Positions 1-64,000 of a stretch of DNA of 64,000 bases are shown here, one piece after another. The DNA comes from Thermoproteota archaeon (GTDB lineage Archaea > Korarchaeota > Korarchaeia > Korarchaeales > Korarchaeaceae): the NCBI GenBank assembly GCA_027491915.1, contig JAOZGC010000001.1, forward strand, positions 1 through 64,000, given 5' to 3'. A program made the translations under genes and the position numbers. The notes below the pieces were generated by a model. It searched no databases. It was not told where the DNA came from and worked only from the letters and a program-made list of their open reading frames with translations. Position 1 is the stretch's first letter. Each line of letters opens with the position of its first letter.

Positions 1-1651
1 TCCTGAAGACCTCCCTGACGGCCCTCTCGCTCTCCCCCACCCACTTGCTCAGGAGCTCGGGCCCCTTCACCGATATGAAGTTGGCCTCGCTCTCCGTGGC
101 CACGGCCCTGGCCAGGAGGGTCTTGCCGCACCCGGGCGGGCCGTAGAGGAGGATGCCCCTTGGGGGCTCTATCCCCAGCCGCTCGAAGGAGTCGGGCCTC
201 TTCATGGGAAGCTCGACCAGCTCTCTCAAGGTTCTCTTGGCATCCTCTAGGTCTCCGACGTCTTCCCACCTGACGTTTGGGACCTCTATCGCTATCTCCC
301 TCATGGCCGACGGTTGGACCAGTCTGAGCGCCTCCAGGAAGTCCTTCCTGGTGACCTTCAATCCCTCGAGGACCTCTATGGGAACCGTGTCGGTCTCCAG
401 GTCTATGGAGGGGAGGATCCTCCTGAGGGCGGCCATGGCGGCCTCCCTCACCAGCGCGGCCAGGTCCGCGCCGACGAATCCGTGGGTTATGTCGGCCAGC
501 TCGTCCAGATCAACGTCATCCGCCAGGGGGACGTTTCTGGTGTGGATCTGGAGGATCTCCTTCCTGGCAGCCCTGTCGGGCACCCCTATCTCTATCTCCC
601 TGTCGAACCTGCCGGGCCTCCTGAGGGCCGGGTCTATGGCCTCTATCCTGTTGGTCGCCCCTATCACTATGACGTCCCCCCTGCTCTGGAGGCCGTCCAT
701 CAGGGAAAGGAGCTGGGCCACGACCCTCCTCTCCACCTCCCCGGTGACCTCGTTCCTGTTGGGAGCTATGGAGTCTATCTCATCTATGAAGACTATCGAC
801 GGGGCGGACTTCTCCGCCTCGTCGAATATCTGCCTCAGCCTCTTCTCGCTCTCCCCGTAGTACTTGCTCATTATCTCCGGGCCGTTTATGCTTATGAAGT
901 GGGCGCCGCTCTCGTTGGCCACGGCCCTGGCCAGGAGGGTCTTGCCGCACCCGGGCGGGCCGTAGAGGAGGATGCCCCTTGGGGGCTCTATCCCCAGGTG
1001 CCTGAAGAGCTCCGGGTGCCTGAGGGGGAGCTCCACCATCTCCCTGATCCTCTGGATGGCCTCTTTCAGTCCTCCTATGTCCTCGTAAGTTATGGCGGGG
1101 AGTTTTATCTTCGAGATCTCGACGGGCCTCTCCCTGACCTCTACCACGGTCGACTCTCCAACCTTTCCGTAGTTCTTGGGGCTCACCCCGGCGACCACAA
1201 GGGGTATGTATCTCCTGAACACCGCGACGAGCACCGTGTCCCCCTTGGTGACCACGTAGTCCAGCAGGGTCCTCTTCACCCACTGATTGAACTCCGGCCC
1301 GATCCTCATCGGATGCTCTTGGGGGGCCAAGATGACTTTCGTGGCCTCTATCGCCTTGACGGGCCTGATCCTGACCTTCTCCCCGGTTCTGACCCCGGCG
1401 TTCCCCTTCACTATCTTGTCCATCCTGATGTACCTGGTCCCTATGTCCATGGGGACCGAGGACATCGCCCTGGCGTGGGTGACCCTGCTCCCGAATATCC
1501 TGAGGTAGTCCCCGGTGGATATCCCCGCGTCCCTCATGACCTTTGGATCGAGCCTGACGATCCCCCTGCCGAAGTCCTCCTGCTTGAGGACGTCTTGGAC
1601 TATCATCGTGACCTCCACTCGCCTCTCTTCCTTCCCTCTCCCCTTTGGCAC
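1..1651 (-). CDS. cdc48: Cdc48/VCP-type AAA ATPase (3' end beyond window)
   Basis: This is a tandem AAA+ unfoldase of the Cdc48/p97/VAT family, which extracts and unfolds proteins, probably for the proteasome. The reading frame shows an N-terminal substrate/cofactor domain (about residues 1-190), a D1 module with P-loop GPPGCGKT (231-238) and a Walker B ending in IDEID, and the start of D2 with a second GPPGCGKT (504-511). The gene runs off the left edge inside D2. I chose the GTG at 1651 because it keeps the first beta strand of the double-psi barrel and lies behind a GAGGAGGGG ribosome binding site; the first ATG (1606) would remove that strand. A TATA box lies at 1692-1702. The gene follows the NDPK-like gene on the same strand. 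The two P-loop regions share an 82-bp identical DNA segment. Confidence 0.95.
97..178 (-). repeat. 82-bp perfect repeat, copy in Cdc48 D2
   Basis: Positions 97-178 are identical base for base to 916-997, 819 bp (273 codons) apart, and cover the Walker A region of D2. The flanking bases on both sides differ at once. Identity at every third codon position over 27 codons is more than protein conservation requires, so recent gene conversion between D1 and D2 is a likely explanation. Confidence 0.85.
916..997 (-). repeat. 82-bp perfect repeat, copy in Cdc48 D1
   Basis: This is the D1 partner of the repeat at 97-178. It covers the segment leading into and through the P-loop of the first AAA module. 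Confidence 0.85.
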
Positions 1652-1690
1652 GGGATCCCCTCCTCTCTCAGGGAGAGATCTCCCCGAGCG

Positions 1691-2824
1691 TTATATAAAG
1701 TGGCCCCGCGCGGAGCCCAGGATCGGCCTGCCCACCCTATTCAGGTCCCTCATCATCTGGGGCATGACGGCCCACGTGCTGTGGACGATTACCTCGTCCC
1801 ACTCGTCGGTCAAGACGTCGAGGGACTCCATCTCCAGCACAATCACGTCGAAATCCCGCCTCTCGGCCAGGGCCGCCTCGTCGCTCAGCAGCCATATGGC
1901 CGTGGAGGCCACAATGGCCTCCCTCTCTGCCTGCCACCGCCTCCCCTTCCGCCCCGGATCCGGGGGGGATCTGGCCAGGTCCACCGCAGACCCCTCCAGG
2001 TCCCGGAGCATGGACTCCGCCAGGGAGGACATCCTGCCCTCCACGCCGACCAGCATCTCCCTCTCCCTCGCGGGGGGCAGGTCCTCCCCCACTATCTCCC
2101 CCTCCTCGTCCAGCAGCCGGGACACCTCGGCCTCCAGTCCGGGCGGCAGGAGGGATGCGGCCTCGTCCTTCACCCTGTGGAAGGAATCCCACCTCCTGAT
2201 CCTTCTCGGCTCGTCTGGCGAGATCTCCTCCGGGCTCCACTCCGCCGGATCCTCCGTCTCCAGCCCGTCCACTATCTCCTCCATCGAGAAGAAGACGGAG
2301 GCCTCCCTGACGGCCGCGGCCGGGTCGTCGGAGGCGTGTATCAGGTTCAGGACCCTGTTCCCCCCCTTGAGGTCGTACCTGATCTGCCCCTCCACGCCGG
2401 CGTCCGGGGTGGTCGGCCCCACGAGCTCTCTCAACCTGGTGGGCAGGCTCTCCTCTCCCCCCGGCGGATCCCCCCTGAGGAGCACCGCCACAACCTCCCT
2501 CCCCGAGAACACCTTCGGCATGATCCACCAGCTGTCTCTGTACTTCTCCTTGACGAACCTGTAGAGCTCGTCTATCTGAGGAGGATCCATCTTGGAGACG
2601 CGCAGGGCCGCCGCCCACAGACCCTCCGACTCCAGCCTGGACAGGATCTCCGGGGCCAGCCCGGAGGCGAAGGCGTCCGGCTTTATCATGGCGAAGGCGA
2701 ACTCCCTCAGCCTATCGACGTGCCCCGGTCCGGCCACGGAGAGGAACTCCTCCCTCAGCTCGCGGTACACCTCGGCCTCCAGGGGGTCCTCCCTGTCGAA
2801 GTATCCCAGCGCCCCGCGAGCCAT
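1691..2824 (-). CDS. Nucleoside diphosphate kinase domain with large unknown C-terminal extension
   Basis: Residues about 42-180 look like a nucleoside diphosphate kinase, which passes a phosphate from ATP to other NDPs through a phospho-histidine. Visible motifs are AMIKPDAF (catalytic Lys about 48), GPTTPDA, and NLIHASD with the phospho-accepting His at 163, followed by the REASVFF helix. NDPKs are normally 130-150 residues; this protein is 377, with an acidic, helical C-terminal region of about 200 residues that I do not recognise, and an insertion between GPTTP and the His motif. The ATG at 2824 sits 7 bp after the aglB stop, so the two genes are probably co-transcribed. A longer frame upstream overlaps aglB and is unlikely. 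NDPK activity is inferred; the role of the extension is unknown. Confidence 0.75.
   Translation of the reverse strand: MARGALGYFDREDPLEAEVYRELREEFLSVAGPGHVDRLREFAFAMIKPDAFASGLAPEILSRLESEGLWAAALRVSKMDPPQIDELYRFVKEKYRDSWWIMPKVFSGREVVAVLLRGDPPGGEESLPTRLRELVGPTTPDAGVEGQIRYDLKGGNRVLNLIHASDDPAAAVREASVFFSMEEIVDGLETEDPAEWSPEEISPDEPRRIRRWDSFHRVKDEAASLLPPGLEAEVSRLLDEEGEIVGEDLPPAREREMLVGVEGRMSSLAESMLRDLEGSAVDLARSPPDPGRKGRRWQAEREAIVASTAIWLLSDEAALAERRDFDVIVLEMESLDVLTDEWDEVIVHSTWAVMPQMMRDLNRVGRPILGSARGHFI
1692..1702 (-). promoter_or_regulatory. TATA box for cdc48
   Basis: The minus strand reads TTTATATAAC here, 41-51 bp before the GTG start of cdc48. This leaves a short leader of about 20 nt that holds the GAGGAGGGG ribosome binding site. 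The box overlaps the stop of the upstream NDPK-like gene. Confidence 0.6.
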
Positions 2825-2831
2825 CCGTGGC

Positions 2832-4910
2832 TCACCAGCCCCTGATCCTGTAGACGACGACCCTCGGGAACCCGCCGACCTTCGACTCGTACGCGAGCTC
2901 GAAGAACTCCGGTTCCTGGGCCGAGCCCCGCTGCAGGACACCCCCCTTTGAGAAGGCGTCTATAGCCAACTTGAAGAGGGTGAGGTTCCTGGCGAAGTCG
3001 GTCGGCATAGTCCTATTCGTTCCGGGGGCCCTCCTGAAGAAGAGCGGGAAGTCCTCATACGCGAACGCCCGGTCTCCGGTGAACGGGTTGTGGACGAACC
3101 TCTCCGCTATCCAAGCCATGGCCATCCACTTCCCCGCCCCCGTCAGGCACTGCCCGGTGTACATGTTGCAAACCTCGGCGAACAGGTCCACGACCACGTA
3201 GCTCGCGTTGTACTTCATGGCGGTGTTCAGCATATCCTCCTCCGTACCTATGAACGACTTGGCTATGACCCTAACCTGGGACGCGTTTATGTTGAGACCG
3301 TCCGCCAGGCTGACCCTCCTCGCCCCGTCCGCCAGCCAGTATCCGTAGTCCCACCACGATATCACCACGTCCGTCGGGTCGGTGGAGTTCCTGATCCAAC
3401 TCAGCGCGTCGTCCCACCCCCTCGGGTATCCCAGTCCGTAGCCGGAGGCGTAGGAGTAGGCGTTGTACCCTGACACGGCCAGGGGGGCGATAACCATCAG
3501 ACCCAGCATGGTCAGCGGCATCCAGAGCCTGCCGATCTTCTGACCCAGGGTGACCTCCCTCTTCCTCTTCCGCAGGTACTCCTCCATGGCCCTTATCCTC
3601 TTGCTGGCGCCGCTGTAGGACTCGCCGAGTCGGTGGGCCAGGTAGGCCGTCGATAGGGAAAGGAATGGGGCCGATATCGGCGGCAACCTGGCGAAGCTCA
3701 TGGCGAAGTAGACGGAGCTGGATGCGAGCAGGACCAACCCCAGGTGGACCGGATCCCTCCACCTCTCTATCAGCATCAGCCCCAAGCCCAGGAGTCCCGG
3801 TATGAGCAGGAACCCTATGGACCTGGCGGAGGCCTGTGGGTTGGTCTGGTGCTCGGCGACCGTGTCTATGACGTTCCCCCTGCCCAGATCGGCCCCCGGA
3901 TTGAACACCTTGATGAATCTCTTCCCGGAGAACCTGAAGCCGGCCGCGTATCCCACGCCCAGGGCGATCACCGCCAGAGCCAGCACCGAAAGGACCCTCC
4001 GCCTGGTGATCAGGCTTCCGAGCTTGCCCTCCCCCCCGTAGGCCGACCACGCCTCGTAGAGCAGCACGGCCGCCACGGCGGCGTATGCCACCGAGCTCTC
4101 CACACTCAGGTAGAAGACCTTGTGCGTCAGCTGTGGTATGAGTCCCATGGAGGCCAGCGAGACGTATATTGGGGGTAGCCCGAAGCCGAACTCCATCTGC
4201 CTCGTCAGCCTGCCCAGCAGGAGACCTGCCAACAGGAACAAGGCGTAACCGTCGAAGAACAGCCTGAAACCTGCCCAGAGTCCGGCGGAGAAGACCAGGA
4301 GAATCCCGCTCAGGGCTCCCCAGACGACGCTCTTCCACAGCCTGTCCTCGGTGGCGGCGTAGATGCTCATCGCCAGCGAGCCGACCAAGAAGGGGATGGC
4401 GAACTGCTCGTGCCTGTAGAATCCCGCGACGCTCCTTTGGGCGTAAGCCCAGGTGATCGTCACCGAAATAGCGCCGGCGGCGGCCCCCAGCCTGCCCCCC
4501 CACAGCCTCCTCGCCAGGAGGTAGACCGGTATCGCGGCCAGGGGGGCGAAAAACGCCGGGATCAAAACGCACGCCTGTCTGATCGTCAGGTCTGATCCGA
4601 GGAACCTCATCAGGTGGTAGAGGGCCGCCCCGAGGTAGTAGTGGAACACCGGGAGCCTCTCCCTCGGATCGTAGCTCCAGGGATGCCAGCCCATAGGGTC
4701 GTACTCCGGGATGTGCCCCTCTTCTATCAGGTCCTTGGTCATCCTGTAGTGGAGCAGGGGGTCGTCGGCCGTCAGGTTAAGGCCATACCTCAGCGCCGGC
4801 TGCAGCCTTATGAAGATCCCGAGGCCTACGGCCGCCAGGATCGCGGCGATTTCTATCAGCGCCCACATTACCGCGTAGATTCTCCCATTTCCCCGGATCA
4901 ACGGGTTCAC
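2832..4910 (-). CDS. aglB: Oligosaccharyltransferase AglB/STT3
   Basis: This is the catalytic membrane subunit of archaeal N-glycosylation, which moves a lipid-linked oligosaccharide onto Asn-X-Ser/Thr of exported proteins. The 692-residue protein has an N-terminal membrane helix, an acidic TADDP motif (Asp 49/50) in the first external loop, many further membrane segments, and the diagnostic WWDYG motif (519-523) at the start of the soluble C-terminal domain. It starts with GTG at 4910. A TATA box (4933-4943) is about 28 bp upstream, so the transcript is probably leaderless and separate from the rpoL operon. The NDPK-like gene and cdc48 follow. Sequon-rich secreted proteins elsewhere in the window are plausible substrates. 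Confidence 0.95.
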   Translation of the reverse strand: MNPLIRGNGRIYAVMWALIEIAAILAAVGLGIFIRLQPALRYGLNLTADDPLLHYRMTKDLIEEGHIPEYDPMGWHPWSYDPRERLPVFHYYLGAALYHLMRFLGSDLTIRQACVLIPAFFAPLAAIPVYLLARRLWGGRLGAAAGAISVTITWAYAQRSVAGFYRHEQFAIPFLVGSLAMSIYAATEDRLWKSVVWGALSGILLVFSAGLWAGFRLFFDGYALFLLAGLLLGRLTRQMEFGFGLPPIYVSLASMGLIPQLTHKVFYLSVESSVAYAAVAAVLLYEAWSAYGGEGKLGSLITRRRVLSVLALAVIALGVGYAAGFRFSGKRFIKVFNPGADLGRGNVIDTVAEHQTNPQASARSIGFLLIPGLLGLGLMLIERWRDPVHLGLVLLASSSVYFAMSFARLPPISAPFLSLSTAYLAHRLGESYSGASKRIRAMEEYLRKRKREVTLGQKIGRLWMPLTMLGLMVIAPLAVSGYNAYSYASGYGLGYPRGWDDALSWIRNSTDPTDVVISWWDYGYWLADGARRVSLADGLNINASQVRVIAKSFIGTEEDMLNTAMKYNASYVVVDLFAEVCNMYTGQCLTGAGKWMAMAWIAERFVHNPFTGDRAFAYEDFPLFFRRAPGTNRTMPTDFARNLTLFKLAIDAFSKGGVLQRGSAQEPEFFELAYESKVGGFPRVVVYRIRGW

Positions 4911-4932
4911 CGCCGAGGCCCGGGAAGCGGGT

Positions 4933-4943
4933 GGATAAAAATG
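4933..4943 (-). promoter_or_regulatory. TATA box for aglB
   Basis: The minus strand reads ATTTTTATCC in a GC-rich background, centred about 28 bp before the GTG start of aglB. It lies between the rpoL stop and aglB, so aglB probably has its own leaderless transcript. Confidence 0.65.
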
Positions 4944-4954
4944 GTTCCGAAGGT

Positions 4955-5260
4955 TCAGACGCCCGTCCTCTCAACCTCTCTCTCCACGCTCTCCCTAAGC
5001 TCTTCGTACTCCCTCCTCAACAGATCCAACGCCCTCTTGACGGCCTCGATGGGATCCCCCTCTCTGGTCCTGACGTAGACGACCGCCTCCTCCACCAGGG
5101 GGTGGGGGACGTCGTAACCGGCGAACTCCACGCCCACCTCGTGCAGGGCGGATACCAGCGGCACGACGAGCGTGTAGGTCTCTCCCCTTATCCTAACCTC
5201 GATCTCCCCCTCCCCCCTCCTCCTTATCTCGACCGAGAAGTCGTCAGCGTCGGATTCCAA
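4955..5260 (-). CDS. rpoL: DNA-directed RNA polymerase subunit L (Rpb11-like)
   Basis: This is the small RNA polymerase assembly subunit that pairs with subunit D (Rpb3). The 101-residue protein has the family pattern: an IRGETYTL strand, a SALHEVGVEFAGYDVPHPL segment and a C-terminal helix after REGDPIEAVKRAL. Family members are usually about 90-100 residues. The only in-frame start is TTG at 5260, five bases after the stop of the preceding gene. It is the last gene of the minus-strand run with csl4, a common archaeal neighbourhood. Confidence 0.92.
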   Translation of the reverse strand: MESDADDFSVEIRRRGEGEIEVRIRGETYTLVVPLVSALHEVGVEFAGYDVPHPLVEEAVVYVRTREGDPIEAVKRALDLLRREYEELRESVEREVERTGV

Positions 5261-5265
5261 CCGAT

Positions 5266-5895
5266 CTACCTCCCGGACAGTTCTCTGAGCACGGACTCTG
5301 GGCTTCTCCTGAAAAGATAAATTCCATCCACCTCCTCTATCATCCCAGCCTCCAGGGCCTCGTCCATCACGTCCAGGAAAGACCTCCCGGATATGACGGC
5401 CGCGGCCGCGAGAACCTCCCTGACCCTCCTCTGCCTGACCTCCAGCCTGGCGACCGAGGCCACGGCCCTAAGACTCTCAATTAGCTCCCCCATCTCCTCG
5501 GGTGTCGTGTCCGTTCTGAGCACGTCTCCCGCCCATGAGACCTCTCTCCCCATCCCCCGGAGGGCCGTGACCAGCAGCGAGATCCCGACCCCTCCTACCC
5601 TCTCGTTCAACCAGTCCCTGGGGTACCTCCTCACCCTGCCCCCAGATCTCACCATCGTGAAGTTGCGTAGGGCGTTCCTGGCGGTCTTCTCGGTCTTCCT
5701 CATCTCCTCGGTCGTTCCGTAGACCGTCACGGACAACCTGCCCGGCGAGGTGTACCTGTAGGAGTAGTCCCTCCCCTCAAGCTTCTTCTCCAGGTAGTCC
5801 AGGAACTCCTCCACCTCCACCCCCCCACCCGGAATCGACATGGAGAAGGTCCTCTTCCCGTTGACTTCAACTGGAGATCTCCGTCTGGCTCTCAT
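5266..5895 (-). CDS. Conserved archaeal protein between csl4 and rpoL (possibly DUF2067)
   Basis: I do not recognise a catalytic motif. The 209-residue protein has an N-terminal alpha/beta part, a central part rich in Arg, and a C-terminal part (about residues 155-205) that looks like a winged-helix domain. The position between csl4 and rpoL suggests an RNA-related job and recalls the DUF2067 family, but I cannot confirm that from sequence alone. The ATG at 5895 follows GGGGTGGT at good spacing and lies just after the csl4 stop; a GTG at 5907 would add four residues and overlap csl4. Confidence 0.7.
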   Translation of the reverse strand: MRARRRSPVEVNGKRTFSMSIPGGGVEVEEFLDYLEKKLEGRDYSYRYTSPGRLSVTVYGTTEEMRKTEKTARNALRNFTMVRSGGRVRRYPRDWLNERVGGVGISLLVTALRGMGREVSWAGDVLRTDTTPEEMGELIESLRAVASVARLEVRQRRVREVLAAAAVISGRSFLDVMDEALEAGMIEEVDGIYLFRRSPESVLRELSGR

Positions 5896-5897
5896 CC

Positions 5898-6485
5898 CTA
5901 ATACCACCCCCTCTTGAATGGATTTAAACCATAATCCTCGCTTATCTTCCTATCTAGGATAACCTTCCCGCACTCGGGACACACCAGCGTGTAACCCACC
6001 TTCCTCAGCACCGCGCCGCAGGACGGGCACCTCGCCCTTATGACCCCCTCTCTCCTGCCGACGAGGCTAAGCACCACCTGGCCGTTCTCCACCTCCTCGA
6101 CCCTGGCCAAGACGACGTCTCCCGGGAAAGCCGCGGCGTTCGAACTGACTCTCCTGAGGAGTATGCCCTCGACCGGGTTCTTGAGCCTCACCCTGATGGG
6201 ACTGACGATCGAGTCTATCCTCACCCTCGATATCGTCGTTTCCGTCTGCCACACGGTCCCCACGACCGTCCACCCCCTCTCCAGGGGCAGGGGGGGGTCC
6301 CTGACAGGGTCGACGTTGACCTTCCCCTCTCCCCTCCTCAGGTATCCCAGGTGGGCCGACCTTATTACCCCCCCGTCGACGTACACCCCCCTGCCCGGGA
6401 TGTACTCCTCAATGACCCCTATGGCCTCCCCGGGCAGCACGACGTCTCTCTCTCCCCGACCGCCGTCTCCTCCCCTCTCCTCCAA
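5898..6485 (-). CDS. csl4: Exosome RNA-binding subunit Csl4
   Basis: Csl4 forms part of the cap on the archaeal exosome and helps bind RNA for 3'-5' decay or tailing. The 195-residue protein shows the usual three parts: an N-terminal beta domain (VVLPGEAIGVIEEYIPG), a central S1 fold (about 68-148), and a C-terminal zinc ribbon with Cys 153, 156, 169 and 172 (CPSCG and CPECG). The TTG at 6485 directly follows the stop of the methylase gene and has GAGGTGA just upstream. Other exosome genes (rrp41, rrp42) are not in the window. Confidence 0.95.
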   Translation of the reverse strand: MEERGGDGGRGERDVVLPGEAIGVIEEYIPGRGVYVDGGVIRSAHLGYLRRGEGKVNVDPVRDPPLPLERGWTVVGTVWQTETTISRVRIDSIVSPIRVRLKNPVEGILLRRVSSNAAAFPGDVVLARVEEVENGQVVLSLVGRREGVIRARCPSCGAVLRKVGYTLVCPECGKVILDRKISEDYGLNPFKRGWY

Positions 6486-7094
6486 TCACCTCACCTCGAA
6501 CCTCAGCACCTCGGCCTCCACCAGCGCCAGCCTCTTCTCGTGAAACTCAAACATCCTTGGTATTTTAATCGAGACGCGGGTCGCGTGGGTCAGAACCCCG
6601 CCGACCTCCGCCGCCTTCCTCGCCAAGAAGTCCGAGTTCCCGGCCTTGTGCAAGCTGTAGACCACCTTCGATATCTCCAGGGCCTTCAGGAGGAACTCGA
6701 CATCGGCCCCTCTCCTCCTGACGCCGAAGGGGGGGTTCTGAACGCACGTGTCGTACCTCCCCCCGACCTCGGAGACGTCTGCCACGTGGAACCTCGCGCA
6801 GTCGACGCCGAGCTTCCTGGCGTTTCGCCAGGCTACCACCACGGCGGAGGGATCGACGTCGTAGCCCACCGCCTCGCGCGCCCCCAGGAGGCAGGATCCC
6901 AGGGTCAGTATCCCGTTGCCGCACCCCAGGTCGACCACCCTCTTACCCGCCAGATCCCCCATGAGGCTGGCCCACCAGAGGAGGCCGGCCGCCACGTCTG
7001 GCGGGGTCTGATACTGCTCTAGGTCCACCCTCGGTCTCGGGATCGGCTCCAAGCCCGATAGGACTATCTCCAGGTCTCTCTTCGCGCGTATCAA
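6486..7094 (-). CDS. METTL5-like RNA adenine N6-methyltransferase
   Basis: This is a class I SAM-dependent methylase of the METTL5/COG2263 type, which in eukaryotes makes m6A in small-subunit rRNA. The SAM site VVDLGCGNGILTLG (about 53-66) and the amino-methylase catalytic motif NPPF (120-123) are clear; length (202 residues) fits. The TTG start at 7094 overlaps the rpl10e stop as TTGA, which suggests translational coupling. Family members need a Trm112 partner; a Trm112-like gene lies at 45145-45450. The rRNA target is inferred from the family. Confidence 0.85.
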   Translation of the reverse strand: MIRAKRDLEIVLSGLEPIPRPRVDLEQYQTPPDVAAGLLWWASLMGDLAGKRVVDLGCGNGILTLGSCLLGAREAVGYDVDPSAVVVAWRNARKLGVDCARFHVADVSEVGGRYDTCVQNPPFGVRRRGADVEFLLKALEISKVVYSLHKAGNSDFLARKAAEVGGVLTHATRVSIKIPRMFEFHEKRLALVEAEVLRFEVR

Positions 7095-7594
7095 CCGCCG
7101 ATCCTCTCTACCACGAGCCTGGTCATGGGGGGAAGCTTGATCTTTGCCACCTCCATGACGTATCTGGCCTGTTCCAATTCTTCGGCCTTGACCCTCATGA
7201 GCATTATGGTCTCTCCGGCGCGGAGCTGGGCCGCCCTCGCGTCCGGCTTTCCAAAGGCGAGCCTCATACCCTTCTGCAGCCTCTCTGCCTTGTGAACCCC
7301 GGCCATGGCGTGCTTCCTGAGTATGTGGTGGGGATAGGGGACCACCTTCATGAAGTAGGGGCCGGCTATCCTCTTCCTTATCTGAGACACCGCGGCCATC
7401 CGCGCGGCCTCCAGCGCGTTGCTCCTAACCTGGAACGGGGCGGTTGACTCTATCCTGATCTCGTAGTCGTAGTCCTCGTTGGGATCCCCGTGGTCGAACT
7501 TCTGTATCTTGCTGTAGGGCTTGCTCTTTATGTACTCCAGCCTCGTGTAGGGCCTCTGAATGGCCCTGTAATTTCTGGCCGGCCTAAGCGACAC
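7091..7594 (-). CDS. rpl10e: Ribosomal protein L10e (uL16)
   Basis: This is the archaeal large-subunit protein uL16/L10e near the peptidyl-transferase centre. Motifs include SLRPARNYR at the N-terminus, the PHHILRKHAMAGVHKAERLQKGM segment split over about 90-112, and FGKPDARAAQL. The length (167 residues) is normal. I prefer the GTG at 7594 because GGAGGTG lies seven bases upstream; the GTG at 7600 would be too close to that site. The start overlaps the 3' end of trmJ by 11 bp. Confidence 0.96.
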   Translation of the reverse strand: MSLRPARNYRAIQRPYTRLEYIKSKPYSKIQKFDHGDPNEDYDYEIRIESTAPFQVRSNALEAARMAAVSQIRKRIAGPYFMKVVPYPHHILRKHAMAGVHKAERLQKGMRLAFGKPDARAAQLRAGETIMLMRVKAEELEQARYVMEVAKIKLPPMTRLVVERIGG

Positions 7595-8285
7595 GATCAC
7601 ACACCTCCAGCCTATTCTTCACCTTGACCACGGCCTCCAGCAGGTACGTCGCCTCCTCCCTGGTGACCCCGCACGGGTACGCGCGGCCCAGGATCCTCCC
7701 CAGGGTCAGCATGAGTCTCCTCTCCTTGTGGTCCGGGAGGCCGATCCGGGATAGGATCTCACCCAGGTAAATAAGCGTTCTCTCCCTCAGCCCGCGCGGC
7801 ACCGGCTCGACCTTCCCACCCCCTCGGGAGGCCATGCTCATCTCGTAGAGCACCACGGCCGCGGCGTTGGCCAGGTTCATCGCGGCGTATTCCCTGCTGG
7901 TCGGTATGGTGACGACCACGTCGCAGAGGGAGAGCTCCTCGTTCGTCAGCCCGGTGGACTCCCTGCCGAACACGAGCCCCACCTTCCCGCCCCACCTGAG
8001 CGACTCGGCGAATGACCTGAGCTCCACTGCCCTCCTCAGCGGGGACCGAATCGCCACCCTGGCGGTCGTCCCGACGACCAGGTCCGTCCCCTCTAGGGCC
8101 TCCTCCAGGCTGACCACGATCTTGCACGACCTGAGGATGTCTGCCGCCCTCATGGCCGCGGCCTCCGCCCTGTCCAGGCTGTCGAACATGGGGGACACGA
8201 GCCACAGGTCGGAGTAACCGAAGTTCATCATCGCCCTGGCTATCATGCCAACGTTTATGGAGTTCTCGGGCTCGACGAGTATCAC
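7584..8285 (-). CDS. trmJ: tRNA (Nm32) 2'-O-methyltransferase, TrmJ/SpoU family
   Basis: This SPOUT-class enzyme methylates the ribose of tRNA position 32 in characterised archaeal relatives. The trefoil-knot motifs are present: VEPENSINVGMIARAM at the N-terminus, GLVFGRESTGLTNEEL, and IPTSREYAAMNLANAAA. The C-terminal part is helical. The frame stays open to an ATG at 8387, but that extension is antisense to the N-terminus of the divergent CDP-alcohol gene and does not fit the family; the GTG at 8285 gives the usual start right at the first strand. It leads the translation gene run. Confidence 0.85.
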   Translation of the reverse strand: MILVEPENSINVGMIARAMMNFGYSDLWLVSPMFDSLDRAEAAAMRAADILRSCKIVVSLEEALEGTDLVVGTTARVAIRSPLRRAVELRSFAESLRWGGKVGLVFGRESTGLTNEELSLCDVVVTIPTSREYAAMNLANAAAVVLYEMSMASRGGGKVEPVPRGLRERTLIYLGEILSRIGLPDHKERRLMLTLGRILGRAYPCGVTREEATYLLEAVVKVKNRLEVCDRVA

Positions 8286-8289
8286 CCTT

Positions 8290-8982
8290 ATGTCGAACCC
8301 GTCGCCGCGCCCCGGAGACCTGCTCTCAGCCCTCCCCGATCTGATCACCCTGTCAGGACTCGAGGCCGCTTTCCTCTCTATATACATGGCAGCCTCGGGA
8401 GATCCAAGGCTCGCAGCCAGGCTCTTCTTCCTCTCCGCCTTCTTCGACTACCTTGACGGCGTGGCCGCCAGGGCCATTCGGGGGGAGACCCCGAGCGGGG
8501 AGCTGCTCGACAGGTTCGTGGACAGGATATCACAGTGCTTGGCCCCGGCCGTGCTGATGGCGGGCTCTGGGGACCTTCCAGATCTCGTCGCCGCCTCCAG
8601 CCTGGTGATAGTAGGGGCCGTCAGGCTGGCCATGCCGCGGGACAGGAGGCTCTTCAGGGGGGCTCCCCTCTTCGTGCCCGCCCTGATGATAGAGGGGGAG
8701 GCCCTGGCTGGCGGGACGCCGCACTGGGCGTTGATACTGTTGGCCTCGGCCATGGCCGCCCTGCCTATACGGTACCCGAGGTCCCAGGAGTCCTCCCTCG
8801 GGGGGAGGGGGGGGTGGAGGGCCGCGGCGTGGTCTCTGAGGGGTATGGTGCCGGCCGCGATGGTGCTGGCCCCGGAGCGAGTCGCCGCCGCCGCGGGGCC
8901 CGCGCTGGGCTGGGCGGCCTTCGCCTTCCTGCTGACGGGGCCCATACTCGCGTTGAGGTCGGGTCAGAGCGTGTCCATGTAG
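8290..8982 (+). CDS. CDP-alcohol phosphatidyltransferase
   Basis: This integral membrane enzyme transfers a CDP-activated lipid to an alcohol and is likely part of archaeal phospholipid synthesis (archaetidyl-inositol phosphate, -serine or -glycerol type; the acceptor cannot be told). The full catalytic signature is present: Asp56-Gly57, Ala60-Arg61, Gly70, Asp74 and Asp78. About six hydrophobic segments follow. The ATG at 8290 is five bases from the divergent trmJ start; the longer frame to 8245 lies inside trmJ and is less likely. A TTTATGG box 31-41 bp upstream is a possible promoter. The 3' end overlaps the EF-2 gene by 19 bp, tail to tail. Confidence 0.85.
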   Translation: MSNPSPRPGDLLSALPDLITLSGLEAAFLSIYMAASGDPRLAARLFFLSAFFDYLDGVAARAIRGETPSGELLDRFVDRISQCLAPAVLMAGSGDLPDLVAASSLVIVGAVRLAMPRDRRLFRGAPLFVPALMIEGEALAGGTPHWALILLASAMAALPIRYPRSQESSLGGRGGWRAAAWSLRGMVPAAMVLAPERVAAAAGPALGWAAFAFLLTGPILALRSGQSVSM

Positions 8983-11183
8983 TCTTCCGCCCTCGGGATC
9001 TCTTCCTTCATCCCCTTCCTGCGCCTTATCTCCATTATGACATCCGTCATCATGCTCTTGGGGAGGGGTGCCCAGTGGGAAAACTTCGTCTGCCAGAAGG
9101 CCCTCCCCCCGGTGGCGCTGCGCATCTCGTTGCTGAACCCGCCTAACGTCTCCCTCACCGGGACGTAACCCTTGACGACGCTTATCCTACCCCTCTCCTC
9201 TATCCCGGTGACCCTGCCCCTCTTCTGCGAGAGGAGGCTCACCACGTTCCCTATCAGCTCGGGCGGGGTGGTCACCTGGATTTCGTATATGGGCTCCAGG
9301 AGGACCGGGTCGGCGCTCAGCAGGGCCCCGAAGATAGCCCTCCTTATGGCCGGAACCAACTGGGCCGGACCCCTGTGGGCCGGATCTTCGTGTATCATCG
9401 CGTTGACGAGCCTCACTATGACCCCCATGACCGGCTCCCCGGCCAGGGGACCCTCCCCCATGACCCAGTTGAACCCCTGCTTCAGTATCTCCCTGACCTC
9501 GTCCAACCTCTGGACGCCTACAGTCCTATTTATGAACAGATTGTGGTTCTCTTCATCCAACTTCCACACGTTCCTGGCGTCATCCGTCGGCAGACCCCCC
9601 ATCTCCCTCAGGAGCCTCGCCGCCCGTCTGGGATCCATCCTCTCCCTGACCTCGCCGGACCTCAGCAGCTCGAACAACTCGTCGCTCATCCTCTCGGCGG
9701 TTATCCAGATCCTGTTCAGCTTGTTGGGCGACTTCGCCAGGACCGGCTCGGGGGAGGCGCCCCTTATGCTCTCCCTGTAGACCACGGTCGGCTCGCTCAC
9801 CGTGAACCCTATCCCAGCCTTCTTGACCTCATACAGGGATACTTCCAGGTGGAGCTCCCCCGTCCCCTTGAGCAGGATCTCCCCCGTCTCCTGATTGTGG
9901 GTCATTATCAGATTCGGATCCTGGAGGGACAGTTTCCGGAGGGTGTCTATCAGCTTGGGCAGCTCGGCCGGGCTCTTGGCCTCCACGGCCACGGTCACGA
10001 CGGGCTCGGTGACGTATCTTATTGCCTCGAACCCGGACAGGACCCTGTCTTTTATCGACGGGGCCACCAGGGTCTCTCCGGAGCTGGCCGACTCGACCCC
10101 CAGCAGCGCCGCTATGTTCCCGGCCGGTATCTCGGGCATCCTCACCCTGTAGGGTCCCATGTAGAGGGAGGCCTGCTGGACCCTCTGAGTCTTCTTGGCG
10201 TTGAGTAGGTAAATCTCCTGCCCCTCTCTCACCCTGCCGCTGAAAACCCTGCCGGTGACCACTATCCCGGCGTGGGGATCAACCTTGGCGGCGTTCACGC
10301 CGATTATTAGCGGCCCATCGGGGTCGCAGGTTTTGAGGGCCTCTATTATCTCCTCATCGTGCTTGTCCTTCCATATCCTGTCTATCCTGTATGATTGAGC
10401 CTCTATGGGATTGGGAACGTGTCTTACGACCATGTCGAGCACGGACTCGTGCAGCGGGAGGTTGTTCTTCAGGAATTCCCTGTCGTCCCTCGAGTAGGCG
10501 TCGGTTATGTCGGAGAACTTGATCCCCTTCGCCTGGGCTATCCCGGCGGTCATCCCCCATCCGTGGAGGGCCGACCCGAAGGCCACGCTGTCGTTCTCCC
10601 ACCTTACCTTCCAATCCTCCCTGAACTGGGGCTCCGCGTAGGCCTCTATGAGATCGTTGAACTCCGATATTATCCTGGCCAACTTCCTCTGTATCTCCTG
10701 CGGCGAGAGCCTGAGCTCCTTTATCAGCCTGTCCACCTTGTTGATGAAGAGGAGGGGCCTGACCCTCTCCTCCAGGGCCTGCCTGGTGACCGTCTCGGTC
10801 TGGACCATCACCTCCTCCACCGCGTCCACCACCACGAGGGCGCCGTCTATCACCCTGAGGGACCTGGTGACGTGTCCCGTGAAGTCTATGTGCCCCGGCG
10901 TGTCCACCAGGTTTATGGCGAACGGCTTCCCGTCCTTCTCGTAGTAGAGGGACACGTTGGCCGCCTTTATGGTTATCCCCCTGGCCTGCTCTATCTCGTG
11001 GTAGTCGAGCCACCTCATCTCCCCCGCCATCTTACTGCTTATCATACCGGCCGCGGACAGCAGGCTGTCCGACAGGGTCGTCTTCCCGTGGTCCACGTGG
11101 GCGATTATCCCCATATTCTTTATGTTCCGGGGATCGCCCATGAGCCCGGACAGGTGCTCGACCAGCCTCTTGTACCTCTGCAA
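8964..11183 (-). CDS. fusA: Translation elongation factor EF-2
   Basis: aEF-2 is the GTPase that drives ribosomal translocation. The 739-residue protein shows the G-domain motifs AHVDHGKTT, RGITI, DTPGHIDF and NKVDR, followed by domains II-V. In domain IV the DPAHRGPAQ loop keeps His603, the residue converted to diphthamide in most archaea and eukaryotes. The start is TTG at 11183 with GGAGG just upstream; the next ATG would remove the first helix. A TATA box at 11222-11231 gives a leader of about 16 nt. Confidence 0.97.
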   Translation of the reverse strand: MQRYKRLVEHLSGLMGDPRNIKNMGIIAHVDHGKTTLSDSLLSAAGMISSKMAGEMRWLDYHEIEQARGITIKAANVSLYYEKDGKPFAINLVDTPGHIDFTGHVTRSLRVIDGALVVVDAVEEVMVQTETVTRQALEERVRPLLFINKVDRLIKELRLSPQEIQRKLARIISEFNDLIEAYAEPQFREDWKVRWENDSVAFGSALHGWGMTAGIAQAKGIKFSDITDAYSRDDREFLKNNLPLHESVLDMVVRHVPNPIEAQSYRIDRIWKDKHDEEIIEALKTCDPDGPLIIGVNAAKVDPHAGIVVTGRVFSGRVREGQEIYLLNAKKTQRVQQASLYMGPYRVRMPEIPAGNIAALLGVESASSGETLVAPSIKDRVLSGFEAIRYVTEPVVTVAVEAKSPAELPKLIDTLRKLSLQDPNLIMTHNQETGEILLKGTGELHLEVSLYEVKKAGIGFTVSEPTVVYRESIRGASPEPVLAKSPNKLNRIWITAERMSDELFELLRSGEVRERMDPRRAARLLREMGGLPTDDARNVWKLDEENHNLFINRTVGVQRLDEVREILKQGFNWVMGEGPLAGEPVMGVIVRLVNAMIHEDPAHRGPAQLVPAIRRAIFGALLSADPVLLEPIYEIQVTTPPELIGNVVSLLSQKRGRVTGIEERGRISVVKGYVPVRETLGGFSNEMRSATGGRAFWQTKFSHWAPLPKSMMTDVIMEIRRRKGMKEEIPRAEDYMDTL

Positions 11184-11221
11184 GTTGCCTCCACCCTTTC
11201 TCCGGGCCGGCTCCCTGAACC

Positions 11222-11231
11222 GGTTTAAAAA
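11222..11231 (-). promoter_or_regulatory. TATA box for EF-2
   Basis: The minus strand reads CTTTTTAAAC, about 43 bp before the TTG start of EF-2, leaving a short leader that holds a GGAGG site. A separate box for the divergent ATPase gene lies 25 bp further right. Confidence 0.6.
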
Positions 11232-11251
11232 GGATTCCGGCCTCCCGACCT

Positions 11252-11259
11252 TAAATAGG
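11252..11259 (+). promoter_or_regulatory. TATA box for the Orc-like ATPase gene
   Basis: The sequence TTAAATAG lies 20-27 bp before the GTG at 11279, the distance expected for a leaderless archaeal transcript. Confidence 0.6.
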
Positions 11260-11278
11260 GATCCCGCCGGGGGACCCG

Positions 11279-12565
11279 GTGGCGAGCTTGAGCAGACTGC
11301 CGGGGGTCGGCGGGACCCTTGAGCTGCTGCTTGGTCTGAGGAGGAACCCCTTTGTGGAGTCGTCTCTCCTGGGGATGGAGTCCCCCCTGTCCCTCCTAGT
11401 CGAGACGGAGATAGACCCCCCCCTCTACTCCTACGTCGAGGACGCCCTCTCTGGGATGGGGTCCGCCTTCGTCGCCATAACGGGTCCTCCCGGATCCGGT
11501 AGATCCTTCCGACTGGCCTGCATAGCCCAGAGATGCGGGGAGGAGGGCGCCAGACACATACTGTACGAGGTTAATCCCCTGGAGGGACCAGACGCGATAG
11601 ACGACCTGCTGAATCTGGCTTACCTGGAGAGCAGGAGCGTGAAGAAGAAGCTCAGGAAGCTGATACTCGGGGAGAGCGACCTCTCGGAGGAGGAGCTTGA
11701 GAGGCTCAGGACATCCCCGGCCGAGGCGGGAGAGGCGCTGGTGGACTTCCTGTCCAGCGTCAAACCGGTCGCGCTCCTCCTGGACGACGTCCAGAACGCC
11801 CTGATGGAGGGCGGGAGGTGGTCCTTCTTCTTCTTCGAGATGATAAGGGAGCTGGTCTCCCTGATGGGGGACGGAATGTTCGTGGCTATGACGACGAGCG
11901 ACGAGGCCTTCTCCTACCTGGAGAGGAAGCACCCGGCCCTGGTCTCCAGGCTGCACGAGAGGATATCTCTGGGTCCCCTGTCCGACGACCTGGCCATCCA
12001 GCTGGTGTCCAAGAGGCTCGAGTCGGCCAGGTCGAGGGAGCCGGAGTGGCCCCTGGACCCGGTCGAGGAGGAGGCCGTCAGGGCCGCGAACGCCGCGGCC
12101 CAGGGCAATCCCAAGAGGCTGCTGGAGATACTGGCGAAGGCCGTGGACGCCGCGGCCATACTGGGCCGCACGAGGATAACCGAGGAGATCATAGATCAGG
12201 TGGTGTCCGCCGACGCCCCCCTGCTCAGACTCCTGGAGAGGGTCCCGCCAAGGCTGAGGAGGGACGTCTGGGCGCTGGTCAAGAAGTTCGACGGGGGTCC
12301 GGTGGAGATAAGGAGGGTGGCCACCGAGGTGGAGATCCCGACCTCTCTGGAGTACCCCCGCCTGGAGTCCCTGGTGGCCATGGGGGTGTTGGCCAAGGAC
12401 AAATCGGGCAGGTACTACGTCCCGAGGAGGGTGCTGGAGGCCCCCCCTGATGCGACCGGGGAGGGAAGGGAAGAAGAGAGGCTGGAGAGGAGAATTGGCC
12501 CGCCGGGCGGACGGAAGGTGTCAAAATCCTTCCTCAGGCTACTCAGGAAGAGGAGGGGGGTCTGA
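11279..12565 (+). CDS. Orc1/Cdc6-like AAA+ ATPase with altered P-loop
   Basis: The protein (428 residues) has an AAA+ domain followed by a likely winged helix (about 325-385) and a basic tail, the layout of Orc1/Cdc6-like or ExeA-like DNA-associated ATPases. The P-loop reads GPPGSGRS (69-76), with Arg75 where Lys is nearly invariant, and Walker B reads LLLDDVQ (166-172), lacking the usual Glu. Sensor 1 (MTTSDEA) and the sensor 2 motif GNPKRLLEI are present. It may therefore bind nucleotide weakly or not hydrolyse it. It starts with GTG at 11279 behind a TATA box. Function as an initiator is not shown; no origin repeats were seen nearby. Confidence 0.65.
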   Translation: MASLSRLPGVGGTLELLLGLRRNPFVESSLLGMESPLSLLVETEIDPPLYSYVEDALSGMGSAFVAITGPPGSGRSFRLACIAQRCGEEGARHILYEVNPLEGPDAIDDLLNLAYLESRSVKKKLRKLILGESDLSEEELERLRTSPAEAGEALVDFLSSVKPVALLLDDVQNALMEGGRWSFFFFEMIRELVSLMGDGMFVAMTTSDEAFSYLERKHPALVSRLHERISLGPLSDDLAIQLVSKRLESARSREPEWPLDPVEEEAVRAANAAAQGNPKRLLEILAKAVDAAAILGRTRITEEIIDQVVSADAPLLRLLERVPPRLRRDVWALVKKFDGGPVEIRRVATEVEIPTSLEYPRLESLVAMGVLAKDKSGRYYVPRRVLEAPPDATGEGREEERLERRIGPPGGRKVSKSFLRLLRKRRGV

Positions 12566-12641
12566 GGGGAGATCTCCCCGGCCCCCGGGTTCTGGCTGGA
12601 AATCTTTTAACTAAGACGCCGGCGCCCCCCCCGGTGATTCC

Positions 12642-13358
12642 ATGAAGCCCGGAGCCGACCTGATCCGGCGCGCCCTGAGGGAGGGCAGGAAGGTCCTCCT
12701 CGAGCCGGAGGCGAAGGAGTTGGTGAGCCTCTACGGAATTGACGTTACCCGGGTGGCGGTGGCCCGGAGCGAGGACGAGGCGGTTCGACTCGCCGGGGAG
12801 ATCGGGTACCCCGTGGTGCTGAAGATCGTGTCGCCCGACGTCTTACACAAAAGCGACGTGGGCGGGGTCGCGGTCGGTTTGGAGTGTGAGGACGAGGTCA
12901 GGGAGGCGTACCGCCGGATACTGTCCAACGTGAGGTCCAGGGTTCCGTCCGCCAGGGTGGAGGGGATCCTCGTTCAGGAGTTCGCCCCGAAGGGGGTAGA
13001 GGTGATAATCGGATTGATGAGAGATCCGCAGTTCGGGCCGACCGTCATGTTCGGCCTAGGCGGGATCTTCGTCGAGATATTCAAGGACGTCTCCTTCCGG
13101 ATAGCCCCGCTGCGGGATCTGGACGCGGAGGAGATGATGAGGGAGATAAGATCCTTCCCCCTGCTGACGGGTTACAGGGGGGCTGAGCCCGTCGACCTGG
13201 AGGCCCTGAAGTCCGCCCTGATCAGGGTGGGGCAGGTGGGACTAGATCACCCGGAGGTATCCGAGATGGACCTGAACCCCGTCATGGCCTATCCGAAGGG
13301 ATTAAAGGTGGTGGACGCCAGGGTGATACTAAGCCCGTCCGGGGGTGAGGCGAGGTGA
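12642..13358 (+). CDS. acdB: ADP-forming acyl-CoA synthetase beta subunit (ATP-grasp)
   Basis: This is the ATP-grasp subunit of ADP-forming acetyl/acyl-CoA synthetases, which make ATP from acyl-CoA at the end of peptide or sugar fermentation. The 238-residue protein has the swivelling entry region (YPVVLKIVSPDVLHKSDVGGV), the QEFAPKGVEVIIGLMRDPQFGP stretch across about 126-147, and the EMDLNPV metal-binding motif near the C-terminus. Length matches the separate beta subunit. No alpha subunit is nearby. A TATA-like TCTTTTAACTA lies 30-40 bp before the ATG. It pairs in fermentation logic with IorAB at 42014-44510. Confidence 0.88.
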   Translation: MKPGADLIRRALREGRKVLLEPEAKELVSLYGIDVTRVAVARSEDEAVRLAGEIGYPVVLKIVSPDVLHKSDVGGVAVGLECEDEVREAYRRILSNVRSRVPSARVEGILVQEFAPKGVEVIIGLMRDPQFGPTVMFGLGGIFVEIFKDVSFRIAPLRDLDAEEMMREIRSFPLLTGYRGAEPVDLEALKSALIRVGQVGLDHPEVSEMDLNPVMAYPKGLKVVDARVILSPSGGEAR

Positions 13359-13561
13359 GAAGGATCTCGGAGCTCTACGACGTTCCCGTCTACAACCTCG
13401 ACGGCTTCTACATAGGAGACGTCGATGACCTGATATTCGACGACTCGGACGGCAGGCTCGCGGCCATCGTTGTGAGGCTGGACGAGAAGGGCAGGGAGAG
13501 GAGGACCATACCCTACTCCAGCGTCAAGGCCTGCGGGGACATATACCTGGTCGCGGTCTGA
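13355..13561 (+). CDS. PRC-barrel domain protein
   Basis: This 68-residue protein is a single PRC-barrel, a small beta fold found in proteins for RNA metabolism and cytoskeleton function in archaea (CdvA also carries one). Typical segments are VYNLDGFYIGDVDDLIF and the final strand IPYSSVKACGDIYLV. The GTG start overlaps the acdB stop as GTGA, so it is translated with acdB. The function is unknown. Confidence 0.8.
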   Translation: MRRISELYDVPVYNLDGFYIGDVDDLIFDDSDGRLAAIVVRLDEKGRERRTIPYSSVKACGDIYLVAV

Positions 13562-13670
13562 CGGGATCCGTGGGGAAGCTTTTTTAATTGAGACCCGAGT
13601 GCCCCCACGGCCCGGCGGGGGCCGGCACCTGGGCGCTCGTCCGGACGACAGGATTCAAGGAGGAAGTTCC

Positions 13671-14600
13671 ATGGAAGCGGCCGAGGAGACCGTTGATGTC
13701 CTCAGGCAGAGATTGCACGATCTCAGGTCGAGGTTGAGATCCATAAGGGACGAGAGGGCCGGCATCATTGAGGAGCTCAAGTCCCTAAGGCAGAAGCGCA
13801 GGGAGATGATAGACAGGGTCAGGTCAATGAGGGAAGAGGCCAGGGAGCTGATAGAGAGGCGCAGGGAGATTTGGAGGGAGATAGACGAGATAAAGAGGCA
13901 GAAGGAGGAAGCCCTCAGTAACTACAGGAAGGCCAGGGAGACGGCCGAGGAGTGGAAGAGAAAGTACGACGACGTCGTCTCGGAGGTGGGGGTGCCGGAG
14001 AGGGTTCTCAGGAGGAGAATTGCCGCGCTCGAGCGAAGGATAGAGACCCAATCGCTGTCCATAGACGTCGAGAGAGAGCTCGTCATGAGGATAGGACACC
14101 TGGAGGCCCAGCTCCAATCCCTCGTGGCAGCCAAGGAGTTCAGGCGGAAGTACATAGAGGCGATGGCGGAGGCCGAGAGGTGGAGGTTCTTCGTCAGAGA
14201 TGCTAACGAGAGGATAAAGGAGAGGAGATCTCAGCTGAGAGAGCTCAGCGGCCAGATCTCTTCCATAATGAAAGAGTTGGACTCCACAAGGGCCGAGATA
14301 GATAAGCTGACCGAGGAGATTGCGGAGAAGAACAAAAAAGTTGATGAAATGAAGGCAGAGATGGATGTAATATTTAAACAAATTCAGGAAGTGAGGCAAA
14401 AGATGAAGGAAATTTACTCCGTAGAGACCGAGACCGTCAGGGAGGCCGAGGAGCGGATAAGGAAGAGGCTGGCCGAGGAGGCCCGCGAGAAGTACCGCGC
14501 CGGGGAGAAGCTGTCGTTCGAGGAGCTCAAGGCCCTGATGGAGACGGGGGGTCTGGGCGCGGCGGAGGGATCGGCGGAGTCTTCTCGGTCCGAGGCTTGA
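13671..14600 (+). CDS. Archaeal coiled-coil protein (COG1340-like)
   Basis: The 309-residue protein is almost wholly coiled coil: long runs of Glu, Arg, Lys and heptad-spaced Leu/Ile from residue 1 to about 270, with a short break near the VGVPERVL segment (about 101-108). The C-terminus (EKYRAGEKLSFEELKALME) is the short conserved tail seen in the archaeal COG1340 family, whose function is not settled. The ATG at 13671 is set by AAGGAGGA upstream; a TATA-like CTTTTTTAATTG lies at 13579-13590. Local AT content is higher around 14325-14410, the only such patch in the gene. Confidence 0.75.
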   Translation: MEAAEETVDVLRQRLHDLRSRLRSIRDERAGIIEELKSLRQKRREMIDRVRSMREEARELIERRREIWREIDEIKRQKEEALSNYRKARETAEEWKRKYDDVVSEVGVPERVLRRRIAALERRIETQSLSIDVERELVMRIGHLEAQLQSLVAAKEFRRKYIEAMAEAERWRFFVRDANERIKERRSQLRELSGQISSIMKELDSTRAEIDKLTEEIAEKNKKVDEMKAEMDVIFKQIQEVRQKMKEIYSVETETVREAEERIRKRLAEEAREKYRAGEKLSFEELKALMETGGLGAAEGSAESSRSEA

Positions 14601-14661
14601 CCTCTCCCCGCAATCCCCCCATTTTATTACCTTGGACCTCCACGTCCGAGTGGGAGGTTCC

Positions 14662-15804
14662 ATGGCCTCCGCGCAGGGGACCCAACCCCGACAGCCGAGG
14701 AGATTCTTGGTGCTCTGCGTAGACAGGGACGACGATCTCGGCTTCAAGACGGGGATAAGGGGTCCGGTCCTCGGGAAGGAGGCCAACATCCAGGCCGCCA
14801 TGAGGCTAGCGCTGGCCGATCCCGCTGAGGCGGACGCCAACGCCATATTCTACGCAGTCAAGGTTATGGAGGAGATCAAGGAAGAGATACCCGGGGTCGA
14901 GGTCGAGGTGGCAACCATAACCGGAGACCACAAGAGCGACTTGCTGGCGGGGACGGAGGTCATGAGGCAGCTGGAGCAGGTCGTCGGGGACTTCAAGCCG
15001 GATCACATAGTGCTGGTGTCGGACGGCGCTGACGACGAGAGGATACTCCCCATCCTGACCGGATTCGTCAGGAACGTTAGCGCCAGGAGGATCGTGGTTC
15101 AACAGCACCCCGAGCTCGAGGATACCTACTTCCTCCTCAAGAGATACATAGCCAAACTGCTGGAGAGCCCCAGTGCCAGGGTCTACGCCCTCGGGATCCC
15201 CGGATCCCTGATACTCCTGTCGGCGGTGCTCTCCCTGCTGAGGCTGGAGCGTTACCTCGCCGTCGGAATTGCCTCCGTCTTGGGGATCTTCCTGATGGAG
15301 AAGGGATTCTCCCTGAGGGCCAAGATATCCTCGCTCGTATCCTACTTCGGTAGGTCGGTGGGCGTCCTGTCCTTCCTCCTCGGACTGGGGGGGCTGGGCC
15401 TGGCGACCCTCCAGGTCTACCAGGTCGCCGTGTCCGAGTCAGCCGTCAAGCCAGCCATGCTGGTCGTGGCCGAGGCGCTCCGGGCCGGGAGCCTATACGT
15501 CTTCGTCTCCCTGGAGGTGATGTTCTTGGGGGCCGCCGCGGAGGCCTACATATCGCGCAAGAGCGACTACAGGGAGAGGCTGATCGGCGTGAGCACGGTC
15601 TTCTCCGGGTGGCTGGCCGTCCACTTCGTGGCCCTCTACCTCGAGGGCAGCGTCGGCCTGGTGACCTTGGTGCTGGGCCTGGCGGCCGCCTTCGCGTTCG
15701 CCGCCTCCTCCCTGATCTTCTTCCTCAGGCTCAGGTCGACCCGTACCGGATCGACCCCCGGCGGGGAGGCCCAGCCGACGGTGGCGATTCCCCTCACTTC
15801 CTGA
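14662..15804 (+). CDS. DUF373 family membrane protein
   Basis: The 380-residue protein has a soluble N-terminal alpha/beta domain (about 14-160: RFLVLCVDRDDDLG, then HIVLVSDGADDE) and about six membrane helices after residue 165, the layout of the archaeal DUF373 family (function unknown). The ATG at 14662 follows GTGGGAGG; a TATA-like ATTTTATTA lies at about 14620. The last 11 bp overlap the convergent NYN gene. Confidence 0.85.
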   Translation: MASAQGTQPRQPRRFLVLCVDRDDDLGFKTGIRGPVLGKEANIQAAMRLALADPAEADANAIFYAVKVMEEIKEEIPGVEVEVATITGDHKSDLLAGTEVMRQLEQVVGDFKPDHIVLVSDGADDERILPILTGFVRNVSARRIVVQQHPELEDTYFLLKRYIAKLLESPSARVYALGIPGSLILLSAVLSLLRLERYLAVGIASVLGIFLMEKGFSLRAKISSLVSYFGRSVGVLSFLLGLGGLGLATLQVYQVAVSESAVKPAMLVVAEALRAGSLYVFVSLEVMFLGAAAEAYISRKSDYRERLIGVSTVFSGWLAVHFVALYLEGSVGLVTLVLGLAAAFAFAASSLIFFLRLRSTRTGSTPGGEAQPTVAIPLTS

Positions 15805-16291
15805 CCGCCTGGGCGGACTCGGTCGGGAGCACCAGGTAGGAGTCGGCCGCCTTCTTCAGGGCAACGCTAAACCCGGGCTCCGCGCCGACCACTATCACCT
15901 CCTTACCCGCCTCCTTGGCCTTGTAGACGAGGGACACGTAGGCGGCGCTCCTGGTGACCAGCGCGATCGCGTCGATCTTCTTGTCCCCTATGGCCTCCAT
16001 CGCCGCTATGGAGAAGTCGACCTCCACCTTGCCCGGCGATATGACCGTCTTGTAACCGGCGTTGACCACCGCCTCCACCAGCTTCTCGGGAGCCTTCTTG
16101 TCCAGGACCACCACCTTTATCCGACACGAACCGAACCTCTGCAATCTCTCCGATATCTCCTCAAGATCGACCCCGACGTCCCTCCTGAGCATGTTCGGAC
16201 CGTCAACTACGACGGCGATCTTCTTGCCTCCTCCCCTCCTCCTGCCGACCCTCCTGAGGACTCTCAGGGGGCCGCCTCCGGATTCGCTCAT
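15794..16291 (-). CDS. NYN/PIN-like domain protein
   Basis: The 165-residue protein has the NYN fold related to PIN nucleases: KIAVVVDGPNM with the first acidic residue, VEVDFSIAAMEAI, AIALVTRSAAYVSL and IVVGAEPGFS. Archaeal members of this family are conserved but not well characterised; an RNA-cleaving or RNA-binding role is inferred. The N-terminal 24 residues are basic and Gly/Arg rich. The ATG at 16291 lies about 25 bp from an AATATATT box shared with the TFS gene. Confidence 0.8.
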   Translation of the reverse strand: MSESGGGPLRVLRRVGRRRGGGKKIAVVVDGPNMLRRDVGVDLEEISERLQRFGSCRIKVVVLDKKAPEKLVEAVVNAGYKTVISPGKVEVDFSIAAMEAIGDKKIDAIALVTRSAAYVSLVYKAKEAGKEVIVVGAEPGFSVALKKAADSYLVLPTESAQAVRK

Positions 16292-16311
16292 CCCTACGCC
16301 GGAAGGGCTCC

Positions 16312-16319
16312 AATATATT
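16312..16319. promoter_or_regulatory. Palindromic TATA box shared by NYN and TFS genes
   Basis: AATATATT is a perfect palindrome centred about 25 bp before the NYN start (16291, minus) and about 35 bp before the TTG of the TFS gene (16351, plus). No other AT-rich element lies in this divergent gap. Confidence 0.6.
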
Positions 16320-16350
16320 AAGCGGTTCGGGGAAAAGCAAAAATAGCGGG

Positions 16351-16701
16351 TTGGCCGCCGACGGTTGGATGCTCTGTCCGGAGTGCGGCTCCCTGATGAG
16401 GCCGACCAAGAAGGGCGGGAAGATCGTCTTCGTCTGCCCGAACTGCGGGCATGAGGCGAGGCCGGGAGCCGGGGCCGGATTCAGCGTCACCTCAAAGGTC
16501 GTGTCTGACCCGGCGGAGAAGCCCGTGATAATAGACAACCCGGACGAGCTGATATCGCTGCCTAAGGTAAAGGTGATATGTCCCAACTGCGGCAACACGG
16601 AGGCCTGGCTCAGGATAGAGCAGACCAGGTCCGCCGACGAGCCGCCAACCAGGATATACACCTGCGTGAAGTGCAAGTACACCTGGAGGGAATACAGCTG
16701 A
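16351..16701 (+). CDS. tfs: Transcription factor S (TFIIS/RpoM-like cleavage factor)
   Basis: TFS rescues backtracked RNA polymerase by stimulating transcript cleavage. The protein has an N-terminal zinc ribbon (CPECG ... CPNCG) and a C-terminal TFIIS-type ribbon (CPNCG ... CVKCKYTW) with the catalytic RSADEPPT hairpin, so it should be active in cleavage. The frame opens at TTG 16351 (116 residues); the ATG at 16369 gives MLCPECG, closer to the usual N-terminus, and I cannot decide between them because neither has a clear ribosome binding site. Confidence 0.95.
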   Translation: MAADGWMLCPECGSLMRPTKKGGKIVFVCPNCGHEARPGAGAGFSVTSKVVSDPAEKPVIIDNPDELISLPKVKVICPNCGNTEAWLRIEQTRSADEPPTRIYTCVKCKYTWREYS

Positions 16702-16923
16702 GCCGGACAGACTGAGCTAGTCGTCCCGAGGCGACTCGTACCAAGAATTGGCCGCTCTCCGGTCGGACGTCTGGCCCAACCTCTCCCTCTCAGCCCAGCG
16801 CCTATCCATCCGCCCGCCTCGGGCTGGACCGAAACCGGATTTAGAACCCGCCACGGGGACCCCGGGAGACGCGTGGTGGATCGCGGCGCGATCCATTTTT
16901 GGCCTTCCCAGGTCGGAGGCTCT

Positions 16924-17877
16924 ATGGGGGTCTACGGGTTTCCCGCCGGGCTGCCGAAGAGACCGTTCGAGGAGAGGTACCGGAGGCTCCTGGGCCCGGA
17001 TTACGAGGCGTTCCTGAGGTATACGGCCAGGATGCCGGTCCCCTCCATAAGGGTCAACCCTATGAAGCTGGATCCGGACATCCTCCTCTCCAGGCTGAGG
17101 CGCGGGGGTTGGATCTTGGAGGGGCTGCCCTGGTACCGCCACGGTTTCAGGGTCATCTCAGGACCGGCCAAGCTGGGGAACACCCCGGAGCACCAGCTGG
17201 GTCTCTACTACGTTCAGGAGGCCGCGTCCATGGCGCCGCCCGTCGCCCTGGATCCCAGGCCCGGGGAGCGGGTGCTCGATCTGGCGGCGGCCCCCGGGTC
17301 CAAGACCACCCAGATGGCCGAGATGATGGGGTGGAGGGGGGTCGTCGTGGCGAACGACCCGTCCCCCTCCAGGGCCAACTCGCTGGCCGCCAACGTCCAG
17401 AGGATGGGGAGCATCAACGTCGTCGTCACCTCCTACGACGGGAGGACCATAACCAGGCATCTCGGGGAGGGCGTCTTCGACGCGGTGCTCCTCGACGCTC
17501 CCTGCTCTGCCGTGGGGGCGGCCAGGAGGGACTGGACTCCCCTCAGGAGGTGGAGCCTCAGGTCCGTCCGGAGAATCTCCAGGCTGCAGGTCTCCCTGGC
17601 CCTGGAGGCCCTGAGATCCCTCAGGCCCGGCGGGAGGATGGTGTACTCCACCTGCACGCTGGACCCCGAGGAAAACGAGTTCGTGATCCACAGGCTGCTG
17701 TCGGAAGGCGCCGAGGTGGAGGAGGTGTCCCTGCCTGGGATGGTCACGAGGCCCGGGTTGACCCGGTGGGAGGGTAGAGAACTAGATCCCTCCCTGGCCA
17801 GGACCGTCAGGATCTACCCCCAGGACAACGACACCGAGGCCTTCTTCATCGCCCTGCTGAGGAGGTCGAGATCTTGA
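16924..17877 (+). CDS. NSUN/NOL1/NOP2-type RNA cytosine-C5 methyltransferase
   Basis: This SAM-dependent enzyme makes m5C in tRNA or rRNA. The SAM motif LDLAAAPGSKTTQMAEMM (about 117-134) and both catalytic Cys motifs are present: DAPCSAVG and YSTCTLDPEENE. The N-terminal part resembles the ferredoxin-like RNA-binding part of the family. The ATG at 16924 follows GGAGG; the open frame to 16873 is probably leader. A PUA-like RNA-binding protein is encoded directly after it with a TTGA overlap, and likely acts as its targeting domain. Confidence 0.9.
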   Translation: MGVYGFPAGLPKRPFEERYRRLLGPDYEAFLRYTARMPVPSIRVNPMKLDPDILLSRLRRGGWILEGLPWYRHGFRVISGPAKLGNTPEHQLGLYYVQEAASMAPPVALDPRPGERVLDLAAAPGSKTTQMAEMMGWRGVVVANDPSPSRANSLAANVQRMGSINVVVTSYDGRTITRHLGEGVFDAVLLDAPCSAVGAARRDWTPLRRWSLRSVRRISRLQVSLALEALRSLRPGGRMVYSTCTLDPEENEFVIHRLLSEGAEVEEVSLPGMVTRPGLTRWEGRELDPSLARTVRIYPQDNDTEAFFIALLRRSRS

Positions 17878-18326
17878 GCTCCGAGGTCGGGGACGGGGTG
17901 GACCGCATCCTGGCCGCGCTCCGGGAGAGGTTCGGGCTGATCGGGGTTCCGGATGGGGCTGTCCTGATTCCCTCCGGAAGTCGCAAGTATCGGGTGGCCT
18001 CGGAGGAGGCGGCCGCGCTGACGGCTGGCCGGGTCATCGGGGTCTACGTGGTCAAGGATACCCCGATGGGTCCCCTGCTCAGCATCGAGGGTACGCAGAT
18101 CTTGGGTCCCCTGGCGAGGAAGAACGTCCTCTCCCTACCAGAGGACCTCCTCGACGATTGGATGCGCGGCGGGGACTTGGAGATCGGGGAGAGGGGTGAC
18201 CTGGAGCCCGGCCTGGTGATAGTCAGGTTCGGGGACCTGTTCGCCGGGTGCGGCCTCTACTCCCCACCCAAGCTGAGGAACATGGTGCCCCTCTCCAGGA
18301 GGATCTCCTCGGGCGGCGGGAGGTGA
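17874..18326 (+). CDS. PUA-like RNA-binding protein paired with NSUN methylase (COG3270-like)
   Basis: The 150-residue protein resembles the RNA-binding PUA-like domain that is fused to RsmF-type m5C methylases in bacteria and is often a separate gene in archaea (COG3270). Visible features are a SRKYRVASEEAAAL segment, a strand GRVIGVYVVKDT and a C-terminal LVIVRFGDLFAGCGLY. The TTG start overlaps the methylase stop (TTGA at 17874-17877), strong evidence for joint translation. Confidence 0.75.
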   Translation: MSSEVGDGVDRILAALRERFGLIGVPDGAVLIPSGSRKYRVASEEAAALTAGRVIGVYVVKDTPMGPLLSIEGTQILGPLARKNVLSLPEDLLDDWMRGGDLEIGERGDLEPGLVIVRFGDLFAGCGLYSPPKLRNMVPLSRRISSGGGR

Positions 18327-18364
18327 GTTGGCGCGGGCTGCCAGCTCGCCCACCCACCGACCCC

Positions 18365-20836
18365 TCACCACTCGGGGCTCCAGGCCCACTCCTCCCCTCC
18401 GACTTCGCCTATCTTCTCCTCTATCTTGGCCACCCTCTCCAGGAGGATCCTCCTCTCTATCCTGGCAACCAGCCTCCTGGTGGATACGACGGCGTCCGGG
18501 TTGACGCTTATGCTGTCTATTCCCGCCCTGACCAGGAATTCGGTGAAGTCTGGGTAGACGCTGGGCGCCTGCCCGCATATGCTCACGGTCCTCCCGCCCT
18601 TGTGGGCCGTCCTGATCAGGTGGTATATCATCCTCTTGACCGCCAGGTCCCTCTCGTCGAAGTACCTCGGGTCTATGGCCGGCAGCACCCCGCTGTCCCT
18701 GTCCACCCCCAGGGTGAGCTGGGTCAGGTCGTTAGACCCTATGGAGTAGCCCTGGAAGTACCTGTTGAACTTGTCCGCCAGCACGACCGTGCTCGGGATC
18801 TCCGCCATGGCCCATACCTGGAAGTCGCGGCCGGGCTCTAGGCCCTCGTCCCTCATGATCCCTATCGCCTTCTCCGCCTCCCAGGTCGTCCGCACGAAGG
18901 GTATCATGACCCACACGTTCTTGAGACCCTCCTCGTGCAGTTTCCTTATCGCCCTGACCTCGAGCCTGAAGGCCGGCTCGAACTCCGGCGATATGTACCT
19001 CGAGGCGCCCCTCCAGCCGAGCATGGGGTTCGCCTCCTCCGGCTCGTGCTCCCTCCCCCCCTCCAGCTTGGCGTACTCGTTCGTCTTGAAGTCGCTGAAC
19101 CTGACGACGACCGGCCTCGGATATATGGCCCTGGCCACCGTGCCAATCCCCTCGGCCAGCCTGTCGACGTAGAAGTCGGCCTTCCCCCTCTTTATGGCCT
19201 CCAGCGGGTGGAGCTTTATCCAGCTGGCTATTATGAACTCTATCCTCATCAGCCCTATCCCGTCGAACGGGAGGTCCTTGTAGTCCTCGATCTTCTCCGG
19301 GACGCCCAAGTTCATGAATATCTTGGTCCCGGTTATGGGTATCTCCAGGGAGGGCCCGGCTGGTACGAGCTGCGCGCCTCCTGCGGCCGCCGCCGGGGCT
19401 TTCGGCTTGATCAGATCCTCCCTGATACCCTCGAACACCAATCCCCTGCCCCCGTCGACCGTGTACTCCCCGCCGGTCTGCATCACTTTGGTCGCGTTGC
19501 CGGTCCCGACGACGCAGGGGATCCCGAGCTCCCTGCTCACTATGGCCGCGTGGCTCGTCATGCCGCCCTCGTCCGTGACTATGGCGCTGACGATCTTCAT
19601 GTAGGGCTCCCAGTCGGGTGAGGTCATCTTGGTCACCAGAACGTCGCCCTCTTTTATCATCCGCCTGGCGTCCTCAACCTCTAGGGCCACCTTCGCCGTC
19701 CCGGCGGCCACCCCGGGACTGGCCGGCAGACCCTTGACGACCGGCTCCGACGAGACCTCCCCCCCAACGCCGGGCTTCACTACCTCTGCCTCCTCGGCCT
19801 GGACCTCGGCTCGGGTCGGAGCCTCGATCTCAGATTTCTTCAAGCTCCACACGGTCTCCGGCCTGGCCTGCAGTATGAATATGTTGTTGGGCGGCTCCAC
19901 GTCGGCGTCTATCCCCCACTCCACGTCCATGGGGGTGCCATAGTGCTCCTCTATCATCCTGCCGAAGCGGGCCAGGGCGACTATCTCCTCGTCGTCCAGG
20001 GCCCAGCTCTTCCTCCTATCTTCCGGGACGTCTCTCTCCACGGTTCCGCCGTAGGGGGTGAGCACTATCTCGACCTTCTTGTCCCCCAACCTCTTGTCCT
20101 TTATCCGGAGGGTCTCCTTGTCCACGACGTAGGTGTCCGGGATGACCTTCCCCCCGACCACGGTCTCCCCGAGTCCCCAGCTGGCCTCTATCACCATCTC
20201 GTCCTCGGCGCCGCTGGCCGGGTTTATGGTGAACATGACCCCGGCGGACCTGGAGTTCACCATCTTCTGGACCGCCACGCTTATCAGGACCTCCTCGTGC
20301 CTGAACCCCTTGTCCTCCCTATAGGAAATCGCCCTGGGCGTGAACAGGCTGGACCAGCACTTCCTCACCTTGTCGAGCAGGTTCTCCTCCCCTCTTATGC
20401 CGAGGTACGTCTCCTGCTGTCCGGCGAAGCTGGCGCCCGGCAGGTCCTCCGCCGTGGCCGAGCTCCTGGCCGCCACCAGCGGGGCGGCCACCCCGAGCCT
20501 CTTGGCCATCCTCCTGTAGGCGGACCTGATCGCCATCTCTATGTCCTTCGGCATCTCCGTGGACTCTATCAGCTCCCTTATCCTCCTAGAGGCCTCCTCG
20601 TACTCCTCCGGCCTCTTCCGCCTGACCGTCTCCCTGATTATCTCGTATATCCTGTGGGCTATCCCCGTCTCGGTTATGAACCTCCGGTAGGCGTGGGCCG
20701 TCACCGCGAAGCCCGGGGGTACGGGCAGCCCGAAGGATATCATCTCCCCTAGGTTGGCCACCTTCCCCCCGACTGTGGGGACGTCTTCCTTCCTGACGTC
20801 CTCGAACCACAGGATCAGGGCCTCTTGATCACCCAT
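18365..20836 (-). CDS. ppsA: Phosphoenolpyruvate synthase
   Basis: PEP synthase converts pyruvate and ATP to PEP, AMP and phosphate, feeding gluconeogenesis. The 823-residue protein has the N-terminal ATP-grasp domain (VGGKVANLGEM; SSATAEDLPGASFAGQQET split over the ATP site), the phosphohistidine domain (DEGGMTSHAAIVSRELG) and the C-terminal PEP/pyruvate TIM barrel (SIGSNDLTQLTLGVDRDSG). I chose the ATG at 20836 because GGTGATCT precedes it; a GTG at 20845 is possible. A TATA box (about 20873-20882) overlaps the stop of the upstream gene, so ppsA has its own promoter. Confidence 0.96.
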   Translation of the reverse strand: MGDQEALILWFEDVRKEDVPTVGGKVANLGEMISFGLPVPPGFAVTAHAYRRFITETGIAHRIYEIIRETVRRKRPEEYEEASRRIRELIESTEMPKDIEMAIRSAYRRMAKRLGVAAPLVAARSSATAEDLPGASFAGQQETYLGIRGEENLLDKVRKCWSSLFTPRAISYREDKGFRHEEVLISVAVQKMVNSRSAGVMFTINPASGAEDEMVIEASWGLGETVVGGKVIPDTYVVDKETLRIKDKRLGDKKVEIVLTPYGGTVERDVPEDRRKSWALDDEEIVALARFGRMIEEHYGTPMDVEWGIDADVEPPNNIFILQARPETVWSLKKSEIEAPTRAEVQAEEAEVVKPGVGGEVSSEPVVKGLPASPGVAAGTAKVALEVEDARRMIKEGDVLVTKMTSPDWEPYMKIVSAIVTDEGGMTSHAAIVSRELGIPCVVGTGNATKVMQTGGEYTVDGGRGLVFEGIREDLIKPKAPAAAAGGAQLVPAGPSLEIPITGTKIFMNLGVPEKIEDYKDLPFDGIGLMRIEFIIASWIKLHPLEAIKRGKADFYVDRLAEGIGTVARAIYPRPVVVRFSDFKTNEYAKLEGGREHEPEEANPMLGWRGASRYISPEFEPAFRLEVRAIRKLHEEGLKNVWVMIPFVRTTWEAEKAIGIMRDEGLEPGRDFQVWAMAEIPSTVVLADKFNRYFQGYSIGSNDLTQLTLGVDRDSGVLPAIDPRYFDERDLAVKRMIYHLIRTAHKGGRTVSICGQAPSVYPDFTEFLVRAGIDSISVNPDAVVSTRRLVARIERRILLERVAKIEEKIGEVGGEEWAWSPEW

Positions 20837-20873
20837 CGAGATCACCGGATCATGCCGGCCCCCTCTCCGGGGA

Positions 20874-21659
20874 TTATATAACGTTATTATCAACCCTCAA
20901 GACGATCCCGTCTCCCGGCGACACCCCGAGGGTCTCCGCGGCGCTCCGACCCTTCATGGAGATCTCAAGCAGGCCGCTGCTGCCCCTTATCAGCAGGAGC
21001 TCCCCCTCCCCCCCGGCCGAGTATGATGGGACGAGCCTGAACCTCCTGGGCTTCCCTCCTACCTCCGCCTCGCCGGCGGTCCCCCACCTCCACTCCCCGG
21101 AGGGGGCGCTCAGCACCACGTTCCCGAACCTGTCGACGTGGAGGACCTCTGCCTCTATCCATCCCTCTCCCGCCCGGTACCGGAACAGCTCCAGCCGGAC
21201 TCGCCAGTCGGCGCGCGGCCCGATCTCCTCGAACGGCAGGCCGCCGGCCAGGCGGGCCGCGGCGGGGGCGAACACGTCCCTTCCATCGAACGTCCCGCTC
21301 CTCTCGAGCGTGAGATCCTCCGATATCTCCCTGACCTCCGGCTCCCCCAGAGACTCGGCGGCGGGAAAGAGCAGGCCGTTGTCCGGTCCGACCAGATACC
21401 TGCCCCCGGCCCTGACGGCTATGGCGGCCCTCCCTCCCCCCACCCCGGGGTCCACCACCCCAACCAGGATCGAGCCCTGCGGGAACCACCTGGCCGCCTG
21501 CCAGAGTAAGAAGGCCCCCTCTTTCACGTTGAAGGGACTTACCTCGTGCGTCACGTCGATCACGCGGGCCTCCGGGCAGATGGAGAGGATAACCGCCTTC
21601 ATAGCCGCCGCGTAGTAGTCCCCGTTCCCGAAGTCGGTGAGGAGCCCGATCACGACCAT
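20874..21659 (-). CDS. SAM hydrolase / SAM hydroxide adenosyltransferase (DUF62)
   Basis: Members split S-adenosylmethionine to adenosine and methionine using an activated hydroxide, and are related to fluorinase and chlorinase. The 261-residue protein carries LLTDFGNGDYYAAAMK at the N-terminus, the VVDPGVGGGRAAIAV loop, and the GPDNGLL and GRDVFAPAAARL motifs, plus a C-terminal beta domain (HVDRFGNVV). Its ATG lies 30 bp from a TATA-like box shared with the small membrane protein gene on the other strand. A physiological role is unclear. Confidence 0.9.
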   Translation of the reverse strand: MVVIGLLTDFGNGDYYAAAMKAVILSICPEARVIDVTHEVSPFNVKEGAFLLWQAARWFPQGSILVGVVDPGVGGGRAAIAVRAGGRYLVGPDNGLLFPAAESLGEPEVREISEDLTLERSGTFDGRDVFAPAAARLAGGLPFEEIGPRADWRVRLELFRYRAGEGWIEAEVLHVDRFGNVVLSAPSGEWRWGTAGEAEVGGKPRRFRLVPSYSAGGEGELLLIRGSSGLLEISMKGRSAAETLGVSPGDGIVLRVDNNVI

Positions 21660-21685
21660 GGTTGACCGTCCGCCCGGGGGGAGTC

Positions 21686-21692
21686 ATTTAAT
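21686..21692. promoter_or_regulatory. Shared TATA-like box between DUF62 and small membrane protein genes
   Basis: ATTTAAT is centred 30 bp before the minus-strand ATG (21659) and 27 bp before the plus-strand ATG (21716). It is the only AT-rich element in the gap, and both transcripts would be leaderless. Confidence 0.6.
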
Positions 21693-21715
21693 CTTGACAA
21701 CCCCGCCCTGCGCGG

Positions 21716-21925
21716 ATGACGGACTTCAGGAGGAGGGGTACCCTCATGGTCCTCGCTGGAGCCGGGCTGGCCGGCCTCTCCACCTGGGCCCTGGTGGCCG
21801 CCGGGGAGGAGGTAGCCCTCTGGTATCTCAGGGCCGTGGCCCTCGCGTTCCTCCTGGGTGTGTCGGCCCTCCTGATCATGATGGGCCTGGCGATCAGGAG
21901 GCCCGTTCCCCCCCCGGCCTCCTGA
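21716..21925 (+). CDS. Small two-helix membrane protein
   Basis: The 69-residue protein has a basic N-terminus and two hydrophobic helices (about 9-29 and 36-60), with a Pro-rich tail. I recognise no family. It is supported as a gene by codon use like its neighbours and by a TATA-like box 27 bp before the ATG. It ends ten bases before the convergent stomatin gene. Confidence 0.6.
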   Translation: MTDFRRRGTLMVLAGAGLAGLSTWALVAAGEEVALWYLRAVALAFLLGVSALLIMMGLAIRRPVPPPAS

Positions 21926-21934
21926 TACCGCCTC

Positions 21935-22804
21935 TCAGGTCTCGCCCCGCTCGAGCCAGCCCCTGAGCATATCCAGGACCTCCAGCGGGATCACGATCTT
22001 GGTGGCGTCAGACTTCCCTATCTCCTTCAGCCCCTCCAGGTACTGGAGCTTCATGGTGTTCTCGTCCAGCTCCCTGGCGGCCTCGGATATGGTCCTGAGA
22101 GCGGTGGCGTAACCCTCCGCCTTCAGGATGGCGGCCTTCCTCTCTCCCTCCGCCTTCAGGATGGCGGCCTGCTTCTCCCCCTCTGCCACCTTTATGGCCG
22201 CCTCCTTCTTCCCCTCCGCCTCGGTTACCATGGCCCTCCTGGTTCTCTCGGCTGCCATCTGCTTTATCATGGCCTCCTGCACGTCTCTGGGCGGCAGTAT
22301 CTCTCTTATCTCCACGTTGGTAATCTTCACGCCCCACCTCTCCGTCACCTCGTCCAGCTTTACTCTCAGCACCGAGTTTATCTCGTCCCTCTTGGCCAGC
22401 ACCTCGTCCAGCATCATCTCGCCTATCACGGCCCTCAGGGTCGTGGTCGATATGCCCAGGGCGGCGCCCCTGAAGTCCGAGACGTTCAGGACCGAGGCGG
22501 CCGGGTCCACCACCTTGTAGTACACTATGAAGTCTATGTCCGTCGGCGCGTTGTCCTTTGTTATGCATGTCTGGTGGGGGACGTCGAAGTACCTCTCCCT
22601 GAGGTCTATCCAGAGGAGCTGATCTATTATCGGTATCCTGAAGACCACCCCGGGACCCCTGATCCCCGCGAATCTCCCGAGCCTCAGTATCACCAGTCTC
22701 TTGAACTCCGGCACCACCTTCACGGCGGATGCCAACAGTACGACGGCCAGAAAGCCGAGCATCAAGAGGATGGTCGACCAAAGGTCGAACAGCATCTCCT
22801 GCAT
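21935..22804 (-). CDS. Stomatin/slipin (SPFH domain protein)
   Basis: This membrane-anchored SPFH protein has one N-terminal hydrophobic helix, the SPFH core (FKRLVILRLGRFAGIRGPG; KDNAPTDIDFIVYYKV) and a C-terminal Ala/Glu/Lys-rich oligomerisation helix with repeats of the type KAEGERKAAIL. It is encoded directly after nfeD, the classic stomatin-NfeD operon; in Pyrococcus NfeD is a protease that cuts stomatin. The ATG at 22804 has GAGGAGG about nine bases upstream; the GTG at 22813 overlaps the nfeD stop. A 25-bp direct repeat (22113-22137 and 22146-22170) underlies the helix repeats. Confidence 0.93.
   Translation of the reverse strand: MQEMLFDLWSTILLMLGFLAVVLLASAVKVVPEFKRLVILRLGRFAGIRGPGVVFRIPIIDQLLWIDLRERYFDVPHQTCITKDNAPTDIDFIVYYKVVDPAASVLNVSDFRGAALGISTTTLRAVIGEMMLDEVLAKRDEINSVLRVKLDEVTERWGVKITNVEIREILPPRDVQEAMIKQMAAERTRRAMVTEAEGKKEAAIKVAEGEKQAAILKAEGERKAAILKAEGYATALRTISEAARELDENTMKLQYLEGLKEIGKSDATKIVIPLEVLDMLRGWLERGET
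22113..22170 (-). repeat. Tandem 25-bp repeat (33-bp period) in stomatin coding region
   Basis: Bases 22113-22137 and 22146-22170 are identical, 33 bp (11 codons) apart. They encode the repeated helix pattern AAILKAEG in the C-terminal part of the stomatin homologue. Confidence 0.8.
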
Positions 22805-22809
22805 ATCCC

Positions 22810-24039
22810 TCACTCCTCCTCAACCTTGAGGACGAACCCCTCGACGGATACGATCCTGACCCTCCTCCCGGCGGGTATCCCCCGATCCGCCCTGGCGGTC
22901 CAGAGCTCCCCCCCGACGTGAACTACCCCCTCCCCTCCCGGCGGGATCTCCCTCTTGACAACCCCGGTCCTGCCGACCATGTCGCCCGGCGAGGGTATTG
23001 CCGAGGGGAACCTCATGCTCTCCCTGATCTTGTAGAGGTAGAACCCGACCAGGGCCGAGGTCGCCAGGAGGACCGCGACCGCCCCCCAGGCCCCCGCCCC
23101 GGGTCTAATCAGGGGAGCCCCCCCATACAGCATGAAGAGCCCCGCCGAGGCTATGGCCGATCCGGCCAGGGCCAGCACGCCGTGCCCCGTCTTCAGCTCC
23201 AGGAACATGGTCGCCACTCCGAGGAGGATCACCCCGAGCGAGGCGAGGCTGGCCCCTATCAGGCCCGCCCCGTAGAGTCCCATGAGCAGGAGGGCCGCCC
23301 CCGTCCCCTCTCCCACGAAGGTCGGGTGGGTAAGGCCGAGGAGCAGGATCAGCGCCCCGACCATGATCAGGAGCCACGCGTTGAGGGGGTCCGTTATCAG
23401 GATTAGGACGGCCGCCGGTAAATCCGGAGAGACCTCCACCACCTCGTCGGACCAGCCGAGCTCTCTCACTAGGTCCCCCGGATCTTTCGCGAGCAGGTCG
23501 ATGACCCCCGATCTCAGGGCCTCATCCGTCGAGAGCACCAGGTTCTCCCTCACCATCTCCTCGGCGGCCGTGGCGTTCCTCCCGTGGGCCGCAGCCAGAC
23601 CCCTCACCCACCCGGCTATGGCGCTCACCTCCTTCTCCTCGGCCGGCCTGGGCTGGACGGCGCCTATCGCCGCCCCCCTGGAGGCCGCAGCCACGTCGGC
23701 GGACATCAGTATTATCGTCCCGGCGGAGAAGGCCCTCCCACCCCGGGGAACGTAAGCTGCCACCGGGACCGGAGAAGTCGAGATGGCCGTCACGATCCTC
23801 TCGGTCGCCCTCAGGAAACCGCCGTCGGTGTTGACTATCAGGACTATCCCGGACACGGAGGCGGGATCCGATCCCCTCACGACCCCCTCGACGTAGCTGG
23901 CCGCCCCCTCTGTTATGGGCCCCTCCAGCCTGACGACCTCCGTGATCTTCCTCCCATCCTGGCCGGCGGCGGCCCGGGCAGCGATCGGGATCAGGGTCGC
24001 GGCAAGGAGGGCAACAAGAATCGCACCCCTCGGGCTCAT
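22810..24039 (-). CDS. nfeD: NfeD family membrane serine protease
   Basis: The 409-residue protein has a signal peptide (about 1-22), a ClpP-like protease domain (about 28-235) with FSAGTIILMSADVA holding the likely nucleophile Ser, four membrane segments (about 215-340) and a C-terminal OB-fold NfeD domain (GRTGVVKREIPPGGEGVVHVGGELW split over it). It is encoded just before stomatin, its likely partner and substrate in membrane quality control. I placed the start at the ATG 24039 because only this gives a signal peptide; the frame stays open far upstream but that part is antisense shadow of the neighbouring gene. Confidence 0.92.
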   Translation of the reverse strand: MSPRGAILVALLAATLIPIAARAAAGQDGRKITEVVRLEGPITEGAASYVEGVVRGSDPASVSGIVLIVNTDGGFLRATERIVTAISTSPVPVAAYVPRGGRAFSAGTIILMSADVAAASRGAAIGAVQPRPAEEKEVSAIAGWVRGLAAAHGRNATAAEEMVRENLVLSTDEALRSGVIDLLAKDPGDLVRELGWSDEVVEVSPDLPAAVLILITDPLNAWLLIMVGALILLLGLTHPTFVGEGTGAALLLMGLYGAGLIGASLASLGVILLGVATMFLELKTGHGVLALAGSAIASAGLFMLYGGAPLIRPGAGAWGAVAVLLATSALVGFYLYKIRESMRFPSAIPSPGDMVGRTGVVKREIPPGGEGVVHVGGELWTARADRGIPAGRRVRIVSVEGFVLKVEEE

Positions 24040-24077
24040 TTCGGCGTGCTTCTTGCTACTGGTGGGATTTACAGTAT

Positions 24078-24647
24078 TTAATTCTTTCCCCGGGCCGCGA
24101 ACGACCTCAGGTCCTCGTAGACGGGACCCCTCGGGGTCAGGATGCTCCTCTTGAGCTTGAATGAGGAGACCCTCATGGAGCCGACCTCGATCTCGGATAG
24201 CCCCTCTATCACCCTCTTGAGGGCGGCCGGATCGCTCAGATACTTCACCCTGCATATGGTGAGATGGGGAGACGGCGGCCTCCTCTCCCTCCTGAATCCC
24301 AGCCGGGAGACGGCGGCCTCCACCCTCCGCATGAGATCTGCCAGGAGATCTCTCCCCTCTCCGAATCCCACCCATATCACCCTGGGCCGCGAGATCCCTG
24401 GGAAGGCCCCCAAGCCCCTGAGCTCCGCGTCGAACTCCTCGAATTCTATTTCCCCCAACACCCCCGCCAGCTCGGGTATAAGGGACTCGTCTACCTCCCC
24501 CAAGAATTTAAGCGTCAGGTGCAGGTTCTCCGGCTCCACCATCTTGACCCTATTCCCGGTGGCCTCTATCTCGGCCTGTATGTCCCCGATAACCCTCTTC
24601 TCCCTCTCCCCCTCAAGGTCGACCGCGACGAACGTCCTGATCCTCAA
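24078..24647 (-). CDS. thpR: RNA 2',3'-cyclic phosphodiesterase ThpR (LigT family)
   Basis: The 189-residue protein belongs to the 2H phosphoesterases; ThpR opens 2',3'-cyclic phosphates and can act in RNA ligation in vitro. Both catalytic HxTx motifs are present: HLTL (about 43-46) and HLTI (about 127-130). The start is TTG at 24647, 31 bp from an AT-rich box shared with the divergent peptidase gene. In this genome it could process tRNA exon ends, but that is speculation. Confidence 0.92.
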   Translation of the reverse strand: MRIRTFVAVDLEGEREKRVIGDIQAEIEATGNRVKMVEPENLHLTLKFLGEVDESLIPELAGVLGEIEFEEFDAELRGLGAFPGISRPRVIWVGFGEGRDLLADLMRRVEAAVSRLGFRRERRPPSPHLTICRVKYLSDPAALKRVIEGLSEIEVGSMRVSSFKLKRSILTPRGPVYEDLRSFAARGKN

Positions 24648-24673
24648 CTCGGATCGGGGTCAGGGGACCCCAA

Positions 24674-24685
24674 TCGTATAAACGA
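24674..24685. promoter_or_regulatory. Shared TATA-like box between thpR and M18 peptidase genes
   Basis: TCGTATAAACGA, nearly its own reverse complement, is centred about 32 bp before thpR (24647, minus) and about 27 bp before the peptidase ATG (24706, plus). The starts are 59 bp apart. Confidence 0.6.
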
Positions 24686-24705
24686 TTCCCGGATGTGGCG
24701 ATGCA

Positions 24706-26037
24706 ATGCGCGGGCTGGTTCGGGATTACGCCGACTTCCTCGATCGAAACAGGACCGAGAGGGAGGTCGCCGGGTGGATCGCCTCCGAGGCCCGGAGCCT
24801 GGGATTCTCCAGGCTGGCCGACTTGGATCGACTCGAGCCCGGCGACAGGGTTCTATTCGGTCCGCTCAGGGGGACGGTCTTCCTGGCCGTGCTGGGAGAC
24901 TGCTACCCCGCGGAGTGCGGGTTCAGGGTGGCCGCGGCCCACACGGACAGCGTGAGGATCGACCTGAAGTACCACCCGCTGGGGGAGAGGAGAGGGGTGG
25001 CCTTCTTCCGCACCAGGTACTACGGCTCGATAAAACCCTACCAGTGGGTCCACATCCCCCTCATCCTGAGGGGGGTCGTGGGGCTCAGGGGTGGTGAGAC
25101 GGTGGAGGTGTCTATAGGCGGGGAGGGTGGGCCCTTCCTGGTGATCCCCGACCTCTTCCCCCACGTGGCCTCCACGAAGCAGGGCGAGAGGAGGGGGTTG
25201 GACGTGGTCAGGGGGGAGGAGCTCAGGCCCCTCGTTGGTCTGAGGCCCGGAGGGGGGGCGGCCGAGGGGGTGGTCCGCCTGCTGAGGGAGGAGTACGGAA
25301 TAGGATTGGACGATCTCGCGAGCGCCGAGCTGGAGCTGGTGCCGGCCTTCCACCCGGCGCCCGTCGGTCTGGACGGGTCGATGCTCGGTGCCTACGGTCA
25401 GGACGACAGGTACTGCGTGTTCTCTCTCTTCAAGGCGATCTCCCGCGTGGAAGATCCGACCGAGACCTCCGTCGTCGCCTTGGTGGATCGGGAGGAGACG
25501 GGCAGCGAGGGGGAGGGGGGAGCCCAGTCGGCGACCCTGGAGCTTTTCCTCTCTTCCATCATGGGGAAGGGGGCCGGCATCGCGGACCTGCTGTGCGCCC
25601 TCTCCAGGTCGATCGCCGTCTCGGCCGACACCCCTGGAGCCTGGGATCCGGTGCACGGGGATGTACACGATCCGGAGAACGTGCCCAGACTGGGTCTTGG
25701 GCCGGTAATCAGGAGGTTCACGGGGAAGGGAGGAAAGTTCGGCACCAGCGAGGCCAGCGCGGAATACTCCGGTTGGATTAGGGGAATCCTGACCCGGCGC
25801 GACATCCCCCACCAGTTCGGCAACTACGGGACCGTGGACGCCGGGGGCGGTGGAACCGTGGCCAGGTTCTTGGCGCGTCGGGGGATGCAGGTGATAGACC
25901 TGGGCCTCCCGGTGATCGGGATCCACTCACCCTACGAGATATCGGCCCCCGAGTTCGACCTGGATCCCGGCGTGGCCGCATACGAGGCCTTCTTCTCGGC
26001 TCCCCGCGGAGGGGAAGTAACGCCATCCTTTTTTTAA
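24706..26037 (+). CDS. M18 family aminopeptidase
   Basis: This zinc peptidase of the aspartyl aminopeptidase (M18) family removes N-terminal residues from peptides. The metal and catalytic motifs are in order: AAAHTDS, GQDDRYCVFSL, VDREETGSEG, SADTPGAWDP, and C-terminal GTVDAGGGGTVA and IGIHSPYE. Length (443 residues) fits. It is transcribed leaderless from a box 27 bp upstream. M18 enzymes are less common in archaea than in bacteria and eukaryotes. It would supply amino acids for the fermentation suggested by IorAB. Confidence 0.92.
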   Translation: MRGLVRDYADFLDRNRTEREVAGWIASEARSLGFSRLADLDRLEPGDRVLFGPLRGTVFLAVLGDCYPAECGFRVAAAHTDSVRIDLKYHPLGERRGVAFFRTRYYGSIKPYQWVHIPLILRGVVGLRGGETVEVSIGGEGGPFLVIPDLFPHVASTKQGERRGLDVVRGEELRPLVGLRPGGGAAEGVVRLLREEYGIGLDDLASAELELVPAFHPAPVGLDGSMLGAYGQDDRYCVFSLFKAISRVEDPTETSVVALVDREETGSEGEGGAQSATLELFLSSIMGKGAGIADLLCALSRSIAVSADTPGAWDPVHGDVHDPENVPRLGLGPVIRRFTGKGGKFGTSEASAEYSGWIRGILTRRDIPHQFGNYGTVDAGGGGTVARFLARRGMQVIDLGLPVIGIHSPYEISAPEFDLDPGVAAYEAFFSAPRGGEVTPSFF

Positions 26038-26065
26038 CTTCTGGGGCCCCTGAACCCCGAGGCAG

Positions 26066-27145
26066 ATGTGCCCCGCCGCCCGCGTCAACAGGACCCTCTT
26101 CTCCAGGTTCGCCGCCGAGGCCCTGGGAGAGAGGGGCTCTTGGATCCTGGATCCGGAGGGCGACGTCTCCCTCGTCGTTACCAGGAGGCTCAGGGGGGGC
26201 AGGGGCGCGATGGGCCTCGCCATGATGAGCGGCCCCTCCAGCGGGGAGGTCCTGGAGGCCGCGGTCGCGGTGCCCGCCGAGGGAGGATGGAGGCTGGTTC
26301 CATCATACTGGTCCCTGCTAGGTCTCCTCAATAAGGAGGATGTCGATGAGGCCATATCCGACCCGTCTCGTCACTGGGAGGAGCTGGCCGAGGAGATCTC
26401 GGGGATGGCCCCGGAGCCGATCTGGGGGGGGATCTTCCCCACTCTGGAGGAGGCTGAGCGGGCGATCCTCGATTCCCTCTCCTTCAGGTCCTCCACCGGG
26501 AGGAGATCGGGAGGTCCCGGTTCCGGAATCCTGCAGAAGATCTCGTCCCTGTTGGACGCGGGAACCCTGGAGGACAGGGCCTTCAGCTTCAGCATCCGCT
26601 TCGGCATCCTCCTCGGGTCCTGGACCGCCGGGGACTTCGACAGGAGATTCGAGATAGGACTGGAGATCATGAGGCTGCTGGAGTTGGAGGCCCTCAGATC
26701 CGGCGACCTCCGGGGGAGCGTCCCCAAGGTGGACGAGTTCGTCTTAACCGGGGAGGTCTCGGCGCGAGGAGAGAGGGGGCGGGCGTCGGTCGACCTGGAC
26801 GTCGTGGCGGGGCTCTACTGGATACACCTTGACATGGTCGCCCCCGACCTGGGGGGGAAGCTCGTCCGCCGCAGGTGGCAGGCCGGCCGAGTGAGCCTGA
26901 GCAAGTTCCCGGAGTGGTCCACGCTCCCCGCCCTGCTGCTGGACGGGACCCTGTGGGGGAAGATATCCTCCAAGGCGCTGGGGGCCATAATCTCCAGCCT
27001 GAGGGACAGGTTCTCCGATCTGACGGCCAACGAGGCGGCCCTCGGGTCCGGCAATCCCGGTCTCGGGAGGTTGGTCGGATCTATAGGCGCTCAGGGTGGA
27101 GGGGAGCCGGGAGAGGGAGGAAGATCCGGGGTCTCCCGAAGCTGA
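26066..27145 (+). CDS. Unrecognised 359-residue protein
   Basis: I do not recognise the family. The protein is soluble, with mixed alpha/beta composition and no signal peptide or membrane helix. The N-terminal 110 residues hold several strands (GSWILDPEGDVSLVVTRRL), the middle is helical (about 115-225), and a central strand region is rich in charged residues (VSARGERGRASVDLDVVAGLYWIHLDM around 230-256, split). The tail is Gly/Arg/Ser rich. The ATG at 26066 lies about 32 bp after a T-run TATA-like box at 26028-26038 that overlaps the peptidase stop, so it is likely leaderless. Confidence 0.6.
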   Translation: MCPAARVNRTLFSRFAAEALGERGSWILDPEGDVSLVVTRRLRGGRGAMGLAMMSGPSSGEVLEAAVAVPAEGGWRLVPSYWSLLGLLNKEDVDEAISDPSRHWEELAEEISGMAPEPIWGGIFPTLEEAERAILDSLSFRSSTGRRSGGPGSGILQKISSLLDAGTLEDRAFSFSIRFGILLGSWTAGDFDRRFEIGLEIMRLLELEALRSGDLRGSVPKVDEFVLTGEVSARGERGRASVDLDVVAGLYWIHLDMVAPDLGGKLVRRRWQAGRVSLSKFPEWSTLPALLLDGTLWGKISSKALGAIISSLRDRFSDLTANEAALGSGNPGLGRLVGSIGAQGGGEPGEGGRSGVSRS

Positions 27146-27387
27146 CGCTCGCCTAGACTCTCACCCAGCCCCATCCGGGCCCCAAGGCGTCGCCGCCACG
27201 CGGGACCCCCCCCTCTGTCCAGCTCCGAGTCGATCCGACCGCGCCGAAACGAGAGGAGAACCATTTTAATCGAAGAAACTCCCACCAGGCTTTTTGGTTT
27301 TGGCCCGGGTGGCATCTCCTGCGTTGGGGACAAATTTAAAAAACGGAACTTCCGGACCTTCATGCCCGGACGGCGGAGGTGCGTGTT
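27146..27387. other. Intergenic region with two AT-rich boxes
   Basis: No gene is supported in these 242 bp. Two AT-rich boxes stand out: ATTTTAATCG near 27263-27272 and AAATTTAAAAAACGG near 27331-27345. The second is well placed to drive the AdoMet decarboxylase gene with a leader of about 25 nt. The first could drive a short RNA of under 80 nt, but I see no supporting structure beyond a weak CCACC/GGTGG pairing. Confidence 0.4.
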
Positions 27388-27768
27388 ATGGGGATGGCCT
27401 TCGAGTATCACGTGGTCGGGGAGCTGATGGGGGTCTCCCCGGATAGGCTCTCTGACGTCGACTTCCTGTCCGACGTGTTGGTCAGATCGGTCTCGGAATC
27501 CGGTCTGACCCTGTTCGACGTTTACGTCCATCCCCACGATGGGGGTGGTCTAATCGCAGTGGCGATAATAGGGGAGTCCCACGTGGCAGTGACCACGTGG
27601 CCCGAGATCGGGAGAGCCTCCGTTGAGGTCTCATCCTGCAAGGACGCCGAGAGCACTTGGGAGGTCTTCAGGATGATAAGGGACATGCTCTCCCCAAGGG
27701 AGAGCTACTCCCTGGAGCTCAGGAGCGGGGTGTCCCTAATGGAGCAGGTCAGGGGTGGTCTCTTTTAG
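27388..27768 (+). CDS. speH: S-adenosylmethionine decarboxylase (SpeH type)
   Basis: AdoMet decarboxylase makes decarboxylated SAM for spermidine and other polyamines. It is a pyruvoyl enzyme: the proenzyme cuts itself at Ser in GESHVAVTTWPEIG (about 57-70), and the conserved Cys follows in VEVSSCKDAE. The length (126 residues) fits the small prokaryotic class. I chose the ATG at 27388, nine bases after GGAGGTG; an ATG two codons later is also possible. No other polyamine genes are in the window. Confidence 0.9.
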   Translation: MGMAFEYHVVGELMGVSPDRLSDVDFLSDVLVRSVSESGLTLFDVYVHPHDGGGLIAVAIIGESHVAVTTWPEIGRASVEVSSCKDAESTWEVFRMIRDMLSPRESYSLELRSGVSLMEQVRGGLF

Positions 27769-27788
27769 CTGGGCCCCGCGCCCAGCCC

Positions 27789-28622
27789 TCACCGCCCTGA
27801 CCTAGGTATGAACCTGACGACCCCCATCCCGTGCTGGCGGCCGGATCCCAGCCCCACTATCTCGGCTAGCCTGAGGAGCCTTGCGACCCAGGCGGCCATG
27901 AACTCGTGCTCCTCCTTGGTCCAGGACGGGTGGTCTATTATCTTGTAGTTCGCCCAGCCGACGAACCCCACCAGGTCTCCGCCCTCGAACCTGGCCGGGA
28001 TGACTGTGCATATGCTGTGTCCGGTCTCCACCACGCTCAGATCCGCCCAAGAGGCGATCTCACCCGGGTTGACGTCGTCGGAACCGATAAGCCTGTTCCA
28101 CACCCTCGCCATCCTGGGGAGCATTATCGCGGCTATCGGGAAGAGTCTGCAGTAGGGGGTGCTGGCCCTCCTGAACGACGTTGGCGTCAGGAACCTCAAC
28201 CTGAACGACCTCGGCGGGTTCCTGCCCAGGGGGGGGACTCCCACCTCCCGGGACCTCACCCCGCCGACCTCGAAGACCACGTCCCCCACCCTCATGGAGG
28301 GCTTCCTGCCGAGCCAGGACCTCATTATCTCCGATATCTTGCGGCTGTCGGACGTGATCCTGATCCTCATCTCCATCCCCCTAGTCACCGGGATGGATCT
28401 GTCCCCGCACCCGATCGACGGCCGCTCCCCGTCAAACGGCGGGGTCACGACCAGGTTAGAGTAGGCCCCGGAGGTCTTCAGGCTCCTGGAGGTCAGCGGA
28501 TCCACCGAGTCCAGAGCGTGGAGGAGAATCCTCCTGAAGGGTCCCCCCGATATGGGGAGCTCCCCCTCACCACCCGAGATCAGGATTACCTCCAGCACGT
28601 GGAACGTGAAGTCCCCTTTCAT
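27789..28622 (-). CDS. cas6: Cas6-like CRISPR RNA endonuclease
   Basis: The 277-residue protein has the two-ferredoxin-fold layout of Cas6, which cuts CRISPR repeat RNA. Support comes from the C-terminal glycine-rich loop GLGSGRQHGMGVVRF (257-271), the preceding LVGFVGWANYKI strand, the middle FRLRFLTPTSFRRAST segment typical of Cas6, and an N-terminal RILLHAL helix with His35 as a possible catalytic residue. No other cas gene and no repeat array is in the window, so it is either a satellite Cas6 serving a distant array or a Cas6-fold protein with another RNA job. It shares a TATA-like box (about 28674-28682) with the divergent kinase gene, with a leader holding GAGGAGTGG. Confidence 0.7.
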   Translation of the reverse strand: MKGDFTFHVLEVILISGGEGELPISGGPFRRILLHALDSVDPLTSRSLKTSGAYSNLVVTPPFDGERPSIGCGDRSIPVTRGMEMRIRITSDSRKISEIMRSWLGRKPSMRVGDVVFEVGGVRSREVGVPPLGRNPPRSFRLRFLTPTSFRRASTPYCRLFPIAAIMLPRMARVWNRLIGSDDVNPGEIASWADLSVVETGHSICTVIPARFEGGDLVGFVGWANYKIIDHPSWTKEEHEFMAAWVARLLRLAEIVGLGSGRQHGMGVVRFIPRSGR

Positions 28623-28704
28623 CTCAGACCACTCCTCGGACCGGCATCGGCCCCCCGCGGCCTGATCGGGATCCCTTTTTATCCTGAACCCCTGCCGAGC
28701 CGAG

Positions 28705-29280
28705 ATGTCGGCCGACGTCTACAGGTACATCCTGTTGGTCGGGCTGCCCGGATCGGGGAAGGACGCCGCCGCCGGCCTGATATCCAGGGAGTTCGGTCAC
28801 TTCCCGATAAGGATGAGCGACCTGGTTCGGCTCGAGGTCGAGAAGTCCGGCCTTGAGGTCACTAGGGAGACCCTGAGGGACGTGGGCTCCGCCCTCCGGA
28901 GCAGGATGGGGCCGGCCGCCGTCGCCAAGATGGTCCTCGAGAGGATCAGGTCCCTGGAGGGGGAGGGCGTGGAGAGGTTCGTCGTCAACGGCATAAGGAA
29001 CCCGGAGGAGGTGGACGAGTTCAGGGCCGCCCTGGGAGACGAGGCCGTGGTGGTAGGCCTGGTGGCCCCGAGGAGGGCCAGATTCCTGAGGCTCCTCGGG
29101 AGGGGCCGGGAGGGATTCGACCCGGCCAGCTGGGCGAAGTTCGTCGCGGAGGACCGGGAGGAGATAGAGAGGTTCAACCTGGGAAACGCCCTCGCCCTGG
29201 CCGACGTCTTCGTAAACAACGACTCGGACGTCGAGACCTTCAGGGAGAGGCTGTTCAGGGCCGTCCGGAGGGTCAGCTGA
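28705..29280 (+). CDS. UPF0200-like P-loop kinase (dephospho-CoA kinase related)
   Basis: The 191-residue protein is a P-loop NMP-kinase-fold enzyme: LLVGLPGSGKDAAA (8-21) is the Walker A region, followed by MSDLVRLEVEKSG and VVNGIRNPEEVDEF, the pattern of the archaeal UPF0200 family, related to dephospho-CoA kinase. The real substrate is not known. The ATG lies 27 bp after CTTTTTATCC, so the transcript is probably leaderless. Its 3' end overlaps the convergent radical SAM gene by 8 bp. Confidence 0.8.
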   Translation: MSADVYRYILLVGLPGSGKDAAAGLISREFGHFPIRMSDLVRLEVEKSGLEVTRETLRDVGSALRSRMGPAAVAKMVLERIRSLEGEGVERFVVNGIRNPEEVDEFRAALGDEAVVVGLVAPRRARFLRLLGRGREGFDPASWAKFVAEDREEIERFNLGNALALADVFVNNDSDVETFRERLFRAVRRVS

Positions 29281-30322
29281 CGCTCCTCCACCTGAGCCCC
29301 AACTCTTCGGCCGTCGAGTAGGCGGCGAGCATCTCCTCCGGGTCCGGCCTCCTGGCTATCTCCGGATATCCGCCGGCCCTGTACTCCGGCCGATACTGTC
29401 CCATCACGTTGACGAGGGCCCCGGGCGTGTTCTCGGCCAGCCACCTAAGTATGGGCACCGTGCAGCACCTCACGTGTCCCGGCATCACCAGGTGCCTCAC
29501 CACCATCTCTGGCCAGAACCTATAGGCAGCCGAGATGTTCCTGGAGACTACCTCCCTGTACCTGGGGACTCCACTGTATCTGAGGGCGTGCCCGTCGTCC
29601 CAGTACTTGAAGTCCGGGAGCCACAGGTCGACCACCCCGAGGAGGAGTTCGGTGGCCCTCTCCGACATGTACATGTTGGAGTTCCACACCACCGGGACGC
29701 CCACACGGATCGACCTGAGGGCCCTCAGAATGGAGGGGATGTTGGGCGTCGGCTCCCCCCCGACCAGGTTCACGTTCCTCGCCCCGGCGGCCCTGAGCCT
29801 CCCGGCGATGGAGGCGATCTCCCGGGCCGGGGTCTCCACCCCAGAATCCGGGCTTTGAGATATGTCCCAGTTCTGACAGAAGACGCACCTGAAGTTGCAT
29901 CCCGAGAAGAAGATGGTCCCGGAGGGCGATATTGGGGGCTCCTCGCCCATGTGGATGAAGGCCGAGGCTACCTTGGGAGTCGGCCCCACCCCGCAGACCC
30001 CCCTCTCCCCGCCGGGGCGGTTCACCCCGCAGGACCACTCGCACAGGGAGCACTCCTCGGAGAGCCTCTCGGCGAGCCAGACCTTGAGGTCCAAGAGGCT
30101 GAAATCTACACCCACCTCCCTACCGCCGACCCTCCCGCGCGCCCAGTCCCCCATCAGGCGATCCCTCAGCTCCCCTATCGCCTCTCCGTGGATCTCCCAG
30201 CCATCCTCAACGTCTCTGGGCCTGTCGACCTCGATGGACGAGGCCAACAAGAACTGGGCGTCGGCGCCTCCCTCCGCCACCTCCATGTACCTCGGGATGG
30301 ACTCCCGCACCTCATCCTCCAT
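29273..30322 (-). CDS. Radical SAM protein, PflX/COG1313 type
   Basis: The protein has a radical SAM core with the 4Fe-4S motif CNFRCVFCQNW and the GGEPTPN motif typical of glycyl-radical-activating-like enzymes of COG1313. Before the core lies a second Cys set (CSLCEWSCGVNRPGGERGVCG, split at about 90-110) characteristic of the family. The target is unknown. The ATG at 30322 gives 349 residues; the frame stays open to a TTG at 30364. The minus strand upstream is a highly structured region (30397-30581), which could be a long leader of this gene or a separate RNA. Confidence 0.85.
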   Translation of the reverse strand: MEDEVRESIPRYMEVAEGGADAQFLLASSIEVDRPRDVEDGWEIHGEAIGELRDRLMGDWARGRVGGREVGVDFSLLDLKVWLAERLSEECSLCEWSCGVNRPGGERGVCGVGPTPKVASAFIHMGEEPPISPSGTIFFSGCNFRCVFCQNWDISQSPDSGVETPAREIASIAGRLRAAGARNVNLVGGEPTPNIPSILRALRSIRVGVPVVWNSNMYMSERATELLLGVVDLWLPDFKYWDDGHALRYSGVPRYREVVSRNISAAYRFWPEMVVRHLVMPGHVRCCTVPILRWLAENTPGALVNVMGQYRPEYRAGGYPEIARRPDPEEMLAAYSTAEELGLRWRSVS

Positions 30323-30396
30323 CTCCGTGGGAATGGGATCAGGCCTCCCGGATCCGAGGCGCAACGGCGCACCACCCGAAGATCTCGGGGGAAGGA

Positions 30397-30581
30397 CTCG
30401 GGGGCGGCCCGCGTCCGGACGGCGGACAACCCCGAGGGCCGCCCGGCGGTTCGGAGCTCACCGCATCCCATGCTCCGTGGGCGCGGCGAAGGGGCCGACA
30501 GAGGGCCCCCCTCTCCCCCAAAGGGGGCGAAGGTCGTCAGCCCTCCGAGGACGGCCGAGGCCCCAAGCTCCGCCGGGCGGC
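30397..30581. ncRNA. Candidate structured RNA (strand unresolved)
   Basis: This stretch lies in the largest gene-free gap (about 30323-30682) and is packed with nested inverted repeats. A 16-bp helix with one 5-nt bulge joins 30438-30458 to 30566-30581. Inside it are a GGGGCC/GGCCCC hairpin (30491-30509) and CCCCC-AAA-GGGGG (30515-30527). A separate stem joins 30397-30403 to 30430-30436 around a GTCCG/CGGAC hairpin. A TATA-like AGTTTATTAC on the minus strand at about 30602-30612 would start transcription near 30580, matching the outer helix. I could not match it to RNase P or SRP RNA core motifs. It may be a stable ncRNA or the leader of the radical SAM gene. Confidence 0.45.
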
Positions 30582-30601
30582 GTGCTACCATGGGGATTGC
30601 C

Positions 30602-30612
30602 GGTAATAAACT
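30602..30612 (-). promoter_or_regulatory. TATA-like box before the structured RNA region
   Basis: The minus strand reads AGTTTATTAC, about 26 bp before the edge of the long inverted repeat at 30581. It is the only AT-rich element on that side of the gap. Confidence 0.4.
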
Positions 30613-30682
30613 CTTCGCAGGCGTGGCAAGGTCAAAAAAACTAATATGACCGGGCTGCCCGACCCCCGCCGGTGGTGTCCTC

Positions 30683-31522
30683 CTGCTGCTCGACAGGACC
30701 AGGTTCGGCCCCGCGGGATTCCCCCTGGTGTGCTCCAGGGAATCCGCCTTCTCCTGCCTGAGGGAGATGGGGTTGGATGCCATGGAGTACCAGGCGGTCA
30801 GGGCGGTCCCGAGGAGGCTGGACAGGCTGGCGGCCATCGCCAGGCGTGCCGCCGCCAACGACATAAGGATGAGCCTGCACGGCCCCTACGCCATAAACTT
30901 GGCCTCGAGGGAGGAAAATAAGATTGAGGCCAGCGTGGAGAGGCTAATCGCCGCGGCCAGGGCGGCTGACGCCCTCGGGGCTGGACACGTCACCTTCCAC
31001 CCGGGGTACTACTCCGGCAGGCCCCCAGAGGAGGCCCTGAGGATGGCGATGTCAGCCCTCTCTCGGGCGGTTCGGGAGGCCAGGGACGATGGGATCAGGG
31101 CGGAATTCGGTCCGGAGACCACCGGCAAGCCATCCCAGCTCGGCTCCCTGGACGAGGTCCTCAGGATGGCCGAGGAGGTGGACGGAGTCTGGCCGACCAT
31201 AGACTTCGCCCACATACACGCCAGGGAGGGGAGGTCCATCTCCGGAAGGTCGGACTACGCCAGGATCTTGGACCTCATAGAGGACAGGCTCGGGACCCTG
31301 GACGGCCTGGTGATCCACTTCACGGAGGTGGAGGTCACATCGTCCGGCGTAGGCGAGAGGCGGCACCACGAACTGGGAACCGGGTACGGTCCGCCGTTCG
31401 ATCCCCTGGCCGAGGAGATGGCCTCCAGGGGGGTGAGATGGCTCGTGATATCCGAGAGTCCGAACCTGGAGGCGGACGCCCTGAAGATGAGGGAGGCTTA
31501 CGAGAGGGCGCGGCGCCGATAG
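30683..31522 (+). CDS. Endonuclease IV-like TIM-barrel protein (non-canonical start)
   Basis: This is an AP endonuclease IV / xylose isomerase-like TIM barrel, probably a DNA repair enzyme acting at abasic sites. Motifs include SLHGPYAINLAS, VTFHPGYYSG, AEFGPETTGKPSQLG, TIDFAHIHA and VIHFTEVE, with the metal-binding His, Glu and Asp residues expected. The family's first strand, RFGPAGFPL, is encoded at 30701-30727, upstream of the first ATG/GTG/TTG (GTG 30728). The in-frame stop is at 30647. I therefore place the start at CTG 30683 (or 30686), five bases after GGTGGTG; TATA-like CTAATATG at 30641-30648 would give a short leader. A sequencing error is the alternative. Confidence 0.8.
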   Translation: MLLDRTRFGPAGFPLVCSRESAFSCLREMGLDAMEYQAVRAVPRRLDRLAAIARRAAANDIRMSLHGPYAINLASREENKIEASVERLIAAARAADALGAGHVTFHPGYYSGRPPEEALRMAMSALSRAVREARDDGIRAEFGPETTGKPSQLGSLDEVLRMAEEVDGVWPTIDFAHIHAREGRSISGRSDYARILDLIEDRLGTLDGLVIHFTEVEVTSSGVGERRHHELGTGYGPPFDPLAEEMASRGVRWLVISESPNLEADALKMREAYERARRR

Positions 31523-31583
31523 CCTGGGAACTTTTTTAAATGGGGGCATCCCGTCCAACGGGCCGGGCTCGATCCTCGCTCGC

Positions 31584-31657
31584 GCCCCGGTGGTGTAGCC
31601 CGGCCAGCATAGGAGCCTGTCGAGCTCCAGACCCGGGTTCGAATCCCGGCCGGGGCG
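31584..31657 (+). tRNA. tRNA-Asp (anticodon GTC)
   Basis: The 74-nt sequence folds as a full cloverleaf. The acceptor stem is GCCCCGG/CCGGGGC, the anticodon stem GGAGC/GCTCC encloses loop CTGTCGA with anticodon GTC, and the T arm is CCGGG-TTCGAAT-CCCGG. Position 73 is G, as expected for aspartate. No CCA is encoded and no intron is present. A TTTTTTAAAT box at 31530-31540 is a likely promoter. Confidence 0.95.
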
Positions 31658-31690
31658 CTCTCCCCTTCTGGTTTGCCGGCCGAACCTCCG

Positions 31691-32071
31691 TCAACTCCTC
31701 ATGACCCTGCTCGCCCTGCTCAGGATGAGTCGACCGATGGAGGTCCTCTCCATCCCCCTCTTGACCACCGCGTCCGCCGCCTCCTCCAGCTCCTCCGGCG
31801 TCATGGTTCCCACGACCTCGATCACCATGCTCCTGACGGAGTCGTGCTCCTCTGCGACCAGCAGCAGGTCCTCGTCCGCGTAGGAGAGGCCCTCTCTTAT
31901 CAACTCAGTTACCGGCCCCCTGTAACCCTCCTCGAAGATGAGTTCCGCCGCCTCCTCGAAGTGGAACCTCACGACGGCCCAGAAGTCGGCCGCCTCTGAG
32001 GGGGCATCCGTCTCCCCGGCCATAATCGAGTCCAACCTATATCGGATCTCTTCCCTCATGTCGGAGCCCAT
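31691..32071 (-). CDS. Unrecognised acidic helical protein
   Basis: The 126-residue protein is acidic and mostly helical, with a conserved-looking AADFWAVVRFHFEEAAELIF segment and a basic C-terminus. I do not recognise a family. A TATA box (GCATATAAAAC, 32093-32103) lies about 27 bp before the ATG at 32071, supporting a leaderless gene. It follows the ACT-4VR and KaiC-like genes on the same strand but has its own promoter. Confidence 0.6.
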   Translation of the reverse strand: MGSDMREEIRYRLDSIMAGETDAPSEAADFWAVVRFHFEEAAELIFEEGYRGPVTELIREGLSYADEDLLLVAEEHDSVRSMVIEVVGTMTPEELEEAADAVVKRGMERTSIGRLILSRASRVMRS

Positions 32072-32114
32072 CGTCCCGACTTCCGCGGCACGGCATATAA
32101 AACGCCGGCCGCGA

Positions 32115-32909
32115 TCAGGCGAGCTTTATCGCGCGCACCCTGATCTCGTCGTACTCGTCCCCGGAGACGATGCACTTGGTCTCTTCCGCTATGGTGGGCT
32201 CTCCGAAGACTCCTCCTATGAATCCGGCCAGGACCCCCCTTATGTACTGGCTGTAGGGTCCCCTGGCTCCCCTGATCTTCCCCATCTCGCATTCCAAGGA
32301 GCCGGTTATCCTGACGGTGGCCCTCTCATCCCCCTCGTCGTACTCTACCAGCTCGAAGGATCTGATCCAGTTCATGGCCCTTATTATGGAGAGGGCGGCC
32401 TCCACGAGATCCCTGCCCCTCAACCCCGTCTTCTCCTCCCAGAAGGGTTGAACCGCGTTCCCCGCACCGTACCCCATGTGGTACAGGAAGGCCTCCCCCG
32501 CCGCGCCCCACTGAGACCTGACCGATTCGAGCAGCCTGTAGAACCACTCCCACCTCATCACCGAGGCGGGCATCCCCAACACCGTGAATCCGGGGCTCAG
32601 GTCGTTGATCACGATGCCGCCGGCCCTCATCCCGCCGACGTCCACCTCGACGACCCCGGGGGTGGACCTCAACTTCCCCAGCAGGTCGACCAGGTCCATC
32701 CTTACCTCGGACAGGTCGGCGAAGAACACCCACTCCCCCTCGTCCTCCCCAGGTTCGGCCGAGTGGGCGCCGTTCAGCACGTTAACCCCGGCCTCCTGGA
32801 GGATCGAGGCCACCTCCGCTATCGCCCCGGGCCTGTTCACCATCCTGACCCTGAAGGCCCTCACGTCCCTCAATCCCTTGCCTCTCGCCAGCAGCGGGAA
32901 CTCCACCAA
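32115..32909 (-). CDS. ACT domain fused to 4-vinyl-reductase (V4R) sensor domain
   Basis: The 264-residue protein has an N-terminal ACT domain (about 15-95: VRMVNRPGAIAEVASILQEAGVNV), a ligand-binding fold often used to sense amino acids, and a C-terminal V4R domain (about 115-262: LYHMGYGAGNAVQPFWEE ... CEMGKIRG ... GFIGGVFGEPTIAEETKC), a small-molecule-binding fold. The combination suggests a ligand sensor. It starts with TTG at 32909, six bases after the KaiC-like gene, with GGTGAGG upstream, so both are one operon. The ligand and output are unknown. Confidence 0.8.
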   Translation of the reverse strand: MVEFPLLARGKGLRDVRAFRVRMVNRPGAIAEVASILQEAGVNVLNGAHSAEPGEDEGEWVFFADLSEVRMDLVDLLGKLRSTPGVVEVDVGGMRAGGIVINDLSPGFTVLGMPASVMRWEWFYRLLESVRSQWGAAGEAFLYHMGYGAGNAVQPFWEEKTGLRGRDLVEAALSIIRAMNWIRSFELVEYDEGDERATVRITGSLECEMGKIRGARGPYSQYIRGVLAGFIGGVFGEPTIAEETKCIVSGDEYDEIRVRAIKLA

Positions 32910-32915
32910 CGGCCC

Positions 32916-33608
32916 TCACCTCATGGGCCCTATTACCTCGAATCCGCGTTCCGTTATGGCCACCCTGTAGTACTCCCTCCTGTGGTCGGAGAGCCTGAGC
33001 TTGACCACCGTCATCCTAGTCACCAGGCCTCCCCCCGACGGGACGTGCTCCAATATAATCAGCCCGTCCGCCACGAATTCCTCCACCCCGACGCCCGCGG
33101 CCCCCCCGAGCATGGGTATCTCGGAGAGGAATATCCCCAGCATCTCCCTGTTGTGGACCATCCTCGCCAGCGTAACCACGACGGACCTTACCTCCCTGGG
33201 AGTCAGGAACTGTGTGAGGGCAGATATGCTGTCGACCACCAGGACCCTGGGGCTGAAGACCTCCACCTCCCCGAATATCCTCTCCAGGACCCTCTTGGTG
33301 TAGACCGGGTCGCCCACCCCCGGGGGAAGCTCCTCGAACCTGACCATCCCCTCCCTCTCGTACTCACCAAAATCCATGTTCAGGGTCCTGAAGAACAGCT
33401 TTATGTGCTCGGCGGGATCGGTCAGGGTCAGGTAGACCGCCTTCTCGCCGCGGCTCACCGCCCGATAGGCGATCTGCCCGGCCAGGGTGGTCTTCCCCGT
33501 GCCGGGATGACCCGCCACCAGGAGCACGGTGGGCAGGGGGATCCCCCCGCCGAGGACCTCGTCTAGACCGGGCACCCCGGTGGAGAACCTCGGGATCTGA
33601 GAACCCAT
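32916..33608 (-). CDS. KaiC/RadA-like single-domain ATPase
   Basis: The 230-residue protein is a RecA-superfamily ATPase of the archaeal KaiC-like type, with the FSTGVPGLDEVLGGGIP entry motif, Walker A GHPGTGKTT (33-41) and Walker B VLVVDSISAL. Such single KaiC domains are common in archaea and are thought to work in signalling. I chose the ATG at 33608 because GGAGGATG precedes it; a TATA-like CATTTTTTAAATG lies at 33638-33650. It forms an operon with the ACT-V4R protein, and a degenerate paralogue lies directly upstream. Confidence 0.88.
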   Translation of the reverse strand: MGSQIPRFSTGVPGLDEVLGGGIPLPTVLLVAGHPGTGKTTLAGQIAYRAVSRGEKAVYLTLTDPAEHIKLFFRTLNMDFGEYEREGMVRFEELPPGVGDPVYTKRVLERIFGEVEVFSPRVLVVDSISALTQFLTPREVRSVVVTLARMVHNREMLGIFLSEIPMLGGAAGVGVEEFVADGLIILEHVPSGGGLVTRMTVVKLRLSDHRREYYRVAITERGFEVIGPMR

Positions 33609-33655
33609 GGCATCCTCCGGGAGCTCCGGTCTCCACATTTAAAAAATGACGACGC

Positions 33656-34237
33656 TCACAGGGTCTTTCTATTCCCACCAATCGCTTTAATGTTAAACTC
33701 GGGAGAGAACTCCCCCCCGGATCTCCCCAGGCCCAGTACCCTGGGGAAGAGGGAGGCCATGGCGGCCACGTACTCCTTGGGGTTGGATCCCTCATTGATC
33801 ATTGCCAGGAGGCCGACCGACCTCTCCCTGGCCTCGGATGAGATCAACCTGACGAGTCTGTAGGTCTCCGCGAATCCGACTAGGAGTACCAGGTCCGTCA
33901 GGTCGTCCATCAGTATCACGGCCCCTGGTCCGAGGAGCGACATGACCTCCGAGACCTTCGCCGCTATCAGCACCGGGTCGGCCGGCACCGTTTCGTACCC
34001 GGCCTCCCGGGTGGGCCTCGCGCCTCCCACCGTTATCGCTACGAGGGCGTCTGCCGCGTCTCGGAGTCTCTCCCAGAGTGCGGAACTCCTCCTGGAGACG
34101 AGACCCAGCTTGGCGCCTCTACCGACGATCTCGCCGACGATAGAGGTCACGAGGTCCACCGCCCCGTCCCTCTCGCCGTAGATCAGCAGCGCGGCGTCTC
34201 CCCGAGAGATAAGTCCCACCGTCAACGGACTCCCCAC
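33656..34237 (-). CDS. Degenerate RecA/KaiC-like protein lacking a P-loop
   Basis: The 193-residue protein follows the RecA-like fold pattern but has no Walker A: the expected place reads LLIYGERDGAVDLVTS. A Walker B-like strand, GAVILMDDLTDLVLLVG, remains, followed by RLVRLISSEARERSVGLLAMINEGSNP. It resembles archaeal DUF835-type pseudo-ATPases. It sits just before the active KaiC-like gene and may regulate it; this is inference. The start is GTG at 34237 or a nearby TTG; an AT-rich box (ATATTTTTATTTG, 34280-34293) lies upstream. Confidence 0.6.
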   Translation of the reverse strand: MGSPLTVGLISRGDAALLIYGERDGAVDLVTSIVGEIVGRGAKLGLVSRRSSALWERLRDAADALVAITVGGARPTREAGYETVPADPVLIAAKVSEVMSLLGPGAVILMDDLTDLVLLVGFAETYRLVRLISSEARERSVGLLAMINEGSNPKEYVAAMASLFPRVLGLGRSGGEFSPEFNIKAIGGNRKTL

Positions 34238-34298
34238 TCCCTCCGATCGGGCGGCCGAAGCCGGGGCCTAAGGTCGACGCAAATAAAAATATCGGCGA

Positions 34299-35216
34299 CT
34301 AGGGACGGAGTATCTCCACCCTCAATCCCGCCTCTCTGATCCGGGCCACCAGCGCCTCCAGATCCCTCTGTCCGATAAGCCTTGCGCCCGCGGCGTGCCG
34401 ATGTCCCCCCCCGCCGAACGACCTCGCCAGCTCAAGGGCCGTTACGTCGGATCCTCCCCTCGATCTGAGCGACACCCTGTAGGCTTCTCCGGAAGACGGC
34501 CCTATGGTCCCGATCAGGTCGGCCGCCCCGGTCAAAGTCGACAGGGCCACGACCCCCAGGTATCCCGGCGCATCCCTCAGGTCTACCAGGATGGCCGTTC
34601 CGTCTCCCTCTCCGCGGAATCTGATCTTCTCCACCCTGGAGAGCAGGTCTCCGGCCTCGGATCTTATGATCTCAAGCTCCTTCTTTATGGTCGGGAGACC
34701 CACAAGGTCCCCCTCTTCGGCGGGTCGGACCCTGAGGATCTCATCCACCACCCTGGACAGGCGCGTCCGCCTGGTCCGAAAGATGCGCTTCACGGCCGCC
34801 GCGAACCTGGCCCCCTCCATCCCGAGCTCTCCGGAGTCCACCCTTGACGTGAGTTCCACCGTAGCCCCCATGCCCGGATGCTCGTCCGGCTCGCTCCTCA
34901 TCAACAGCTCTGCCGCGGATCGGGCGTTCGGATCCACCACCTCCAGCCTCGCCCGCGACGTCCCCCGCCGCCGGTGGGGGTGGTGATCCACCCAGACCTC
35001 GGCCCCTCCCCGAGGCAGTGGGAGATCCAGCACGGCGCCCCATTCCCTCTCAGAGACGAGGGCCTCGCTCGGGGCGGCGAAGCTCACCCTGACGTCCTCG
35101 ATCGACTGGACCAGCAGGGCCGCCGACACGAGCCCGTCCAGGTCCTCCCCGTGCGTCAAGATCTTGAGGGGAGGTCCCCGGCCTGACGACCTGAGGAACT
35201 CGGAGGGGCCGACCAT
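34299..35216 (-). CDS. DHH family phosphoesterase
   Basis: The 305-residue protein is a DHH-type phosphoesterase (RecJ, oligoribonuclease and bis-phosphate nuclease superfamily). It has ILTHGEDLDGLVSAALL, the name-giving WVDHHPH motif, and the C-terminal DHHA1 motif FGGGGHRHAAG. The substrate may be nanoRNA, single-stranded DNA or a cyclic-di-nucleotide product. I place the start at ATG 35216, 27 bp from an AT-rich box shared with ribL; the frame remains open to 35345 but that part lies within the divergent gene. Confidence 0.85.
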   Translation of the reverse strand: MVGPSEFLRSSGRGPPLKILTHGEDLDGLVSAALLVQSIEDVRVSFAAPSEALVSEREWGAVLDLPLPRGGAEVWVDHHPHRRRGTSRARLEVVDPNARSAAELLMRSEPDEHPGMGATVELTSRVDSGELGMEGARFAAAVKRIFRTRRTRLSRVVDEILRVRPAEEGDLVGLPTIKKELEIIRSEAGDLLSRVEKIRFRGEGDGTAILVDLRDAPGYLGVVALSTLTGAADLIGTIGPSSGEAYRVSLRSRGGSDVTALELARSFGGGGHRHAAGARLIGQRDLEALVARIREAGLRVEILRP

Positions 35217-35238
35217 CGGGCGCGCCGTCGGCGGCGAG

Positions 35239-35247
35239 TTCATAACT
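35239..35247. promoter_or_regulatory. Shared TATA-like box between DHH and ribL genes
   Basis: GTTCATAAC is a weak AT-rich box centred 27 bp from both starts: DHH ATG 35216 (minus) and ribL ATG 35270 (plus). The starts are 54 bp apart. Confidence 0.45.
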
Positions 35248-35269
35248 GTTGGGCTCGCCCACAGGCGGG

Positions 35270-35716
35270 ATGGGCAGGAAGGTCCTGGTCGCCGGAACCT
35301 TCGACATCGTGCACCCCGGACACGTGAGGATGCTCTCCAGCGCAAAGAGGATGGCGGGCCCCGACGGGGAGCTGGTGGTCGTCGTGGCGCGGGATTCCAA
35401 CGTCAGGCGCTTCAAGGGCAGGGATCCCATCCTGCCGGAGGAGGAGAGGCTGTTTGTGGTGTCGAGCCTGAAGCCCGTCGACAGGGCCATACTCGGAGAT
35501 CCAAACGACCCCATCAACTCCGTCCTCAGGGAGAAACCCGACGTGATCGCCCTAGGCTACGATCAGTGGCCCGACGAGGGGGAGCTGGAGCGCAGACTCA
35601 GGGAGGCCGGGCTGCGCGCGTCGATCGTGAGGCTCCCGAAGTTCCCCTGCGAGCACGACTCGACGACCGACATAGTGGAGAGGATCGTCAGGATATTCTG
35701 CAAAGATTCCAGATAA
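35270..35716 (+). CDS. ribL: Archaeal FAD synthetase RibL
   Basis: RibL adenylates FMN to FAD and belongs to the cytidylyltransferase-like nucleotidyltransferases. The 148-residue protein has the VLVAGTFDIVHPGHVRML motif containing the HxGH nucleotide site (HPGH) and the later STTDIVERI segment that carries the conserved Ser/Thr-Thr. Archaeal members are this length and are often named glycerol-3-phosphate cytidylyltransferase-like. The ATG at 35270 is the leaderless start behind the shared box; a GTG/TTG further up falls within the promoter. Confidence 0.9.
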   Translation: MGRKVLVAGTFDIVHPGHVRMLSSAKRMAGPDGELVVVVARDSNVRRFKGRDPILPEEERLFVVSSLKPVDRAILGDPNDPINSVLREKPDVIALGYDQWPDEGELERRLREAGLRASIVRLPKFPCEHDSTTDIVERIVRIFCKDSR

Positions 35717-35772
35717 TTGAAAAAAAGGATGAATTATCCGGAAATTGTGTCGAATATGGGAGACCAGAAGCG

Positions 35773-35779
35773 ATATATA
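35773..35779 (+). promoter_or_regulatory. TATA box for candidate small RNA
   Basis: ATATATA lies in a GC-rich gap, about 25 bp before a long perfect inverted repeat at 35800. It is too far (about 150 bp) from the metG start to be its main promoter, for which CTTTTTTATC at 35870-35879 is better placed. Confidence 0.5.
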
Positions 35780-35799
35780 CCGGATCTCCCCCGCCGCCG

Positions 35800-35875
35800 G
35801 GGGGCGCCGGCGGCCTTCTGCGGCATCCCTCGCGCCGGCGGCCCGGCGCCCCCGCCCAGACGCGCCCACCTTTTT
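35800..35875 (+). ncRNA. Candidate small hairpin RNA upstream of metG
   Basis: A perfect 11-bp stem joins 35800-35810 to 35843-35853 (GGGGGCGCCGG with its complement), enclosing a 32-nt loop rich in CGG/CCG. A TATA box lies about 25 bp before the stem and a run of six T (35871-35876) follows it, the layout of a short transcription unit of about 75 nt. I see no tRNA arms, C/D boxes or clear H/ACA motif. It could instead be a terminator structure for ribL or part of a metG leader. Confidence 0.45.
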
Positions 35876-35922
35876 TATCGCGGGGGGCCGGGCTCCGCGG
35901 GCACAGGAGGTGTAGGTCCGAC

Positions 35923-37599
35923 TTGGGCAGGTGGATAGTGGCCAGCGCCTGGCCCTACGCGTATTCCATCCCCCACCTGGGGAACCTCATAGGGGCGCCC
36001 CTCTCGGCCGACGTCTTCGCCAGGTTCCTCAGGAAGATGGGGGAGGAGGTGGTCTTCGTCTCGGGAAGCGACGAACACGGGACTCCCATAGAGGCGGAGG
36101 CGCGGAGGAGGGGGATACATCCGAGGGAGCTCACGGACGAGATGCACGAGAGGCTCAGGGACCTGTTCCGGAGGTTCGGCATAAGCTACGACAATTACAC
36201 CCGGACCGAGAGTCCCGTGCACGTCGACTTCGTCAGGGACTTCTACTCCAAGGTCTACGACAACGGGTACGTCTTCGAGAGGGAGGTGGAGCAGCTCTAC
36301 TGCCCGAACTGTCGGATGTTCCTCCCGGACAGGTTCGTCACCGGGACCTGCCCATACTGCGGCAATCCGTCCGCCTACGGGGATCAGTGCGACAGGTGCG
36401 GGAAGCTCCTGAAGCCGACCGACCTGATAGGCCCCAGGTGCGTCTTCTGCGGATCGACCCCGGTGCTGAGGAGGACCAAGCACTGGTTCTTCGACCTCCC
36501 CAGGTTCGCCGGCCCCCTCGAGGATTACGTGTCGGGGAACGAACGCCTCCCGGACAACGCGAGGAACATGTCCCTCGCCATGATAAGGGAGGGGCTGGAG
36601 CCCAGGTCGCTCACCAGGGACAACTCCTGGGGAATCCCCGCCCCCTTCCCGGGGGCCGAGGGAAAGACCATATACGTCTGGATGGAGGCGGTGCTGGGCT
36701 ACGTCTCCGCCGTCAGGGAGTGGGCCGAGGAGGCGGGGGATCCCGCCGCCTTCGACACGTACTGGAAGTCGCCCGACACCAGGGCGGTCTACTTCATAGG
36801 GAAGGACAACATCCCCTTCCACGTGATAATACTCCCGGCCCTCCTGATGGCCAGCGGCGAGGGGTACGTCCTCCCCTACAACGTGGCCTCGACCGAGTTC
36901 CTCATGTACGAGGGGATGAAGTTCTCCAAGTCGAAGGGGGTGGGGATATGGATGGACGAGGCGCTGGATCTCCTGGAGCCCGACTACTGGAGGTACTACC
37001 TGCTGGCGACCAGGCCCGAGAGGAAGGACGCCAACTTCAGCTGGTCCGACTTCGAGGAGAAGATAAACGGCGAGCTCAACGACGTCCTGGGGAACTTCGT
37101 CCACAGGGTGCTCACCTTCGTGAGGTCCAGGTTCGGCGGGGTGGTCCCGGACGGCGAGATCGATGGGGAATCCTCGGAGACCCTGGCCGAGGCCAGGTCC
37201 CACGCTGAGAGGTCCCTGGAGGAGATGAAGGGTTTCAGAATGAGGAGATCCCTCCAGGAGGTCATGGAGGTGGCCAGGATCGGGAACAGGTACCTCAACT
37301 CCAGGGCCCCCTGGGACCAGATCCGGGTGGACAGGGAGGCGGCCGCCGCGACCATCAGGACGGCCGTCTCCATGGTTAAGATGCTGTCCGTCTTCATAGA
37401 GCCCTTCCTGCCCTTCTCCGCCGAGAAGATCTGGGGCATGCTGGCCCTGGACGGGGACGTCCACAGGGTGACCTACGGTGAGGCCTTCAACCCGGTGCCC
37501 GGGGGGCACGAGATAGGGGAGCCGAGGCCCCTCTTCTCCAAGGTCTCGAGGGAGGACCTCATCGCCAGGCTAGAGGAGATCAGGAGGGATCGGGGTTAG
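35923..37599 (+). CDS. metG: Methionyl-tRNA synthetase
   Basis: This class I synthetase charges tRNA-Met. The 558-residue protein has the HIGH-like HLGN (in SIPHLGNLIG), a double zinc-binding insertion with four Cys pairs (CPNC, CPYCG, CDRCG, CVFCG), and the KMSKS loop as KFSKSKG. The anticodon-binding helical domain fills the last 180 residues; the C-terminal tRNA-binding appendix domain seen in some enzymes is absent. The start is TTG at 35923, about ten bases after GGAGGTG; a T-rich TATA-like box lies at 35870-35879. Confidence 0.96.
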   Translation: MGRWIVASAWPYAYSIPHLGNLIGAPLSADVFARFLRKMGEEVVFVSGSDEHGTPIEAEARRRGIHPRELTDEMHERLRDLFRRFGISYDNYTRTESPVHVDFVRDFYSKVYDNGYVFEREVEQLYCPNCRMFLPDRFVTGTCPYCGNPSAYGDQCDRCGKLLKPTDLIGPRCVFCGSTPVLRRTKHWFFDLPRFAGPLEDYVSGNERLPDNARNMSLAMIREGLEPRSLTRDNSWGIPAPFPGAEGKTIYVWMEAVLGYVSAVREWAEEAGDPAAFDTYWKSPDTRAVYFIGKDNIPFHVIILPALLMASGEGYVLPYNVASTEFLMYEGMKFSKSKGVGIWMDEALDLLEPDYWRYYLLATRPERKDANFSWSDFEEKINGELNDVLGNFVHRVLTFVRSRFGGVVPDGEIDGESSETLAEARSHAERSLEEMKGFRMRRSLQEVMEVARIGNRYLNSRAPWDQIRVDREAAAATIRTAVSMVKMLSVFIEPFLPFSAEKIWGMLALDGDVHRVTYGEAFNPVPGGHEIGEPRPLFSKVSREDLIARLEEIRRDRG

Positions 37600-37625
37600 C
37601 GGTTGGGGCCGGCCGCCGGCGCCCC

Positions 37626-38438
37626 TCAGTCCCCCTCCCCTCCCCCGCTCTCCTGGGCCCTGTGGACGACCACCCTGAAGCTCACCGTGGACTTGGCTAT
37701 CGGGTGGCCCGGGGCGCCGACCACCAGCTTAACCTCCTCGGTCCAATTTCTGAACGCCTTCACCGTGTAGTTCATCTCGGCGTAGCCGTCCGCGTCCGTC
37801 TTACCCGGATCTGGGCTGAACCACCCCAGCCCGGCCCTCTTCATGCCCGAGACGGGCCACACCCTGGCCCCCCCGACGGGCCTCCCCAGCTCGTTGAGCA
37901 CCCTCACCCTCAGGACGACCGTCACGTTGGGCGCCGTGCTTATGTTGGTCGAGTTCGGTCCCAGCGTGACGTTCACCTCCTCGGGGGTGACCGACGCCTC
38001 GACCGAGAGATTCCCACCGTAGTACACCGTGAACGGCTCGTCGACCGTGACGTCCCTTCCAGCCAGGGTGGCGGTCACCCTGACGACGTGCAGTCCAACG
38101 GAGTACCTGCCCTCGAGCGCGGTCAGCCTCAGGATTCCCCGACTCCCGTTGAGGTGGAAGCTCTCTATCTCCCTGAGCTGCGGGCCCTGCAGCACGTGGA
38201 CGGTGACGTCAGAGGCCTCGGATGGTGCGTTGACCGAGACGGTGAAGTTTCCGTTGAGGGGGACGTTCCTCGGGTCCACGGCCACGGATACCGGCGGGGG
38301 GGCCCACAGGAATCGGGGCATCACCAGCAGCAGTACTCCGAGACCGACTGCCAGGGCCAGCGAGGCGTACAGCTTAATGTCTCTTCCCTCAGCGCCTTCC
38401 CGCAATCCAGATCGCCGATCCTGGGGGGCCCTATACAT
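37626..38438 (-). CDS. Membrane-anchored extracellular Ig-like protein, sequon rich
   Basis: The 270-residue protein has a basic N-terminus, one membrane helix (about 22-44) and an extracellular part of beta-sandwich type, probably two Ig-like domains, with a GKTDADGYAEMNYTV segment typical of such repeats. It carries nine N-glycosylation sequons (for example NFT, NGS, NLS, NST, NWT), so it is a likely AglB substrate. The family is not recognised. The ATG at 38438 lies about 26 bp from a box shared with the G1P dehydrogenase gene. Confidence 0.7.
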   Translation of the reverse strand: MYRAPQDRRSGLREGAEGRDIKLYASLALAVGLGVLLLVMPRFLWAPPPVSVAVDPRNVPLNGNFTVSVNAPSEASDVTVHVLQGPQLREIESFHLNGSRGILRLTALEGRYSVGLHVVRVTATLAGRDVTVDEPFTVYYGGNLSVEASVTPEEVNVTLGPNSTNISTAPNVTVVLRVRVLNELGRPVGGARVWPVSGMKRAGLGWFSPDPGKTDADGYAEMNYTVKAFRNWTEEVKLVVGAPGHPIAKSTVSFRVVVHRAQESGGGEGD

Positions 38439-38458
38439 TAAGCTTGCCCCCTCCCATG

Positions 38459-38468
38459 CTTATTTATC
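38459..38468. promoter_or_regulatory. Shared TATA-like box between cell-surface protein and egsA genes
   Basis: CTTATTTATC is centred about 26 bp before the minus-strand ATG (38438) and about 31 bp before the TTG of egsA (38495). The starts are 57 bp apart. Confidence 0.6.
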
Positions 38469-38494
38469 TCCCCTCCCCCCTGCCCGGGAGCGAC

Positions 38495-39604
38495 TTGAAG
38501 AGGCTATCCCCCAAGTACCAGGGAAGGCTGGAGTTCCTGGAGTCACCCAGGTACATACTCTTCGGTCCCGGGGCCATCGAGAAGTCGGCCGAGACCCTGA
38601 TGGCGCTGGGAATCTCCGGCAAGGCCCTCATAGTGACCGGCGGTCCGAAGACCGAGAAGATAGCGTGGAAGCTGGGCGAGGCCCTGGAGCAGGAGGGTCA
38701 CCCCTTCCACCTGTTCAGGATAGGGGAGGGGGAGCCCACCCCGAGGGTCGTAGAGGGGGCCGCGGAGGCGGCCAGGAGGGAGGGCTGCTCCTTCGTCGTG
38801 GCCGTGGGAGGGGGCAGGGCGCTCGACGTCGGCAAGCTGGCCAGCCACTGGGTCGGGATGAAGTACCTCTCCGTCCCCACCTCCGCCAGCCACGACGGAA
38901 TGGCCTCCCCCTCCGTCGGTTTCCTGCTGTCCCGCGCCGTCTCGGAGTACAGGGGGCCCGAGTGGGCCAGGCCGGAGTCGCCGACCGCCGTCATAGCAGA
39001 CACGGAGGTCATAAAGAACGCCCCCGACTGGACCATGAGGGCCGGTTTCGGGGACTTGATCGCCAAGTTCACCGCGGTTAGGGACTGGGAGCTGGCCCAC
39101 AGGCTGAAGGACGAACCGTACAGCGAGTACGCGGCCTCGATGTCCCTGCTGAGCGCGCGCCTCGCCGTCGAGCACGCGGGAGACCTGAAGCCCGGGCTGG
39201 AGGAGAGCGTGAGGCTGCTGGTCAAGGCCCTGATAGGGAGCGGCGTGGCCATAAGCATAGCGGGATCCAGCAGGCCGGCCAGCGGGAGCGAGCACCTGTT
39301 CAGCCACGCGATAGACCTCCTATCTCAGCGGGAAGGAGTCTCCAGGGCACCTCACGGTATACAGTGCGGCCTGGGGGCCATCATGATGGCATACCTCCAG
39401 GGTCAGGACTGGAGGATGATAAGATCGAAGCTCGAGGAGGCGGGCGCCCCGATCACCGCGCGGGAGGCGGGCCTCGACCCGGAGGTCGTCGTTAGGGCCC
39501 TTACCCTGGCCCACAGGGTGAGGGACAGGTACACCATACTGGGGGAGACGGGGCTCACAGAGAGCGCGGCCAGGAAGCTGGCCGAGAGGACCGGGGTCAT
39601 ATGA
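38495..39604 (+). CDS. egsA: sn-glycerol-1-phosphate dehydrogenase
   Basis: EgsA reduces dihydroxyacetone phosphate to sn-glycerol-1-phosphate, setting the stereochemistry of archaeal lipids. The 369-residue protein has the nucleotide region (GGPKTEKIAW, VVAVGGGRALDVGKLA), PTSASHDGMASP, and the zinc-binding residues in GFGDLIAKF, SEHLFSHAIDLL and APHGIQCGLG. I place the start at TTG 38495 from family length and from the shared TATA-like box; upstream ATG codons would lie in the promoter. It overlaps the convergent membrane gene by 8 bp. Confidence 0.95.
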   Translation: MKRLSPKYQGRLEFLESPRYILFGPGAIEKSAETLMALGISGKALIVTGGPKTEKIAWKLGEALEQEGHPFHLFRIGEGEPTPRVVEGAAEAARREGCSFVVAVGGGRALDVGKLASHWVGMKYLSVPTSASHDGMASPSVGFLLSRAVSEYRGPEWARPESPTAVIADTEVIKNAPDWTMRAGFGDLIAKFTAVRDWELAHRLKDEPYSEYAASMSLLSARLAVEHAGDLKPGLEESVRLLVKALIGSGVAISIAGSSRPASGSEHLFSHAIDLLSQREGVSRAPHGIQCGLGAIMMAYLQGQDWRMIRSKLEEAGAPITAREAGLDPEVVVRALTLAHRVRDRYTILGETGLTESAARKLAERTGVI

Positions 39605-40181
39605 GGCCCGCCGCCTTGAGGATCGCCAGCCTGGGGAGGATCGGCGCGGCGAGCATGGCCGCCCCGGCCGCGGAGCACCTGGGGCCGGCCGCCCTCCTGA
39701 CGAGGGCTCCGGCCGCGAGGGCGCCTCCGATCCAGCCGACGTCCGACAGTATCAGGGCAGCCCTCATCGCGGGCGGGCCGGCCGCGAAGGCCAGGACGAT
39801 CGGAGAAGGGGAATCCTCCACCACCCCGGGGGAGAGGGCCAGGGCCGCGAGGGCCGCCGCGCTGGCCGCCCCTGGAATCGCCAGCGCAATGCCCATGGAG
39901 GCCAAGATTCTCTTCCAGGTGGAACCCCACCTCAGCCCGCCGTCGGCGCCCTCCCCAACCACGAGCCCGGCGAGGAGGACGGCGGCGCCCTCAGCCCCGG
40001 CGGCCGCGGCCCAGGCCCCCGGGCTCCAGCCTGTCTCCAGCGCCATGGCCCTCCAGGCCAGAGCCCCCCGGAACGCCCCCAGCGCCAGGATCGAAACGGC
40101 GGCCAGGGTCGGCGTCCTCCACGTGGCCGTACCAGCCTCTATCCTCTCTATCTCGGCCTCCAGGGCATCCAACAACCTCAA
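39597..40181 (-). CDS. Unrecognised multi-pass membrane protein
   Basis: The 194-residue protein is Ala-rich with about five hydrophobic segments after an N-terminal charged helix (LLDALEAEIERIEAG). I recognise no family; it recalls Yip1-like membrane proteins only in general layout. Its TTG start overlaps the abce1 stop as TTGA, so it is translated with abce1. Confidence 0.6.
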   Translation of the reverse strand: MRLLDALEAEIERIEAGTATWRTPTLAAVSILALGAFRGALAWRAMALETGWSPGAWAAAAGAEGAAVLLAGLVVGEGADGGLRWGSTWKRILASMGIALAIPGAASAAALAALALSPGVVEDSPSPIVLAFAAGPPAMRAALILSDVGWIGGALAAGALVRRAAGPRCSAAGAAMLAAPILPRLAILKAAGLI

Positions 40182-41977
40182 GAGTAGTACCTCCCGCTCC
40201 TCCTGGCCTCCTGATCCAACTTCGACCCTGGCTTGTTGACCTTGGGCCTCCCACTCTCCGGATCCCTCCTTATGGTTATCCCCACGTCCCTCAGGAAGTC
40301 GTTCATACCCTTGCCCATGTCGATCGGGCCGGAGGCCTCTCCCCTGACTCCCGGGACGCCCCTGAAGACCATGACCCTGCTGGCCAGGGCCTCTATCGTA
40401 ACTATGTCGTGCTCCACGACGAGCGCGGCCTTCCTCTCGCCCTCCACCCTCCTCCTTATCGCCTTGGCCGCGGCCATCCTCATCTCGACGTCCAGGAAGG
40501 CGCTAGGCTCGTCTATCAGGTACAGGTCGGCCTCCATCCCCAGGACCGAGGCCAGCGCGACCCTCTGGAGCTCCCCCCCGCTGAGGTCCCCCACCATCCT
40601 GTCCATGAGCCCCTCCAGCCCCAGCCTCCTGATCACCTCAACCCTGAAGAAGCTGGAGGAGAAGTTGGCCCCCACGGCAGACCTGATCAGCTCGGCCACG
40701 GTCCCGCCGTAATCGGACCTGACGTGTTGGGGCTTGTAGGCGATCTTCAGTCCCCCAGATGATATCTCCCCCTCGGCCGGCCTCAGCTCCCCGGCGAGCA
40801 GCCTGACGAAGGTGGTCTTACCTATTCCGTTCGGCCCCAGCGCGGCGACGACCTCCCCCTCCCTAAGCTCCCCCGGACCAACAGAGAGCTCGAATCCCCC
40901 GTCGTAGGAGAACCTGAGCTCGGTGAACGACGTCAAGACCTCCCCGACCGGCTCCCCCCCGCCGGCCCTGGACAGGAACATTATAGAGTCCTCCCTGAAC
41001 CTGACGTTGTCTTCTGGCACGTATCCCTCCAGGAAGATGTTTATCCCCTCCCCCACCCCATGGGGGAAGCTGACTATCCCGAACACCCCCGGCCGCCCGT
41101 ACAGCACGTGTATCAGGTCGCTCATGTAGTCCAGCATGGCCAGATCGTGCTCCACCACCAGGACCGCCGCCCCCATCTCTGGGAGTCGCCTTATGAGTTT
41201 CGACGCCCTGATCCTCTGGTAGACGTCCAGGTAGTTGCAGGGCTCGTCGAAGAAGTAGACGTCGGCGTCCTTGGAGTAGGCGGCCGCGAGGGCGACCCTC
41301 TGGAGCTCCCCCCCGCTGAGGTCCCCCACCATCCTGTCCATGAGCCCCTCCAGCCCCAGGACGGAGGCAGCCTCGTCGACCCTCCCCGTCTCATCAGCGC
41401 CCTCCAGAGCCTCCCTGACGGTCCCCCTGACAACCTTTGGTATGAGATCGATCCTCTCCGGCTTCCTGACGACCCTCACCTCTCCGCGCGAGAGTCGCCT
41501 CAGGTAGTCCTGCAGCTCCGATCCCCCGAACCTATCTAGGATCTCCTCCCAGTCCGGTTCCCCCTCCTCGTCCGTTCCCACCGCGCCCAGGTTGGGCCTC
41601 AGGTCCCCCGAGAGTATCCTCACGACCGTGGTCTTGCCCACCCCGTTGGGCCCCACGAGGCCCACCACAGATCCCCTCCTGACCAGGGGCAGCCTGTACA
41701 GCACGAAGCCGTTCGGCCCGTACCTGTGTATCTCCTCCCCCTCGACCGGCGCTGGGAGGTTCACCACGGATATGGCGGAGAAAGGACACCTCTTGACGCA
41801 GATGCCGCACCCGACGCACAGGTCCTCGTCTATTATCAGGAACCCGTCCTCCAGTCTTATGGTCTCTTTCTCTCCCGCCCTCACCCTGGGACAGTACTTG
41901 ATGCACTCTCGACCGCACTTCTTCGGATTGCACGAGTCCCTGTCAACCACGGCGATTCTTCTCCTCTTCTGCACCAT
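40178..41977 (-). CDS. abce1: ABCE1/Rli1 ribosome recycling ATPase
   Basis: ABCE1 splits ribosomal subunits after termination. The 599-residue protein has the N-terminal iron-sulfur domain with two 4Fe-4S Cys sets (CNPKKCGRECIKYCP and CVGCGICVKRCP), two ABC ATPase modules (GPNGVGKTT and GPNGIGKTT as P-loops, both with the LSGGELQRVAL signature) and the hinge regions. The ATG at 41977 is the natural start. The signature regions of the two modules are encoded by an identical 68-bp stretch. Confidence 0.97.
   Translation of the reverse strand: MVQKRRRIAVVDRDSCNPKKCGRECIKYCPRVRAGEKETIRLEDGFLIIDEDLCVGCGICVKRCPFSAISVVNLPAPVEGEEIHRYGPNGFVLYRLPLVRRGSVVGLVGPNGVGKTTVVRILSGDLRPNLGAVGTDEEGEPDWEEILDRFGGSELQDYLRRLSRGEVRVVRKPERIDLIPKVVRGTVREALEGADETGRVDEAASVLGLEGLMDRMVGDLSGGELQRVALAAAYSKDADVYFFDEPCNYLDVYQRIRASKLIRRLPEMGAAVLVVEHDLAMLDYMSDLIHVLYGRPGVFGIVSFPHGVGEGINIFLEGYVPEDNVRFREDSIMFLSRAGGGEPVGEVLTSFTELRFSYDGGFELSVGPGELREGEVVAALGPNGIGKTTFVRLLAGELRPAEGEISSGGLKIAYKPQHVRSDYGGTVAELIRSAVGANFSSSFFRVEVIRRLGLEGLMDRMVGDLSGGELQRVALASVLGMEADLYLIDEPSAFLDVEMRMAAAKAIRRRVEGERKAALVVEHDIVTIEALASRVMVFRGVPGVRGEASGPIDMGKGMNDFLRDVGITIRRDPESGRPKVNKPGSKLDQEARRSGRYYS
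40557..40624 (-). repeat. 68-bp perfect repeat, copy in ABCE1 module 2
   Basis: Bases 40557-40624 are identical to 41292-41359, 735 bp (245 codons) away, and encode the ABC signature region ending at LEGLMDRMVGDLSGGELQR. Flanking bases differ at once on both sides. Confidence 0.85.
41292..41359 (-). repeat. 68-bp perfect repeat, copy in ABCE1 module 1
   Basis: This is the module 1 partner of the repeat at 40557-40624. Identity includes all silent positions, which suggests gene conversion between the two ABC modules. Confidence 0.85.
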
Positions 41978-42013
41978 GGTCTGGGTCCTCTCCCCCCGAG
42001 GCTCCCTCCGACC

Positions 42014-49483: not shown

Positions 49484-49904
49484 GGTCAGCGTGGGACACC
49501 TGGCCCTCCTCATGGCCTTGGTGATCGGCCTGGCGGCCTTCTCGATCCTCCTTATATGGCTCTCCGTGCTGGACATCAGGGCGGGCAGAGACGCCATGAA
49601 CGCCTTCTTCCAATTCATCATGGGGCTGGCTGGCCTGGCCCTGGCCGGGAAGTCCCTGGCCGACATGACCAGGATGAGGCTGTCCAGCGGGGAGAAGCCC
49701 GTGGAGGTGGTTTCTGTCATCCAGTGCGTCGACTGCGGACACTCCGCCGAGAGGAACTTCTCCGATGGGGAGTACGTCGGCATGCTGACCGGAGAGCGAT
49801 GTCCGGAGTGCGGGGGCCCGGTCTACGTGGCCAGGATATACGTCAAGGGCGGGGGGGAGGAGAGACGCCAGAGGAGGATCCTGGGCCTTCCCGCGGCGGC
49901 GTGA
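49440..49904 (+). CDS. Two-helix membrane protein with zinc ribbon
   Basis: The 154-residue protein has two membrane helices (about 20-44 and 57-73) followed by a zinc ribbon (CVDCGHS ... CPECGGPVY) and a basic tail. I do not recognise the family. It starts with GTG 49440 (or ATG 49449), 44 bp inside the end of the DUF1512 gene, which suggests the two proteins work together at the membrane. Confidence 0.7.
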   Translation: MTPMSGSGEREQRREVSVGHLALLMALVIGLAAFSILLIWLSVLDIRAGRDAMNAFFQFIMGLAGLALAGKSLADMTRMRLSSGEKPVEVVSVIQCVDCGHSAERNFSDGEYVGMLTGERCPECGGPVYVARIYVKGGGEERRQRRILGLPAAA

Positions 49905-49915
49905 AGGCGGGAGCC

Positions 49916-50365
49916 ATGCACGGCAAGATACACGTGGTCCCCTGCGTCGTGGTATTCGACGACTCCTTCAGGGTCCTCCTACTGAGGAGGTCCAAGAACA
50001 AGAGGTTCAGGGACAGGTGGGAGATACCGGGGGGGAGCCTCAGGTTCGGCGAGACCCCCAGGCGGGGGGCCGCCAGGGAGCTCAGGGAGGAGACCGGGTT
50101 CGACGTCCACCCGAGGGAGCTCATACCGGTGGACTCCTTCGGCTTCGTCTACACGGGCGTCGAGTTCGTGATCCCCCTCTACACCGTCAAGAGGTCGGGC
50201 GAGCCTGTCTTGAGGCCCAGGGAACACGAGGACTGGGGGTGGTTCGATCTGGATTCCGTCGTCAGGATGGAGAGGGCCGGGGAGACCATGATGGGGGTCT
50301 CCCTGATGGTCAGGGAGGCCTACAAGGTCTGGGAGTCGATCCAGGGCAGGGTGAGGGGGGTCTGA
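49916..50365 (+). CDS. Nudix hydrolase
   Basis: The 149-residue protein hydrolyses a nucleoside diphosphate linked to another group. The Nudix box is complete: GGSLRFGETPRRGAARELRE followed by ETGF, with the metal-binding Glu residues. The substrate cannot be told. I chose the ATG at 49916; a GTG at 49901 overlapping the upstream stop is possible. It is part of the plus-strand run with the uppP-like gene. Confidence 0.9.
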   Translation: MHGKIHVVPCVVVFDDSFRVLLLRRSKNKRFRDRWEIPGGSLRFGETPRRGAARELREETGFDVHPRELIPVDSFGFVYTGVEFVIPLYTVKRSGEPVLRPREHEDWGWFDLDSVVRMERAGETMMGVSLMVREAYKVWESIQGRVRGV

Positions 50366-50366
50366 C

Positions 50367-51134
50367 TTGGACGTGGGGGAGATGGCGCTCGCGATCCTAC
50401 AGGGCGTACTGGAGTGGCTGCCGGTCAGCAGCGAGGGCCAGCTGGTCCAGATCTCCATCTTGGCCCTGGGGATGCCGCCGGAGAGGGCCCTGAACGAGGC
50501 CCTCTTCCTGCACCTCGGAACCGCCCTCGCCGCCCTCGTCGCGCTGAGGAAGGAGGTGGCGGACGCCCTGGCCGGGATACCCCGGGGGGAGGATTTCTCC
50601 AAGTTCGTCGTCGTCTCCGTGGTGGTCTCGGCCCTGGTGGGCCTCCCTGTGATGGTGGCCGTAAAGGGAGCGTCCCCCTCCATCGGGGGGGCGGCCATGA
50701 TCGCCTTCTCCCTCGTCCTGGTGGCGGTCGGCGCGGTCCTCAGGGTGGCCGAGTCCAGGGGTCCCCCGTCCGGGAGGGGGATCTCCCCGAGGGAGGGGGT
50801 GGTGGCCGGCCTGGCCCAGGGTCTGGCCGCGATTCCCGGGGTGAGCAGGTCGGGCTCGACCGTGGCCGCCCTCCTCCTCATGGGATCCGATCCGGAGGAG
50901 GCCCTGAGGGCCTCCTTCCTCATAGGGATACCGGCCACCATGGGGGCGTCCGCGCTCTCACCCCCGCCCGAACTCTCCCTCGGTCAGATGGCGGTCCTAG
51001 TCTCCGTCAGCTTCGCCGTCGGCCTGATATCCCTGAGGATCCTCCTCTCGGCGGCTAGGAGGGTCCGCATGTCGACCTTCGCCCTGGCCTTCGGGGCGGC
51101 CGGGGTGGCGCTGAACCTACCCTCCATCCTGTGA
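50367..51134 (+). CDS. uppP: UppP/BacA-like undecaprenyl-diphosphatase
   Basis: This membrane phosphatase removes a phosphate from a polyprenyl diphosphate, in archaea probably dolichyl diphosphate left after N-glycosylation or cell-surface glycan transfer. The 255-residue protein has about seven membrane helices and both family motifs: LEWLPVSSEGQ (catalytic Glu; Gln where bacterial enzymes have His) and IPGVSRSGSTV with the catalytic Arg. The TTG at 50367 follows the Nudix stop by one base. It fits with AglB in recycling the lipid carrier. Confidence 0.9.
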   Translation: MDVGEMALAILQGVLEWLPVSSEGQLVQISILALGMPPERALNEALFLHLGTALAALVALRKEVADALAGIPRGEDFSKFVVVSVVVSALVGLPVMVAVKGASPSIGGAAMIAFSLVLVAVGAVLRVAESRGPPSGRGISPREGVVAGLAQGLAAIPGVSRSGSTVAALLLMGSDPEEALRASFLIGIPATMGASALSPPPELSLGQMAVLVSVSFAVGLISLRILLSAARRVRMSTFALAFGAAGVALNLPSIL

Positions 51135-51192
51135 TCCCCTGGCCCCCCACCTCTCCACTCTTTCCCCCTCCGCTCCCCTCCTCCGACTCCCC

Positions 51193-52533
51193 TCAGCCGA
51201 ATATCACGGACTCCCTGCCGAAGAGCTTCGCGCTAACGATCAGCAGGAGCATCAGGTAGATCACCGACGAGGCGAAGGACTCGACCAGCGCGGCGACGTT
51301 CCCCGGGTCCACCAGGAGATCCCTGACCAGCATGGCTATGCTGGTCACGGGGGCGAGCCTGAGCGGGCCCATCATGGGGGGAGGCAGGTAGGGGACGGCC
51401 ACCATCGGTAGGACGAGGACCCCCATGGTCGCCCCCAGGTACTGCTGGGCCTCCTTGAAGGTCTTGGCGAACGAGGACGTCATGACGATCACCGCGTTCC
51501 CCGTCAGGCCGGCCAGTATCATGGCCACCACCACGCCGGCCAGCACCAGCGCCGGATTCACCCCCTCCGGTATGAGCCTGGCGGCCGCGGCGGCAGCGGC
51601 CGCCTGCCCGATCCCCGAGGGGCCAACTCCCCCGGTGACCTGGAGGCCGGCTGAGAACTCCTCCGCCATGAGGATCAGGCCCAGGATGGAAGCCATTATG
51701 GTGGACAGTCCGGCCAGCAGGGAGAAGAAGGTCATGGCCAGGTACTTCCCAGCCAATATGCTCAACCTGCCCACAGGCGCCGTGAGCAGGGCCTCTATGG
51801 TCTTTCTCTCCCTCTCCCCCGCTATCATATCGAGGGCGAACGTCCCGGCCCCGGTTATGGCTATGACCCCCACCATCATCGGGAGCATCATCGACCCGAC
51901 CACCACCTCGGGCGACACCTCCCTGCCGGTGGAGGTTACCTGGAACTCCCTCTCAACCAGGGGGTGCACGTAATCCAGGCTGAGGTTCAGGGGGCGCAGC
52001 CTCTCGCTGACTATCTCCTCCTCCACCCGGGATACCGCGGCCGAAACCATGGAGATCGCCGTAGAGGACTTCATGCTGAAGGGGTCGTAGTAGTAGTCCA
52101 CGCTGGCGGTCAGGCCCGACGTCAGGTTGGCCGTGAATCCCTCCGGTATGACCACCACCAGGTCGGCCCTCCCCCCCAGTATCTCGGCCGACGTGTTGAC
52201 CCGCCCGGTGCGCACGACCAGGGACATCCCGCCCTGGTCGGAGATCGCCGAGGCGAGTCTCCCGGCGGCCCCACCGTCGTCCAGGAGGACCAGCTCAACG
52301 ACCGGGGGGGTGGTCTTCGGGCTCACCATCAGTATGGGGATCGCCATCGCCAGCGGGATCAGCACCACGGGGAGGACTATCGTGTTGATTATGGTCCTCC
52401 TGTCCCTCAGGGCCTCGGTGATCTCCTTCCACGCCACCACCACCGGGGCGGCCTTCGGTATTCCGTACCCGGCCAGCCCCAGCCCGCGCGTCACCTTGAC
52501 CTCCCCGGATCCTATTCGCCCCCAGAGCCTCAT
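51193..52533 (-). CDS. ABC transporter permease, NatB-like
   Basis: The 446-residue protein is an ABC-2 type exporter permease: an N-terminal helix (about 40-60), a large external loop of about 150 residues, then five or six helices with the DMIAGERERKTIEALL coupling motif typical of NatB. It could export ions, peptides or lipids. The ATG overlaps the stop of the ATPase gene (ATGA), so they form one operon. Confidence 0.9.
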   Translation of the reverse strand: MRLWGRIGSGEVKVTRGLGLAGYGIPKAAPVVVAWKEITEALRDRRTIINTIVLPVVLIPLAMAIPILMVSPKTTPPVVELVLLDDGGAAGRLASAISDQGGMSLVVRTGRVNTSAEILGGRADLVVVIPEGFTANLTSGLTASVDYYYDPFSMKSSTAISMVSAAVSRVEEEIVSERLRPLNLSLDYVHPLVEREFQVTSTGREVSPEVVVGSMMLPMMVGVIAITGAGTFALDMIAGERERKTIEALLTAPVGRLSILAGKYLAMTFFSLLAGLSTIMASILGLILMAEEFSAGLQVTGGVGPSGIGQAAAAAAAARLIPEGVNPALVLAGVVVAMILAGLTGNAVIVMTSSFAKTFKEAQQYLGATMGVLVLPMVAVPYLPPPMMGPLRLAPVTSIAMLVRDLLVDPGNVAALVESFASSVIYLMLLLIVSAKLFGRESVIFG

Positions 52534-53267
52534 GCCGTTATCTCACCCCTGACCAGCCTGACGAATATCTCCTCGAACTCCCTGAGGCCGGTCAACCTCT
52601 CCAGATCCTCGACGCCGCCGCGGTAGACCACCTTCCCCCTGTTTATCACGGCCACCGCCTCGCACAGCTTCTGGACCTCCCACATGTTGTGGGTGCTGAG
52701 CACCACCGTCTTGCCGGCCTCGGCGTGCTCCCTCATCATCCCCCTAATCTCCCTGGCGCTCATCACGTCGACCCCGGACGTCGGCTCGTCCAGCAGCAGG
52801 ACGGGGGGCTCGTGCAGGACAGCCCTGGCGAAGGTTAGCTTGGCCCTCATCCCCTTGGACAGCCTGTCCGCCAGGGTGAACCTCTTCTCCCACAGGCTCA
52901 ACCTGGTCAGGAGGTCCCTCACCCTCTCCCTCAGCTCCGACTCCTCCATCCCCCGGAGCTTGCCGAAGTAGATCAGGTTCTCCTCGGCGGTCAGCCTGGG
53001 GTAGAGGCCCGTGTCCTCCGGCATGACCCCGATGACCTCCCTGACCCCCCTCGGGTCCCTGGTGACGCTCCTCCCCATGACGACGGCGTCCCCCGAGTCG
53101 GGCCTGAGCACCCCGTATATCATCCTCAGCGTGGTCGTCTTGCCGGCCCCGTTAGGTCCGAGGAAGCCGAACACCGATCCCTCTTCCACCTCGAAGCTCA
53201 CCCCGTCCACGGCAACGACATCCCCGAACGCCTTGGTCAGCCCTACGGTGGCCACGGCCGCCGGCAT
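52530..53267 (-). CDS. ABC transporter ATPase, NatA-like
   Basis: The 245-residue ATPase has Walker A GPNGAGKTT, the signature LSKGMRAKL (in place of LSGGQ, as often in NatA/CcmA types), Walker B VLLLDEPTSGVD and the H-loop STHNMWEVQ. It powers the NatB-like permease. The ATG at 53267 is 28 bp from a TATA-like box shared with the divergent secreted-protein gene; that opposite gene could be functionally linked. Confidence 0.93.
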   Translation of the reverse strand: MPAAVATVGLTKAFGDVVAVDGVSFEVEEGSVFGFLGPNGAGKTTTLRMIYGVLRPDSGDAVVMGRSVTRDPRGVREVIGVMPEDTGLYPRLTAEENLIYFGKLRGMEESELRERVRDLLTRLSLWEKRFTLADRLSKGMRAKLTFARAVLHEPPVLLLDEPTSGVDVMSAREIRGMMREHAEAGKTVVLSTHNMWEVQKLCEAVAVINRGKVVYRGGVEDLERLTGLREFEEIFVRLVRGEITA

Positions 53268-53291
53268 ACCTCCGGCCGCCCGGGGGATTGA

Positions 53292-53298
53292 TTTTAAA
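53292..53298. promoter_or_regulatory. Shared TATA-like box between natA-like and secreted glycoprotein genes
   Basis: TTTTAAA is centred 28 bp before the minus-strand ATG (53267) and 26 bp before the plus-strand ATG (53321). The starts are 54 bp apart. Confidence 0.65.
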
Positions 53299-53320
53299 CC
53301 CAGCGAGTCCGGGCGGCCGG

Positions 53321-54619
53321 ATGCGCTGGAGGAAGGTGGCAGCGGTCTCCTCGGTTCTCCTGGCCGTCGTCGCGTTCAACCCGGGTCCGGGGCCGATGAG
53401 GGTCGACGCCCACTTCTCGTCGCTGGCGGTTACCCCCTCTCAGCTGATACTCGGGGAGGCGGCCAACCTGAGCTTCAACCTCTCCAAGAGGATGAAGGTC
53501 CCCGAGGGCGTGATGAGCTGCAGGGCCAGGCTGGTGGAGGCCAACCTGACCCTGGTATTACCGCCCCAGCTGGCGGTGACCAACCTCACCGTGTCGGCAG
53601 ACCCGCAGGATGTGGAGGTCTCGGTCTCCGGCCGCAGGATCTCGGTCAGGCACCGGGAGGACGTGTTGTCCGTGACCCTGAGGGCCTCCGTGATCGCGCC
53701 GCTGAACTCGACCCCCGGGGTCTATCCCATAAGGGTACTGGCCTTAGGCAAGGAGATCCTGCCCAACGAATCCGTGAGGTATCTCAACGCCACCCAGAAG
53801 ATCGTCCTGACGGTCGGATCTTGGCACCCGGCGGCCGAGCTGAGGGTGTTCCCCTCCAGGATAACTCCCCCCGGGAGGATCGCCGTCAGGGTGGACGTGG
53901 GGAACCCGTCGGCCCTCTGGGTGGTCAGGCCGGGCGGCCGGCTGGAGATGGTCAACCTGACCATAAGGGACGCGGCGGTCGCGTTGACCTCCACCTTCAT
54001 GGGCGGACAGGACGTGATCCGGGTGGGGGAAGTCGGACCAGGCCGGGTGGAGGTGATAAACAGGGTTTACGACCTACCGGACGGCGTTCCGGCCGGGGCC
54101 CACCAGGTAGTGGCCCTGGTCTCGGGGTCGGTTGGGCCGACTTCCGGGTCGGTCATCGTCAGGGACGACCTGGAGATAGTGGAGCAGGCCGACGTGAGGG
54201 TGGAGTCCCTGGACCTGCCGGCGGAGGTGGACGAGAACTCCACCTTCCCGGTCAATATAACCGTCAGGAACTACTCCCCCTTCCCGGCCAAGTCCGTCTC
54301 CGTCAGGGCGGCGGCCGGCGGGGTCGGGGACGAGGTCTACCTCGGCGACCTGGGGGGCTACGAGGTCAGGAGCGTCGTGGTGAACCTCCGGTCCGGGGGG
54401 GCCGGCAACCTGACCGTCGAGGTCGAGGTCTCATGGAGGGACGCATACCCTCCCCAGGCCAGGGAGGCGAGCGCCGAGGCCGCCATCTCGGTCTCCCGGT
54501 CGGGGGGATCGGGAGGGGGGCTGGCCGTCCCCGCAGATCTGATGCTGGTCGCCGGCGCCCTGGCGGTCGGGCTGGTGATGGGGTACGCCTGGCGCAGGCC
54601 GAAGGCAGGTGAGCGCTAG
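53321..54619 (+). CDS. Secreted, C-terminally anchored beta-sandwich protein (CARDB-like), sequon rich
   Basis: The 432-residue protein has a signal peptide (about 1-22), several beta-sandwich regions including a CARDB-like domain (about 290-390: VNITVRNYSPFPAKSVSV), and one C-terminal membrane helix before a basic end. It carries about twelve N-glycosylation sequons, so it is a likely AglB substrate. The family is not certain. It shares a promoter region with the ABC exporter ATPase; the two may act in the same surface process. The RNase HIII-like gene overlaps its end. Confidence 0.75.
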   Translation: MRWRKVAAVSSVLLAVVAFNPGPGPMRVDAHFSSLAVTPSQLILGEAANLSFNLSKRMKVPEGVMSCRARLVEANLTLVLPPQLAVTNLTVSADPQDVEVSVSGRRISVRHREDVLSVTLRASVIAPLNSTPGVYPIRVLALGKEILPNESVRYLNATQKIVLTVGSWHPAAELRVFPSRITPPGRIAVRVDVGNPSALWVVRPGGRLEMVNLTIRDAAVALTSTFMGGQDVIRVGEVGPGRVEVINRVYDLPDGVPAGAHQVVALVSGSVGPTSGSVIVRDDLEIVEQADVRVESLDLPAEVDENSTFPVNITVRNYSPFPAKSVSVRAAAGGVGDEVYLGDLGGYEVRSVVVNLRSGGAGNLTVEVEVSWRDAYPPQAREASAEAAISVSRSGGSGGGLAVPADLMLVAGALAVGLVMGYAWRRPKAGER

Positions 54620-55331
54620 GCTCTCCCGAGAGGAGAGGGGGCGGCTCCTGGACCTCCTCGTCGGTGCCGGGGCGCAGTTGCTGAATCCCGGGCCGCACGA
54701 GGAGTTCCGGGCCACCCTGGGAGGATCAACCCTGGTGGCCTACCTGAGCGGGGCCGTGGTCTACCACCCGGAGCTGGTCGAGCTGGTAGAGGCCGCCCTC
54801 ACCCCGCCCCATGGGACTGAGCTCGGATCCGACGAGGCCGGCAAGGGAGAGTCCGAGGGTCCCCTTGCCGTCGCCGCGGTCGCCCTGGATCCCCCCGCCG
54901 CGGTCAGGCTGAGGGCCAGGGGGCTGGCTGAGACCAAGTCCATCTCCAGGTCGGCCCTCCCCAGGATCGCCTCCGAGATAGAGGAGGAGGCCCTCTCCGT
55001 CGCTGTCAGGCTGGTCACCGTGTCGGAGTTCAGGAGAGTCTGGTCCCGCGGCAACCTGAACGACCTGCTCACCGGGTGGCACCTGGAGGTGCTGGAGGAG
55101 GCGGCAGAGCGCGCGGGCCGGGTGGACATCATAGCGGTGGACTCCTTCGACGAGAGGAGGCTGACGGCAGCCCTGAGGCCGCTGGCCGAGAGGCTGGGCG
55201 CCGAGCTTGTTGTGGTTCCCGGGGCCGACTCCAGGTTTCCCAGCGTGGCGGCGGCGAGCGTCGTCGCGAGGGTCGCCAGGGAGAGGGCCATGGCCGGAGG
55301 GCGTCGGGAGGGCGCGGGGAGGAAGTGGTGA
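54609..55331 (+). CDS. RNase HIII-like ribonuclease H
   Basis: The 240-residue protein has an N-terminal region of about 65 residues like the TBP-like substrate-binding domain of RNase HIII (NPGPHEEFRATLGGSTL), then a type 2 RNase H core: GSDEAGKGESEGPLAV with the first two acidic residues, AVDSFDERR, and GADSRFPSVAAASVVARV. It should remove RNA from RNA-DNA hybrids. RNase HIII is mainly bacterial, so an archaeal copy is of interest. The GTG start overlaps the preceding gene by 11 bp. Confidence 0.8.
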   Translation: MSARLSREERGRLLDLLVGAGAQLLNPGPHEEFRATLGGSTLVAYLSGAVVYHPELVELVEAALTPPHGTELGSDEAGKGESEGPLAVAAVALDPPAAVRLRARGLAETKSISRSALPRIASEIEEEALSVAVRLVTVSEFRRVWSRGNLNDLLTGWHLEVLEEAAERAGRVDIIAVDSFDERRLTAALRPLAERLGAELVVVPGADSRFPSVAAASVVARVARERAMAGGRREGAGRKW

Positions 55332-55365
55332 CGCGGCCGATCGGCCGTCTTGAGAGGTCCGGGAC

Positions 55366-56646
55366 CTAGCCGGCCAGCCTCTCGGCGGACCTCGCGTGGC
55401 CGGGGAGACCCTCCAACGCGGCCAGCGTCTTGACGAGCTCGGCCAGCTCTGGGGCGGGCCTCCCGTTAAGTCTGGCGAAGGCCACCGCCCTCATGAAGTC
55501 TCTGGTGGTCAGGACCCCGTAGCTCCTGGAGAAGCCCGAGGTCGGGAGGAGCTGGTTCACGCCGAGCGCGTAGTCGCCCACGGAGCTCGGGGTCCTCGCC
55601 CCGACGAACACCGCCCCGGCGGTCTTTATCTCCCCGTGGAGGCCCTCCACCTCCGACCCCAGCAGGGCCACCCTCTCCGGGGCGAGGGCGTTCACAGCCT
55701 CCACCGCCTCTCCCACCGAGTCGAACACCAGCGCCACCCCCCTGCTGTCCATGGCCACCCTGGCCACCTCTCCCCGGGGCAGGTCCTCCGCTATGCGGAA
55801 AGCCCTCTCCAGAGCGATCTCGGCGAACTCCTCGCTCGTCGTAATCAGCGCCACGAACGAGTCGACGTCGTGCTCTGCCTGGGAGACCAGCTCCATGGCC
55901 ACCTCCCCGGGATCGGCGCTGGGATCTGCCAGGACGACGTGCTCCGACGGGCCGGACGGACCGTCTATGGCCACATCCTGGGCCACCATCTGCTTAGCCG
56001 CCATGAAGTAGTTGTCTCCCGATCCGAATATCTTGTCCACGGCCTGTATGGCCGCGGTGCCGTAGGCCATCGCCCCGACGGCCGGCGGCCCCCCCACCCT
56101 GTAGACTTCGTCCACCCCCAGCATGGCGCAGGCCGCCAGCAGGATCGGGTGGACCCTCCCCCCAGGCAGGGGCGGGGTGAAGACGGCCACCTCCTCCACC
56201 CCCGCCACCCTGGCCGGTATGGCCGTGAAGAGGAGGGTGGACACGTAGGGCACGTCCTCGAACTCCGGTATGTGTATGCCCACCCTGGATATTGGGAGCC
56301 ACCTTATCCCGTACTCCCCTATCTCCTCCCTCAGGATGACGTCCCCCGGCATCTCCATCCTGTGAAACGTCTCTATCCTCTCTATGGCCGCCTCTAGGGC
56401 CTCCCTCTCGTTCCTGCCAATCTTCGCGAGCGAATCCTCCAGGAGCCCCGCCGCCACCCGGAACTCCTCTGGCGGCAGGTCCACGCCGTACAGCTTTGAC
56501 AGGCCGTCCCTGACCCCGTCGTCCCCCCTGAGCTTTATCTCTCTTATTATGGGGGCTACGGCCTCGCGGAATATGGCGCCCTCCGCATTCCTCGTCTCCA
56601 GGGAGGCCACCGCGGCCCAGGCATCCTTCCCCCTGAGGATCCTCAA
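55366..56646 (-). CDS. hisD: Histidinol dehydrogenase-like protein with altered catalytic site
   Basis: The 426-residue protein is clearly of the HisD family (IFGSGDNYFMAAKQMV, GPSGPSEHVVLAD, LVSQAEHDVDS). Zinc-ligand positions match the E. coli numbering minus two: QAEH, Asp358 and His417. But the general-base pair Glu326-His327 appears as Glu324-Arg325 (APERV), and the substrate-binding His367 is Gln365 (GVNQLLPT). No other his gene is in the window. It is therefore probably a paralogue using a different amino alcohol, or an inactive relative. The start is TTG at 56646, about 35 bp from the palindrome CCATTAATTAATGG. Confidence 0.85.
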   Translation of the reverse strand: MRILRGKDAWAAVASLETRNAEGAIFREAVAPIIREIKLRGDDGVRDGLSKLYGVDLPPEEFRVAAGLLEDSLAKIGRNEREALEAAIERIETFHRMEMPGDVILREEIGEYGIRWLPISRVGIHIPEFEDVPYVSTLLFTAIPARVAGVEEVAVFTPPLPGGRVHPILLAACAMLGVDEVYRVGGPPAVGAMAYGTAAIQAVDKIFGSGDNYFMAAKQMVAQDVAIDGPSGPSEHVVLADPSADPGEVAMELVSQAEHDVDSFVALITTSEEFAEIALERAFRIAEDLPRGEVARVAMDSRGVALVFDSVGEAVEAVNALAPERVALLGSEVEGLHGEIKTAGAVFVGARTPSSVGDYALGVNQLLPTSGFSRSYGVLTTRDFMRAVAFARLNGRPAPELAELVKTLAALEGLPGHARSAERLAG

Positions 56647-56673
56647 GTCGGCTCCCGTCGGGGCGATTACCCC

Positions 56674-56687
56674 CCATTAATTAATGG
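56674..56687 (-). promoter_or_regulatory. Palindromic AT-rich promoter element of hisD-like gene
   Basis: CCATTAATTAATGG is a perfect 14-bp palindrome about 35 bp before the TTG of the hisD-like gene. It can act as a TATA box, and its symmetry would also suit a dimeric regulator. Confidence 0.5.
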
Positions 56688-56811
56688 TTGGGTTTCCCCC
56701 GGGACCGGGGGGATGAGGTGGCCATCCCAGAGTGATCCCTGATCGGCCCTGGAGTAACCGACCCCCCTCTCTCCACCTATTTTTAACGCGGTTCCCCTGA
56801 CTTCCGGGAGG

Positions 56812-58566
56812 GTGATCACCGGTTTGGAGGATCTGATGAGGCTCGCCATGGCTCTGGCCGCCGAGAACGCCCTGAAGCACGGTGAGGCCAGGGTCCAACC
56901 GGTGCTCGGGAAGATCCTGGCCGTCGACCCCGGGCTCAAGGGCAGGGTCAGGGAGCTGCTGCCGATCGTCAGGGAGGCTGTGGAGAGGGTCAACTCGATG
57001 GACCCCGGGGAGCTGGAGTCCCTCGCCTCCCTGGCCCCGGCCAGGGGCCGGGGGGAGGGTGGTGGGGAGAGGAGGTGGCCCCCCCTGGAGGGGGTCGGGC
57101 CCCAGGGCACCGTGGTGACCAGGGTGGCCCCCGAGCCGAACGGACACCCCACGCTGGGCCACGTCAAGGGGCTGATGGTTCCCTTCGTCTACGCCAGGAT
57201 GTACCGGGGGAGGTTCCTGCTCAGGTTCGAGGACACCAATCCAAGGGTGGAGAGGCTGGAGTTCTACGACGCCATAAGGGAGGAGTTCTCCATCGTGCTG
57301 GAGGCCGCGGAGAGGAGGCTCGGCCTGTCCCCTGGGAGGTGGGACGAGGAGATAATAGAGTCGGATCACCTGGGGGAGATGTACTCCCACGCCGAGAGGC
57401 TGATCTCCGACGGCAACGCCTACGTGTGCACCTGCCCCGCCGAGAGGGTCAGGAGGAACAGGTCGGCCGGGGTGGCCTGTCCCCACAGGGATCAGCCCCC
57501 AGAGGTCAACCTCGAGCTCTGGGACAGGATGCTCGAGGGGGGCTTCGCCGAGGGAGAGGCCCACCTGAGGCTGAAGACCTCCATGACCCACCCCAACCTG
57601 ACTATGAGGGATCCCGGCATCTTCAGGATAGTGGACCACCCGCACCCCATACAGGGGGACAGGTACAGGGTCTACCCGACCTACGACTTCGCCGTCAGCG
57701 TGATGGACGCCCTCACCGGGGTGACCCACGCATTCAGGAGCAAGGAGTTCGAGCCGCACGTCGAGGTCCAGAGGACCATACTGAAGATGCTCGGTTTCAG
57801 GCAGTTCGAGATGATCCAGTTCGGCCGGATAACCGTAGAGGGGCTCCCCCTCTCCAAGAGGCACATAAGGCCCCTGGTATCGGCGGGCATACTCTGGGGG
57901 TGGGACGACCCCAGGATACCCACCCTCAGGGGCCTCAGGAGGAGGGGTATAGCCCCGGAGGCCCTGGTCGCCCTGATGTACGACCTCGGTCCGAGCAAGG
58001 TTGACTCCACCGTCACGATGGACGCCATAGCCTCCTACAACAGGAAGTGGCTCGACCCCAGGGTGCCGAGGTACATGTTCGTGGCCGACCCGGTGAGGGC
58101 CGAGATACACGGGGCGCCCGGAGATCTGACGGCCGAGGTCAGGGTCCACCCGGACAGGCCGGAGATGGGGGTCAGGAGGATAAGGGTGCCGGCTCGGGCC
58201 GGGGTGGTCGAGGTCTACGTTTCCTGGTCGGATCACAGGAGGCTCCGCCGGGGTCAGGAGGTGAGGCTGAGGGGGCTGGTCAACGCGGAGGTCAGGGGGG
58301 TGACCCCGGACGGGCTCACCCTGAGGTACCTGCCGGGGGTGAGGACCGACGTCCCCATAATCCACTGGGCCCCGGTGGAGGGCGCCACGCCGGCGGTGGT
58401 CCTCGCCCCAAAGAGCGCCTACAGCTACGAGTCCTTCGGGGGTTTCGGGGAGCCAGCCATGTCCGAGCTGAGGGAGGGGGACCTGGTCCAGCTGGTCAGG
58501 TTCGGCTTCGCCAGGGTCGACGGGAGGGAGGGCGCCACGGTCAAGTTGATACGCTCCCACGGCTGA
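56812..58566 (+). CDS. gltX: Glutamyl-tRNA synthetase (archaeal type)
   Basis: GluRS charges tRNA-Glu (and in many archaea tRNA-Gln, for later amidation). The 584-residue protein has an archaeal N-terminal extension (about 1-95), the HIGH-like motif in PEPNGHPTLGH, the LSKRHI motif for KMSKS, and C-terminal beta-barrel anticodon-binding domains as in archaeal/eukaryotic enzymes. The start is GTG at 56812, about 30 bp after CTATTTTTAAC, so it is leaderless. Confidence 0.96.
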   Translation: MITGLEDLMRLAMALAAENALKHGEARVQPVLGKILAVDPGLKGRVRELLPIVREAVERVNSMDPGELESLASLAPARGRGEGGGERRWPPLEGVGPQGTVVTRVAPEPNGHPTLGHVKGLMVPFVYARMYRGRFLLRFEDTNPRVERLEFYDAIREEFSIVLEAAERRLGLSPGRWDEEIIESDHLGEMYSHAERLISDGNAYVCTCPAERVRRNRSAGVACPHRDQPPEVNLELWDRMLEGGFAEGEAHLRLKTSMTHPNLTMRDPGIFRIVDHPHPIQGDRYRVYPTYDFAVSVMDALTGVTHAFRSKEFEPHVEVQRTILKMLGFRQFEMIQFGRITVEGLPLSKRHIRPLVSAGILWGWDDPRIPTLRGLRRRGIAPEALVALMYDLGPSKVDSTVTMDAIASYNRKWLDPRVPRYMFVADPVRAEIHGAPGDLTAEVRVHPDRPEMGVRRIRVPARAGVVEVYVSWSDHRRLRRGQEVRLRGLVNAEVRGVTPDGLTLRYLPGVRTDVPIIHWAPVEGATPAVVLAPKSAYSYESFGGFGEPAMSELREGDLVQLVRFGFARVDGREGATVKLIRSHG

Positions 58567-58581
58567 TCACCCGCGGTCACC

Positions 58582-59517
58582 ATGAGGGTCGTCGTGGTTC
58601 ACGGCGGGGTGAGGATATCGAGGCCCCGGCCCGGGGGGCGGTCCAGAGACGGGGAGATAGTCGACAAGTTGATGGACGTGGCGGAGAGGGCGCGCCGAGT
58701 CCTACTCGCCGGCTCCGCGCTGGACGCCGTTGAGGAGGCCGTCAGGATCATGGAGGAGGACCCAACCTTCAACGCGGGGTACGGCTCGGCCCTCAACCTA
58801 GTCGGGGAGGTGGAGGTTGACGCCTCCATAATGGACGGATCCACCATGCGGGCCGGCGCCGTCGGCGCGGTGAGGGGGGTCCTCCACCCGGTGACCCTGG
58901 CCAGGGCGGTTATGGAGAGGACCCCCCACGTCCTCCTAGTCGGGGAGGGGGCCAGAGAATTCGCCAGGAAGCTGGGACTGGGTGGAGACGAGGATCTAGT
59001 CCACGAGAGTCGGGTCTCCGCGAGGAGAGAGGCCCTGAGGGGGGCGCTCGGTGGGGGGTCCGCTGGGGGGACGATGCCGGCGCGGGATCTCATCGGGATT
59101 TACGGCGTGGGGGAAACGGTCGGCGCCGTGGCCCTGGACGGTGAGGGGAGGTTGGCGGCGGCCACGTCCACGGGCGGGCTGACCCTGAAGCTCCCGGGCA
59201 GGGTTGGGGATTCGGCCGTCGTGGGCGCCGGGACGTACGCCGACGGGAGGGCGGCCTGCTCCGGGACGGGGGTTGGGGAGGCGGCCATAGTTGAGGCGGG
59301 GGCCTTCAGGGTCGTGGAGGCGGTGGGCCGGGGCCTCCACCCGCGGAGGGCGGCCGAGGAGGTCCTGGACATCATCAGGCGGGAGACCGGGAGGGAGTTC
59401 GGGTTCATAGTGGTGGACCGATCGGGCAGGGTGGGGGTGGCCCAGATGGGCTACGGCCTGTTCTGGGCCTCGGCCACCGACGAGGGCGTCGAGGGGGGGA
59501 TAGAGGGCGGGGGATGA
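58582..59517 (+). CDS. Isoaspartyl peptidase / type 2 asparaginase (Ntn hydrolase)
   Basis: The 311-residue proenzyme cuts itself to free an N-terminal Thr that acts as nucleophile. The cleavage region reads GVGETVGAVALDG, with Thr after Glu, followed by AAATSTGG; FNAGYGSALN and the N-terminal VVVHGGV are also typical. Members hydrolyse isoaspartyl peptides or asparagine. It follows gltX by 15 bp and may be co-transcribed. It has a Gly-rich C-terminal end. Confidence 0.9.
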   Translation: MRVVVVHGGVRISRPRPGGRSRDGEIVDKLMDVAERARRVLLAGSALDAVEEAVRIMEEDPTFNAGYGSALNLVGEVEVDASIMDGSTMRAGAVGAVRGVLHPVTLARAVMERTPHVLLVGEGAREFARKLGLGGDEDLVHESRVSARREALRGALGGGSAGGTMPARDLIGIYGVGETVGAVALDGEGRLAAATSTGGLTLKLPGRVGDSAVVGAGTYADGRAACSGTGVGEAAIVEAGAFRVVEAVGRGLHPRRAAEEVLDIIRRETGREFGFIVVDRSGRVGVAQMGYGLFWASATDEGVEGGIEGGG

Positions 59518-59526
59518 TCTCTCAGT

Positions 59527-59745
59527 TCACCCGAGGGACTCGTGGACCAGTATGGCCGTGACCGGGCAGGAGACCTCGCACGCCCTGCAGATGAAGCAGC
59601 GCTCCTCGGCCCCGTCGGTCACCGCGGCCTTCTTGGACTCGACCTCGAAGTTGCTGACCGGACACACGTCCACGCATATCCCGCAGCCTATGCACCTCTC
59701 CAGGTCCACCTCTATCCTAACCGCGTGGATAAGCTCCCTGCTCAT
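59527..59745 (-). CDS. Two-cluster ferredoxin
   Basis: The 72-residue protein has two 4Fe-4S motifs, CIGCGICVDVCP and CFICRACEVSCP, and no extra domain. The second motif is slightly unusual in having Phe-Ile after the first Cys. It starts five bases after the flavoprotein gene and should exchange electrons with it, and possibly with IorAB. The ATG at 59745 is clear. Confidence 0.9.
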   Translation of the reverse strand: MSRELIHAVRIEVDLERCIGCGICVDVCPVSNFEVESKKAAVTDGAEERCFICRACEVSCPVTAILVHESLG

Positions 59746-59750
59746 GCGGC

Positions 59751-60920
59751 TCAACCTCCCAGGACTTCTCCCACCTTCCGCCCCCTCTCCACCGCCTTCT
59801 CCATCTCGGCTGCCTTCCAGGAGAGGTCCCTGCTTGAGACGGCGCTGAAACCGAGGATCCTTCCGGTTCCCCTCTCGTAGACCAGGAACGCCCTGTCCCC
59901 CCACTCCGTCCCGCTCAGATCCCTCCTGTCGACGTCGAATCCCGCCTTCTCTGCCTCGACGCTCGTGAACCCGACGGACACCAGGAAGTTGCCGCCAATG
60001 AAAACGTCCTTTATGTATCTCGGGGTCCTGAGCGCCGCCTTGCTCCCGGAGATCGCCCTGATCGCGTTGTATGCCATGAGCGTGGCCACCTCCCCCACGG
60101 CGAAGTGTCCCGGCCTCCCGGTCACCGGGTCGTAGCTCACCGCGCAGTCCCCCACCGCGAAGATCCTGGGGTCGGACGTTCTCCCCTGCCGGTCGACCAT
60201 CACCGCCCAGTCTTCCCACAGGTCGATGCCCGCCTCCCTGGCCAGGCGCACCTCCGGCGTCACCCCCATGGCGGACACGACGACGTCGGCGTCGATCAGG
60301 GTCCCATCGTCCATTCTCACCCCTCCTTCGGTTATCTCCCTGACCTTCCCGTGGTCGAAGACCACGCCCTCCCGGGACAGCCTGTCCTCCAGCTCTCTGG
60401 AGAGTTCCGGCTCAAGAGACTTCCTCACCAGCCTAGACCTGACCAAGACGTGGGGCTCGGCCCCCAGGGCCAGGCACGTGTCGGCGGCGTGGAGCGCCAC
60501 CAGGCTGGCCCCGACCATGGCGACCCTGCTGGGGGACTCTTCCCTCAACCTCTCCACGTCCCCCACCCTCCTGTATCCTATAGTCCTCTCGGCCCCGGGG
60601 CACCTCGGCCTGGAGGAGTTGGCCCCGGTCGCCAGTATCAGGTAGTCGTATTCCAAGGATCTCCCGTCTTCTAGGATCACCTCCCTCTTGTCCCGCCTTA
60701 TCCTTGTCACCTCGCCCCCGACGAACTCGGCCCCCCAGGCCTCGACGTGCCTCGTGCTGACCGTGATGTCCCTCCCGGCGGCCACCAGCCTGAGCTTGTG
60801 CCTGACGTAGGGCCTCTCGTCACCCACCACCGTGACCTTCGCGTCCGAGAGACGCCTGACCGCGTCCCAGGCGGACGCCAGCCCTCCCAGTCCGGATCCG
60901 ACGATGACCAGCCTCTGCAA
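59751..60920 (-). CDS. FAD-dependent pyridine nucleotide-disulfide oxidoreductase family protein
   Basis: The 389-residue protein has two dinucleotide folds: the FAD site VIVGSGLGGLASAW at the N-terminus, a NAD(P)H site VAMVGASLVALHAA (less glycine rich than usual), and the FAVGDCAVS motif. It lacks the active-site CxxxxC disulfide pair, so it resembles NADH oxidase or ferredoxin/rubredoxin reductases. The ferredoxin gene follows directly, suggesting an NAD(P)H:ferredoxin pair. The start is TTG at 60920, about 32 bp after an AT-rich box (60945-60962). Confidence 0.88.
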   Translation of the reverse strand: MQRLVIVGSGLGGLASAWDAVRRLSDAKVTVVGDERPYVRHKLRLVAAGRDITVSTRHVEAWGAEFVGGEVTRIRRDKREVILEDGRSLEYDYLILATGANSSRPRCPGAERTIGYRRVGDVERLREESPSRVAMVGASLVALHAADTCLALGAEPHVLVRSRLVRKSLEPELSRELEDRLSREGVVFDHGKVREITEGGVRMDDGTLIDADVVVSAMGVTPEVRLAREAGIDLWEDWAVMVDRQGRTSDPRIFAVGDCAVSYDPVTGRPGHFAVGEVATLMAYNAIRAISGSKAALRTPRYIKDVFIGGNFLVSVGFTSVEAEKAGFDVDRRDLSGTEWGDRAFLVYERGTGRILGFSAVSSRDLSWKAAEMEKAVERGRKVGEVLGG

Positions 60921-60959
60921 TGGCTTCCCCTCGCCCCGGCGTCCCTATAATTAATAATT

Positions 60960-61814
60960 TTAACTCAAATCTGACGAGTTCCCCCTCGGTGGGGCGCCGA
61001 ACAGCTTCCCGTACTCCCTCCTCAGGTGCTCCCTGCTGACGTGGGTGTATATCTGGGTGGTGCTCAGGCTGGCGTGGCCCAGGAGCTCCTGTATCGCCCG
61101 GATGTCGGCCCCGGCCTCCAGCAGGTGGGTGGCCATGCTGTGGCGCAGGGTGTGCGGGGTCACCCTCTTCTTTATTCCCGCGGCGGCCGCGGCCCTCCTG
61201 ACGACCCTCTGGACCGTGCGGGGGGAGACGGGGAAGATCCTGCGGTCAGATCCTCCGTCGGCCGCGTACGAACGGAGGAGATCTGAGGTCTCCCGATCCA
61301 CCAGGACGTACCTGTCCTTCCCCCCCTTCCCCCCCCGGACCACCACCACCCCCTCCTCCAGGTCCACGTCGTCCCAGGTCAGGGCGCAAAGCTCGGACAC
61401 CCTGAGCCCGGTGGCGTAGAGGAAGCGGAGCATCAGGCGGTCCCTCTGGGTCGGAGCGGCTTCTATTAGCCTGCGGACCTCGGATCTGCTCAGGACCGAG
61501 GGGAGGCGCCTCCTAACCCTGGGCCTGTCCACCCGAACCGGATCTCCCTCGGCGATCCCCCTGGACCTGAGGAACCTGTAGAACGTCTTCAGGGAGGCTA
61601 TCCTCCTGAGGATCGTCCTGGCGGATAATCCCCCCTCCCTCCTCAGGTACCCCAGGTACCCCTCGACGTCCCCCGGATCGGCCTCCTCCGGGGACTTGTT
61701 GAGCCACCGGAGGAACCTCCTGACGTCGTAGGAGTACTGCCTGATCGTCCCGGCCCTGTAACCCCTAGAGTCGAGCCACTCTGCGAACTGCGCTATGTAC
61801 TCCCCGACGTCCAT
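60960..61814 (-). CDS. xerA: XerA-type tyrosine recombinase
   Basis: This is the archaeal chromosome-dimer resolving recombinase type. The 284-residue protein has an N-terminal SAM-like core-binding domain (about 1-95) and a C-terminal catalytic domain with the full set of residues: Arg in TGLRVSELC, Lys in the beta hairpin (GKGGKDRYV), HTLRHS, LGHASLSTTQ and Tyr in IYTHV. The ATG is 26 bp after GGTTAAAAGGG, so it is leaderless. I found no dif-like site in its flanks. Confidence 0.94.
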   Translation of the reverse strand: MDVGEYIAQFAEWLDSRGYRAGTIRQYSYDVRRFLRWLNKSPEEADPGDVEGYLGYLRREGGLSARTILRRIASLKTFYRFLRSRGIAEGDPVRVDRPRVRRRLPSVLSRSEVRRLIEAAPTQRDRLMLRFLYATGLRVSELCALTWDDVDLEEGVVVVRGGKGGKDRYVLVDRETSDLLRSYAADGGSDRRIFPVSPRTVQRVVRRAAAAAGIKKRVTPHTLRHSMATHLLEAGADIRAIQELLGHASLSTTQIYTHVSREHLRREYGKLFGAPPRGNSSDLS

Positions 61815-61895
61815 CTGTGGACCGGACGGCCAAAACAGGTTAAAAGGGTTGGGACCCCCCGGTAATAACGTCTCCGTTTCAGGGGGCTGTTGAAC

Positions 61896-64000
61896 ATGAG
61901 GAGGGCGGTCGCGCTGCTGGCAGCGATATCGGTAATGGCCCCGATCCCGGGAGCCCTCTCAACGCCTCAGGAGGGTCGTCTGTGGTCCGTCAAGCTCGAG
62001 AGGGCGCCCGTCCCGAAGGGATTCACCCTGCCCACCCCGATGCCCCTGGCCCAGGGAGTAGTGGCCGTGTACCCCTCCATCACGTCGGTCTCCCTCCTGG
62101 ACGTGGGTGAGGGGGGCGCCTCCCCCCTCTGGACCGTGGACCTCGGGAGGGTGCCGGTCTCCCAATTCACCTCGTCTGGCGAGTTCGTCTACGTCCTGAC
62201 GTGGGCCAGGAAGCCCTGGTCCACCAGGCTCTACGCCATAAGGGTGAGCGACGGGGCCATGCCATGGCCCGACGGAGTCGAGCTCGACACTGCCCTGAGG
62301 GACGTGCCCATAGTTTACGGGGGAGGGGTGGTCGCGGTTCCGATGGAATCGGGCGAGGTGTGGGGCATAGGGGCCGAGTACGGGAACAAGAAGTGGTCCG
62401 TCAGACTGTCGGGGACGGCAAAGGACATGATGCTGGTCTCGGGGATCCTCGTGGTCATGGACGGGGCGGGGGTCGTGGGGATAGACCCGGGCACCGGCGC
62501 CGTCCTGTGGAAGTTCGACTCCGGGGACGAGCCCGTCGCCATGGGGAGGTACGGGACGGCGGTCTACGTGGTGACCGAGGGATCCACCCTCTACGGGATA
62601 GACCCGACCAGCGGGAACAAGTTGGGCGAGGCCCAGCTCCCCAGGGAGCCCCCCGTCCCCGGGAGGATACCCGTCTGGGCTGACGCCGTGTTGGTGGCCA
62701 CCCAGAGGGCGAAGATATTCGCCGTCGGCGCCCGGTCGTACGACGTTTCCTCCCTCCCCAGGTACTTGGACCTGCTCCCCGCTCGCCAGCCCTCCCTCGT
62801 GAACGGGCTGCTCCTCGCCGCGGGGAAGTTCGGAGAGGTCTACTTCATGGATTGGAACCCCCGGGGGGTCATGCCCACCCTGCTGGAGTCCAGCCTCCCG
62901 GACGCGCCGGCGTCCGACTTCGGCCTGACGCCTGACGGGGAGATAGCCCTGATATACTCGGCCGACGGGTCTCTCACGGCCTTCAGGGTTCCGCTGCTTC
63001 AGGTGTACCCGAGGGGATTTGAGGTTCAGGGTGACGGGATCCAGCTGGATTTCGTCGCCTGCGCCTTCCTCTCGACCTCCTCCCCCGGGGTGATAACGGT
63101 TACCTCCCCGCTGGGGGACGTGCTGGCCCAGGAGGACTTCCTGTCCTTCGCCGACGGCGGTTGCATGGAGGACCTGATATACGTTCCGGGGGCGACGGCC
63201 TACGACCGGATCTACCTGTCCGCCTCCGTGGGGGCCAGGACTTCCCCGGAGGAGGAGGTCCAGTTGGCGGTCGGTCCGCTGCCTCAGCCCCCTGCCGCGG
63301 CCGGGTCGCCGGCGAACCTGGTGATCCCGCCCGGGGCGGTGGTCGGGGAGCCCACGTGGATAGGTGTTAACGTGACCAACGTCTGGGGTGAGGGGGAGAT
63401 CTCGGTCTCGGCCTCCGGCGAGGGGATATCGGTGTTTAACGCCTCTCCCGTCCACCTGGGACCGAACTCGTCCACGCTCATCAGGCTCGAGGCGACGCCG
63501 CTCAGGCAGGGAGAGCTGAAGGTCAACGTCTCGATATTGCTGGACGGCGTCGAGGTCTACTCTATAGGGGGGTCGCTCAGGGCGGCGGCCGGATCCATCA
63601 TAGACCGCCTGAGTCCGGCCTCGGAGGAGGTAACGCTGGGCGACGTGCTCAGCCTCCGGGTCACCCTGACCAACAGGTATCGGGACGGCGCCACCTTCAC
63701 CCTGAGGCTTGGGGACGGGGGCCTGTCCCAGCTCGCCCCCGTGACCGTTGGTCCGCTCCGGGCGGGCGAGTCCGTCAACGCGACCGTTGAGGGGGTGGCC
63801 TCGGCCCAGGGGGTCGTCAAGCCGGTGGTGTCCGTCCTGGCCGACGGGAGCGTGATAGACTCCGCCGAGGCGGGGGAGGTCAGGGTAGTCTCCCTGCCCC
63901 CGCCTCCCCCAGGCAGGGCCCCTCCCCAGGGCCAGCAGCCGTCCGGCGTCCCGTGGATCGGGATACCCTGGGAGACCGCGGCCGCCGCCGCGGCGGTGGT
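61896..64000 (+). CDS. Secreted beta-propeller-like protein with CARDB-like domains (3' end beyond window)
   Basis: The frame is open from the ATG at 61896 to the window edge (701 codons plus 2 bases). It begins with a signal peptide (about 1-22). Residues about 30-370 contain PQQ/WD-like propeller repeats with VVGIDPGTGAVLWKF and LYGIDPTSGNKLG. The part after about 450 has beta-sandwich domains with sequons (NVTN, NSS, NVS, NAT) and a Pro-rich stretch before a hydrophobic end, perhaps the C-terminal anchor. It resembles the sequon-rich surface proteins elsewhere in the window. A TATA-like GGTAATAACG lies about 30 bp upstream. Confidence 0.75.
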   Translation, partial: MRRAVALLAAISVMAPIPGALSTPQEGRLWSVKLERAPVPKGFTLPTPMPLAQGVVAVYPSITSVSLLDVGEGGASPLWTVDLGRVPVSQFTSSGEFVYVLTWARKPWSTRLYAIRVSDGAMPWPDGVELDTALRDVPIVYGGGVVAVPMESGEVWGIGAEYGNKKWSVRLSGTAKDMMLVSGILVVMDGAGVVGIDPGTGAVLWKFDSGDEPVAMGRYGTAVYVVTEGSTLYGIDPTSGNKLGEAQLPREPPVPGRIPVWADAVLVATQRAKIFAVGARSYDVSSLPRYLDLLPARQPSLVNGLLLAAGKFGEVYFMDWNPRGVMPTLLESSLPDAPASDFGLTPDGEIALIYSADGSLTAFRVPLLQVYPRGFEVQGDGIQLDFVACAFLSTSSPGVITVTSPLGDVLAQEDFLSFADGGCMEDLIYVPGATAYDRIYLSASVGARTSPEEEVQLAVGPLPQPPAAAGSPANLVIPPGAVVGEPTWIGVNVTNVWGEGEISVSASGEGISVFNASPVHLGPNSSTLIRLEATPLRQGELKVNVSILLDGVEVYSIGGSLRAAAGSIIDRLSPASEEVTLGDVLSLRVTLTNRYRDGATFTLRLGDGGLSQLAPVTVGPLRAGESVNATVEGVASAQGVVKPVVSVLADGSVIDSAEAGEVRVVSLPPPPPGRAPPQGQQPSGVPWIGIPWETAAAAAAV

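Follow-up and report, generated by a model that had tools for sequence, protein, structure and literature searches.

Divergent genes around one central TATA-like box in a korarchaeal genome and some of its relatives

Introduction

In archaea, BRE and TFB are taken to determine the direction of a promoter. In the stretch analysed here, the first 64,000 nucleotides of contig JAOZGC010000001.1 from a Thermoproteota archaeon of the Korarchaeaceae (the window), several divergent genes lie so close to each other that only one TATA-like box is seen between their start codons. This raises the question of whether one box could serve two genes in opposite directions, and how often such a layout occurs in the genome and in its relatives.

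Results and Discussion

A preliminary description of the window had listed seven divergent gene pairs sharing one central box. Six of them hold up, each with a single TATA-like element between the divergent starts and a gap of 53–58 bp as counted from the starts given there, and the centre of the single AT island lies 25–32 bp from each start. Support for the start codons of the six pairs is uneven. In the gap 35216/35270 (53 bp), the box at 35239..35245 is flanked by a DHHA1-domain gene (34299–35216, minus strand), whose homology begins at residue 3–6 in nine relatives and later in the remainder, and a cytidylyltransferase-like gene (35270–35716, plus strand), whose homology begins at residue 1 in all 23 loci. 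The gap 38438/38495 (56 bp, box at 38460..38467) separates a gene without Pfam match (37626–38438, minus strand) from an Fe-ADH_2 (glycerol-1-phosphate dehydrogenase-like) gene with a TTG start (38495–39604, plus strand), whose homology starts from residue 3 in genus g2 and mostly from residue 11–12 in genus g4. A TATAAA at 24677..24682 inside AATCGTATAAACGATT lies in the 58 bp gap that separates a LigT-type phosphoesterase gene (24078–24647, minus strand, TTG start) from an M18 aminopeptidase gene (24706–26037, plus strand), a homolog of which occurs in 2 of 24 family genomes including the source genome.

The box TTTAAAT at 45113..45119 occupies the 54 bp gap 45090/45145, with a PUA-domain gene (44545–45090) on the minus and a Trm112p-like gene (45145–45450) on the plus strand. 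The Trm112p match of the latter is marginal and begins at residue 2 (23.0 bits, cut-off 22), and no homolog was found beside the PUA gene in the loci of 21 relatives. The box ATTGATTTTAAA at 53287..53298 lies in the 53 bp gap 53267/53321 between an ABC transporter ATPase gene (52530–53267, minus strand) and a 432-aa gene without Pfam match (53321–54619, plus strand). The weakest of the six pairs is 21659/21716 (56 bp, box at 21686..21692 within a wider AT island at 21684–21695), where a SAM hydroxide adenosyltransferase gene (20874–21659, minus strand) faces a 69-aa ORF (21716–21925, plus strand) that has neither a Pfam match nor a homolog beside the neighbouring gene in the loci of 24 relatives. 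Our home-made gene caller picked other starts at four positions, namely 35159 for 35216, 38405 for 38438, 38456 for 38495 and 45133 for 45145. A Pfam family is present in 9 of the 12 proteins of the six window pairs and in all 20 proteins from ten shared pairs lying beyond the window, which points to real genes on both flanks; an informal inspection of the Pfam names gave no pattern of functional linkage within shared pairs.

The seventh pair, 16291/16351, was listed with a wrong start. Homologs of transcription factor S (TFS) align from the methionine at 16369, which is residue 1 of that form in 17/17 loci, so that the gene begins at ATG 16369 and not at TTG 16351, and the gap is therefore 77 bp long with two boxes. 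One of them (16312..16321, minus strand) lies 25 bp from 16291 and would belong to the NYN-domain gene (15794–16291, minus strand), the other (16339..16345, plus strand) lies 26 bp from ATG 16369 and would belong to the TFS gene (16369–16701, plus strand). Three further gaps had been put forward as variants of the layout, two of which contain one off-centre box each. In 28622/28705, between a Cas6 gene starting at 28622 (minus strand) and an AAA_17-family gene starting at 28705 (plus strand), the single box at 28676..28682 (plus strand) lies at 26 bp from 28705, its distance to 28622 being 56 bp, and in 48207/48287 the one box, as read from the sequence, is closer to 48207. The third, 46308/46381, is not divergent, as its plus-strand start is a CTG and positions 46477–47271 hold an ArsR-type HTH gene of the minus strand.

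For a survey of gap lengths between divergent genes we used a 544 kb sample, 49% of the source genome, in which starts were called without promoter information by the home-made caller, which is unbenchmarked and leaves starts uncertain. The genome-wide peak near 55 bp expected under the earlier proposal appeared in the histogram: a single 10 bp bin of 49–58 bp, measured between start codons, comprises 18 of 90 divergent gaps. Against smoothed nulls this peak gave p values from 0.0002 (bandwidth 40) to 0.013 (bandwidth 15, the narrowest). With the wider limits of 45–64 bp the class counts 24 of 90 gaps, so that its overall share is 20–27% across both definitions.

Boxes were called as A/T islands, requiring 6/7 A/T in GC-rich genomes and 7/7 elsewhere, a threshold chosen by us. 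By this rule, one central box in range of both starts was found in 13 of the 24 gaps of 45–64 bp, compared to 3.2% of shuffled gaps, and two separate boxes, each near its own gene, in 11 of the 24 gaps of 75–104 bp. Counted against a shared box are the 11 of 24 gaps of 45–64 bp that were not classed as shared and the central box that also occurs in 6 of 31 non-divergent gaps from the same length range. The AT profile of divergent genes with gaps of 40–70 bp peaks at −28 to −24 and is weaker for gaps above 70 bp, which supports the earlier placement of the box about 26 bp upstream of the start codon; centred there, it leaves no room for a leader and suggests leaderless promoters for the divergent genes. 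In the 112 tandem genes with a gap of at least 60 bp, AT content increases only slightly around −26 (0.41–0.46), which gives no evident sign of leaderless promoters in this class.

The box itself carries only a weak direction signal. When a motif built on 71 one-way boxes is read in reverse, its score equals or exceeds the forward one in 38% of these boxes, bearing out the notion of a near-symmetric box in which direction is hardly encoded. The columns preceding the box are T-poor and A/C-rich, with a BRE-like A enrichment that is weak in the source genome, and these flanks were scored jointly with the box. Scored in both directions, 17 shared boxes do not differ from one-way boxes read forward (p=0.21), while they outscore one-way boxes read in reverse (p=0.001). 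The idea of shared boxes being specially symmetric was discarded, since the score difference between directions is 1.75 compared to 1.82 for one-way boxes (p=0.71); extra symmetry is likewise absent in the genomes G007 (p=0.66) and G011 (p=0.99).

Among relatives, the gap class accounts for 47 of 209 divergent gaps in five genomes of the family of the source archaeon, compared to 6 of 166 in five other archaeal sets processed by the same procedure. It reaches 10/30 in G007 and 8/33 in G011, for which models were trained separately. GC content alone was rejected as a cause, as the class is weak (5/56) in the two genomes of genus g2 of the same family, which have a similar GC content of 62–63%, and counts 2/28 by the home-made caller on Haloferax larsenii plasmids (61% GC). 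Annotated gaps of H. larsenii shorter than 89 bp number 0/30, a count covering plasmids only and an incomplete gene table. The presumption that every archaeon with boxes near −26 shares them was dismissed as well: in Vulcanisaeta, 6 of 9 gaps of 75–105 bp carry a pair of boxes, but only 1 of its 48 gaps falls at 45–64 bp.

With ortholog starts chosen by our own rule, preferring an ATG near the homology boundary, two orthologous pairs switch between one-box and two-box architecture, and they do so in opposite directions. The orthologs of 38438/38495 have two boxes in eight g4 relatives, whereas the NYN/TFS orthologs in eight relatives have one box 31–33 bp from both ATGs. The DHHA1/cytidylyltransferase pair is divergent in all 23 family loci; 20 of the 23 have one island, which is within 20–34 bp of both starts in only three, and most of these orthologs have their single box within reach of just the right-hand gene.

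The layout had been proposed as a fixed organising rule of the genome, which does not stand given the class share of only 20–27%, a two-box class about equally common and orthologous pairs that change class between genera. The shared central box is a frequent layout in the source archaeon and some relatives, not a rule.

We consider it probable that the central boxes are bidirectional core promoters, with one TBP site halfway between two diverging genes that would be essentially leaderless. The near-symmetric TATA box would accept TBP in both orientations, assembly of TFB and RNA polymerase would follow on one or the other side, and transcription would start about 26 bp away either way, at or a few bases from each start codon. 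Since this box-to-start geometry would fix the distance, the gap would amount to about 2×26 bp, and to about 75–105 bp where each gene keeps its own box. Both genes would be expected to fire from the shared box, their transcripts would presumably be leaderless, and the two directions may compete for one site.

Instead of one site, each strand could have its own TATA/BRE site, the two overlapping and fused in one AT island with the short gap reflecting genome compaction. Some shared islands do extend over 12–13 bp, for example TTCAATTAAATTT and the box of 53267/53321, yet shared islands are of normal length, being not longer than one-way islands (8.8 versus 9.6 bp, p=0.48), and the one-way motif is itself nearly symmetric. 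In view of the island lengths, twin boxes that overlap were dropped as the leading explanation, and we hold such a fusion to be unlikely. Alternatively, the box may be used by one gene only, its partner being transcribed weakly, from inside the coding region of the neighbour, or otherwise, and its central position arising incidentally as the gap was compacted to the tolerated minimum. Such a situation would resemble the head-to-tail promoters of Pyrococcus furiosus, where PMC6640164 describes many presumably non-functional antisense starts about 50 bp upstream, and it fits the 8 of 26 gaps of 45–66 bp with a box in range of one start only as well as the majority of the DHHA1/cytidylyltransferase orthologs. 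We nevertheless regard it as quite unlikely, because 13 of the 24 gaps of 45–64 bp contain a box within reach of both starts, both partners of the checked pairs outside the window are real genes (20/20 proteins), and eight relatives keep a single NYN/TFS box at the midpoint between the ATGs. That the gap peak merely arises from start-codon choice or sampling appears very improbable. The home-made caller conflicts with homology or with the preliminary description at several starts and the narrowest smoothing null yields only p=0.013, but the class recurs in the separately trained G007 and G011 while being scarce in the other archaeal sets, and in the eight NYN/TFS orthologs, with gaps of 63–64 bp, the ATGs sit at the homology boundary on both sides. 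The bidirectional core promoter remains our preferred reading.

Warman et al. reportedly described divergent transcription from symmetric bacterial −10 elements in 2021. As in that bacterial case, promoter symmetry would give divergent starts at a preferred spacing here. PMC12825309 places 24% of the bidirectional promoters of Escherichia coli between divergent genes, and the bacterial spacing, given in PMC10268837 as usually 18 bp, depends on the −10 element and not on TBP. Two-way initiation from one near-symmetric TATA box is already known from P. furiosus, where, according to PMC6640164, one TATA directs two starts 49 bp apart in vitro and a BRE-TATA-BRE element has opposite-strand starts about 49–50 bp apart; what the present boxes would have in common with it is one near-symmetric TATA element serving two opposite starts. 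The passages concerned analyse head-to-tail genes with an antisense RNA as the second product, and give a median head-to-head gap of 117 bp, whereas the source archaeon has protein genes on both sides with start codons about 53 bp apart. For K. cryptofilum OPF8, PMC3160421 gives 41.1% leaderless genes by prediction; its archaeal leaderless promoters, in which start codon and TATA box are separated by about 26 bp, resemble ours but are treated there gene by gene, while here one box is in range of two genes. Among the matches listed, with most subscription journals outside the scope, only PMC6640164 comes close to a shared archaeal TATA box; no report of a gap peak between archaeal genes was recognised among them, and it may have been noticed earlier elsewhere.

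Conclusion

What appears new is the recurrent use of a near-symmetric box between two putatively leaderless genes, from which transcription would proceed both ways. The sizeable share of divergent neighbours with one TATA box midway suggests that the known two-way promoters are often put to use between one gene and the next. More tentatively, and less likely than not, the shared box could in some Korarchaeia be a standing genome architecture, in which unrelated housekeeping genes are locked pairwise on one TBP site, fire mutually exclusively and are coupled in expression by competition, while lineages convert one-box into two-box gaps and back by gain or loss of about 25 bp, exposing promoter splitting and fusion as an evolutionary process. 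Natural gene pairs supply many promoters that apparently must operate in two directions, and two-box orthologs in related genera are ready controls, so that direct tests become possible of what sets promoter direction, of competition on one TBP site, and of how promoters may split and fuse in evolution.

Divergent gaps and promoter boxes in the genome

The archaeal genome (4 contigs, 1,116,564 bases) is alone in its genus within the set of 24 family genomes searched, has a GC content of 65% across the window and encodes TBP, found as two matches within one 251-aa frame. For the gap statistics, the window and 24 further stretches (544 kb altogether) were analyzed with a codon-pair based gene caller working without promoter information, which returned 586 genes and 90 divergent pairs. 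The histogram of divergent-start distances proposed in the preliminary description revealed a peak at 49-58 bp comprising 18/90 gaps, with 24/90 gaps falling between 45 and 64 bp. Against this distribution after smoothing, the best 10-bp bin gave p values of 0.0002, 0.0012, 0.0066 and 0.013 at bandwidths of 40, 30, 20 and 15, respectively. The caller put several of the pairs described before at different starts; such discrepancies should blur a peak rather than create it.

Gaps of 49-58 bp frequently carry a central AT-rich, TATA-like box, with distances to the two starts of e.g. 26/24, 26/26, 27/25 or 28/26 bp, while gaps of about 77-101 bp often hold two, one at about 26 bp from either gene (28/58 and 58/28 in an 86-bp gap, 24/68 and 68/24 in a 92-bp gap). 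By the strict box rule, which calls a box shared when it is in range of both starts, shared boxes occur in 13/90 divergent gaps. The 24 gaps of 45-64 bp comprised 13 with a shared box, six whose box is in range of a single start, one with two boxes and four with none; for the 24 gaps of 75-104 bp, the corresponding numbers were 0, 7, 11 and 6. Shuffling of the 45-64-bp gaps produced a shared box in 3.2%, although a central box was also seen in 6/31 non-divergent gaps of equal size, which speaks against the shared-box reading. The layout is real and frequent, but not the fixed organising rule it had been proposed to be, since 20-27% of divergent gaps in the sampled part of the genome belong to the size class and the two-box layout is about equally common. 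Mean box length was 8.8 bp for shared and 9.6 bp for one-way boxes (p 0.48).

For genes whose divergent gap measures 40-70 bp, AT content was maximal at -28 to -24 (0.67-0.80), with a weaker peak for divergent gaps above 70 bp (0.45-0.57) and barely any rise for 112 tandem genes with gaps of at least 60 bp (0.41-0.46). Because of this near-absence in tandem genes, either the -26 box is chiefly a feature of divergent genes or tandem starts are poorly called. Two consecutive shared-box promoters occur in another stretch of the genome (C4:100001-120000, at 8013-12223 within it), one between genes for a DUF72 protein (-) and an IF-2B-family protein (+), the other between genes for a RuBisCO_large-family protein (-) and a CLP1_P protein (+); between the two boxes, the gene for the IF-2B-family protein converges with the RuBisCO-like one.

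Divergent pairs in the window

Seven window pairs had been described as sharing a single central box, and six of them stand with the starts given, each with one AT island: 21659/21716, 24647/24706, 35216/35270, 38438/38495, 45090/45145 and 53267/53321, with gaps of 56, 58, 53, 56, 54 and 53 bp. The seventh, 16291/16351, was rejected, as it relied on a TTG start at 16351, whereas homologs of the right gene (transcription factor S, TFS) align from the methionine at 16369, beginning at residue 1 in 17/17 loci; the corrected 16291/16369 gap of 77 bp contains two boxes, one per gene, at distances of 25-26 bp. Of three proposed variants with leaders, 46308/46381 is not divergent, because a minus-strand ArsR-type HTH gene, overlooked by the codon-pair caller, lies at 46477-47271. 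The preliminary description is a good observation with one pair and one variant wrong. The Cas6-family gene at 27789-28622 has no box at a distance near 26 bp; the gap between it and the facing start at 28705 contains one box, placed off centre.

Homology begins at residue 3-6 in nine relatives for start 35216, and at residue 3 in genus g2 for start 38495, which is less backed by genus g4 (mostly from residue 11-12). A marginal Trm112p match is the sole backing for start 45145, and neither Pfam nor the relatives' loci supported the start or the gene at 21716 (69-aa ORF). Pfam families were assigned to 9/12 proteins of the six window pairs and to 20/20 proteins of ten shared pairs outside the window; a common function was not apparent from their names. 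In the gap of the ABC transporter pair (53268-53320), a G+C-rich inverted repeat, CCGGCCGCCCGG / CCGGGCGGCCGG, surrounds the box and nearly reaches both start codons, possibly by chance in a GC-rich genome or possibly as an operator.

Comparison with other genomes

With gene callers trained separately for each genome, 45-64-bp gaps were counted in four further family genomes (G007 10/30, G011 8/33, G005 3/34, G001 2/22) as well as in Vulcanisaeta distributa (1/48), a Pyrodictium MAG (1/32), Haloferax larsenii plasmids (2/28) and two further archaea (2/32 and 0/26). Pooled, the family including the 24/90 reached 47/209 versus 6/166 in the other archaeal sets (Fisher p 6e-8; p 4e-4 when limited to gaps of 0-130 bp). 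Among the annotated genes listed for the Haloferax plasmid stretches there are 30 divergent gaps, with a minimum of 89 bp. Genus g2, at 62-63% GC, shows that family membership and GC alone do not yield the peak. Shared boxes were present in gaps of 45-66 bp in 13/26 cases here, 7/10 in G007, 4/8 in G011, 3/4 in G005 and 2/3 in G001. Vulcanisaeta had 1/1, though shuffles there reach 0.30, and two boxes in 6/9 gaps of 75-105 bp; the other four archaeal sets had none (0/1, 0/2, 0/0 and 0/2).

Orthologous pairs, counted with the present genome included, trace the layout across genera. The NYN/TFS pair (16291/16369 in the window) had both genes in 17 of 18 loci examined and was divergent in 17/17, with 8 shared, 1 two-box (the present genome, 77 bp), 4 one-sided and 4 box-free gaps; all shared cases belong to genus g4, with gaps of 63-64 bp and a single box 31-33 bp from either ATG. 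For an unknown/G1P dehydrogenase-like pair, the gap was present in 20 of 23 loci, with 2 shared (56 bp in the present genome; 65 bp with a second island in G011), 8 two-box (all genus g4, 85-88 bp), 5 one-sided and 5 box-free cases, where right-gene starts are maybe not equivalent. By these box counts, both pairs have changed layout from one genus to another, and they have done so in opposite directions. The DHHA1/cytidylyltransferase pair, divergent in 23/23 loci with one island in 20/23, retains one box, though not its central position: a rule of 20-34 bp from both starts classes only 3/23 as shared, a further four have the box within 37 bp on both sides, and in most loci the single box is closer to the right gene (23-35 bp) than to the left (42-55 bp or more). 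Purine-rich, Shine-Dalgarno-like stretches directly precede the right-gene ATG in L250, L257 and other relatives' loci of this pair. As these could be Shine-Dalgarno leaders in some relatives, the pair may have leaders in certain genera and none here, and strict leaderlessness would not be universal.

Direction signal and mode of transcription

Training on 71 one-way boxes of the genome gave the motif A.ATTTTTAAA..A. Left-out one-way boxes scored 8.9 forward and 8.1 in reverse, with reverse at least equal to forward in 38%. The stronger and weaker directions scored 10.7/9.0 in 17 shared boxes versus 9.4/7.6 in the one-way set (for the weaker direction, p 0.03 here, 0.27 in G007 and 0.06 in G011, the latter two with seven shared boxes each). 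With both directions pooled, the 17 shared boxes differed from one-way reverse (p 0.001) and not from one-way forward scores (p 0.21), and the two groups were alike in the score difference between directions (1.75 for shared versus 1.82 for one-way boxes, p 0.71). By these scores, direction is only weakly encoded in any box, and the shared ones are stronger both ways without being more symmetric.

The Pyrococcus furiosus study of Grunberger et al. (2019, PMC6640164) maps antisense starts that lie upstream of primary ones by about 50 bp, describes 38 promoters of this kind with a BRE-TATA-BRE motif and obtains both transcripts in vitro from one promoter, with starts 49 bp apart; head-to-head gaps have a median of 117 bp. 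For Korarchaeum cryptofilum OPF8, 41.1% of genes are predicted to be leaderless in the data given in PMC3160421. In a lineage rich in leaderless genes, this two-way geometry would place start codons about 50 bp apart, matching the gaps seen here, and since the observed spacing is so predicted, the shared boxes are probably bidirectional promoters of two mRNAs. Both directions would then fire from the shared box and would compete for it. The P. furiosus promoters yield an mRNA and an antisense start, whereas the present ones would yield two mRNAs. While the principle of two-way transcription is already known, its frequency, its gene-to-gene use and the visible switching of layout would be new.
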